This document shows positions 1 through 34,776 of a stretch of 34,776 bases of DNA, in pieces. Below the pieces are notes generated by a model. The model ran no database searches, was not told where the DNA came from, and saw only the letters and a list, made by a program, of their open reading frames with translations. Source of the DNA: a virus; the IMG/VR virus record IMGVR_UViG_3300024344_000061, positions 1 through 34,776 of that record. The stretch is one strand, 5' to 3'. Position numbers and translations under genes: made by a program. The first letter of the stretch is position 1, and every line of letters starts with the position of its first letter.

Positions 1-7
1 TGAAAAA

Positions 8-214
8 ATGGAAGCTTTAGTCGATGAACTAAACAAAGTAAATGCACACAGAGAACAACTAGTCGGACAAGTACAAAACCTACAAGGTGTACTAATGTAC
101 CTTAGAGGAAAAGACGACAACCCTGAAGTAATAAATGAGGGCGGAGTACCAGAAGAAGTTGTAGAAATGGCTAAAGAAGCAATAAAAGGTAAAACAGGAG
201 ATAAAGACTCCTAG
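8..214 (+). CDS. Small charged helical protein, function unknown
   Basis: This is a 68-residue protein. Residues 1-35 look like a short coiled coil (heptad-like pattern in MEALVDELNKVNAHREQLVG), followed by an acidic, Gly/Pro-rich tail. I do not recognise a family. It ends 9 bases before the connector gene, so it is probably co-transcribed with the tail module. No ribosome binding site is visible before the ATG at base 8 and the frame is open to the window edge, so the true start may lie upstream, or the gene may be translated by coupling to a gene ending in the TGA at bases 1-3. Position just upstream of the connector suggests a minor virion or head-completion role, which is inference only. 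Confidence 0.6.
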   Translation: MEALVDELNKVNAHREQLVGQVQNLQGVLMYLRGKDDNPEVINEGGVPEEVVEMAKEAIKGKTGDKDS

Positions 215-223
215 GAGATATAA

Positions 224-1354
224 ATGGCGACCACTGCTGGAGCAGTATTTGATAAAGTTTTGAATTGGGACGGTGCGGGTGCAAGCAGTAGTGATTATAC
301 TGATGTTACCTTAGAGTCTCAAAGTCCTGCAGGCACGTCATTTACTATATTCGATTCTACATCACATCACCTTTACTTAGGACACGCATCAAAATTTGAT
401 ATGGCTATATTTGATGTTGATACTGCCGGAAGTTTAGGCACACTTCAGTATGAATATTATAATGGTGCATGGACAGAGTTTGTTCCAGCTTCTGCTAGAT
501 ATGAATTAGACCCTGATGATAATGAGGGTGGTCAGTATGCATTTGATAAAGATGGGGCAGAAATATTTCCATCTAACTTACTTAGTGATTGGACAACTGT
601 AGCTATAAATAGTAGCACATTGTATTGGGTAAGAATATCTTCACCTAGTAGTGTTTCTACATCTCCCACAATAAAAAGAATACAAATGAGACCTCATGCA
701 GCATATTGCACAACTAAAGAGGTTTATGAGTTAATGCAACTTAAAAATGTACTTAGCGGTACAGACTTTACTAGTTCTACAGTTCCAGCAAAATCTACAG
801 TAGAACAATATATTTATGAGGCACAGTCTTATATAGATATGCAATCAAGAAAATCATGGAGACCTAATTATATTGCTAATGAATACCATCCTTTTAATTT
901 GAATGGGTTTCATTTAGACAGACCCGACCCATACAAAATATTATCCTTACAAGTTTGGAACGGGGCAGAGTGGGATACAAGAAGACAAGGAAGAACAAAA
1001 GACTACTTTATGGTTCCTGATACAGGCATGATACAATTTTCAAGATACTTTTTACTACCCGCAAGATTTACTTCTTACAATGCTCCAGTGTGGAGATGGG
1101 GTGGCGGAGAATTTACTATGCCTGTGAAAGTAACTTATTTACATGGTAGAGATATTCATACAGATGCTCAACAAGGCGGATTAATAACAGACATGACAAA
1201 AAAACTAACAGCTATTGAAATAGCAAGAAGTGCTGATTTTGGTGGTTCTGTTGTTAGTGGTATGGATAGATATGACATGAGTTCAAAAATAAGTGGTTGG
1301 CAATCAGAAATAGAGTCTAACTTAGACAGTTTACGTGCATTTGAGGTGTTTTAA
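224..1354 (+). CDS. Head-tail connector (gp6-like) with N-terminal beta domain
   Basis: This 376-residue protein has two parts. Residues 1-155 are Thr/Ser/Gly-rich beta sequence; the stretch LGTLQYEYYNGAWTEF and the later YWVRI resemble a beta-sandwich module common in phage structural proteins. From about residue 165 the protein looks like a head-tail adaptor of the HK97 gp6 / SPP1 gp15 type: helical, with AQSYIDMQSRKSW matching the usual 'helix, ID, TGR/SRKSW' pattern, then beta strands and a C-terminal helical segment. Such adaptors bind beneath the portal ring. A good AGGAG site lies 7 bases before the ATG. It overlaps the next gene by one base (TAATG). The fusion with an N-terminal beta domain makes it about three times longer than a normal adaptor. 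The assignment rests on pattern and position. Confidence 0.55.
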   Translation: MATTAGAVFDKVLNWDGAGASSSDYTDVTLESQSPAGTSFTIFDSTSHHLYLGHASKFDMAIFDVDTAGSLGTLQYEYYNGAWTEFVPASARYELDPDDNEGGQYAFDKDGAEIFPSNLLSDWTTVAINSSTLYWVRISSPSSVSTSPTIKRIQMRPHAAYCTTKEVYELMQLKNVLSGTDFTSSTVPAKSTVEQYIYEAQSYIDMQSRKSWRPNYIANEYHPFNLNGFHLDRPDPYKILSLQVWNGAEWDTRRQGRTKDYFMVPDTGMIQFSRYFLLPARFTSYNAPVWRWGGGEFTMPVKVTYLHGRDIHTDAQQGGLITDMTKKLTAIEIARSADFGGSVVSGMDRYDMSSKISGWQSEIESNLDSLRAFEVF

Positions 1355-1794
1355 TGGCTGATGAACCAATACCTATAGATGCTGTTATGTCTGACTTAAA
1401 TGGTCAGTGGGAAGCATCCAATGTAACAAAACCTTCGTTGACCACCGTAAATGGTGAAAGTCAACCATATCGTTTTGACTTAAATGTAGGAGACCACATA
1501 ATAGGAAGAACTGGAAGCCCAGCTTTTGATGAAGTTCCTTTAGGCAATCATAAATACGGTAATAGATTCTATAATATTGAACTAGAATTATTTACTTTAA
1601 CAAGTAGACAAAGACTATATAACTTGATGCAAGAAGTGCGTAGAATTATGCACGCTAGAAGGCACTCACTAACTAATTTTCAACGACAAATGTTTACAAC
1701 TTTTAATGAAGAAGTTGGGGAACAAGCAAATGTTTGGACAGGAACTGTTCAGATACAATTAGAAAATAACGGGGTTTTACTAGAAACTTCGTAA
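1354..1794 (+). CDS. Probable tail terminator / tail-completion protein
   Basis: This 146-residue protein starts on the TAATG overlap with the connector gene, with GAGG about 8 bases upstream. The middle has a helix with RLYNLMQEVRRIMHARR and the C-terminus has beta strands (VWTGTVQIQLENNGVLLE), an alpha/beta layout with alternating strands seen in gpU-type tail terminators. Between connector and tail tube is the usual place for that gene. No diagnostic motif is present, so it could instead be a neck (gp10-like) or stopper protein. It is the last gene before a promoter-like site, which suggests that the connector unit ends here. Confidence 0.35.
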   Translation: MADEPIPIDAVMSDLNGQWEASNVTKPSLTTVNGESQPYRFDLNVGDHIIGRTGSPAFDEVPLGNHKYGNRFYNIELELFTLTSRQRLYNLMQEVRRIMHARRHSLTNFQRQMFTTFNEEVGEQANVWTGTVQIQLENNGVLLETS

Positions 1795-1807
1795 AAATAA
1801 GTATAAT
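1792..1807 (+). promoter_or_regulatory. Promoter candidate upstream of the tail tube gene
   Basis: TAAAAAT at 1792-1798 is followed after 3 bases by TATAAT at 1802-1807. It lies in one of the few real intergenic gaps (50 bases), directly after a stop codon. Initiation about 7 bases past the -10 box would leave a leader of about 30 bases with GGAG (1832-1835) before the ATG at 1845. No convincing -35 box is seen. The same AAAAAT-spacer-TATAAT layout recurs at 10295, 16705 and 25773. Confidence 0.55.
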
Positions 1808-1844
1808 ATAAATATACGATATTAAAACAATGGAGTAAAACATT

Positions 1845-3692
1845 ATGGGAGTATATCGAAGCGACCAAGCACAATTAACATTCGCTGCTGAAGCAGCACA
1901 AGGAGCAGACCCTGAAATGATGGAGGGGAATCCAGTTTCTTCTTCACCGGCCAACGGGCTTTTAAACCACCCCACAACTGGATTGCCAGCGGGTAGTAGA
2001 AGTATAACTGTAAATGGTATTAGTAACACTTTTGTAGTAGGTGATTTCATAAGAATTGGTACTGTTCAAACTACCTATGCCTCTACTGTTGTGGAGCACG
2101 AAGTTAGACGTATTGAATCAATGGCTTCTGCTGGAGGTAGCTCTACCAATACTTTTACACTAGACAGACCAACTGCATTTTTTCACGATGATGATGAAGC
2201 AGTATATGAAGTAGATGGTTTAGGTGACGAAGGTGATGTTACCAGACATGGGGACAATAATAAATTTATAACTTTTATTCCGGGTATATATGAAACAATA
2301 GAAACTCCTGACCCTTCTATGAGTATTGAGGGAAGAAGATTTCTTAGTACTACATCTAAAAGAAATGTTTCGGTATTTTATCCGGGACAACAAACATTAA
2401 CAGGTGGTGTGTCAGGTATTGTCCTACTTAATGGGTGGCCTTTAAGATTCCCAATAGGAACCGTTCGTACTTTTCCAATAGCTAGTTCTACAAGTGGTAG
2501 TACTGGACTTACTCTTAATGGGGCGGTAAAAAAAGGTGACGTTTATATTCTTCTAAATGCTGTTACAAATTTAGTAGATGGTGACTATATTGTTATTGGA
2601 TATACTAGTGATGATTCAAATTCTACTGCTGAAGTAAGAAGAATAGTAGATATTATAAGTAGTAGAGTTAAATTGAATTACCCATTAAGTTTTGACCACG
2701 CAACCAGTACAGCTGTACGAGAATGTACAACTGCAAGCGTTTATACACACACTATTGAAGAAGCTGTTGATTTAGATACGGTTTCATGGCATGTACATAT
2801 GAAAGACAGTACAGAAACAGCCACAAAAAACTTTGATAGAAGATACATAGGAGGAATGATAGGTTCATCTACAATATCTGCTGAAGAGGGTGGAATGTTG
2901 TCTATGTCTTGGGATAGTGTAAACTTTCTAAATATGGTACATAACCAACAAAACCAAAAAACCGTTGGTGATGCTTCGGGGGATGACTATTATGGGGCTA
3001 GTATAGCTGCTAACATGCCAAGATATGGATTGATGCAAGCTATTGATTCAGACGATGTAGGAGAACCTAGTCACAATGGTGCAGCAGTTAATGACGGTAC
3101 CGGATATCCAACAACTTCTCCATATTATTTTTCACAAGGAACAATTAAATTCTTTGGGCAAGAGTTTGCTAGAATAAGAAGTTTTTCAATATCTGTTTCA
3201 AACGGAGAAGAACCAAGATATTATATTGGTAAACAGGGTGCAAGAGCAAGAGGACCTTTTGAAATCCGAGAGGGTGCAAGAGAGTACTCTATGTCAGCTA
3301 GTGTAGTATTACCAGACGCTGATAACACAGCTGCAGCGTCTGTTACCAATGCGGCCCAAGATAGTGCTTTAGAATTATTTAGACAATTACTATTAGAAGG
3401 TGATTATGGTGCTGGTGGGGGAAGTGTATACAGAAGAGGTTTCACAGCTAGTTTAAAATTTGAAAGAGGAACTAACGATTCTATAACTATAGACATACCA
3501 CCAGAGCTAGATGGCACAGTGGGGTCACCTACAGAAGGTACCGATAACACAAACCAATTAAATAAACAAGGTATTTTTATAAACTCAGCACCACATACTG
3601 TAACAACAGATAATCCATTTCAAGTAGATTTGGATATGGTGTTTAGAAGTTTAAGAATAACAATAGTGGATAGTATACCAGTATATCCATAA
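1845..3692 (+). CDS. Major tail tube protein with inserted beta modules
   Basis: This 615-residue protein is the probable structural unit of the tail tube. The segment from about residue 140 to 205 (FIPGIYETIETPDPSMSIEG, then SVFYPGQQTLTGGVSG) and the later beta-rich region with a C-terminal VDLDMVFRSLRITIVD are typical of tail tube or major tail proteins. It is much longer than most (often 150-400 residues) because it carries two extra modules, near residues 45-125 and 205-285. Each has the plan 'hydrophobic strand, G-D-[FY]-I-x-I, strand, E-V-R-R-I, strand, charged end', related to the repeats in the fibre gene at 5966. It has its own promoter candidate, consistent with a high-copy virion protein. 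Tail sheath is an alternative, but the paired chaperone ORFs that follow favour a siphovirus tube. Confidence 0.6.
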   Translation: MGVYRSDQAQLTFAAEAAQGADPEMMEGNPVSSSPANGLLNHPTTGLPAGSRSITVNGISNTFVVGDFIRIGTVQTTYASTVVEHEVRRIESMASAGGSSTNTFTLDRPTAFFHDDDEAVYEVDGLGDEGDVTRHGDNNKFITFIPGIYETIETPDPSMSIEGRRFLSTTSKRNVSVFYPGQQTLTGGVSGIVLLNGWPLRFPIGTVRTFPIASSTSGSTGLTLNGAVKKGDVYILLNAVTNLVDGDYIVIGYTSDDSNSTAEVRRIVDIISSRVKLNYPLSFDHATSTAVRECTTASVYTHTIEEAVDLDTVSWHVHMKDSTETATKNFDRRYIGGMIGSSTISAEEGGMLSMSWDSVNFLNMVHNQQNQKTVGDASGDDYYGASIAANMPRYGLMQAIDSDDVGEPSHNGAAVNDGTGYPTTSPYYFSQGTIKFFGQEFARIRSFSISVSNGEEPRYYIGKQGARARGPFEIREGAREYSMSASVVLPDADNTAAASVTNAAQDSALELFRQLLLEGDYGAGGGSVYRRGFTASLKFERGTNDSITIDIPPELDGTVGSPTEGTDNTNQLNKQGIFINSAPHTVTTDNPFQVDLDMVFRSLRITIVDSIPVYP

Positions 3693-3714
3693 ACAATAGA
3701 ATAAGGAGGCCTAT

Positions 3715-4077
3715 ATGGCAAAGCAAAGTAAAGCATTTGATATTTCAAAGTATCAAATTACAGGAGAATTGCAAGTTAAAAAATTAGTGATTGAGGAGAC
3801 AGGAGACGAGATAGAAGTTAAAGTCAAACCTTTATCGTGGAGCAGAAGAAACAAAATAGTTTCTAAATGCTTAAAGGTTTCAGAGACTGGGAACACTTTT
3901 GATGGTGACTTATACATCAGAGAATGTTTAAAGCAAATGGTTATGGAAGCTCCTTGGGGGGCTACTAATGAATCATTTTTGACAACCATTGATGAGAGAT
4001 TAGGAAAAGCTTTGGAAACTTTGGTACCGCAAGCAATGGATGGTGGCGGAGATGTGGGCGAAATAAAAAAAGGATAA
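3715..4077 (+). CDS. Tail assembly chaperone, upstream ORF (gpG-like)
   Basis: This 120-residue protein is acidic and mostly helical, with a short N-terminal beta part (LQVKKLVIEETGDEIEVKVK) and SWSRRNKIVSKCL, the usual plan of small tail-assembly chaperones that bind the tape measure protein. It follows the tail tube gene by 22 bases with a strong AAGGAGG site. It ends in a slippery A7 run four bases before its stop, so a fraction of ribosomes should shift by -1 into the next ORF and make a longer fused chaperone, as with lambda gpG/gpGT. Function is assigned from position, size and the frameshift site together. Confidence 0.65.
   Translation: MAKQSKAFDISKYQITGELQVKKLVIEETGDEIEVKVKPLSWSRRNKIVSKCLKVSETGNTFDGDLYIRECLKQMVMEAPWGATNESFLTTIDERLGKALETLVPQAMDGGGDVGEIKKG
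4065..4071 (+). promoter_or_regulatory. Programmed -1 ribosomal frameshift site
   Basis: Seven adenines lie so that the zero frame reads ATA AAA AAA GGA TAA, which is the X XXY YYZ slippery heptamer in register. A -1 slip reads AGG ATA ATG and enters the frame of the following ORF with no intervening stop, giving a fusion of about 203 residues. This placement, between two short ORFs after the tail tube gene and before the tape measure candidate, is the known arrangement for tail assembly chaperones in many siphoviruses. Confidence 0.75.
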
Positions 4078-4328
4078 TGGCTTTTCTACGGGGGGCTGCA
4101 GATATCACGGAGTATGAAGCAGTTCTCTACTCACACTGGATTGTTACTGTTCAGTTAATAGAAATAGGAGTTAGTTGGGAAGCCATACAAGGATTAAGTA
4201 ACGATGATATAAATATGATACTAGGGACTAAAGCAGCATTTATTCAGAGAGAAAATGATGAACATGCAAGGTCAATGGCTTCTAGTAAAGCAAGTATGCC
4301 AACAAATATAGGAGGAAAAAGATTTTAA
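4077..4328 (+). CDS. Tail assembly chaperone, downstream ORF (T part)
   Basis: This 83-residue reading frame overlaps the previous stop by one base. Its predicted main route of expression is as the C-terminal part of a frameshift fusion with the 120-residue ORF. The ATG lies only 3 bases after AGG, too close for a normal ribosome binding site, so independent initiation would be weak or coupled. It is helical, with LSNDDINMILGTKAAFIQRE reminiscent of the end of gpGT-like chaperones. It would bind the tape measure protein during tail assembly and is usually absent from the virion. Confidence 0.6.
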   Translation: MAFLRGAADITEYEAVLYSHWIVTVQLIEIGVSWEAIQGLSNDDINMILGTKAAFIQRENDEHARSMASSKASMPTNIGGKRF

Positions 4329-5423
4329 ATGGTATTTGGTGCAATAGGATTACTTAGAATGGCTAGTGGGGCTGTAACTTCTGGGGCTATGGCCTACGGA
4401 AAAGAAGCAGGCTTAAATATGGCTAGTAGAGTAGGTGCTACCGAGGGCACCGGAGACGAAAAAAAACTTAAAGAGGGGATAATAAATGGTCCCAAAGGAG
4501 TTATGACACGTCTTAAAGATGGAGCTAAAATGGCATCTAAAATGACTGGTGTAACTGCTAGTATATCTGCTATGCTAAAACAATCTCAGATTTTTACTGG
4601 TGTAGTAGGTTCTATATTTCAAATAATTGGTGCTCTTATAGATATTTTATTAATACCTTTAGTTCCTATATTTATGCCTATTGTTCAAAGTTTAGCAGTA
4701 CTTACAAAATATGCACTTGCAGCTAATGAAAAAGGATTTATGCCGGCATTAGCCTTTGTACCAGTGATTGGGCCATATTTATTATTAGCACACTCTGCAT
4801 CAATAGCTGCAGACTATGTATCGGACTATCTTAAAAACCTTGATTGGGGCAAGATAGGTAAAGATATGTGGGAAAATGTAAAAAACGCTTCTGGACTGCA
4901 ATGGCTATTTGGAACGGATAATATAATTCACAAAATGGGAAGAAAAATTGCAGACGTGGCACTTTGGCTTGAAACCGGACTTGAAGCTGTATTTAAAGAC
5001 TCATTAGCATTTCTACTTGAGATTCCTATTCAGCTAGTAACTTTAGTTAATTCCTTGATTGGCGTACTTAATCAAGCTAGATGGCCAAGTGCTGGAATAC
5101 TTGGAGGAGGAGGACTTATCTTTGGAAGTGGACTACCAGCACCTATTGAGCTTGAAAAATTCTTACGAAAGGAACAAAAGGATTTACGAGCAGGGGCAGA
5201 GGCATCTCGAATGAGATATGCTGACCGTTTTCCATTAGCGGGTTCAACTGAAGTGTTAACAAGAGAAACTGTTACTGACGCATTTGGGAATGACCGTAGA
5301 GTATTAGATGCAGACAGTTTACGAAGAGGGGTTGAGGCTATTTATCAAAATAGTACAAAAGCTTTAGTATACCACGTAGAGCGTGAACAAGAAATGTTAG
5401 ATATGGATTTTAGCTACTCATAA
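4329..5423 (+). CDS. Tape measure protein candidate (short)
   Basis: This 364-residue protein follows the chaperone pair directly, where the tape measure gene is expected. Residues 1-85 are Ala/Gly/Met-rich helices. A long hydrophobic stretch at about 87-125 (FTGVVGSIFQIIGALIDILL onwards), and further hydrophobic segments near 138-160 and 225-250, would suit the membrane-inserting parts of tape measure proteins. The C-terminal 100 residues are charged. If it is the tape measure, the usual 0.15 nm per residue gives a tail of only about 55 nm. Alternatives are a membrane-active injection protein, or a tape measure shortened by loss of its central repeats. GGAGG lies about 13 bases before the ATG, further than normal. 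Confidence 0.5.
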   Translation: MVFGAIGLLRMASGAVTSGAMAYGKEAGLNMASRVGATEGTGDEKKLKEGIINGPKGVMTRLKDGAKMASKMTGVTASISAMLKQSQIFTGVVGSIFQIIGALIDILLIPLVPIFMPIVQSLAVLTKYALAANEKGFMPALAFVPVIGPYLLLAHSASIAADYVSDYLKNLDWGKIGKDMWENVKNASGLQWLFGTDNIIHKMGRKIADVALWLETGLEAVFKDSLAFLLEIPIQLVTLVNSLIGVLNQARWPSAGILGGGGLIFGSGLPAPIELEKFLRKEQKDLRAGAEASRMRYADRFPLAGSTEVLTRETVTDAFGNDRRVLDADSLRRGVEAIYQNSTKALVYHVEREQEMLDMDFSYS

Positions 5424-5437
5424 ATAGGAGATGAAAA

Positions 5438-5956
5438 ATGTCAGATTTAGCAGTATTACTTAGAGATGGGACAAACTCCGGAGCTACAAACAGATATGCA
5501 TTAAAAGTAGACCAGTTGACTATTTCAGCGGGTAGACAACCAATTCAAATTCCAATGCCGGGGGCTTCTCCGATTATTCTTGACCTTGGACAAACAAGAC
5601 CAACTATTACGATATCTGGAATTATGGACAATATTGGTCAAGACACCACTAATACCACAGCAAACGCTTATTTTAATATGGAACAGCTAACAATTCAGGG
5701 GCAGACTTATTACGTACCATATAAGAATCATTTAGAAAGTAAATTATTAACTTGGACAACTGGAGATGATTTAGAACTAGAAGTAGGAGATGCAACTACT
5801 CCTGATTATTCTGGTTCTGGGACTACGGCTTCGACCGGTGGTGGTGTATATAAAGTAATGATAGCTCAATTTCAATTTAGTGTTGCTCCCGCTTTAGAGG
5901 ACAGATGGCAATTTAGTATACAATTTGTTTCCGAGTGGCGAACCGGTATATCTTAG
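5438..5956 (+). CDS. Distal tail / baseplate protein
   Basis: This 172-residue beta-rich protein has strands DQLTISAGRQPIQIPMPG and PTITISGIMDNI, then a C-terminal pair YKVMIAQFQFSVAPALEDRW and FSIQFV. The pattern 'ISG ... V.I..F.F...P....R..F.I.F' is typical of small baseplate or tail-tip beta proteins that sit between the tape measure and the fibre or hub genes. An AGGAG site lies 7-8 bases before the ATG and it is 9 bases from the next gene. It likely forms the ring at the tail end to which the large downstream protein attaches. The exact family is not certain. Confidence 0.5.
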   Translation: MSDLAVLLRDGTNSGATNRYALKVDQLTISAGRQPIQIPMPGASPIILDLGQTRPTITISGIMDNIGQDTTNTTANAYFNMEQLTIQGQTYYVPYKNHLESKLLTWTTGDDLELEVGDATTPDYSGSGTTASTGGGVYKVMIAQFQFSVAPALEDRWQFSIQFVSEWRTGIS

Positions 5957-5965
5957 GAGCTATTT

Positions 5966-8900
5966 ATGACAACAGTTAGTAAATCCATAGTATCTTATTG
6001 GGATGGGGATTCTTGGGAAGATTTTGCCGTTAGTGGTGTAACTCGACTATACTCTATGGTAATTTCTGACTCCATGAATACACCTAGAATAGCTAATCTT
6101 GTTATTTCTAATCATTCTACCAACCCCCAAGCTAATAGTGGTTCTGCAAAAGGACCATATACAGGCGTTGTTGGAGATTTTACACCTATTAAGATTCGTG
6201 ATAAAGATTCCGGAGAAATATATTTTTATGGTGCCGCTACTAGAGTTAGAGATGATTTTAGTCAAGACTCAGGAATGTTACTTAGAATTAAAGCGGAAGA
6301 TTACTTGTTTGAACTTAGAGACCAAGTTTCAGCAGGTAAATTATCTTTTAGACAAATAGCAAACGACAGAGCCCTAGTTGCTACCTTAAATGAAGCTTTA
6401 GATAATAGTGAAACAGAAATTACTGTTACCGATACTACTGAATTATTTCCGGGTATGCGTATAACGTTTGCTAGTAATGACGAAGAAATGCTTATTACCG
6501 AAATTAATAGTGGTACTTCTATAGATGTTGTAAGAGGTGTTAATGGTGAGTTTGATACGCACTCTAGTAGTGCTGCTATGTTTGAATCAGCAACTCCTAC
6601 AATTGCCTTTGTACCAAATGGTAGCCCTAAAAACACTAGCAAGAAACAGTGGAATCGTGCCATAGGAAGTCGTGGAGGATTAATTAAGTCTTTTATAGAG
6701 AATTACACAGATAACATAAGACATCCGGGTTCTTCAGTTCAAGTAAACGAAGCTATTGATGCTAGCGAAACCGAATTAACAGTTATTGATTCGACCGGAA
6801 TGTTTGTAGGCCAAATATTAAAAGTAGACAATGAGGAGTTGCTAGTAACAGCAGTTACTAATAAAACTACTATAACGGTAGAAAGAGAGTATCGAGGAAC
6901 AACTGCGGCAACTCATTCAGACAAAGCTATATTACAAGCAGTAGATGATAGATTTGATGAGTCAATAACTAACTATGTAAAAAACGGAATATTGAAATTA
7001 GCAAGTCAAGGAGAAAAATCTATACTAAAACACATTATAGAACAATCTGACTCTGAACCTCATTATGCATTAACAGCAGACCAGAATAGTTTTGGGTATG
7101 ACTTTTACATGTCACCTAATATTACTTCAACTGGAGACACATTACCCACAGCTTATTTTGACTACTTTAAAAAAGGAACTAGACCAACTAGTGAAACATT
7201 AGGACCAACAGCTTTTGGTTTAAATTTACATTATCCTTCTCCTGATACTATTACTAATGGTAGTTTTGTCACCACAGGTCGACAATACCCAATGTCTTCT
7301 AGTACCTTTGAAAGTCCTAAAAATGATGTTTATACCGATGCAGTTGTTCAATTTAATGCGGTTTCCCGGGCAGATAAGGGAGATGCAGTAGCACATCAAG
7401 GAAGTGAAACTTTTGAAGTACTTGAAGTTTATAATGTTAATACTTCTAGCAATGGATTTGCTTACCCGGGTAAAAATATAGCAGGAGGGGTATCAACAGG
7501 ATTGTCCTTTAATGATAGTGCCGAACCTTTTGCGACAGTAATGACTCAAATAAATATGGGCAGTGGGGTTGGAACTGGAGACACTACTTTGACTGTGGAC
7601 TCAACTACAGATATGTACGTTGGACAAATAATATTTTTAGGAGCGGGTCCTACTCCAGAACAAATTCTTATTACTTCTATAGATAGTGGAACACAAATAA
7701 CTGTGCAAAGAGCTCAAGGAGGCACGTCAGCAAGTACAGCCAGTGATGATGCACTTGTAAGAACTATAGTTGGCAGAATACAATATTTGACTGCGGGTAC
7801 AAACACCGTAAATTCAGACCCAGCAGTTGAAACAGCATTTATGTTAGTTTCTGAATTAGACCAGTCATTACAAGATTCAACTGTTGTTTGGGGTACAGCT
7901 TCAGCAGCACCGGCTCTTAATGTTTTTTATGGAGTTAATTCAAATTATTCCTTTAACTTAAAAGCTGGGGGTAGGCCTAGAATAAAACTAGGTGTTAGAA
8001 GAACATCTAAAATAAAGATTTCTGCTACAACTGACCCAGACACTATTCGTGAACAAATAATGGCAAATTTAATGAGAAATCAAAGCCCACCGGTTCGGGG
8101 GGAAATTGAAACTGTGTTTCCTCCACATTTTTATATTGATAATGTTCCAAGTGCTGTGTCAGGTACCGGAACAGCTGAAATAACTGTGGGTAACACTCTC
8201 TTAACAGGTACTTTAAATGAAGGTTTAGATGACAGTGAAACGGGTATTGATGTAACTGACTCTACTGGTATGTATGTAGGTCAACGTATAAAAATAGATA
8301 GTGAAGAGTTTGCTATTACTGCAGTTAACAGTAAAATATTAATTACTGCTACTAGGGCTCAAAATTCTACATCAGCTGCTGAACATACAAGTGGAGCAGC
8401 TATATATGACAGTAATGTAGATTTAACTAAGTATGGATTCCGTACTGGTATGTGTATAAATGAATTAGACTCTAACAATCAACCTACTGGAACTTACGGA
8501 TATGCTACTTGGGTGGGGTCTAGTAAAGTAAAAGTTACATGGGCTACAGGAAGTGTTTCTACTAGTTCTACACTAAGATACTATATTCCAGTTAGAGCTG
8601 GAGATACAATGAGAGTAAGAAACGACATATCAAATGTAGACACCACTGTTACAGTGACTGGATACGTATATGAAGAAGGTAGTGGTAGGTCTTCTACAAA
8701 ATATAACATTGTTGAGTCTACAACTGCTTTAGTTCCTAACAATGCTTCAAAAAGTTCTATTGTTGCAGCGGGTACTTCAGCAGCCACAGATGATAACTTA
8801 CCATCCGCACCAGAACTATCAGCTGATGCTAATGTTTTAACAACTTGTACTTTTTCCTCTTCATCTGCTAGTCAAGTAAATTGGAGTTCAGGTAATTTAT

Positions 8901-9691
8901 ATGTGGGGGCTGATGTATATGCTATTGATGCGGGTGATTCAAGTTCCCTATCTGCACTAAATTCAGATGGTAGAGTTTATTATGTTTATTATGTTTTAGG
9001 CGAGAGTATTTTCAGGGTTATAGATGATGGCGATTATGCGGCATTAGTACAAGAACAAAATGATGCAGACCTTAAAATAATTGCTGAAATAAACTATGAC
9101 CTTCCATATGCTGTATGGCGTTTAGTAGGAATTAAAGGAGGATTTGCACAAAGTTCTTCTCCAACTACTGTGCCAAACGCTGCTCGATATTATGCTGATG
9201 ATGGTGGTGCTGTTCTACCCGGATTCTCTTTTGCATCAGACCCAGACACCGGAATGTATAGAACGACTAGTAATACAATTGGGTTTTCGTTGAATAACTC
9301 TCTAGAACTAGTAGTACACTCAAGTGGAATAAACGTATCACACGCATCAATTTCAGGTACAAATGCTGTTATAAACACTTCTAATGGGCAATTAGGAACT
9401 GACTCATCATCTAAAAGATACAAAAGAAATATTGTTGAAACAGCATTAGACTCAAGTAAGGTGTATGACTTAAAACCGATTGATTTTGAATATAATGAAA
9501 ACACCGACACAGAAGGTAAAAAAGGTTTTGGATTAGTAGCAGAAGATGTAGAAAAAATTTATCCTGAAATAGTACATTATAATCAAGATGGTTTAGTGGA
9601 AAGTTTAGCTTATGATAGACTATCCTTATTATTACTAATGGAAATAAAAAAACTAAAAGAAGAAATAGAAAAACTAAAGGAGAATAACTAA
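5966..9691 (+). CDS. Tail fibre / hub protein with S74 autoprocessing chaperone
   Basis: This 1241-residue protein is the largest in the window. Residues 1-130 look like a baseplate or hub-type domain (YWDGDSWEDF, then DFTPIKIRDKDSGEIYFYG). Four diverged beta modules of about 65-70 residues lie at about 140-206, 260-324, 531-600 and 749-816. A receptor-facing region near 1060-1145 has the fibre motif SDPDTGMYR. The C-terminus is an intramolecular chaperone of endosialidase type (Peptidase S74): SSSKRYKRNI at 1147-1156, FGLVAEDVEKIYPE and a final coiled coil (IKKLKEEIEKLKEN). In this family the chaperone trimerises the fibre and cuts itself off just before the conserved Ser of the SKRYK motif. 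The protein probably carries host recognition. It overlaps the next gene by one base. Confidence 0.8.
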   Translation: MTTVSKSIVSYWDGDSWEDFAVSGVTRLYSMVISDSMNTPRIANLVISNHSTNPQANSGSAKGPYTGVVGDFTPIKIRDKDSGEIYFYGAATRVRDDFSQDSGMLLRIKAEDYLFELRDQVSAGKLSFRQIANDRALVATLNEALDNSETEITVTDTTELFPGMRITFASNDEEMLITEINSGTSIDVVRGVNGEFDTHSSSAAMFESATPTIAFVPNGSPKNTSKKQWNRAIGSRGGLIKSFIENYTDNIRHPGSSVQVNEAIDASETELTVIDSTGMFVGQILKVDNEELLVTAVTNKTTITVEREYRGTTAATHSDKAILQAVDDRFDESITNYVKNGILKLASQGEKSILKHIIEQSDSEPHYALTADQNSFGYDFYMSPNITSTGDTLPTAYFDYFKKGTRPTSETLGPTAFGLNLHYPSPDTITNGSFVTTGRQYPMSSSTFESPKNDVYTDAVVQFNAVSRADKGDAVAHQGSETFEVLEVYNVNTSSNGFAYPGKNIAGGVSTGLSFNDSAEPFATVMTQINMGSGVGTGDTTLTVDSTTDMYVGQIIFLGAGPTPEQILITSIDSGTQITVQRAQGGTSASTASDDALVRTIVGRIQYLTAGTNTVNSDPAVETAFMLVSELDQSLQDSTVVWGTASAAPALNVFYGVNSNYSFNLKAGGRPRIKLGVRRTSKIKISATTDPDTIREQIMANLMRNQSPPVRGEIETVFPPHFYIDNVPSAVSGTGTAEITVGNTLLTGTLNEGLDDSETGIDVTDSTGMYVGQRIKIDSEEFAITAVNSKILITATRAQNSTSAAEHTSGAAIYDSNVDLTKYGFRTGMCINELDSNNQPTGTYGYATWVGSSKVKVTWATGSVSTSSTLRYYIPVRAGDTMRVRNDISNVDTTVTVTGYVYEEGSGRSSTKYNIVESTTALVPNNASKSSIVAAGTSAATDDNLPSAPELSADANVLTTCTFSSSSASQVNWSSGNLYVGADVYAIDAGDSSSLSALNSDGRVYYVYYVLGESIFRVIDDGDYAALVQEQNDADLKIIAEINYDLPYAVWRLVGIKGGFAQSSSPTTVPNAARYYADDGGAVLPGFSFASDPDTGMYRTTSNTIGFSLNNSLELVVHSSGINVSHASISGTNAVINTSNGQLGTDSSSKRYKRNIVETALDSSKVYDLKPIDFEYNENTDTEGKKGFGLVAEDVEKIYPEIVHYNQDGLVESLAYDRLSLLLLMEIKKLKEEIEKLKENN
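6383..8413 (+). repeat. Four diverged beta-module repeats within the fibre gene
   Basis: Coding repeats lie at 6383-6583, 6743-6937, 7556-7765 and 8210-8413. Each module reads roughly 'L-N-E-[AG]-[IL]-D-x-S-E-T-x-[IL]-x-V-x-D-[ST]-T-x-[ML]-[FY]-x-G-Q-x-[IL], then E-E-x-x-I-T-x-[VI], then R-[AE]-x-x-[GS]-T-[ST]-A-[AS]-x-H'. Protein similarity is clear but DNA identity is low, so these are old duplications, not recent tandem repeats. Related modules occur in the tail tube protein at 1845. Confidence 0.75.
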
Positions 9692-9903
9692 TGGCAGAAG
9701 GCGATGTAACAGTATCAATGACTTTTTCAGAGGCTCAATGGGATAGGATTGAGGCAGCTTCAGGGCATATAAAAGGTGGCTGGGAATTAAACCCGGCAGA
9801 AACTACTGTAGATGCAAACTATTTAGCTACACACTGGAAAAATGAACTAAGCACTATTGTAAAAAATTACGAACTGTCTCTTAAAACGACAGATGATTTC
9901 TAA
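9691..9903 (+). CDS. Small protein downstream of the fibre, function unknown
   Basis: This 70-residue acidic protein starts on a TAATG overlap with the fibre stop, with AAGGAG about 10 bases upstream, so it is translationally coupled to the fibre gene. It contains MTFSEAQWDRIEAASGHIKG and no motif I recognise. Small genes directly after fibres are often fibre-assembly or virion-tip accessories, but nothing in the sequence proves this. It overlaps the next gene by 11 bases. Confidence 0.6.
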   Translation: MAEGDVTVSMTFSEAQWDRIEAASGHIKGGWELNPAETTVDANYLATHWKNELSTIVKNYELSLKTTDDF

Positions 9904-10261
9904 AATCATACAATATAGATACGATAATCCACACGACACTTTACAACAAATAGGAGATGCCTTTGATGTCTCCCGTCAATATGTTTCTAAAGTCTTACTT
10001 GATAATGACATTCCTACTGTTCGGGCGAAAAGGCAAAAAGATGTTAAATACTGCCTGCACTGTAAAGAAATAAGTACAACCTTAGTTCATAAAGGCAGTT
10101 GTTACTTCCAATATTACAACATAAAACTTACATGTACTTATTGTCGAGTACCTTTTTATAGAAAAAGAGCTGATATAATTCATAAGTACAAAAGAGGTTA
10201 CAAAAAAAACTACTGTTCACATCAATGTTTTCATCAACATAGACGCAATCGGTTTAATTAA
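9893..10261 (+). CDS. HTH and zinc-finger protein, putative regulator
   Basis: This 122-residue basic protein has an N-terminal helix-turn-helix at about residues 12-38 (TLQQIGDAFDVSRQYVSKVL), like sigma region 4 or LuxR-type recognition helices. It then has a Cys-rich half: C54-x2-C57, C70, C81-x2-C84 and C108-x3-C112, with YCSHQCFHQHRRNR at the end. The last part resembles the zinc ribbon that often precedes HNH endonucleases in phages, but the HNH catalytic motif itself is absent. The layout suggests a DNA-binding regulator. It starts inside the end of the previous gene and stops 104 bases before the sigma-like gene, so it closes the late tail unit and sits at the late/early boundary. Confidence 0.55.
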   Translation: MISKIIQYRYDNPHDTLQQIGDAFDVSRQYVSKVLLDNDIPTVRAKRQKDVKYCLHCKEISTTLVHKGSCYFQYYNIKLTCTYCRVPFYRKRADIIHKYKRGYKKNYCSHQCFHQHRRNRFN

Positions 10262-10294
10262 CTATAAAATTAAACGAAATTCGTAGTATTTTTC

Positions 10295-10311
10295 TAAAAA
10301 TATGATATAAT
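10295..10311 (+). promoter_or_regulatory. Extended -10 promoter before the sigma-like gene
   Basis: TAAAAAT (10295-10301) is followed after 4 bases by TATAAT (10306-10311), and TG at 10303-10304 gives a full TGnTATAAT extended -10 box. It lies in the 104-base gap between the HTH/zinc gene and the sigma-like gene. A short perfect palindrome, ACGAA-A-TTCGT, lies at 10274-10284 just upstream. This is the best placed promoter for the control and replication block. Confidence 0.65.
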
Positions 10312-10329
10312 AATAGTACATTGTAATAA

Positions 10330-10343
10330 ATCCCAGTAGGGAT
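10330..10343 (+). promoter_or_regulatory. Small inverted repeat in the leader of the sigma-like gene
   Basis: ATCCC-AGTA-GGGAT is a perfect 5-base stem with a 4-base loop, about 20 bases downstream of the -10 box and 23 bases before the ATG. It has no U run, so it is not a normal terminator. It could be an operator for the adjacent HTH protein or a 5' mRNA hairpin. No good Shine-Dalgarno site follows; AGTAGGGAT is 23 or more bases from the start. Confidence 0.4.
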
Positions 10344-10365
10344 AAAAATAAAAACATTAAAAATT

Positions 10366-10908
10366 ATGCAGATTAATAATGATTTAATATTACAGTGGGA
10401 ACCTAAAATCATGAAAATGGTTGGGAATACCTATATTGCAGGCATGGATAGAGAAGATGTTGCTCAAGAACTTCGTATTGCTCTTATGAAAGCCGCAAAA
10501 AAGTATGATGAAAGTAAAGGTGCTATTTTTCATACTTACTTACACACTTCACTGATAAACACTATCAGAACCCTAATTACTAAAGCTCAACGACATCCTA
10601 ATTTTGTTAGTATTGACAACAATCCATACGATACAACTGATACAGGATTCTATACATCTGAAATAGCAAAAATTATGTCTAAAGAAGCAAAGGAGTACGA
10701 AGAAGTGGACACTGATTTACTGATACATACTAACGACGAAAACGGTAATCCAAAGTTACACCCTAACGAAAAAGAATTTGTATTCTATAAGTTGCAAGGT
10801 TTGACCATGGACGAAATAACCAAAAAGCTTGGAGAGTCATCTTATAAAGTAAGACACTCAATAAGAGAAAAATTTACAGATTTACTAGCTGAGACCGATG
10901 AAATTTGA
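10366..10908 (+). CDS. Phage sigma-like transcription factor
   Basis: This 180-residue protein has a sigma region 2-like helix set at residues 28-72: MDREDVAQELRIALMKAAKK, then YDESKGAIFHTYLHTSLINT, close to the '(E)D..QE....l..a...yd...g.F.tyl...i.n...' pattern of sigma70 region 2. Residues 133-172 have a region 4-like HTH (FVFYKLQGLTMDEITKKLGE, then SSYKVRHSI). It should bind host core RNA polymerase and direct it to phage promoters, perhaps the AAAAAT/TATAAT sites found here. An acidic linker (about 105-130) joins the two domains. It has its own promoter, no clear ribosome binding site, and overlaps the next gene by 11 bases. Activity on any given promoter is inference. Confidence 0.7.
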   Translation: MQINNDLILQWEPKIMKMVGNTYIAGMDREDVAQELRIALMKAAKKYDESKGAIFHTYLHTSLINTIRTLITKAQRHPNFVSIDNNPYDTTDTGFYTSEIAKIMSKEAKEYEEVDTDLLIHTNDENGNPKLHPNEKEFVFYKLQGLTMDEITKKLGESSYKVRHSIREKFTDLLAETDEI

Positions 10909-11389
10909 TGAGCTTAACGCAAAAGATATTTATGAACTTTTTAGTTCCTTATATAAAGAAAAACACAACTTAGAATATCAAGGTTCTGGGTGGATTGGGA
11001 ATGAAATGCATTCCTTACGTAATATACTGGACGAATACGGGTCTGCTCAAGTAGCTTGTTCAGTTTTAAATTGTATTATTAACAACGATAGTACAGTAAC
11101 AATACCTTACTTTGCGGCTGGGATTAAATATTATCTTACTTCGTATAATCCTGTTATTTATTATGCTGTAACTAGGTGGGGAACCCCTAAAGTAAAGAAA
11201 CTATGGAGACATTATTTAGTTTTAGATGCGGTATGGTTTCCATCAGCTACACAAAGAACACAAAAAAAACTAATACTCAAAGAATTAAAGGAGTGGGCAA
11301 ATGCCAAGGCGGATGATAAGGAGAGAAAGAGGACTAATAAGAAAGCAACAAAACAAAAAAAGAGAGGTAGTGGAGGAACAAAAGTATAG
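10898..11389 (+). CDS. Replication-block protein of unknown function
   Basis: This 163-residue protein starts within the end of the sigma-like gene. It has a helical core (residues 30-75, HSLRNILDEYGSAQVACSVL) and a very basic tail (residues 130-163, rich in Lys/Arg) that would suit nucleic-acid binding. I do not recognise the family. Its place two genes upstream of the DnaB helicase makes a helicase loader or replisome organiser possible. Its last 89 bases overlap the next gene in another frame. Confidence 0.55.
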   Translation: MKFDELNAKDIYELFSSLYKEKHNLEYQGSGWIGNEMHSLRNILDEYGSAQVACSVLNCIINNDSTVTIPYFAAGIKYYLTSYNPVIYYAVTRWGTPKVKKLWRHYLVLDAVWFPSATQRTQKKLILKELKEWANAKADDKERKRTNKKATKQKKRGSGGTKV

Positions 11390-11561
11390 AGTAATTGCTT
11401 CTTCTGAGGACCTAAAAGATTTTTGGACCGTTGGTTACTTTGCAGACTTTAAAAAAGCTAAAGAGGAAATTGACAACCTTAATACGTCTGATGTAATATA
11501 CTATATATATTCTAATAATAATAGAGTTTTATATAGTACTACGGGAGATACAGATGGCTAG
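11301..11561 (+). CDS. Small basic/acidic protein upstream of helicase, unknown
   Basis: This is an 86-residue protein. The ATG at 11301 has AAGGAG 7 bases upstream, a good site, so the long overlap (89 bases) with the previous gene appears genuine. The N-terminal 25 residues (MPRRMIRRERGLIRKQQNKK) are strongly basic because that DNA also encodes the Lys-rich tail of the previous protein in another frame. Residues 28-80 form a compact alpha/beta part with YRVIASSEDLKDFWTVGYFA. The alternative GTG within residues 23-25 has a poorer site. Function is unknown. It overlaps the helicase start by 8 bases. Confidence 0.5.
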   Translation: MPRRMIRRERGLIRKQQNKKREVVEEQKYRVIASSEDLKDFWTVGYFADFKKAKEEIDNLNTSDVIYYIYSNNNRVLYSTTGDTDG

Positions 11562-12840
11562 TTTTGAATATATAGAGTCTGCTCTAATTTTCAATCTTGA
11601 CACAAAATTAAATTTACGGTCGTTCAAACATACTGCAAAAGACTTTGCTATCCATGGTGATGCATATACGTTTGTATTACAACATTTTGATAAGTATGGA
11701 GAATTTCCGTCTACGGAATCTTTAGCCGAGAACTTTCCAACATTGGACAAGACGGCTAATTCAGTAAACTTTGACTATGCTTTAGAAGAATTTAAGAATC
11801 ATTTATTACAAAGAAAAGTACGTCAAGCTGTAAATCAGCAAGTCAACTTAATTAATGAGAACCCTAAAAAGGCCATAACAAATTTGATGGTGGGTTTGAC
11901 AGATATTGAAGTTATATATGATGAAGATGTTCAAGCATATGACAAAGGTGATACTACTCGATTATCTGAGTGGAGAGAAAGAACCGAACGAAGGCAGATG
12001 GGTGATGGACTTATGGGTGTACCTACGAGTTTTAAAACCATAAACTCTACTGGGGTTGGTTGGATGCCCGGTGAGTTAGTTGCTATGTTTGCAAGACCTA
12101 CAATAGGTAAAACATGGATGTGCGTACATTCCGCCGCAACTGCGGTGAGTAAAGGATTTCGTACACTGTTGATTTCAACTGAAATGCCTCAAACAGCAAT
12201 TAACATGAGAGTTGATGTTGTTTTATCTAAAATTATGGGTTATGACTTTTCCCATAGAGCCTTGAGACATGGTGAACCTATAGATGAAGAACAATACGAA
12301 AAGTTTTTGAAAGAGTCGGATACAGAATCCCTTTTAGTATGTGACCACATTTCAGGTCAAATGGGGATAAGTTTGGAATCAATTGCAGGATTAGTAAGAA
12401 AACATAATCCTGAATTTGTAGTTATTGATGGGGTTTATTTGGTAGCTACTAGTGATTCAAAAAAAGCTGCTTGGGAACAATCGCATGCATTATTTTATGG
12501 ATTGAAGAACCTAGCAACTGCAACAAATACCCCAATCATGGTATCTACGCAAGCTACGAGGGATGCATCTAATATGTTTACTCCCCCTAGAGCGGACCAA
12601 GTAGCCTTTGGAGATGCTTTGATAAGAGCTGCTGATGTAGCAATAGCTATGTGTGCTGTGGCGAATGATTCAGTTGATGCTTCATCGCTTATGCAAAAAG
12701 CGGCTGACACCAAAAGACTAGTGCAGTTCCAAAAATATCGGGACGGTGAATTGCCAAGAGACACAACCTATATGGAGTGGTCAGTCAATAATGGTGACAT
12801 AAGAGAATTACCCGAATACGACGGGGGAGGAGATTTTTAA
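11554..12840 (+). CDS. dnaB: Replicative DNA helicase, DnaB family
   Basis: This 428-residue protein should be the hexameric 5'-3' helicase that unwinds the phage replication fork. The C-terminal RecA-like domain has Walker A ARPTIGKT (residues 180-187, cf. GRPSMGKT), LISTEMP (cf. the fSLEMs motif), Walker B FVVIDG with D292, and VSTQATRD (cf. LSQLsR, motif H3). The conserved basic segment near the C-terminus is VQFQKYRDGE. Residues 1-110 form the helical N-terminal domain. It is followed at once by a small gene and the primase, so helicase and primase are separate proteins, unlike T7 gp4. Walker A begins with Ala instead of Gly, a minor oddity. Confidence in the family is high. Confidence 0.92.
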   Translation: MASFEYIESALIFNLDTKLNLRSFKHTAKDFAIHGDAYTFVLQHFDKYGEFPSTESLAENFPTLDKTANSVNFDYALEEFKNHLLQRKVRQAVNQQVNLINENPKKAITNLMVGLTDIEVIYDEDVQAYDKGDTTRLSEWRERTERRQMGDGLMGVPTSFKTINSTGVGWMPGELVAMFARPTIGKTWMCVHSAATAVSKGFRTLLISTEMPQTAINMRVDVVLSKIMGYDFSHRALRHGEPIDEEQYEKFLKESDTESLLVCDHISGQMGISLESIAGLVRKHNPEFVVIDGVYLVATSDSKKAAWEQSHALFYGLKNLATATNTPIMVSTQATRDASNMFTPPRADQVAFGDALIRAADVAIAMCAVANDSVDASSLMQKAADTKRLVQFQKYRDGELPRDTTYMEWSVNNGDIRELPEYDGGGDF

Positions 12841-12854
12841 ACAGGAGGTTTATT

Positions 12855-13049
12855 ATGGGAATCTTTGATTGGCTCAATGGTAGTGAAGATGACAGTGGTG
12901 TCGTTGTAAAGTCTACTAGAAGCAAAGGAAATGGAAGACCTATTATTGATATAACCGTAGATGATATCCGAAAGGGAATTGCTACAGACGAAAATGGTTA
13001 TAGAAATGAAGTTGTTCTATTTCTAAGAAAAAATAAAAAGGATAGATAA
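12855..13049 (+). CDS. Small protein between helicase and primase, unknown
   Basis: This 64-residue protein has a strong AGGAGG site 7 bases before the ATG and a one-base overlap with the primase start (TAATG). It begins MGIFDWLNG, a helix that resembles small replisome or virion accessory proteins, and ends in a Lys-rich helix. Tight placement between helicase and primase suggests a partner of one of them. No known domain is recognised. Confidence 0.55.
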   Translation: MGIFDWLNGSEDDSGVVVKSTRSKGNGRPIIDITVDDIRKGIATDENGYRNEVVLFLRKNKKDR

Positions 13050-13924
13050 TGGTAGATTGGTACTCTATATTAACTAAATATGGGGTGGACATTCCAAATG
13101 AAGAACAGATTGTAATACATTGCCCTTTTCATGAAGATAGAAAAGAGTCATGTGCAATCAATTTAGATAAGGGAGCTTGGATTTGCTTTGCAGGATGTGG
13201 ACAGGGTGGACTAAAAAGTTTTATTCACAAATTTACAGGTAAATCTTGGGCTGACATAGATGCAGACATTGGTGGTCAATTAGATTCTAGTGTCCTCGAA
13301 ATCAACCCGCTTTTCTTTGGGGATGAGGAAAAAGAAGTTTCCAAAGAACTCCCTTATCAAAAACCCGAAATTATTTCAGATATTCCAGACAACCATTGGA
13401 TATATAAAAGAGGGTTTACTAAACAAACTATTTTAGATTGGGATTGCAAAACTAACAATTTTTTAGACTTTATGATTCCAGCAAAAGATTTAGAGCTAGA
13501 AACTATAGGTTGGATAACCCGCCGAACTCAAGCTATTCCTAAGTATTTGTTTTCCAAAGGATTTGCTAAGTCCAAAACTTTGTTTGGTATGGACAAAATA
13601 AAAAACATAGATACTTTATACTTAGTAGAAGGTGCCTTAGACTGTATGTGGTTAAGTCAACATGGTTACCCAAGTGTAGCAATTTTAGGAGCAAGTATCT
13701 CTCGAACACAGATAGAGTTATTAGGTAAGCTACAACCACACGAAGTAGTTCTTGCATTAGATAATGATGATGCAGGACGAAAAGGAATATCAAAGGCTAC
13801 CCTTGACATTGATGATAGGTTTTTGATATCATATTTAAACATTCCAAAAAAATACAAGGACGTGCAGGAAATAGATAACGTTGACATATTACACAAGGTT
13901 ATGAATAGCAAAGTCCTATTATAA
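13049..13924 (+). CDS. DNA primase, compact DnaG/T7-type
   Basis: This 291-residue primase makes RNA primers for lagging-strand synthesis. It has an N-terminal CHC2-type zinc finger: C25-P-F-H28 and C46-x3-C50, with the GQGG that follows. The Toprim fold has the catalytic Glu in LYLVEGALD (E194) and the metal-binding acidic group in LALDNDDAG (D238, D240, D241). It is about half the length of cellular DnaG and lacks the C-terminal helicase-binding domain, so its link to the separate DnaB protein must be different, perhaps through the 64-residue protein next to it. It overlaps that gene by one base and precedes the candidate ssDNA-binding gene by 12 bases. Confidence 0.88.
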   Translation: MVDWYSILTKYGVDIPNEEQIVIHCPFHEDRKESCAINLDKGAWICFAGCGQGGLKSFIHKFTGKSWADIDADIGGQLDSSVLEINPLFFGDEEKEVSKELPYQKPEIISDIPDNHWIYKRGFTKQTILDWDCKTNNFLDFMIPAKDLELETIGWITRRTQAIPKYLFSKGFAKSKTLFGMDKIKNIDTLYLVEGALDCMWLSQHGYPSVAILGASISRTQIELLGKLQPHEVVLALDNDDAGRKGISKATLDIDDRFLISYLNIPKKYKDVQEIDNVDILHKVMNSKVLL

Positions 13925-13936
13925 GGAGAATAATAA

Positions 13937-14629
13937 ATGAGCGGAATTACACGAATACAACAAGGCAGAGAAGAGTCTCGAAGACCGGATGTTACTTTTA
14001 CTCCGGGTAAAGAGATTTGGTTTAGAGATGGGGACCAAGTATTCCTATCTTCTGTAGCTACTGGGTCTGATGATGACAAATATTTAGATGAACTATATTT
14101 GTATGTTTTTAGAGCCGGTACAAGATTAGTAAATTTACTAAAAGATGATAGAGTTGATACATCAATCGTACCCGAAGATGTTAGACCCTCTCACAAGTTT
14201 GCTATATGGGCATATATTCACAATATAATCCATTTAGAAAAACGAAATGATGACTGGGTAGAAATAGAAGGCCCATCAGGAAAGAAAATGTATAAAGAAG
14301 ATATTAATGACTTCCGTATAATTTCTTTGTCTTTTGGACGAAGTGACTATATTTGGAATCAATTAGTTGATGTTTATAATGATTGGGGTGCATTGAACAA
14401 AGGTGTTATTAGAATGAAAAGAACTGGTGCAGGAATGTATGAGACTTCTTATGCAATCACAGCTACACCTAAAAATGATGAAATCCCTGAAGACAAACAA
14501 AAAGAAATTTCCGAGCTACCTTTACTAAAGGATTATTTCTATGAAAGATATGGTAATTCTGCTGACGCAGCCATGGATATAGCTAAAAATGCAGCCTCTT
14601 CTAATGATACAGAAGAAGCATTATTCTAA
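13937..14629 (+). CDS. Putative single-stranded DNA-binding protein
   Basis: This 230-residue protein lies between primase and DNA polymerase. The middle is beta-rich (KEIWFRDGDQVFLSSVATGS; FAIWAYIHNIIHLE; VIRMKRTGAGMYETSYAIT) and the C-terminal 20 residues are acidic, ending DTEEALF. An acidic tail ending in Phe is the hallmark of T7 gp2.5 and similar SSBs, which use it to bind polymerase and helicase. No direct OB-fold signature is readable by eye, so the call is inference from tail, size and neighbourhood. It has AAGGAG before the ATG and overlaps the polymerase gene by about 41 bases. Confidence 0.5.
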   Translation: MSGITRIQQGREESRRPDVTFTPGKEIWFRDGDQVFLSSVATGSDDDKYLDELYLYVFRAGTRLVNLLKDDRVDTSIVPEDVRPSHKFAIWAYIHNIIHLEKRNDDWVEIEGPSGKKMYKEDINDFRIISLSFGRSDYIWNQLVDVYNDWGALNKGVIRMKRTGAGMYETSYAITATPKNDEIPEDKQKEISELPLLKDYFYERYGNSADAAMDIAKNAASSNDTEEALF

Positions 14630-16694
14630 AGAAGCGGCAGTAACCGAAGAAACTTTCGAACATAATATTACACAGCTGAAGTCGGTATTAGAGGTAGCAC
14701 CGACTTTGGTTGTAGATGTTGAAACAAATGGATTAGACTCTTTCGGCACCAATCAGATATGTGGCATTGGTGTGGGTGAACCTAATAACGAAGGTCTAAC
14801 TCAGTACTACCCCTTTAGACACCACGAAGGTGGTAATCTATCCTCAGAATCTTTACAAAGCCTAATAACCCTTTTAAACCAATTAGTTAAATCTTATATA
14901 GGTTATAACTTAAAGTTTGATTTACATTTTTTAGAGAAAGAGGGCTTATCAGTCGTTGATAAAAAACTAATAGACGTGATAGTTATGGTACGTTTAGTTG
15001 AACACTCTGATATAAAAGAATTAGGTCTTTCTGCTACAGGTAAAAGAAATTACGGGCAAGAGGCTATTCAGTATGATGATGATACTAAAAAGGTTTTGAA
15101 ATCTAACAAAGGGTGGTTTAGAGACTTTTCTAAGGCACCAGCCGATATATTAGGTGAATACTGTCAAGAAGATGTAAGGCTTACCACTAAATTATATAAC
15201 GACTACTTAAAAAAGATACACGATAGTAAACAAATTGATATATTTGAAATGGAGTGTAATCTAACAAAAGTATTATATGCGATGGAGAGTCGTGGAATAT
15301 CAGTTGATAAAAGATACGCACTTGATGTTGAAAAGCAAATTTCTTCAAGACTGACCAAAGTTGAAACCGAGATTCTAAATATATCCGGCCGTAAAAAGTG
15401 GAACCACGAGCTTCCCATGTCTTCTAAAAAACACGAAGAAGAAGAATTTAATATATCTAGCCCTAAACAAATAGGGGAAGTTTTCAATAAAATGGGCATT
15501 GAGTCACCTGTAAAGACACTTAAAGGTCAAGATTCTTGGAATGAAGCAGCTTTAATTAACATAAATCATAGAATGGCGGGCTTGATAAGGCAGTACAGAA
15601 CTTTAGAGAAACTAAAGTCTACATATATATTGCCTTACTTAGAGATAGATACCATGCATACTTCTTTTTGCAATTGGGGTACAGCTACAGGTAGGCTTTC
15701 AAGCAGAGACCCTAACCTTCAAAATATACCTAGGAATCACTTTAAGCTAGTGGAGAAAGATTTAAACGACCAAGATAAAATAGAAATAAGAGATAAAATT
15801 TCTGCTATGGTGGGGCAAAAGGGAATTACAATGGATACAGAATTATCTGATGATGTACTAGGAACTTGGTCTTTTATTGGAGACGAGTCCTATGATGAAT
15901 CAGATAGGCACCAAATAGCTATCCGTAGATTGTTTGTGCCACGTAAAGGATATTCATTAGTTGGGTTTGACTACAGTCAGATGGAAGTTCGTGTATTTAT
16001 GTCTTATTTTAGAAATGAAACTATTGACGAAATACTTAAAAAAGAAGATGTAGACTTTCATAGTGAGTCAGCCAAACTGGCATTTAATGTTGATGAATCT
16101 TCCGACCAATTTAAGTTTTACAGACAGATGGCTAAAGCTATAACCTTTGGTACTATTTACGGGATTGGAAACAAGAAGCTGGCTCAACAGCTAAACACTT
16201 CACCAAGAGAAGCAGGAAAATTCAAGAGACAATACTTTGAAGGTATGAAAGGCTCTAAAGATTTCTTTGACAAAGTAGTTGCCAAGGTTGAAAGAGTGGG
16301 AACTATTAGGAATAAATATGGCAGAGTCTATCAAATAAATCCACAGTTTGCTTATAAAGGTGTGAATTATCTCGTACAAGGCACTAGTGCTGACCTTTTA
16401 AGTGAAAGAATGTTAGTTGTAGATGATTTTTTGGCAGATAAGAAAAGCAATATATTACTGCAGGTACATGACGAAATTATATGTGAGATACATGACTCTG
16501 AATTAGAGACCGTACCCTACACAATACGAGATTTACTAGAAATAAATACTTTAGATATACCCTTAAAAGTAGATATGGAATTGTGTACACCATCGTGGGC
16601 GAATAAGAAAGAGTTGAAAATTCTAACTCTTGAAGATTTTGTTGATTGGGACGATGCTCCGGTGACAGATAGCGATGGGGTAAGCTGGGGTTGA
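14589..16694 (+). CDS. polA: DNA polymerase, family A, with 3'-5' exonuclease
   Basis: This protein of about 701 residues is the replicative polymerase. The exonuclease domain has VVDVETNGLD (D43, E45), YIGYNLKFD and YCQEDVRLT. The polymerase domain has TATGRLSSRDPNLQNIPR, motif A GFDYSQMEVR (D461), motif B RQMAKAITFGTIYG (R512, K516, F520, Y524) and motif C QVHDEI (H627, D628). There is no 5'-nuclease domain, as in T7 gp5. Residue F520 aligns with E. coli Phe762. An insert of about 60 residues (about 395-450) sits between the LQNIPR motif and motif A. The start is uncertain: ATG at 14589 or 14604; neither has a clear ribosome binding site, and both lie inside the previous gene, so coupling is likely. 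Confidence 0.95.
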   Translation: MQPLLMIQKKHYSKEAAVTEETFEHNITQLKSVLEVAPTLVVDVETNGLDSFGTNQICGIGVGEPNNEGLTQYYPFRHHEGGNLSSESLQSLITLLNQLVKSYIGYNLKFDLHFLEKEGLSVVDKKLIDVIVMVRLVEHSDIKELGLSATGKRNYGQEAIQYDDDTKKVLKSNKGWFRDFSKAPADILGEYCQEDVRLTTKLYNDYLKKIHDSKQIDIFEMECNLTKVLYAMESRGISVDKRYALDVEKQISSRLTKVETEILNISGRKKWNHELPMSSKKHEEEEFNISSPKQIGEVFNKMGIESPVKTLKGQDSWNEAALININHRMAGLIRQYRTLEKLKSTYILPYLEIDTMHTSFCNWGTATGRLSSRDPNLQNIPRNHFKLVEKDLNDQDKIEIRDKISAMVGQKGITMDTELSDDVLGTWSFIGDESYDESDRHQIAIRRLFVPRKGYSLVGFDYSQMEVRVFMSYFRNETIDEILKKEDVDFHSESAKLAFNVDESSDQFKFYRQMAKAITFGTIYGIGNKKLAQQLNTSPREAGKFKRQYFEGMKGSKDFFDKVVAKVERVGTIRNKYGRVYQINPQFAYKGVNYLVQGTSADLLSERMLVVDDFLADKKSNILLQVHDEIICEIHDSELETVPYTIRDLLEINTLDIPLKVDMELCTPSWANKKELKILTLEDFVDWDDAPVTDSDGVSWG

Positions 16695-16704
16695 AAACAA
16701 GTAT

Positions 16705-16722
16705 GAAAAATGATAGTATATA
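16705..16722 (+). promoter_or_regulatory. Promoter candidate for the DUF3310 gene, probably leaderless
   Basis: GAAAAAT (16705-16711) is followed after 5 bases by TATATA (16717-16722; a TATAAA alternative starts at 16719). The ATG begins at 16729, 6 bases past the -10 box, which is where transcription would start. No Shine-Dalgarno site lies in the 6-base spacer. It sits in a 34-base gap after the polymerase stop. Confidence 0.5.
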
Positions 16723-16728
16723 AAGACA

Positions 16729-16998
16729 ATGGGCAAGTATAACGAAGAACAAATAATTAAAGAAATAGCAGAGTATGTAAACAATACATACGACGAACAT
16801 TACAGTGAGGGTGAAGTACAAACACTAGACTTTATAGATGCTTGTGGAGATGCCCCTGCTTTTTGTAGAAGTAACATTTTAAAGTATGCTTCAAGATATG
16901 ATAAAAAAGGAACCCCCAGAAAAGATATATTAAAAATAATACACTATGCAATGTTACTATTGCATTTTAATGATAAAAGAGTTGAAAATGACAACTAA
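16729..16998 (+). CDS. DUF3310 family phage protein
   Basis: This 89-residue helical protein has the DUF3310 pattern: an N-terminal helix, then TLDFIDACGDAPAFCRSNIL, KYASRYDKKGTPRKD and IHYAMLLLHF, matching 'iDfi.....l.ff.gNvlKYi.Ry..K.g..DL.Ka.hYl..l'. The family is common in phages, often near nucleotide metabolism genes and sometimes labelled nucleotide kinase, but its biochemical role is not established. It appears to be read from a leaderless message. It overlaps the next gene by 11 bases if that starts at 16988. Confidence 0.75.
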   Translation: MGKYNEEQIIKEIAEYVNNTYDEHYSEGEVQTLDFIDACGDAPAFCRSNILKYASRYDKKGTPRKDILKIIHYAMLLLHFNDKRVENDN

Positions 16999-17770
16999 AG
17001 AACTTTTGTGGGAAGACATTATTGATTGGGGTCCCTTACCTAATTTTGTGTATGATACATCTAAAATTAAATTAAACCCCCACGAACAACTTATTGCTGT
17101 TGTAGGTGAATATGCAGTTATTTTTGCTTTGGGTACGGAAAAGATGAGGAGTCATCATGTAGATATATGGTGTGTTTATGTTAGGAATCTAATTACTGGG
17201 AAGGTAGAACGAGCGTTGCTAGATGAACAGTTATTTGAGGGCCTTTTAAGTTTACAAAATAACTCTTTAGTATTTGAACAAGCATCGTTTATTATTGATT
17301 CGGTTCCTTGGAGAAACACAATATCAAGAGTAAAAGTACCTCCTGTTGAAATAGACGAAAACATTATTAAGCATATACGAAAATTTAGTGAATCCTTTCC
17401 ACAGTATAAACAAAAACATCAATTATTCTTTTTTCAATTATATGGCATGGTTCTTGCTGAAGAAAATAAACATTTTTTAAAAGGTGAGGGTTGGTGTCTA
17501 AAAAAGAAAAACGGAGAGTTTTGGTGTAAAGGAGCTTGTGGTCAACATTATAAAATTGCAGGTAAATATATAAAGTGGGCTGCATTAGTGAAACTACTTA
17601 AATATAATGAATCACCTAGAGATATTGAAATATGTTACGTAGATAAAGAGGTTGTATATATTCTTAAAGATGTATTAAATTTTATAAAAGATGGTTATAT
17701 AACGCCACTACCAGAAAGATTAGAAAAATATTATAACAATAATAAACACAAATTAGAAGGAGGCGAATAA
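16988..17770 (+). CDS. Protein of unknown function, 260 residues
   Basis: I choose the ATG at 16988 (MTTKELLWEDIIDWGPLP), not the further upstream 16946, because that extra part only mirrors the DUF3310 gene and has no ribosome site; AAAGAG lies about 6 bases before 16988. The protein has a beta-rich first half (LIAVVGEYAVIFALGTEKM; DIWCVYVRNLITGKVERALL) and a helical second half. It carries a small Cys/His-containing loop, EGWCLKKKNGEFWCKGACGQH, that could bind zinc. No known family is recognised. It ends in a Lys/Asn-rich tail with the ribosome site of the next gene. Confidence 0.6.
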   Translation: MTTKELLWEDIIDWGPLPNFVYDTSKIKLNPHEQLIAVVGEYAVIFALGTEKMRSHHVDIWCVYVRNLITGKVERALLDEQLFEGLLSLQNNSLVFEQASFIIDSVPWRNTISRVKVPPVEIDENIIKHIRKFSESFPQYKQKHQLFFFQLYGMVLAEENKHFLKGEGWCLKKKNGEFWCKGACGQHYKIAGKYIKWAALVKLLKYNESPRDIEICYVDKEVVYILKDVLNFIKDGYITPLPERLEKYYNNNKHKLEGGE

Positions 17771-17988
17771 TGCCAAAAGTTAGTGCACATTTAGGATTTA
17801 CATTTAGAGTGGGTCCATTAGAACAAAACCAATATGGTAGAGTTGACTTGACAGTTGACCAAATAGATACCGAACTTCCTATAGAACCACAGTTAGAAGA
17901 ATCTAAAAAAGTAGCTGATGTTGTGTGGGAATTTATAAAAGGTAAAGTAGACACACAGATTGAGAGCATGCTAGATGAGTCTAAATAA
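17770..17988 (+). CDS. Small acidic phage protein, unknown
   Basis: This 72-residue protein overlaps the previous stop by one base, with GGAGG 7 bases before the ATG. The N-terminal half is beta (KVSAHLGFTFRVGPLEQNQY, then GRVDLTVDQI) and the C-terminal half is an acidic helix (KKVADVVWEFIKGKVDTQIE). It is a compact, well-formed protein without a recognised family, and it is translated in a chain of overlapping small genes leading into the recombinase. Confidence 0.6.
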   Translation: MPKVSAHLGFTFRVGPLEQNQYGRVDLTVDQIDTELPIEPQLEESKKVADVVWEFIKGKVDTQIESMLDESK

Positions 17989-18235
17989 AAAAGATTTAGT
18001 TGGTCTGGGTGTATTAGAAGCAATATTAGCTGAAAAAGAAAGACAGACTAAAATATATGGTGAACAGAACCATGATGATTCTTGGTGGAATCTTATAACA
18101 ACTGATAAAAACGGTGACGTAGTAAAAGAAATATTTAAACAGAGTGATACAAAATTGTTTATTGAACTGATTGAATTAGCCGCTACTTACTTTTCATGGG
18201 CAGAATCAATACGTAGGAGACAGAATAATGGATAA
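17975..18235 (+). CDS. MazG-related small phage protein, probably degenerate
   Basis: This 86-residue protein starts with AILAEKERQTKIYGEQNHDD and ends with IELIELAATYFSWAESIRRR. Both ends match a phage MazG-like family whose members read 'AER.RQ...wGeQ.HpD ... EEVGE ... ELvqvAAvavaWiEai.r'. That family is thought to hydrolyse nucleoside triphosphates. Here the middle that should carry the metal-binding EExxE motif is replaced by TTDKNGDVVKEIFKQSDTKL, so catalytic activity is doubtful and it may be a binding protein. It overlaps its neighbours by 14 and 8 bases. Confidence 0.5.
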   Translation: MSLNKKDLVGLGVLEAILAEKERQTKIYGEQNHDDSWWNLITTDKNGDVVKEIFKQSDTKLFIELIELAATYFSWAESIRRRQNNG

Positions 18236-19193
18236 AGATGCAAATAGTGCAATAGAAAAACTATTAAAGACGAAAGGGTTAAACCTTTCTCTCGGTGAGG
18301 ACACCGATTCAGTTGAAAGAATAACCTTTGGCTTACCTCAACTAGATAAGCTACTAGGTGGTGGGATACCTAAGAACAGATTTACTTTAATTTATGGTCC
18401 TCCCAATGTGGGAAAATCTTATCTTTCTTCTTTAGCTGTTTCTAGAACACAACAAGATGGCGGAACAGCAATGTGGGTAGACACTGAAATGTCATATGAT
18501 AAGGATTGGATGAGTAAATGTGGGGTAGACCAATCTAAGATACTAGTTGCTCAACCATCTACAGGTGAAGAAGCTATGGGACATGTTAGAGAAGGACTAG
18601 CGGCAGGTATAGATATAGTTGTACTTGATAGTATCGCAGGACTTATACCTTCAGCAATGACCGAAGAGATTGAAAAAGGTAATTTTGCTCACTCTCCGAT
18701 GGCATGGCAAGGTAGATTTGTAAACAGTTCTTTTCCTAAACTGTTTCCTTATTTGAAAAATGGTTCAGCATTTATTGCTATTAACCAGATGAGACAAAGT
18801 ATTGGTGGAATCCGCCCTACAAACACTTGGCCGGGTGGTCAAGGACAAACTTTCTTTGCTCATGCTATGTTAGAAGTTCGAAGAGATGGGTGGATAAAAG
18901 AAAAAATAAATGGGACAGAAGAGACAGTTGGGTTTGATATGCAGGTAAGAATGCATAAATCTAAAATAGGTGGTGAAAATTGGAAAGCTGCTGTAGTTCC
19001 CTTTAAAGCAGATGGGGGTATAGATATTATTGAAACCTTTATGCGTGACGGAGTTGCAGCTGGTGTTATTGAACAAGCTGGAGCTTGGTATACATATCAA
19101 GGAACAAAGGTGCAAGGACTAAATGGGTTGAAGTCACTGTTTTTAGAGGCTCCCACATTACTTGAAGAATTGCAAAATGAACTTACCACCTAA
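18228..19193 (+). CDS. RecA/UvsX-type recombinase
   Basis: This 321-residue ATP-dependent strand-exchange protein has FGLPQLDKLLGGGIPKNR, Walker A GPPNVGKS (57-64), the catalytic Glu segment MWVDTEMS (E87), Walker B DIVVLDS (D134) and an L1/L2-type region with FIAINQMRQSIGG. The GGGI and 'IYGPPNVGKS' style is closer to UvsX/RadA-like phage recombinases than to bacterial RecA, and the long RecA C-terminal domain is missing. It should drive recombination-dependent replication and repair together with the nucleases and the RuvC-like protein downstream. It overlaps the next gene by 17 bases. Confidence 0.88.
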   Translation: MDKDANSAIEKLLKTKGLNLSLGEDTDSVERITFGLPQLDKLLGGGIPKNRFTLIYGPPNVGKSYLSSLAVSRTQQDGGTAMWVDTEMSYDKDWMSKCGVDQSKILVAQPSTGEEAMGHVREGLAAGIDIVVLDSIAGLIPSAMTEEIEKGNFAHSPMAWQGRFVNSSFPKLFPYLKNGSAFIAINQMRQSIGGIRPTNTWPGGQGQTFFAHAMLEVRRDGWIKEKINGTEETVGFDMQVRMHKSKIGGENWKAAVVPFKADGGIDIIETFMRDGVAAGVIEQAGAWYTYQGTKVQGLNGLKSLFLEAPTLLEELQNELTT

Positions 19194-19482
19194 AGAATAT
19201 ACTAAACAAGAAAACATTATTGCCGAATGTTTAGACGAGTTTGGTATGAGATACTCACAACAAACTAGTTTTCCTCCATACACAGTAGATTTTTATGTGT
19301 CTGAGATAAAAAGGGTAGTAGAAGCAGATGGGGTATATGGTCACTTTGCTAAACGGGATGCGAAAAGAGATATTGATTTAAAACAGTATCATGAAATAGA
19401 AGATGTTATCCATATAAAAGGAATTACTAAAAAAGATATAAAGGAAGAATTATGGCTGGAATTAAACAAATTAAGCCAGTAG
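19177..19482 (+). CDS. Vsr/DUF559-like endonuclease
   Basis: This is a 101-residue protein from ATG 19177; a TTG at 19162 is possible but less likely. It has the PD-(D/E)XK layout of very-short-patch-repair-like nucleases: helix QENIIAECLDEFGMRYSQQT, then YTVDFYV (D38), then KRVVEADGVYGH (E49, D51), then RDAKRDIDLKQYHEIEDVIH, where Vsr-like proteins have 'RD..Rd..L...Gy.vl.i'. These single-domain nucleases nick or cut DNA. Known members repair mismatches, act in restriction, or process recombination intermediates. Placement between the recombinase and a Cas4-like nuclease suggests recombination or repair. It overlaps the next gene by 31 bases. Confidence 0.7.
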   Translation: MNLPPKEYTKQENIIAECLDEFGMRYSQQTSFPPYTVDFYVSEIKRVVEADGVYGHFAKRDAKRDIDLKQYHEIEDVIHIKGITKKDIKEELWLELNKLSQ

Positions 19483-20123
19483 AACGAAAAAATCCTACCG
19501 CACCTAAAGATTTGTGGCTAAATGAAATAATTGATGACTATTTAAGAGGTACTATGTCTGCTCCTAGACCGGGAGTCTTTCATCCATCAGTTATAAGTAA
19601 TGCTTGTGATAGATACGTTTGGTTATGTTACCATGGTAAAATGGTAGACCAACCATTACCAGCAAACCTACAAAGAATTTTTCAGAATGGAAACTACTTA
19701 GAAGATAGAGTAGGTCAATGGCTTACTGATTTGAACCTATTGATAGATAGAGAAGTTTCAGTAAAACAAGACATACCGCCAATTTCAGGTAGAATTGACT
19801 TTTTAATCAAGCATTATAATTATGGAACACTTCCAATTGAGCTCAAATCTATAAACACTGCGGGCTTTACGAAGCTAAAGAAACCTAAACCTGAACATCA
19901 AGTACAAATTCAAATGTATTTAAATATGGGCAATTACGACATGGGTACAGTTTTGTATGAAAATAAGAATGACCAGAAGATAAAAAGCTTTCTGGTAGAA
20001 AAAGACCTTGTACAGTGGGATGAAATACTTAAGAGATGTTTTAATATACAAGAAATGCTAATACCACCTGAAAAATGTTCAGGAGCTACTTGGTGTAATT
20101 GTCGTAAAGTTGAGGGATATTAA
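19452..20123 (+). CDS. Cas4/RecB-like PD-(D/E)XK exonuclease
   Basis: This 223-residue protein has HPSVISNACDRYVWLCYHG (C52, C59), NGNYLEDRVGQWL (E84), GRIDFLIK (D116), IELKS (E130, K132) and HQVQIQMYLNM (Q153-x-x-Y156), the full RecB-family set. It ends with KCSGATWCNCRK (C209, C215, C217). One or two N-terminal and three C-terminal cysteines around the core resemble the iron-sulphur arrangement of Cas4 and AddB, so a 4Fe-4S cluster is possible although the spacing is unusual. It likely resects ends for the RecA-like protein. No cas genes or CRISPR array lie nearby, so it is not evidence for CRISPR. Confidence 0.8.
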   Translation: MAGIKQIKPVERKNPTAPKDLWLNEIIDDYLRGTMSAPRPGVFHPSVISNACDRYVWLCYHGKMVDQPLPANLQRIFQNGNYLEDRVGQWLTDLNLLIDREVSVKQDIPPISGRIDFLIKHYNYGTLPIELKSINTAGFTKLKKPKPEHQVQIQMYLNMGNYDMGTVLYENKNDQKIKSFLVEKDLVQWDEILKRCFNIQEMLIPPEKCSGATWCNCRKVEGY

Positions 20124-20124
20124 T

Positions 20125-20628
20125 ATGGAAGAACGAGAAACTAAATGGAGTCCAATGAAAGCATTGGGTAAAGCTCAAAAAGAAGTTGATTCTTTAGGGT
20201 TACCACCACTAGTTGTTAACTTAGAAGATAATGATACCTTAGAGTTTTCTAAATTAAACACTTATGATAATAAAATATTAGCTGATTTTTTAGCTATGTA
20301 CGGTGGTTACAAAGCTTATTTAGAAACAAAAATAGCAGACATTGAATCTAAGGTTGGGGCTCTCCAAGCTGCTTTTAATGAGGGTTATAGCACCGCTTTG
20401 TTCAGAGTTGTAAAACAATATGAAGAAACGGACCGGAAGAAACCAACTAAAGATGAGTTAAAAGGCGAAGTTATGGATAGTTACGAGACTCTAAGAGAGT
20501 TGAAAAAAGACCTAATTGAACAAGAAGCTACTCTAAAAAAGACACAAGGATTGCTAAATACTTACACAACTGCTTATAATACAGTTAGTAGAATAGTTAC
20601 CTTGCGAACAAATGGTGAACGCTTATGA
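20125..20628 (+). CDS. Coiled-coil protein of the recombination block
   Basis: This 167-residue protein starts at ATG 20125 with GAGG 9 bases upstream, one base after the nuclease stop; a TTG at 20110 is less likely. The second half is a long helical coiled coil (VMDSYETLRELKKDLIEQEA and flanks) ending TAYNTVSRIVTLRTNG. It has no recognisable catalytic motif. Between a RecB-like nuclease and a RuvC-like resolvase, it may be a recombination accessory such as an annealing or loading factor, but this is inference. It overlaps the next gene by an ATGA junction. Confidence 0.55.
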   Translation: MEERETKWSPMKALGKAQKEVDSLGLPPLVVNLEDNDTLEFSKLNTYDNKILADFLAMYGGYKAYLETKIADIESKVGALQAAFNEGYSTALFRVVKQYEETDRKKPTKDELKGEVMDSYETLRELKKDLIEQEATLKKTQGLLNTYTTAYNTVSRIVTLRTNGERL

Positions 20629-21080
20629 TGTATTTAGGTTTAGACACATCTAGTAAAGCAATTCATGGGGCAGTGGTTAACCCAGAGGAAGAATTGGTTT
20701 GTTTGTACAAATGGGACTGTGATACCAAGAAATCATTTGAAGAAAGATTCCCTGAGTTGATATCTAATTTTTCCAAGGAAATCAGTACAATAAATAATAT
20801 AGACTTTGCAACAATAGAAGCATCAATATTTGCTCAAAACAGAAGTGTCGTAGGCACCTTAGCTAGCGTTGTTGGTGCAGTATGGGCAATCTTAGTGTTA
20901 CAAGGTATTCCAACAGTGCGTGTGGATAATAACACATGGAAAAAAGATGTTGTTGGAAAAGGAAATGTGAAAAAAGACGAAATTAAAAGATTCGCTGAAG
21001 AAAAGTGGGGAGATAAATTCCCCGAACAAGACTACGCTGATGCTGCTTGCATAGCGTTATGGAACAAAAGGAGGTTCTAG
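20625..21080 (+). CDS. RuvC-like Holliday junction resolvase
   Basis: This 151-residue protein has an RNase H-fold core: MMYLGLDTSSKA (D7), ATIEASIFAQN (E65), a long helix with SVVGAVWAILVLQGIPTVRV, and QDYADAACIAL (D136, D139). These four acidic residues match the RuvC active site. The size is close to RuvC. It would resolve branched DNA made by recombination and clear concatemers before packaging. It starts at ATGATG overlapping the previous stop; either ATG could serve. It is one base from the next gene. Confidence 0.8.
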   Translation: MMYLGLDTSSKAIHGAVVNPEEELVCLYKWDCDTKKSFEERFPELISNFSKEISTINNIDFATIEASIFAQNRSVVGTLASVVGAVWAILVLQGIPTVRVDNNTWKKDVVGKGNVKKDEIKRFAEEKWGDKFPEQDYADAACIALWNKRRF

Positions 21081-21081
21081 T

Positions 21082-21597
21082 ATGAGTATTGCAGGAGGAC
21101 TACAAAAAGTAGTAAGAGGCTTTCAAATGGCTTTTCCCGGTAAAAAGGAAGAGATAAAAAGAGAGTATAAAGATAAGTTTCCGAAAAATTTACCGACACT
21201 TGAAGATGTAAAAAAGAAATATGGTACTGTTGTATGGTGTAAATTTGCTAAATGTGGCAGTAATCAACAAGTAAAAAACTTACAAACAACTACAGGAACC
21301 TTACTAAAAAAGGTAGGGTATACCCCAATTGTAGAACAAGAACACATTTGGGCAGGAATATGCACTAGAGGTGAGATAGGAATGCAATATACAGAAATGA
21401 AGATGCCTCATGGAGCTAAAATAAAAGTTCCTAGTTGTTATACAGCACACACAGATAAAACAGGATATTGGGACTTCTCTCAATTCTTAAACTCAGATGG
21501 AAGCCCATTAGGGGGTAACATTGATTCCCAACATGTTTCTACTGCAGGATATGGAATGAATGATTCTAACAGTATATATGACCAATTCAAAGACTAA
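21082..21597 (+). CDS. Cysteine-containing protein of unknown function upstream of terminase
   Basis: This 171-residue protein has AAAAGGAGG before the ATG. It contains WCKFAKCGSNQQ, later ICTRGEIGMQY and VPSCYTAHTDKTG, so a zinc site from C-x4-C plus two further Cys is possible. The N-terminus is basic (residues 10-40). I recognise no family. It is the last gene before the terminase pair, a position often held by HNH nucleases or small packaging accessories, but no HNH motif is present. Confidence 0.55.
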   Translation: MSIAGGLQKVVRGFQMAFPGKKEEIKREYKDKFPKNLPTLEDVKKKYGTVVWCKFAKCGSNQQVKNLQTTTGTLLKKVGYTPIVEQEHIWAGICTRGEIGMQYTEMKMPHGAKIKVPSCYTAHTDKTGYWDFSQFLNSDGSPLGGNIDSQHVSTAGYGMNDSNSIYDQFKD

Positions 21598-21602
21598 TAA
21601 TT

Positions 21603-22103
21603 ATGCCAAAACAAATACCAGATAATATAAAACTAAAGGCGATGGAATTATTCCTACAGGGGGACAAAACAGCTAAACAAATTGCTGAAGAAGTCTCCAC
21701 GGATGACCACGCAGTTGCTCCACCTACAATTTATATGTGGGCTAAGAAGGATAAATGGGGAGAACAGAAAGCAGTTGCTATTGCAGATACTCAGAGAGAC
21801 TTAGCTGAGTCTGAGGGCCAAAGGTTCGCTAGACTTCAATCTGAACAATTGGATACTTATACCGAACTTGCCAATAAGGCGGGTAGAGAAATCAAAGGAC
21901 TAACTTTTGACCGACCTTTAGATGCTGCTAGGGCTGCAGATATAGGTATAAAAGGACAAAGAGAAGTTCTTCAAGGTATGATAAATATGGAATTTGTACA
22001 AGATATTATGACAGTTTTAATTGAAGAGATTACAGACCAAGATATTTTACAAAAAATTGGTGTGAAATTAAAAACTATTGAACAAAAACATAGAGATATA
22101 TAA
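21603..22103 (+). CDS. terS: Terminase small subunit
   Basis: This 166-residue protein has an N-terminal helix-turn-helix (residues 8-50: KLKAMELFLQGDKTAKQIAE, then TIYMWAKKDKWG), typical of small terminases that recognise the packaging site, followed by a helical oligomerisation region and a C-terminal segment ending KTIEQKHRDI that would contact the large subunit. It is 2 bases from the large subunit gene. It selects phage DNA and starts packaging. Confidence 0.78.
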   Translation: MPKQIPDNIKLKAMELFLQGDKTAKQIAEEVSTDDHAVAPPTIYMWAKKDKWGEQKAVAIADTQRDLAESEGQRFARLQSEQLDTYTELANKAGREIKGLTFDRPLDAARAADIGIKGQREVLQGMINMEFVQDIMTVLIEEITDQDILQKIGVKLKTIEQKHRDI

Positions 22104-22105
22104 AT

Positions 22106-23782
22106 ATGGCTAAAGATGTGGTAAGCGTTGAGAACGCCTTTAATATGCTATCCGATGGATTACTTGAGCAAAAAAGGTATGAAGTTGGTTCCTTTAGAGA
22201 GTTTATAGAAAATATTTGGGCACACTCATATGATAATCCAGAGTATTTTAAAGCGTGGCATGTAAGTTTACTTGCCGAAGATATTGAGGAATGTTTAGAA
22301 ACAGGTCTAAACTATGTAGGAGTTCTTCCCAGAGGACATTTTAAATCCACTATATTAGGACATGCTTTTAGCGTTTGGAGATTATTGAAAGCCCCTAGAG
22401 ATATGTCTATACTTTATCTATCTTATAGTGACGGTATGGCTAAATATCATATTGCAGAGATAAATAAAACAATTGCTAGAAATCCTATTATCCCAGAATT
22501 ACTTGTAAATCGTAATCCAAAGGCTGATTTCTCGGCTAGATTTTATAAGAACAATAAACCTATGGAAATTATGCATGGTGGGTTGTTTTCTTTTAAAAGA
22601 GGTATGCACGTCAATGGTGCCCTAGTTGCTGATGACGTATTAAGAGACCCAGAGAACCCTTTAAATATAGGGCAAATAACTAAAGTAGAAGACCACTTTA
22701 TGACAGAATCCATGTTCATACCATTGAAAGAAGCTCCTGTTATTGTAGTGGGTACACCTATGATGCCAAACGACATACTAGCTAAGTTACAAGATGATGA
22801 ACGATTCAAAGCTAGAGTGTTACCCGCACTAGACCCGGTGCCGGGGAGAAGAGTATTAGCCCCAGAAATAATGAGTGAGAAATACTTGTTAGCCCAACAA
22901 AAAGCTAGACCTAAATCATTTGCTTCAGAGTTTATGTTGATTCCTCATTTTGCTACAGAGGCTTATTTCAACGAAGAGGATATTACTAAGTGCGAAGACG
23001 ACTCATTGAGGTCATACCCATCTACTAAAAAGTTCACTGGTTGGGAAACCGGAGACCAAATTTTTGGTGGATTTGATGTGGGTAAGAAAAAACACCCATC
23101 TCATTTAGTTTTATTCAGGAAACGGGGTGAGGAGTTACAACAAATACATTCGTCTTTTCTAGACGGGTGGAGTTACTCCGACCAAATTGAATTTTTAAAT
23201 GAAGTAGCTGATAACTTTGATTTAGATGGGGGTTATATTGATAACACTCGAGGGGAGCTTGAAGACCGAGGATTAGACGCTAGGTGGCGACCAATGAATT
23301 TCACAAGAAAAAGTAAAAATACTATGGCTGGAGTCTTCGAAAAGTTTGTCCATGCTGGTATATTAAAACTAATAAAGGATGAGCGACAGAAGCAACACAT
23401 CCTGTCTGTAAGTAATGACTTGAAGGCACCCGATACTCCAATGGGACATGGGGATGCTTTTTTCTCGATTGCAATGGCTTTACAGGCAGCCCATGACACG
23501 GCTTATAAGTTTGTAGACTTAGGCAGTGCTACGGATTGGTTCAACGCTATTAGTCCGGGGGAAACACCTGAGAGTCGAAAGATGATGCAGGATGAGATGA
23601 AAGGACTTTCAGAGGACCAACAGAAAAAGTTGTCTTCTTTAAATCCTTTACAGATGGAGCCAGTAAATCCATCTGAGATAGCTTCCTCCGCACCCAATCC
23701 TCAGTGTAAGGAAATGGTATGTAGTGCTTCTTTTTGGGTTCCAGAAAGAGGACTATGCCTTTATTGTGGACACAGAAAGTAA
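22106..23782 (+). CDS. terL: Terminase large subunit with C-terminal zinc ribbon
   Basis: This 558-residue packaging motor has a Walker A-like PRGHFKST (75-82), LYLSYSDGMA, Walker B ALVADDV (D176, D177; the usual DE is DD) and VIVVGTPMM (coupling motif). The RNase H-like nuclease domain has GGFDVGKKK (D324), GGYIDNTRG (D379) and HGDAFFSIAM (D450). Beyond the nuclease there is a 100-residue extension ending in C534-x4-C539-x11-C551-x2-C554-GHRK, a zinc ribbon not usual in TerL. It pumps DNA into the prohead through the portal, which is encoded 2.5 kb downstream after the ribonucleotide reductase. Confidence 0.9.
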   Translation: MAKDVVSVENAFNMLSDGLLEQKRYEVGSFREFIENIWAHSYDNPEYFKAWHVSLLAEDIEECLETGLNYVGVLPRGHFKSTILGHAFSVWRLLKAPRDMSILYLSYSDGMAKYHIAEINKTIARNPIIPELLVNRNPKADFSARFYKNNKPMEIMHGGLFSFKRGMHVNGALVADDVLRDPENPLNIGQITKVEDHFMTESMFIPLKEAPVIVVGTPMMPNDILAKLQDDERFKARVLPALDPVPGRRVLAPEIMSEKYLLAQQKARPKSFASEFMLIPHFATEAYFNEEDITKCEDDSLRSYPSTKKFTGWETGDQIFGGFDVGKKKHPSHLVLFRKRGEELQQIHSSFLDGWSYSDQIEFLNEVADNFDLDGGYIDNTRGELEDRGLDARWRPMNFTRKSKNTMAGVFEKFVHAGILKLIKDERQKQHILSVSNDLKAPDTPMGHGDAFFSIAMALQAAHDTAYKFVDLGSATDWFNAISPGETPESRKMMQDEMKGLSEDQQKKLSSLNPLQMEPVNPSEIASSAPNPQCKEMVCSASFWVPERGLCLYCGHRK

Positions 23783-23820
23783 TAGATAAAAAAATAAAAA
23801 TACAGGAGGACCTCAGTTCC

Positions 23821-25764
23821 ATGACGACAGAAATAAATCGAAACGAAATAACAGACCAAGTAAAATTATCAGACCAAGCAAGTGTTATATTGGAACACAG
23901 ATATCTTTTAAAGGATACCAACTCAGAAATTATTGAATCTCCTACTGAATTATTTAGACGTGTAGCAAAAGCTATTGCACTAATTGATACAGATTATTTA
24001 TCTTTACCAGTCGAAGCATCCTTAACAGAACAAGATTTTTTTATGATAATGAAGAACTTAGAGTTTGTGCCGAACTCTCCAACACTTATGAATGCCGGAA
24101 CAGAACAAGGAACTTTATCCGCATGTTTTGTTTTGCCTTTAGAGGACAGCATGGAGGGTATTATGAAAGCATCACATGATGCAGCAATGGTTCAAAAGTT
24201 TGGTGGGGGGACTGGGTTTGCCTTATCTAAGCTTAGACCGAGGGGTGACAAGATTAAATCAACCCATGGAATTGCTTGTGGTCCAATTGAAGTGCTAAAA
24301 ACATTATCAAGAGTATCATCAATGATTACCCAAGGAGGTAAAAGAGATGGAGCAAACATGGCAGTTATGTCTATATACCACCCCGATATTTTAGATTTTA
24401 TAACCTGTAAGTCAACTGAAGGAGAAATCCACAACTTTAATATTTCTGTGGGTGTGGACTCTAACTTTATGGAAGCCGTTGTAAACAACATGGAATATAA
24501 TTTGATAAACCCAAAAGATAATTCTATTGACGGAAGCCTAAATGCTCGTGACGTATTCAACAAAATTGTTGATGGGGCATGGAAAAATGGTGAACCCGGA
24601 ATGATATTCTTAGACCAAGTAAACAAAGACAATCATGTTTCTGAACAATATGGTGATATGATTGCTACTAACCCGTGTGGAGAACAACCATTATTAGGTA
24701 ACGAATCTTGTAATCTAGGTTCAATAAACCTAGCTAAGTTTTATACAGCTTCAGAAGACTCTAGTAATGGGTGGGAAGAAAAGATAGATTGGGCTAGACT
24801 AAAACATGTTACTAGAACATCGGTACACTTTTTAGATAATGTAATAGACGCTAATAAATATGCTACTCCAGAAATTGAACAAATGACTAAAGCAACAAGA
24901 AAAATTGGATTAGGAATTATGGGATTTGCAGACTTACTTATTCAAATGCAAGTACCTTATTCATCTGATTTAGCTAAAGAAATTGGCATGACTATAATGT
25001 CTAAGATTAGGACATGGGCTGATAAAAAATCTATTGAACTTGCTGACCTAAGAGGAACCTTTCCTGCATGGGACAGTAGTAATTATGATAGAGAAACAGA
25101 AGCGTACAGGAATCATTGTAGGCTTACAGTTGCTCCAACAGGCACAATTTCTATGATAGCTGATACATCTAGTGGAATAGAACCTACCTTTGCTTTAGCT
25201 TGGAAAAAACAAAATATATTAGATGGTAAAACTTTGAATTATATAAATAAATATTTTGAGGCTGATGCTAAAAAATACGATTTTTATTCAGAAGACTTAA
25301 TGGATTACTTAGCTGAAGGGGGTTCATTAGAATCAGTACCTCAAGTTCCCGACTGGGCTAAAGAAGTATATGCGACTGCTCCTGAGATTTCACCTGAGAA
25401 TCATGTTCTAATGCAAGCAGCTTTTCAAAAAGGTTGTGATTCTGGAATATCAAAAACAATAAACTTTGCAAACTCAGCTACTCGTGAAGATGTAGAGAAA
25501 GCTTATATTCTTGCTTGGGAAGAAGGATGTAAGGGTATTACAGTATATCGAGCTGGCAGTAGAGAAAAAGAAGTTTTGGTAAAAGGTAATGCTGAAAAAT
25601 CAGAGCAACTCCAACTTGATGGGTTTGACATAGAACAAAATGCAATAAATGAGGTTGTTAATCATAAGGCAGAGTACGATTGTTGTGGTAATCCAAATGT
25701 AATTTTTGAGTCTGGTTGTGAGACCTGTAAGTCCTGTGGGTGGAGTGCTTGCAAGATAGCGTAG
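23821..25764 (+). CDS. nrdJ: Ribonucleotide reductase, class II (B12-dependent)
   Basis: This 648-residue enzyme reduces ribonucleotides to deoxyribonucleotides using adenosylcobalamin. The active site is readable: SACF (C102), NPCGEQP (N284, C286, E288) and ESCNLGS (C297, 11 residues after C286, the same spacing as C408/C419 of the Lactobacillus enzyme). GGGTGF, APTGTIS and an R/S[11 protein letters not shown] motif are also typical. The C-terminus is a zinc-ribbon-like swivelling tail, CCGN then [12 protein letters not shown]. No N-terminal ATP cone is present. I start at ATG 23821 with GGAGG 11 bases upstream; upstream TTG/ATG codons lie inside terL. The product supplies dNTPs for replication. 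Its position between terminase and portal is unusual. Confidence 0.93.
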
Positions 25765-25772
25765 GTAAATAC

Positions 25773-25789
25773 GAAAAATATAGTATAAT
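25773..25789 (+). promoter_or_regulatory. Promoter candidate for the portal/head unit
   Basis: GAAAAAT (25773-25779) is followed after 4 bases by TATAAT (25784-25789), in the 55-base gap after the reductase gene. Initiation near 25796 would leave a leader of about 24 bases with AGGAG just before the ATG at 25820. It shares GAAAAAT, the AG before the -10 box, and TATAAAGA downstream with the site at 16705. Confidence 0.6.
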
Positions 25790-25819
25790 ATAAAGATAGA
25801 AAAGTTTTAGGAGAGAAAT

Positions 25820-26266
25820 ATGGTAATAGGAAACATGCTTTCCGATTCAGGCCAACAGTATGTAGCAGCTAAAGACGACAAGAATACTTGGAGAATATTA
25901 GATACTTGGCATGCAGATTTAAAGATGATGAATGCTGAAGATGATATTTCAGACGATAGTGTTGCTGTCAAAGTTTTATCTGAAGGAGAGTTTTTAGCTT
26001 TAATTAAGGAAGCGGCTAGCCAAGGTGTTTTAGAAAATGCTACCTTTGCTTCAGATGTTGATACAACTGAATTAGAATATGAGCTAGAGCTAAAAGATAA
26101 AAAGATTAAAGAACTAGAAGAAGAGCTGGATAACACAACGAAAGAAAAACGTGTTGTTGAAAGAGCAGCTTCTCATTCGGAAGAGTTTGAATTAAAAGAA
26201 AAAGCTATGGACAATATAATAAAATTGGTATCCATGCAGGATATGACTAAACTAAGCAGGGATTAA
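25820..26266 (+). CDS. Acidic coiled-coil protein before the portal, unknown
   Basis: This 148-residue acidic protein has AGGAG 6 bases before the ATG. It has an alpha/beta N-terminal part (residues 1-70) and a coiled coil at about 85-125 (ELEYELELKDKKIKELEEEL). It lies 2 bases before the portal gene under a separate promoter candidate, so it is probably made with the head proteins. It could be a portal- or terminase-assembly factor or a minor head protein. No family is recognised. Confidence 0.55.
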   Translation: MVIGNMLSDSGQQYVAAKDDKNTWRILDTWHADLKMMNAEDDISDDSVAVKVLSEGEFLALIKEAASQGVLENATFASDVDTTELEYELELKDKKIKELEEELDNTTKEKRVVERAASHSEEFELKEKAMDNIIKLVSMQDMTKLSRD

Positions 26267-26268
26267 TA

Positions 26269-28251
26269 ATGAAATTATCTGAATATCTACCACAAGTTCC
26301 TCAAATGCAGCAGCAAATGGCGGACTTGAATAAACAAATCAGTTTGTTAGATGTTATGAAAGCTACAGGAGATACCGGAAAGGCTCCAACTGTAGGTCTT
26401 GACCAAGTTGTAAACACATGGGTCAGACATCAAATGGCATATCGCCAACAATTAATACAAGATTTACAGACTGTTGCAATGTCTGTAGAAGAAATTAGGG
26501 GACCAGTTTCGCACATTACTGGAGAGGTTTTTAGAAGAGGTATAACAATAGTACCTAAAGTAAAAGACCCGGACCCCGAACAGAAAAAAAGAATACATAA
26601 ATGGCTACAAGATTCAAACGTGTTTGACCAAAGCATGGAAGAGGTTTTGAGGCAATTTCATTTTGATGTAAACACACTAGACGATGGTTTTTTATATTTA
26701 GCTAAAGAATATAAAGATAATGGAGATGGTAGTGTGTCTTCCAGACTACAAGAACTAAGAAGACTAAATCCAGCATTAGTTGAATTTGACTTAGACCAAG
26801 CAGGATTACCAAAAAACTCACATTTTATATGCCCAATTCATAGAGAAGTTATTCAAGACTCTGCTGGTACTTGTGTAACAGATGATTGTAATGTAAAGTT
26901 AGTACCTGCGATGTATAAGTACTATCACAGAAGTGCTCATATGTATTTCTCTGATGATGAAATAATTCACTTATCTAAGTATTCCCCATCCGAAACATAT
27001 GGGTGGTCACCAATACTTACTATTTTTGAAAAAGCCTTGACCTTGGTGGGTATGGATAAAAACCTATATAGATATTTCTTTGAAAGAAAGATGCCTGCAA
27101 GTATGTTAATGGTAACTACTGATGACCCAGAGTCATTGCGTAGAGAAAGAGAGCACATTGCTGCTCAAACTAGAATGGACCCTAACTATATACCTATGGT
27201 AGCAGTATCTGCTAGAAACCAAAGAGGTAGAGTAGACCTTGTAAGATTATTCCACAGTCTAAACGAGATGGAATATTTGCCTATTAGAGATGAAATTAGA
27301 GAACGTGTAGCAGCTATGTGGGGTGTAACTCCAGCGTGGCAGGGTGCACCGGATGCATTTGGAGGCCTATCGCAACAAACTCAACAATTAGTTGTTATGA
27401 GTCGTGTTGTTGAAAGTGACCAAAGATTATTTCATGAGAAGGTATTCCCCCAATTACTAGATGCTTTTGGTGTTACAGACTATGAAATAGTTTTGCCGCA
27501 ACCTGAAGAAAAAGCTGAAAACACTAGATTGGCTCATGCACAACAGAAGATACAAATAGTAAATCAATTTGCTCAATTAGGGTTTGATATAAAGCTAAAA
27601 GAACAAGACGTTGAACTTTTTGATGCTGAGTTTATTGTTAGTGGTGACCCTGTTCCTACTGCTAAAATGCAGGCTGAACAAGCTGCAATGCAACTGGAAC
27701 AACAGCAACAGCAAATGGCGATGCAAGAACAACAAATGCAGCAACAACAAGCAATAGAGGCACAACAACAAGAAGTGCTGGCAGAAGGTGAGGAAGCTCC
27801 AGAAGGTGAAGAAACTCCGGAAGGTGAAGAAGGTGAACCTATCCAAGCTATGCTTAAGGCGTACAAGCCTCCATCTCAACGCAAATTTAAAGGTAGAATG
27901 GGTGGAGTCACACCAGATTGGAGTGACAAATCACCAGATGAAGAAAGAGATATTGACGAATATGCTGAAGCTAGGGCAAAAAAGAATGAGCTAACCCTAT
28001 CTAAATCTTGGGTTGAATCATTAGCTGATAAAGGCTTTGGTAGTCCAGTGATAAAAGAACTAAATGCAGACCTAACAAAAATGTGGTTCTCTGAGAACAA
28101 TGTAGAGTATGTGGCTAATTTAGGAACTAATGGTGTAACAACCGTAGAGAAAGCTATATTTCCAGACCCTGCAAAATTTACACCCAGAGGAACTAAAGGT
28201 AAAACAAAAACCGCTACGGAACCAACTGATATAAATATAGACGATGAGTAA
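26269..28251 (+). CDS. Portal protein with zinc-ribbon insert and Q/E-rich tail
   Basis: This 660-residue protein should form the dodecameric DNA channel at one capsid vertex. The core (residues 40-440) has the portal pattern: AYRQQLIQDLQTVAMSVEEI, DDGFLYLAKEY, IIHLSKYSPSETYGWSPILT (typical 'G.Spl' region), YRYFFERKMPASMLMVT and RERVAAMWGVTPAWQG. C188-P-I-H191 with C202-x4-C207 forms a zinc-ribbon insert in the wing or clip region. Residues 467-505 are Gln/Met-rich and 506-523 are EGEExP repeats, a disordered linker. A further C-terminal domain of about 135 residues follows and is not part of ordinary portals. It overlaps the next gene by 8 bases. Confidence 0.85.
   Translation: MKLSEYLPQVPQMQQQMADLNKQISLLDVMKATGDTGKAPTVGLDQVVNTWVRHQMAYRQQLIQDLQTVAMSVEEIRGPVSHITGEVFRRGITIVPKVKDPDPEQKKRIHKWLQDSNVFDQSMEEVLRQFHFDVNTLDDGFLYLAKEYKDNGDGSVSSRLQELRRLNPALVEFDLDQAGLPKNSHFICPIHREVIQDSAGTCVTDDCNVKLVPAMYKYYHRSAHMYFSDDEIIHLSKYSPSETYGWSPILTIFEKALTLVGMDKNLYRYFFERKMPASMLMVTTDDPESLRREREHIAAQTRMDPNYIPMVAVSARNQRGRVDLVRLFHSLNEMEYLPIRDEIRERVAAMWGVTPAWQGAPDAFGGLSQQTQQLVVMSRVVESDQRLFHEKVFPQLLDAFGVTDYEIVLPQPEEKAENTRLAHAQQKIQIVNQFAQLGFDIKLKEQDVELFDAEFIVSGDPVPTAKMQAEQAAMQLEQQQQQMAMQEQQMQQQQAIEAQQQEVLAEGEEAPEGEETPEGEEGEPIQAMLKAYKPPSQRKFKGRMGGVTPDWSDKSPDEERDIDEYAEARAKKNELTLSKSWVESLADKGFGSPVIKELNADLTKMWFSENNVEYVANLGTNGVTTVEKAIFPDPAKFTPRGTKGKTKTATEPTDINIDDE
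27784..27837 (+). repeat. In-frame 18-base acidic repeat in the portal gene
   Basis: Two and a partial third copy of a unit coding E-G-E-E-x-P (residues 506-523) follow a Gln/Met-rich stretch. The DNA copies are similar but not identical, so slippage is plausible as the origin. It is expected to be a flexible, acidic linker between the portal core and the C-terminal domain. Confidence 0.7.
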
Positions 28252-29275
28252 GATTCAAAAAGAAGAACACAATCATTCTGAAATTCAAGACGTATATAAA
28301 GTCGACTTAAATTTACCTGTAGGTGAACAAAAAATCCTAAAAGCTGATGGTGACTATGACCGAGGGCTATTAGTAAAACTACTAAAAGATGGTGGTTACG
28401 AAGTGGCATATTGGTTAGACAAACCGGAAGTATATCCTATAGAAATTCTAATAGACGGTAAGTCCGTTGCTAAAGATGCAAAAACAGTTTCATTCCGATT
28501 TCATCCGGAGCTAGAAAAAGCTTGGATTACAAACCCTAGAGGCTCATTGGATACTAAAAATAAGAAAATCCAAAAAGAAAATGGCGGTGGCGGAAACGGT
28601 GGTGGAAATGGCGGAGGGGGTGCTACAGGAGGTTTTGGTGGTACCGTAGCTGTTTCTACTGACTCTGGCTTCTTTACCCCAACATATGGTGGCGGTAGTG
28701 GAAGGAAACTAAACAGAACTCAAAGAAAGAAAAGAAAGAAAAAGAAGCGAACAGGTATTCATAGGTTAGCTGATTTTATAAATGAATTTTCTCCAGAAAG
28801 AAAAATGGTAAAAAAGAGTACAGATTTTACTTTAGACCTAGTTCATTGGGTTGCGGAGGAGTTACAAAAAGGTGACGTTAAGTTTAGACAACAAAGTAGC
28901 AGTGAGGATATAAACCCCCAAACAGCATTTGCAAAAAACGAAGAGGATAAAAACCCTGTTGAGTTTGACGCAAAGCCAGATAAAAATGCGGCTATTGAAC
29001 AAAAAGATATGGAACAAAAGATTCGTAATTTAGATGATGATGAAGATTTAAAAGACAACAAACCTGATGAAAAGGGAGACGCTAGTCAAACAGCTCCAGC
29101 AGGCTTGAATGTTCAACTTCAATATGGCTCTGGTTCTGAAAGAGGTGCTTTAGTGTCTGGCGGGCGGAAAGATAAAGAAAGCGGAGTTGTTGAGGAACTA
29201 GATGAGGAGACCGAAGAATTGCCCTTTGAGAAAGTTGTAGGTAAGGACCTATACAAAAAGCTCTTAGGAGAGTAA
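28244..29275 (+). CDS. Unidentified head-module protein with Gly-rich linker
   Basis: This 343-residue protein occupies the slot after the portal where a head protease or minor head protein is expected, but I see no serine protease or SPP1 gp7 motif. Residues 14-100 form a beta-containing domain (VYKVDLNLPVGEQKIL; TVSFRFHPELEKAWI). Residues 114-133 are almost all Gly/Asn. Residues 155-169 are a strongly basic run (RKLNRTQRKKRKKKK), preceded by FFTPTYGGGSGRK. Residues 195-343 are charged and partly disordered, with alternating acidic tracts. The basic patch could bind DNA or the acidic scaffold. The gene overlaps the portal by 8 bases and the next starts 2 bases after its stop. Confidence 0.6.
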   Translation: MSKIQKEEHNHSEIQDVYKVDLNLPVGEQKILKADGDYDRGLLVKLLKDGGYEVAYWLDKPEVYPIEILIDGKSVAKDAKTVSFRFHPELEKAWITNPRGSLDTKNKKIQKENGGGGNGGGNGGGGATGGFGGTVAVSTDSGFFTPTYGGGSGRKLNRTQRKKRKKKKRTGIHRLADFINEFSPERKMVKKSTDFTLDLVHWVAEELQKGDVKFRQQSSSEDINPQTAFAKNEEDKNPVEFDAKPDKNAAIEQKDMEQKIRNLDDDEDLKDNKPDEKGDASQTAPAGLNVQLQYGSGSERGALVSGGRKDKESGVVEELDEETEELPFEKVVGKDLYKKLLGE

Positions 29276-29276
29276 T

Positions 29277-29597
29277 TTGCAAAACAGTTCGAAACATGAT
29301 AGTGTAGTACTATGCCCTAAATGTAAGGGTTTAATGTACATAAACGAAGATAAGGATTTACAGTGCATAATTTGTGCAAAGATATTAGTGACGGAGGTTC
29401 AGTTTGAGTACGATTCCAGAGCAGGCAAAATCCGAGATAATAAAAAGAAGAAATCTTGGAGCCACATGGACGAAGATAGCAGAGTGGCTGGAGCAGGAAT
29501 ACGGAGTTCAGGTTCATCGGACAACACTTCAAAAGTGGTTCGACAAAAATCATTGGGAACCGGAAGACGAACTCTTAGTAAACGAAGAGGGTACTGA
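29277..29597 (+). CDS. Zinc-ribbon protein, C-terminal half dual-coding
   Basis: This 106-residue protein starts at TTG 29277 with AGGAG about 6 bases upstream. C13-P-K-C16 and C30-I-I-C33 form a classic zinc ribbon. After residue 43 the frame continues for another 64 residues through DNA that also encodes the HTH domain of the next gene; this part is basic, Ser/Gly-rich and low in structure (SWSHMDEDSRVAGAGIRSSG). The ribbon is convincing; whether the extension is functional or simply tolerated is open. Zinc ribbons also occur in TerL and in the portal, so this could be a partner in the same assembly. Confidence 0.6.
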   Translation: MQNSSKHDSVVLCPKCKGLMYINEDKDLQCIICAKILVTEVQFEYDSRAGKIRDNKKKKSWSHMDEDSRVAGAGIRSSGSSDNTSKVVRQKSLGTGRRTLSKRRGY

Positions 29598-30729
29598 AAA
29601 TCGAATCAAACTAGATAAGAAGCTTGCAACCTATAAAGGGGAAGCGGATTATTACAAGAAACTTTATACCGGACTTCTAAAAGACACTATAAAAAAAGAA
29701 GTCATTATTGAAACTATCCAAGGATATACTAAAGGATTCCCAGCAGTCCCTCTAAAATATTTAAACAACTCTGATAAAACACCATTCGGTCACCAAAAAC
29801 AAATTATGGTTACTCCTTTATCTGATACTCACATAGGGGAACATGTGTTTAAAGACCAAATGCGTGGCCTGAACGAATATAACTTTGAAATATTTAATAA
29901 ACGTATGTATGGTTGGGCTAACCAAATACTAAAGCATACATCTTATAGAAGACAAATAGCTCCTGTAGATGAGCTAATAGTACCTATGTTAGGTGACATG
30001 ATTAGTGGTGACATACATGAAGAGTTAGCTAGGTCTAATATGGCTAACTGTATGGAGCAAATGATTAGAGGAGCAAGCATTATAGCTCAAGCATTGATGT
30101 ATTTGGCCCCGCACTATACAAAGATTACAGTTCCTTGTGTAGTTGGTAATCATGGTCGTATGACTAGGAAGCCTCCTATGAAAGATAAGTATATGGATTG
30201 GGACTATATGTTGTATCAATGGATGGCATCTTTTTGTGCAAACCAAGAAAACATAGAGTTTAAAATCCCTAAAAGTTTTATTACTACATTTAAAGTTCAT
30301 GATAAAGTAGTTCTTATTACACACGGAGATTGCATTTCCGGGGCAGGTAGTAGTGGTGCTATATTAAATTCGATAACTAAATTACGAAGTGTTTTTCAAT
30401 TTAGAAAATCCTTACAGCGTGAGATAGAAGGGGCACTTGATGAAGCTGTAGAACAAGAGTTTGACAGTGTAATGATTGGACATTTTCACAGAATTGATGA
30501 ATTAGATATAGGTACCGGTGAACTACATATATGTGGAACCATGAAGGGACCTGATGAGTTTGCCTTACAAAGACTACAAGCAGCTACTAAGCCTAAACAA
30601 TTAGTTACTTATTGGCATCCACGTTATGGTTATATTGGTAAAGACATTATTTATTTAAATCGCTATGATTCTAGTAAGAGAAAATTCATAGATAAAATCC
30701 CTGATACTTGGAGAGACTTATCAGCATAG
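29404..30729 (+). CDS. HTH-metallophosphoesterase fusion (calcineurin-like)
   Basis: This 441-residue protein starts at TTG 29404: GGAGG ends 6 bases before it and a stop lies in the same frame 13 bases upstream, so no earlier start is possible. Residues 1-50 form a helix-turn-helix like that of small terminases (ATWTKIAEWLEQEYGVQVHR). Residues 130-400 are a calcineurin-like phosphoesterase with all five motifs: SDTHIG (D141, H143), GDMISG (D198), GNHG (N249, H250), HGD (H307) and GHFH (H360, H362). Such enzymes cut phosphodiesters in DNA, RNA or small nucleotides with two metals. The location inside the head module suggests a DNA-processing role in packaging or early after injection, but the substrate cannot be read from sequence. 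Confidence 0.8.
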   Translation: MSTIPEQAKSEIIKRRNLGATWTKIAEWLEQEYGVQVHRTTLQKWFDKNHWEPEDELLVNEEGTENRIKLDKKLATYKGEADYYKKLYTGLLKDTIKKEVIIETIQGYTKGFPAVPLKYLNNSDKTPFGHQKQIMVTPLSDTHIGEHVFKDQMRGLNEYNFEIFNKRMYGWANQILKHTSYRRQIAPVDELIVPMLGDMISGDIHEELARSNMANCMEQMIRGASIIAQALMYLAPHYTKITVPCVVGNHGRMTRKPPMKDKYMDWDYMLYQWMASFCANQENIEFKIPKSFITTFKVHDKVVLITHGDCISGAGSSGAILNSITKLRSVFQFRKSLQREIEGALDEAVEQEFDSVMIGHFHRIDELDIGTGELHICGTMKGPDEFALQRLQAATKPKQLVTYWHPRYGYIGKDIIYLNRYDSSKRKFIDKIPDTWRDLSA

Positions 30730-30734
30730 TCTAG

Positions 30735-30740
30735 TATAAT
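30735..30740 (+). promoter_or_regulatory. -10 box immediately upstream of a start codon
   Basis: TAGTATAAT places TATAAT at 30735-30740, and the ATG follows at 30746. Transcription would start at or within a base or two of the start codon, so the message would be leaderless. AGG at 30741-30743 is too near the ATG to act as a ribosome site. The site sits in the 16-base gap after the phosphoesterase stop. Confidence 0.45.
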
Positions 30741-30745
30741 AGGTT

Positions 30746-31306
30746 ATGCCTAGGAAACCACAACGAAATATTCGTCAAGATAGTGTGACACGAGAACTGT
30801 CTAAACTGCTTTTTCAAGAATTAGCAGAAGAAGTAATTAAAGAAGCTGAAAAACTTTTACCTAGTGATAGCCGTCAAAAATTAGCAGACGCTATAATTAT
30901 TGAAACTTCTTCCGAGGGTTTTACATTAGAATTTGACAAAACCTTTGATACAATATTCTTACCAGAAAAATATGAGGGTGAATCTGTTTTTCGTACTCGT
31001 GGTATAAGTCCTAATACGGGGACACCTTATGGCTATGCGGCTGATACTAGAAAACATACTCGTCAAACTGCATCAGGCATGGTTCCGGTTAGAGCTCATA
31101 CTAAATATTACAGAGTAGGATATAAGCCTGTACAAAGCAAGGATGGGGATTGGTACACAGCTAGTGCCAAAAACAACTTTGGATTACGTATGGCGGAATC
31201 TAGAATAAGGCGGAATTTTTTACAGAAAGCTTGGGACAAAGTATATAGACAATTACCAACACAAGCACGACAGGATATTCCTAAAGCAATTGAAATAAAA
31301 GAATAG
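30746..31306 (+). CDS. Minor head/neck protein candidate
   Basis: This 186-residue basic protein has an N-terminal helix region (VTRELSKLLFQELAEEVIKE), a beta middle (FTLEFDKTFDTIFLPEKY) and a C-terminus with YYRVGYKPVQSKDGDWYTA and RRNFLQKAWDKVYRQL. The late 'R.FLqkAwdkv' helix resembles the end of HK97 gp10-type neck proteins, but these normally sit nearer the connector. It has no ordinary ribosome binding site and probably uses the leaderless promoter just upstream or coupling to the previous gene. Function is tentative. Confidence 0.45.
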   Translation: MPRKPQRNIRQDSVTRELSKLLFQELAEEVIKEAEKLLPSDSRQKLADAIIIETSSEGFTLEFDKTFDTIFLPEKYEGESVFRTRGISPNTGTPYGYAADTRKHTRQTASGMVPVRAHTKYYRVGYKPVQSKDGDWYTASAKNNFGLRMAESRIRRNFLQKAWDKVYRQLPTQARQDIPKAIEIKE

Positions 31307-31316
31307 GAGGAGAAAA

Positions 31317-31523
31317 ATGGATATAAGTAAAGTAACACCAACACAAGAGTTTATTATAGCTCGACATTCTAAAATGGTAGGAAAAGTATTAGATTTAGTA
31401 GAAGCATCGCTACCTGAAGGTAATCAATGTGACAAACTTAAGAAGCTTTTACAAGTTCCTTTGTACGATTTTCGTAACGAAATGATTCAATTAGAGGCTA
31501 ATGGCCTTTCAGATTCCGAATAG
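31317..31523 (+). CDS. Small helical protein, unknown
   Basis: This 68-residue protein has a strong AGGAGG site. It is entirely helical by pattern (TPTQEFIIARHSKMVGKVLD, then CDKLKKLLQVPLYDF). It lies between the neck-like gene and the scaffold leader and has no recognised family. The strong site and position suggest a moderately abundant head-assembly factor. Confidence 0.55.
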   Translation: MDISKVTPTQEFIIARHSKMVGKVLDLVEASLPEGNQCDKLKKLLQVPLYDFRNEMIQLEANGLSDSE

Positions 31524-31526
31524 TTA

Positions 31527-31576
31527 TATAATATATAATATAATTGAGTAGGATTTTTCGATTTCATCAGTATAAT
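31527..31576 (+). promoter_or_regulatory. Cluster of -10 boxes upstream of scaffold and capsid genes
   Basis: Three overlapping TATAAT hexamers lie at 31527-31532, 31534-31539 and 31539-31544, and a fourth, AGTATAATA, has its hexamer at 31571-31576. The 171-base gap here is the longest in the window and precedes the scaffold and major capsid genes, which need the strongest expression. The fourth site matches the AGTATAATA form seen at 30735 and 25784. No strong -35 box is evident; TTGAGT at 31544 is spaced too far (21 bases) from the last one. Confidence 0.5.
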
Positions 31577-31587
31577 AAAATAGCGTT

Positions 31588-31605
31588 AAATATAACGTTA
31601 TATTT
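31588..31605 (+). promoter_or_regulatory. Perfect 18-base palindrome at the capsid promoter start region
   Basis: AAATATAAC followed by GTTATATTT is a perfect 9+9 palindrome that begins 12 bases after the last -10 box, so it covers about +5 to +22 of the predicted transcript. A second, overlapping inverted repeat, CGTTA-aata-TAACG (31584-31597), shares its left half. It could be an operator, or form a 5' mRNA hairpin. It lacks a U run, so it is not a terminator. Confidence 0.55.
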
Positions 31606-31618
31606 CTTTCCATAATTT

Positions 31619-31647
31619 AAAGGGTCGGATGGCTAAGACCAACCTTT
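31619..31647 (+). promoter_or_regulatory. Leader hairpin with a start codon in its loop
   Basis: AAAG-GGTC (31619-31626) pairs with GACC (31637-31640) and, after a 3-base bulge, CTTT (31644-31647), giving a bulged 8-pair stem with a 10-base loop. The loop contains ATG at 31629, the first codon of a 20-codon ORF (31629-31691) whose TAA falls between the AGGAGG (31680-31685) and the ATG of the scaffold gene. This suggests leader control or translational coupling. It could also be chance in AT-rich DNA. Confidence 0.35.
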
Positions 31648-31694
31648 TATGTTTGATAAGAAGAACAAATTTAATTCATAGGAGGTTTTAAACT

Positions 31695-32528
31695 ATGGCA
31701 GATGTAAACGAGAGGCTTGAAAAGCAAATGGAAGGCACAAATCTCGCTCTAGCAGCTGTAGCCGAGGTCCTACAAAAAATGGACGGAAGATTGGCTAAAG
31801 AAGAAGCTGACAAAGAGGAAGAAGAGATTGAAAAAGCTGAAGCACTTGCAAAAGCTGAACTTGTGAAGTCTATCGCTGAAGAAGTGAGAGCAGTTCTTAA
31901 AGCTACAGAAGGAGACAGCTATGCTGGCTCAGATGCTTCTGGTGACGAAAGAAAAGCTGACGCAACTGGCGGTACACCACAAAGTGCTGACGACTCCGAA
32001 AGTGATGCAGGAATAGATGCAAAAATCGAGGAACAGCAAAATACAATTCAAGCCGCATATCACGGCGATGATAAAGACAAAGAGATGGAAAAAGGTGCTC
32101 ACGAAGATGAGGACAAAGAAGAGAAGGGAATGTACAAGGACGACGACGACGATGCAGCCGACGAACCTGTAGAAGAGAAGGGGATGGATGATGATGACGA
32201 TGATTCTGACGACATGAAAGCTATGAAGAAAGAACTAGATACTTTGAGAAAACAGATAGCAGAAACAGAAGCTAACATTTCAAAGGCAGTTCAAAATGAA
32301 TCTGAAGCTAGACTCAGAAAAATGGGATTCAGGGAAGAGACTGGACTACAAGCTCCAAAAGTAGTTAACGGATTAGGTGTTGACGGAATTTCCCCAATAC
32401 AAAAATCTGCTGCTACGGACACCCCGGCTCAACTTGCAGAACTTTCTTACTCAGAATTAAGAAGAATGCAACATCAAATAGAAACTGGTAACACCGATGG
32501 TGTTCCTAGGGAACTATTAGAAGGTTAA
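31695..32528 (+). CDS. Capsid scaffold protein
   Basis: This 277-residue acidic protein directly precedes the major capsid gene, the standard place for a scaffold. Residues 1-70 form a coiled coil (MADVNERLEKQMEGTNLALA; EEADKEEEEIEKAEALAKAE), residues 75-175 are a disordered region rich in Asp/Glu with runs such as DDDDD, and residues 175-215 form a second coiled coil (MKAMKKELDTLRKQIAETEA). The C-terminal 60 residues with LSYSELRRMQHQIETG would bind the capsid protein. It has an AGGAGG site and a structured leader. No protease motif is found in it, so how it is removed from the prohead is unclear. Confidence 0.75.
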   Translation: MADVNERLEKQMEGTNLALAAVAEVLQKMDGRLAKEEADKEEEEIEKAEALAKAELVKSIAEEVRAVLKATEGDSYAGSDASGDERKADATGGTPQSADDSESDAGIDAKIEEQQNTIQAAYHGDDKDKEMEKGAHEDEDKEEKGMYKDDDDDAADEPVEEKGMDDDDDDSDDMKAMKKELDTLRKQIAETEANISKAVQNESEARLRKMGFREETGLQAPKVVNGLGVDGISPIQKSAATDTPAQLAELSYSELRRMQHQIETGNTDGVPRELLEG

Positions 32529-32558
32529 TAATAAACAAACTACAGGAGATTTAAAAAC

Positions 32559-33893
32559 ATGGCAAATCCAAGTTTAAGTGAATATCTTGCTCAGTCTCAA
32601 CGAGGACTGTATCAGTCTGTATTCGGACCTGAATACTTACAGAAACAATCCTACTTTACAGTTGACTCTGCAACAGGTGTATTCAACACTACATACGGAA
32701 GAAAAGTTTGGCAAGCACTAAACAACCAAACTAGATTCTTCAACGCTATCCCTAGAGTGGTCTGGGGAAATACTGCTGGTTGGAGGGTAAGAACTGATAG
32801 AGGTTCTGGCCGTTCAAGACCAGTAACTGAAACAGGTTCTATCCCAACAGTTGATATCTCCAACATTGAATCAGTATCTAGTTTACCTAGAATTGTTTCA
32901 ACTACATTCGGTGCTTCAGTGAAATCAGTGTTCACTGCACAGCTAGAAGGTGGTGTTGGTGATGTTCTAGCATTGGAAAATGAAAATGCTCAGTTAGACC
33001 ACATAAAAGAAATAAACGAAGAATTGAATGCAGGTTCAGCTTACTTAGCTTCAGCCGGTTCAACAACTTCATTCACAGTTCCAGCATCTATTGCTAAGAA
33101 CTTCAAAATTGGTGACGCAGTTGGACAGTATGACAACTCAGCAACAGGATTCGACAGAACTTCAGGTTCAGTTGTTTCCGCAGTAAACACCTCATCAGGT
33201 GCTGTAACAGTTGCTACTGGTACAACATTCGCTGACTCTGACGTAGCTTTCATTCATTCAAGAGCAGGTATGACATCTATTGATGACATTGTTGCTGAAG
33301 ATGCAGCTGCTGTTGGTGGACAATCATCAAGAGTAAGAGCATATGACTTGACACTAGGTGGTAGAACATCAGGTGCATGGAATGCTGGTGCTTCTGTTTC
33401 TTATAACTCAGGAACAGGAAGAGCACTAAGTCTAAACTTATTAGACACTGCAATTCAAAAAATAAGAGAGAATGGTGGAGAACCAAAACTAATCCTTTTG
33501 GGACACGACCAATACTTCAACTTAGAAAGATTGCTTAACTCAAACCAAAGATACTTAGGACAGGAAGAGTACCAAGTTGGTGTAGGTTCTGAAAGAACTT
33601 TCCCGGGTACAAGAACTGGACTAGTACTTGCTACATACCAAGGTATCCCAATTATCCCAGATGCTGACGTTGCTAAATCTGTATCATCCGCTGATGCAGT
33701 TCTAGGTTCAAACGTTTACGTTTTGGATACTGACTATCTAGAAATTGCGATTGCACAACCAACGCAATATGTAGAGAACAGAGATTACTTTGCAGCAAAC
33801 GCACTAGTTGTTAGAGGATTACTCTACACTATGGGTGAGATGCGATGTAAGAACATTTGGACACAAGCAAAAATTGCTGACCTAAACTCTTAA
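32559..33893 (+). CDS. Major capsid protein (HK97 fold expected)
   Basis: This 444-residue protein forms the icosahedral shell. It has the HK97-type plan: an N-terminal arm (MANPSLSEYLAQSQRGLYQS), FFNAIPRVVWGNTAGWRVRT, a Ser/Thr/Ala-rich beta middle with an inserted domain (about 165-235; SYLAS-type linker then FTVPASIAKNFKIGDAVG, again like the beta modules of the tail genes), an alpha/beta P/A-type region (ALSLNLLDTAIQKIRENGGE, PKLILLGHDQYFNLERLL) and a C-terminal YVLDTDYLEIAIAQPTQYVE. It lies after the scaffold with AGGAG 10 bases before the ATG and is followed by a strong terminator, as usual for the most abundant virion protein. It seems richer in C-ending codons than its neighbours. Confidence 0.88.
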   Translation: MANPSLSEYLAQSQRGLYQSVFGPEYLQKQSYFTVDSATGVFNTTYGRKVWQALNNQTRFFNAIPRVVWGNTAGWRVRTDRGSGRSRPVTETGSIPTVDISNIESVSSLPRIVSTTFGASVKSVFTAQLEGGVGDVLALENENAQLDHIKEINEELNAGSAYLASAGSTTSFTVPASIAKNFKIGDAVGQYDNSATGFDRTSGSVVSAVNTSSGAVTVATGTTFADSDVAFIHSRAGMTSIDDIVAEDAAAVGGQSSRVRAYDLTLGGRTSGAWNAGASVSYNSGTGRALSLNLLDTAIQKIRENGGEPKLILLGHDQYFNLERLLNSNQRYLGQEEYQVGVGSERTFPGTRTGLVLATYQGIPIIPDADVAKSVSSADAVLGSNVYVLDTDYLEIAIAQPTQYVENRDYFAANALVVRGLLYTMGEMRCKNIWTQAKIADLNS

Positions 33894-33909
33894 GTTTAGT
33901 TCAATACTT

Positions 33910-33945
33910 GCGGGGGGACTTCGGTCCCCCTGCTTATTTATAAAA
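33910..33945 (+). terminator. Strong intrinsic terminator after the capsid gene
   Basis: GCGGGGGGAC (33910-33919), loop TTCG, GTCCCCCTGC (33924-33933) makes a 10-pair stem with one G.U pair, closed by the very stable C(UUCG)G tetraloop, followed by TTATTTATAAAA. The U tract is interrupted, but the stem is by far the strongest in the window. It would end the head transcript 17 bases past the capsid stop, perhaps with partial read-through into the next genes. Confidence 0.85.
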
Positions 33946-33972
33946 ACTAGTGTATTTTGTGAGGACTGACAA

Positions 33973-34227
33973 GTGGCCGATAAGGACACACAAGTGAATT
34001 TAGCTGTTTATATGGAACGATTAGATTCTTATATTTCAAGTCAAACCGCCCTAACCGAAAAACTTTCTGACAACATAGAGAAAGTTGAAACTAAAGTCGA
34101 TGATATCTCTCAATGGCGGAGCAAAATGTACGGAATGAAAAGTATTCTTGTAGCATTAGGAGTGCTGGTTGTACATACAACAGCTGTTATGGGTAGCTTT
34201 GTGGCTATCATAAATTTCAATAAATAG
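33973..34227 (+). CDS. Small membrane protein, holin-like (XhlA type)
   Basis: This 84-residue protein starts at GTG 33973 with GAGG 8 bases upstream. Residues 10-45 form a coiled coil (YMERLDSYISSQTALTEKLS, KVETKVDDISQW) and residues 55-80 are one membrane-spanning segment (MKSILVALGVLVVHTTAVMG). A coiled coil followed by a single C-terminal membrane helix is the plan of XhlA/BhlA-like phage proteins, some of which act in lysis. No endolysin lies next to it, so the lysis role is open; a virion-associated membrane anchor is possible too. Confidence 0.45.
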   Translation: MADKDTQVNLAVYMERLDSYISSQTALTEKLSDNIEKVETKVDDISQWRSKMYGMKSILVALGVLVVHTTAVMGSFVAIINFNK

Positions 34228-34239
34228 GAGAAAATATAA

Positions 34240-34776
34240 ATGGCTAACGAAAGACACACAGATTATAGAGGATGGGATGTAGATAGTTCGACCAGACAGT
34301 CAGTCCATCCTGCTAATAGATATGTAGCAATATCAAATGCGGCTAGTACAACTGCTGAAGATGTATATTCAATAGTAGTAAATGGTGGGGAAATCGCAAC
34401 AAACTTAGTTTTGAATCCGGGCGTAGAAGGAAGTACAGTTGATGAATTTGTAGCAACTGGTTCAGCTAGGTCTAGAAGTACTGCACAAGCTGCCGAAGGT
34501 AGTGCCTCCTTACTAATAAACCCAGATAATTCTGCTGCTGGTGAAGGGTTCTATTGGGAATCAGAGTTAGTATCTAGAAGTGTAAACACACAATATATAT
34601 CAGTTCAATTAGAAGTTCGTGGAGCTTCCGCTTCAGGAGCAGTTACCTTGACCTTAAGGGACTCTGGGGGAACAACACTACATGGAACATCTGGTAGTCA
34701 TAACCTAACTACAGGTTTTGTAAAACTATCAGCTACTTATGCTATCCCAGCAAACACAGATGCTGCTAAATACAGA
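34240..34776 (+). CDS. Jelly-roll/CBM-like virion protein, runs off the end
   Basis: There are 179 codons up to the window end, with AGGAG 9 bases before the ATG. The protein begins MANERHTDYRGWDVDSSTRQ. From about residue 65 it has the layout of a carbohydrate-binding jelly roll: NLVLNPGVEGSTVDEFVATG, SLLINPDNSAAGEGFYWESE, QYISVQLEVRGASASGAVTL and a last strand pair before AIPANTDAAKYR. Such domains decorate capsids or tails and can bind surface glycans. The reading frame is open at the edge, so the gene is incomplete here unless the genome is circular, in which case the TGA at bases 1-3 would end it exactly. Confidence 0.6.
   Translation, partial: MANERHTDYRGWDVDSSTRQSVHPANRYVAISNAASTTAEDVYSIVVNGGEIATNLVLNPGVEGSTVDEFVATGSARSRSTAQAAEGSASLLINPDNSAAGEGFYWESELVSRSVNTQYISVQLEVRGASASGAVTLTLRDSGGTTLHGTSGSHNLTTGFVKLSATYAIPANTDAAKYR

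Follow-up and report, generated by a model that had tools for sequence, protein, structure and literature searches.

The window, a 34,776 bp stretch of viral DNA analysed at its full length, carries tail-region, portal, scaffold-like and capsid genes and the operon of a phage sigma factor. Its intergenic gaps total 699 bp (2.0%). Complete genomes of this phage group probably measure 65-97 kb, and the window would be a 34.8 kb piece of one of these. The following putative promoter elements and the sigma gene are located on the + strand; GTATAAT and TGnTA-like counts refer to dereplicated upstream regions of relatives.

1802..1807, +: late -10 element (A)GTATAATA, preceding the tail-region gene 1845-3692; GTATAAT in 3/3
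10303..10311, +: early promoter TGA-TATAAT of the sigma operon (extended -10, host sigma70 type), -10 at 10306; TGnTA-like in 20/40, GTATAAT in 0/40
10366..10908, +: phage sigma factor of 180 aa, with sigma2 at approximately residues 8-76, a variable linker and a sigma4-like helix-turn-helix at approximately 130-172
16711..16719, +: early promoter TGA-TAGTAT of 16729-16998, 9 nt 5' of the ATG, -10 at 16714; TGnTA-like in 14/20, GTATAAT in 0/20
25784..25789, +: late -10 element preceding 25820-26266 and the portal gene 26269-28251; GTATAAT in 35/39
30735..30740, +: late -10 element 5 nt 5' of the ATG of 30746-31306; GTATAAT in 8/10
31571..31576, +: late -10 element preceding the scaffold-like gene 31695-32528 and the capsid gene 32559-33893; GTATAAT in 38/39

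The late class, defined as (A)GTATAATA before virion modules with neither TTGACA nor TG, is represented in the window by the sites at 1802, 25784, 30735 and 31571. On the + strand AGTATAAT occurs at 1800, 25782, 30733 and 31569, all four copies being intergenic; the initial annotation had correctly placed it at the last two positions but overlooked the others. The A-rich pattern described there, AAAAAT followed after 3-5 bases by TATAAT or TATATA, was found again at 1793/1802, 10296/10306, 16706/16717 and 25774/25784, and the expression AAAAAT.{3,8}TATA[AT][TA] matches four times on the + strand, each time in a gap, and never on the - strand. In dinucleotide-shuffled window gaps the observed count was reached in 0/2000 cases for each of AGTATAAT, GTATAATA and the A-run motif, and in 2/2000 for bare TATAAT. 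The reported absence of proper -35 boxes also holds, as no window site has a match of at least 5/6 to TTGACA at a spacing of 16-18.

The set of relatives comprised 278 sequences (277 loci and the window), of which 138 were retained as non-redundant; gene-class contrasts were made on dereplicated sequences only (<90% identity), scoring GTATAAT within 130 nt of a gene. GTATAAT is present in 84/91 upstream regions of the four virion-module genes, in 0/60 of the sigma gene or gene 16729, and in 4/248 of seven operon-internal genes used as a control, and the corresponding numbers for TGnTA-like sequences are 0/91, 34/60 and 6/248. In the 1.37 Mb scanned for the late motif, 3.9% of which is intergenic, GTATAATA has 142 intergenic and 64 genic copies on the + strand (142/206), and 4 intergenic and 23 genic copies on the - strand (4/27). 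Four unrelated scrambles of the motif gave 0-3 intergenic copies, and a fifth, TATAATGA, which itself contains TATAAT, gave 20. Among the 8-mers of 60 kb of intergenic sequence of the group, AGTATAAT ranks above all others with 153 copies; the remaining frequent 8-mers are ribosome-binding and leader sequences, and no further recurrent motif is seen in the ranking. In an independent sample of loci picked by the downstream leader RNA core alone, GTATAAT was found in 87/88 cases, compared with 22/697 random windows. The motif is enriched in gaps, equal density inside genes is not seen, and a dedicated phage promoter class common to the relatives exists, as had been supposed. Late genes can be distinguished from early ones by sequence alone, which makes gene timing accessible in an uncultured phage group.

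It is improbable that these conserved sequences are leader or terminator RNAs, or replication or packaging sites, instead of promoters. A conserved structured RNA is indeed located in the scaffold/capsid leader downstream of 31571, but the motif recurs before unrelated genes that lack this RNA, is strand-specific, and is found at a fixed leaderless distance to the ATG where there is no Shine-Dalgarno sequence.

Judged by their sequence, the sites at 10306 and 16714 resemble extended -10 promoters of the host and lack the late motif; both contain TG-n-TAnnnT, the form expected for host sigma70. In the latter case TAGTAT (16714-16719) is a better -10 candidate than the hexamer originally assigned to the site at 16705. 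The four A-run sites, listed as a single class, are divided between these two and the pair 1802 and 25784, which group with 30735 and 31571. Host-type TGnTATAAT fits the sigma-gene and 16729 sites, whereas the late sites are nearly devoid of TG (1/129) and mostly lack a -35 box. Ordinary TTGACA-N17 promoters occur in the early region of genomes that also bear late sites. G009, a relative of 81.5 kb, has eight strong sigma70-like sites in non-coding + strand sequence, all of them within 50.7-64.1 kb, and 12/14 of the GTATAATA sites outside long ORFs fall away from this interval.

The initial annotation had proposed one class in which an A-rich element replaces the -35 box and which includes the promoter of the sigma gene, implying autoregulation. 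The A-runs at four window sites are beyond chance in gaps, and column conservation indicates that an A-rich stretch is kept in the 25820 promoter family. However, AAAAAT precedes only 19/175 intergenic GTATAAT sites in relatives, A5 occurs at 1/30 scaffold/capsid sites and 1/28 sites of the 30746 family, and the sigma gene and 16729 have GTATAAT in 0/60 upstream regions. The scaffold/capsid promoter, the best conserved of the late promoters, is T-rich where the A-run is expected, and its -35 region contains TAGGATTTT, which is conserved. Both the A-run as a class-defining element and the inclusion of the sigma gene were rejected; the proposal is mostly refuted and very unlikely to be correct.

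Upstream of the late -10 elements, another sequence was found at the following positions.

1782..1789, +: AGAAACTT, candidate upstream element in the -35 region at offset -20 relative to TATAAT, overlapping the end of gene 1354-1794
25763..25770, +: AGGTAAAT, candidate upstream element, offset -21, overlapping the RNR gene stop codon
30714..30721, +: AGACTTAT, candidate upstream element, offset -21, within the end of gene 29404-30729
31550..31557, +: AGGATTTT, conserved upstream element, offset -21, intergenic, with column conservation in 37 dereplicated rows

AGRnWWWT is located exactly 21 bases 5' of TATAAT in 35/117 late sites, 12 of the 129 having been set aside (start at less than 11, or preceded by TTGAC). 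Its carriers belong mainly to three promoter families, and in the scaffold/capsid (31571) family AG[AG]nWWWT is present at -21/-20 in 22/30 sites; counted by family, AG[AG] reaches 5.2/25 at the best offset versus 4.5 elsewhere, barely above background. In the column-conservation alignment 2/37 rows were anchored on the wrong GTATAAT copy; the gene-class counts are independent of it. The candidate element overlaps coding sequence at three of the four window late sites, so that at AGAAACTT the constraint is not assignable to the promoter alone.

The protein encoded at 10366-10908, initially described as sigma-like, matches PF04542 (2.6e-11), a domain also present in 27/27 homologues, and scores 45.2 bits against TIGR02937 (sigma70-ECF; cut-off 42.9) over residues 6-164, a family that is likewise matched by 27/27 homologues. 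Its AlphaFold model has a sigma2 fold (for example against 1sig, with Z 9.2 and an rmsd of 2.3 across 70 residues) and C-terminal region-4-like helices; Sigma70_r4_2 is detected in 21/27 homologues at E up to 1, all matches being weak (best 5.6e-4). The top rows of the Foldseek/VIA lists for the model are nearly all sigma factors, families missing from these lists not being thereby excluded. The next-best curated match, spore_sigH TIGR02859 (1.7e-7), has 30.9 bits, far under its cut-off of 294.8. Homologues were found as 377 stretches in viral contigs. PF04542 is present in 23/31 records, the eight others also lacking its DnaB neighbour, and 8/8 further long records carry the sigma. It is a genuine gene that belongs to the core of the group, is ECF-like and lacks sigma3, and it is present in every long record expected to hold one.

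These features suggest, with a probability of roughly 0.6, a two-class switch from host sigma70 to the phage ECF-like sigma and its late promoters, as in phiEco32 and 7-11. Host RNA polymerase with housekeeping sigma70 would first read the early promoters, which are of the form TTGACA-N17-TATAAT within the early region and TG-n-TAnnnT at the sigma operon. The ECF-like sigma (sigma2 and a sigma4-like part, no sigma3) would be one early product and would bring the host core RNA polymerase to the late promoters, where (A)GTATAATA would be the constant -10 element, often with AGRnWWWT about 21 bases 5' of it. The head, portal and tail modules would be turned on via these promoters, some of the transcripts beginning at or a few bases from the ATG and that of scaffold/capsid opening with a structured leader. 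We infer the start points, the timing and the reading of late sites by the phage sigma, which is plausible and has precedents in the cultured phages phiEco32 and 7-11.

The -10 consensus of sigma70 is TATAAT itself, and ECF sigmas are not known to favour this hexamer. A less probable explanation, though one that deserves some weight, is that host sigma70 alone reads both classes, the sites without a -35 box relying on TG (early) or on G and a perfect TATAAT (late), while timing is set by replication of the DNA, by the strength of the promoters or by an activator from the phage, and the phage sigma acts at different sites that have escaped notice. TTGACA-like boxes (at least 5/6, spacing 16-18) are found at 10/129 dereplicated GTATAAT sites (1.9% in shuffles), including L258 and L270 with TTGACA-N17, so some of these sites are host promoters. 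Against sigma70 acting alone are the near absence of TG and of -35 boxes from the late class, its strict partition between gene classes, the fact that these genomes have ordinary TTGACA-N17 promoters in their early region, and the 8-mer ranking, which offers no other recurrent intergenic motif save ribosome-binding and leader sequences.

In the relative G032 the sigma has diverged in region 2.4 (VNRAINL versus VNTIRTL), and its scaffold operon has TTGACG-N17-TATACT in place of GTATAAT, which speaks for the proposed switch. G038 and G039 are changed at the same sigma region (NTLITL) and retain GTATAAT, so G032 stands alone in this respect. Whether the base at -14 varies together with the sigma in G038 and G039 was also considered; no rule emerged, as CG and AG both occur there. 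Each long record holds a sigma gene and its presumed promoters, and this natural variation can be used to study sigma-promoter specificity, with G032 as the first case.

T4 gp55 is a small phage sigma that reads -10-only late promoters. A late sigma of this family, clamp-coupled and bound to TATAAATA promoters, is the least probable reader: the -10-only appearance and the protein size (185 aa in T4 gp55) are similar, but gp55 belongs to another family (phrog_234, 2.9e-69), to which no match of the window sigma is listed at E values up to 1, and the late element is TATAATA instead of TATAAATA. Kinship with gp55 is without support.

phiEco32 gp36 and 7-11 gp47 are reported to be phage sigmas that read late promoters. 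phiEco32 (Kuravirus) resembles the system proposed for the window in having an ECF-like sigma that works with the host core polymerase, early genes under sigma70, and a single conserved -10-like element before late genes; its consensus, tAATGTAtA, shares GTATA with GTATAATA. Capsid proteins of both touch the phrog_1328 family. The two differ in the element sequence, in region 4, reported as missing from gp36 and represented in the window sigma by a putative region-4-like helix-turn-helix, and in the upstream element, which the phiEco32 type lacks and which is AGRnWWWT at a fixed place in roughly one third of late sites in the window group; the hosts differ as well. The gp36 family is phrog_1740 (gp36 1.9e-45), which the window sigma matches at 6.4e-7, less well than phrog_351 (1.4e-12). 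The sigma, capsid and terminase of phiEco32 gave no significant match to those of the window, in a comparison of profile with single sequence, which is a weak type. In Salmonella phage 7-11, the sigma has region 4 and late genes are preceded by a promoter of two parts, and both features may have counterparts in the window group; the two elements of GTAAtg-(16)-aCTA differ in sequence from those found here; BLASTP of gp47 against the window sigma was not significant (E 0.02 over 90 aa). Bacillus-type SigH promoters have AGGA ... GAAT; the AGGA resembles the upstream element (PMC12456013), whereas GAAT differs from GTATAAT at -10 and the spacing in the window group is one to two bases longer.

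The phage group is large, marine and without a cultured member. Among phage records no close relative was found: the capsid matches 8 records (haloarchaeal, ~30% identity over 37%), the terminase 6 and the sigma 10, and matches to the polymerase are distant only. Capsid and terminase alignment scans of genome contigs for prophages or infected-cell contigs, which might indicate the host, gave no relative. A search for phage-sigma late promoters in uncultured phages found none in the literature covered, most subscription papers lying outside it. If the link with the sigma is true, the strategy of phiEco32 and 7-11, known from enterobacterial phages, would occur widely in the sea, as a variant that has a promoter of its own.

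The 30746-31306 mRNA is probably leaderless. Its exact spacing of 5 nt from the -10 to the ATG, as at 30735, is shared by 19/129 late sites, and SD-like sequences accompany 6/34 late sites at no more than 14 nt from the ATG versus 75/89 at 25 nt or more. The scaffold/capsid transcript contains two predicted structures.

31583..31598, +: hairpin where the capsid-operon mRNA probably begins (MFE fold); at this position relatives also have stems, which differ in sequence
31618..31649, +: conserved leader hairpin with core GGUCGGAUGGCUAAGACCAACC; 5/8 pairs with compensatory changes

This structured leader may add translational control, and it represents a separate lead on phage gene control; it has no Rfam match at E up to 1. 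In an alignment using 37/39 rows, the covariation score of the 31618..31649 hairpin is 0.355 versus 0.164 in shuffled alignments (0/500). A tentative, rather doubtful extension of the proposed switch is that hundreds of uncultured marine phages regulate late genes in two layers: an ECF/SigH-like sigma would read AGRnWWWT-N13-GTATAATA, a promoter type that the literature examined does not describe for any phage sigma, and a new structured leader RNA would gate the capsid operon, its conserved core either forming its own hairpin or, in alternation, pairing with the ribosome-binding site; leaderless late mRNAs would in some cases be so by design. In the alternative fold, the 3' side of the 31618..31649 hairpin can pair with the Shine-Dalgarno region (31680-31685).

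The A-run followed by TATAAT or TATATA that the initial annotation had described lies, as listed there, at 1793/1802, 10296/10306, 16706/16717 and 25774/25784, and the observed motif number was reached in none of 2000 dinucleotide shuffles of the window gaps. For AGTATAAT the listed positions 30733 and 31569 stand, and copies at 1800 and 25782 complete the list; all four + strand copies in the window are intergenic, as are all four of GTATAATA. The single promoter class proposed for these sites was not retained once upstream regions were grouped by downstream gene (dereplicated at 90%, GTATAAT sought within 130 nt). GTATAAT precedes gene 1845 of the tail region in 3/3 cases, gene 25820 before the portal in 35/39, gene 30746 in 8/10 and the scaffold-like gene 31695 in 38/39; within this distance it was found at 0/40 sigma genes and 0/20 copies of gene 16729, and before seven operon-internal genes in 4/248. 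The TG-n-TA element displays the inverse pattern, with 0/91 for the late genes, 34/60 for the sigma gene and 16729 together, and 6/248 for operon-internal genes. This gene-wise split points to two classes, in which 10306 (TGA-TATAAT) and 16714 (TGA-TAGTAT) are assigned from sequence as early, host-type extended -10 promoters, and 1802, 25784, 30735 and 31571 as one late class. In G009, a relative of 81.5 kb, promoters of the ordinary TTGACA-N16/17 type precede genes of the early region; all eight strong non-coding + strand sigma70-like sites fall within 50.7-64.1 kb, and 12 of the 14 GTATAATA sites outside long ORFs fall outside this interval. An Hsp20-like gene, itself preceded by TTGACA-N17-CATACT, is located just upstream of the sigma gene in this relative.

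The window is a linear IMG/VR fragment of 34,776 bases (GC 36.7%), in which the genes used are all on the + strand and intergenic DNA comprises 699 bases over 24 gaps. Pfam matches were obtained for a DnaB-like helicase, family A polymerase, RecA, ribonucleotide reductase and an SU10-type capsid protein, and also for the portal with a score under the curated cut-off, while 22106-23782 is read by us as the terminase, with no Pfam match there. No close relative was found among the phage records searched; viral contigs contained relatives of the capsid protein (398 stretches), terminase (181) and sigma factor (377), with long relatives reaching 64-97 kb, so that the window represents part of a larger genome. 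The sole phage-record matches of the capsid protein (32559-33893) were the haloarchaeal tailed viruses HCTV-1, HCTV-5, HVTV-1 and their kin, with about 30% identity over 37%.

Across 138 non-redundant sequences of the relatives (1.37 Mb, 3.9% intergenic), GTATAATA occurs on the sense strand in 142 intergenic and 64 genic copies, some of the latter perhaps attributable to simple gene calling, and on the other strand in 4 and 23 copies, respectively; four unrelated scrambles of the motif gave 0-3 intergenic copies. AGTATAAT is the most frequent of all 8-mers in the whole intergenic set (153 copies), above the ribosome-binding 8-mers. In the 3,713 intergenic bases of the AT-rich marine phage HTVC023P (35% GC), GTATAATA was found once and AGTATAAT was absent. 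An independent sample was provided by the leader RNA of the capsid operon:

31577-31694, structured leader of the scaffold/capsid operon, downstream of the 31571 promoter and upstream of gene 31695

Loci were retrieved by the leader core alone, without promoter selection, yielding at least 167 additional viral-contig stretches, of which 157 had enough upstream sequence and 88 remained after dereplication. GTATAAT was present within 150 nt in 87 of these 88, mostly 45-59 nt before the leader core, vs 22/697 random windows of the same sequences. The first recognisable downstream gene was a homologue of 31695 in 166/167 stretches, the remaining one being too short for this assignment.

The core of this leader, GGUCGGA(GG)UGGCUNAGACCAACC, contains 16 invariant columns in 37 rows. 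Its hairpin has compensatory changes in 5/8 pairs, with 96.6% of cells pairing vs 86.6% in shuffled alignments and a covariation of 0.355 vs 0.164 (reached in 0/500 shuffles), and slid versions of the hairpin scored worse for both pairing and covariation. In the window, the minimum-energy fold of the leader has the AACCU side pairing with the ribosome-binding region instead, the z-score of -1.1 being weak on energy alone. No Rfam match was found for the leader RNA. As a guess, the leader could act as a translational switch, blocking the ribosome-binding site by alternative pairing.

The A-run, initially regarded as an element of the whole class, turned out to be restricted: AAAAAT precedes 19 of 175 intergenic GTATAAT sites, being conserved in the 25820 promoter family and also found at 1802, while the scaffold/capsid family carries in its place a conserved TAGGATTTT at a fixed distance. 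AG[AG][ACT]WWWT peaks exactly 21 bases upstream of TATAAT (35/117 late sites; other offsets at most 4), mainly from three promoter families (22/30, 8/17 and 7/28), the excess per family being slight. This element or a variant accompanies all four late sites of the window (31550, 25763, 30714 and 1782, the last shifted by one base), overlapping coding sequence at three. TG at -15/-14 was found at 1/129 late sites, and a TTGACA-like box (at least 5 of 6) at 10/129 vs 1.9% in shuffles; these ten are probably host promoters. At two loci of relatives (L258:2074 and L270:2052) GTATAAT is combined with a perfect TTGACA 17 bases away, these being sigma70 promoters of the ordinary kind in which position -13 is likewise G. 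Copies of TATAAT/TATATA form a tight cluster at 31525-31544, ahead of the late capsid promoter; in relatives TATTATAAT is frequent at roughly the matching position.

One late site of the window is placed close to its gene:

30735, + strand, late site of a probably leaderless transcript, with TATAAT-5-ATG spacing

Among 129 dereplicated late sites, 34 lie at most 14 nt from the start codon, 19 of them at exactly 11 (TATAAT-5-ATG). A Shine-Dalgarno-like sequence accompanies 6/34 of these vs 75/89 of those at 25 nt or more, which fits leaderless transcripts predicted to start at or beside the ATG.

The product of 10366-10908 contains sigma region 2 (PF04542), as do 27/27 homologues, and scores above the curated threshold of the ECF superfamily model across residues 6-164; its C-terminus holds a helix-turn-helix with a weak match to region 4. 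Of 31 long records, 23 contain PF04542; the remaining eight also lack the neighbouring DnaB gene and are thus probably fragments. Another set of long records contained PF04542 in 8/8. The AlphaFold model (mean pLDDT 74) has two domains, mostly at 83-93 by block, and a linker near or below 50; residues 1-75 superpose on sigma70 region 2 with an rmsd of 2.3-2.8. The aligned part of sigma70 stops near residue 451, short of the portion that reads the TG of extended -10 promoters, which fits the TG-less late promoters. N65 and R68, invariant in the homologues, correspond in our reading of the alignment to sigma70 positions that contact the -12 base pair.

In the sigma ORFs of four relatives' loci (L181, L185, L196 and L187), the turn of the region-4 helix-turn-helix (LG|ESAYKVR) is interrupted by in-frame insertions that vary in length, those of L181/L185 being Cys-rich and about 35 residues long. 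Directly upstream of the sigma gene, 9893-10261 encodes a small protein with weak matches to a sigma-region-4-like helix-turn-helix and to a zinc-finger or HNH-like part; the Hsp20-like gene of G009 lies close to the equivalent place. The sigma mRNA leader contains a hairpin, AUCCC-AGUA-GGGAU (10330-10343), and other stems occur at the same place in L182, L187, L264 and L275 (AAUCC...GGAUU, GAAUCU...AGAUUC), these differing stems suggesting covariation.

Conserved sites that divide by gene class are found in a group carrying a sigma factor, and we infer the transcription start points, their timing and the recognition of late sites by this factor. Most likely, host sigma70 would transcribe the early genes, the sigma operon included, and the phage sigma would guide host core polymerase to the GTATAATA promoters of the head, portal and tail modules. 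As the main rival explanation, sigma70 would read both classes. There is one natural exception: in a 96.9 kb relative (G032) the leader core is kept, GTATAAT is absent before it, and the scaffold operon has TTGACG-N17-TATACT further upstream; region 2.4 of its sigma, the most diverged of those compared, reads VNRAINL vs VNTIRTL or similar elsewhere, and four or three intergenic GTATAAT sites are left, depending on gene calling. This is the pattern that recognition by the phage sigma predicts, but it is a single case, and two other relatives (G038 and G039) also have a changed region 2.4 (NTLITL) yet retain GTATAAT. At L453/G032 the core of the leader hairpin occupies the 3' end of a short gene and is preceded, in place of a late promoter, by a sigma70-type promoter and a further leader.

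The proposed late switch resembles in its working those of phages phiEco32 and 7-11. In the passages cited, gp36, the sigma of phiEco32, recognises tAATGTAtA as its single element upstream of middle and late genes, with the start 6-8 bases downstream, the -35 element being missing because gp36 lacks region 4, and sigma70 serves the early genes; gp47 of 7-11 has region 4 and reads GTAAtg-(16)-aCTA (PMC8948821, PMC4331800, PMC4281155). Since these promoter sequences differ from the late sites, the window sigma is a closer match to phrog_351 than to phrog_1740, and its direct comparisons with gp36 and gp47 gave no significant match, membership in either type was not assigned. No support was obtained for kinship with T4 gp55, which belongs to another family. 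The AGGA-like upstream element of the late sites resembles the AGGA of SigH promoters, described in the cited passages as having AGGA and GAAT elements (PMC12456013), and the next-best curated matches of the window sigma include spore_sigH, though far under the cut-off of that model.

After the capsid gene, a GC-rich hairpin capped by a UUCG loop (GGGGGGACUUCGGUCCCCC) at 33910-33932, also present in G009, has no long T-run and may thus be either a terminator or a processing site.
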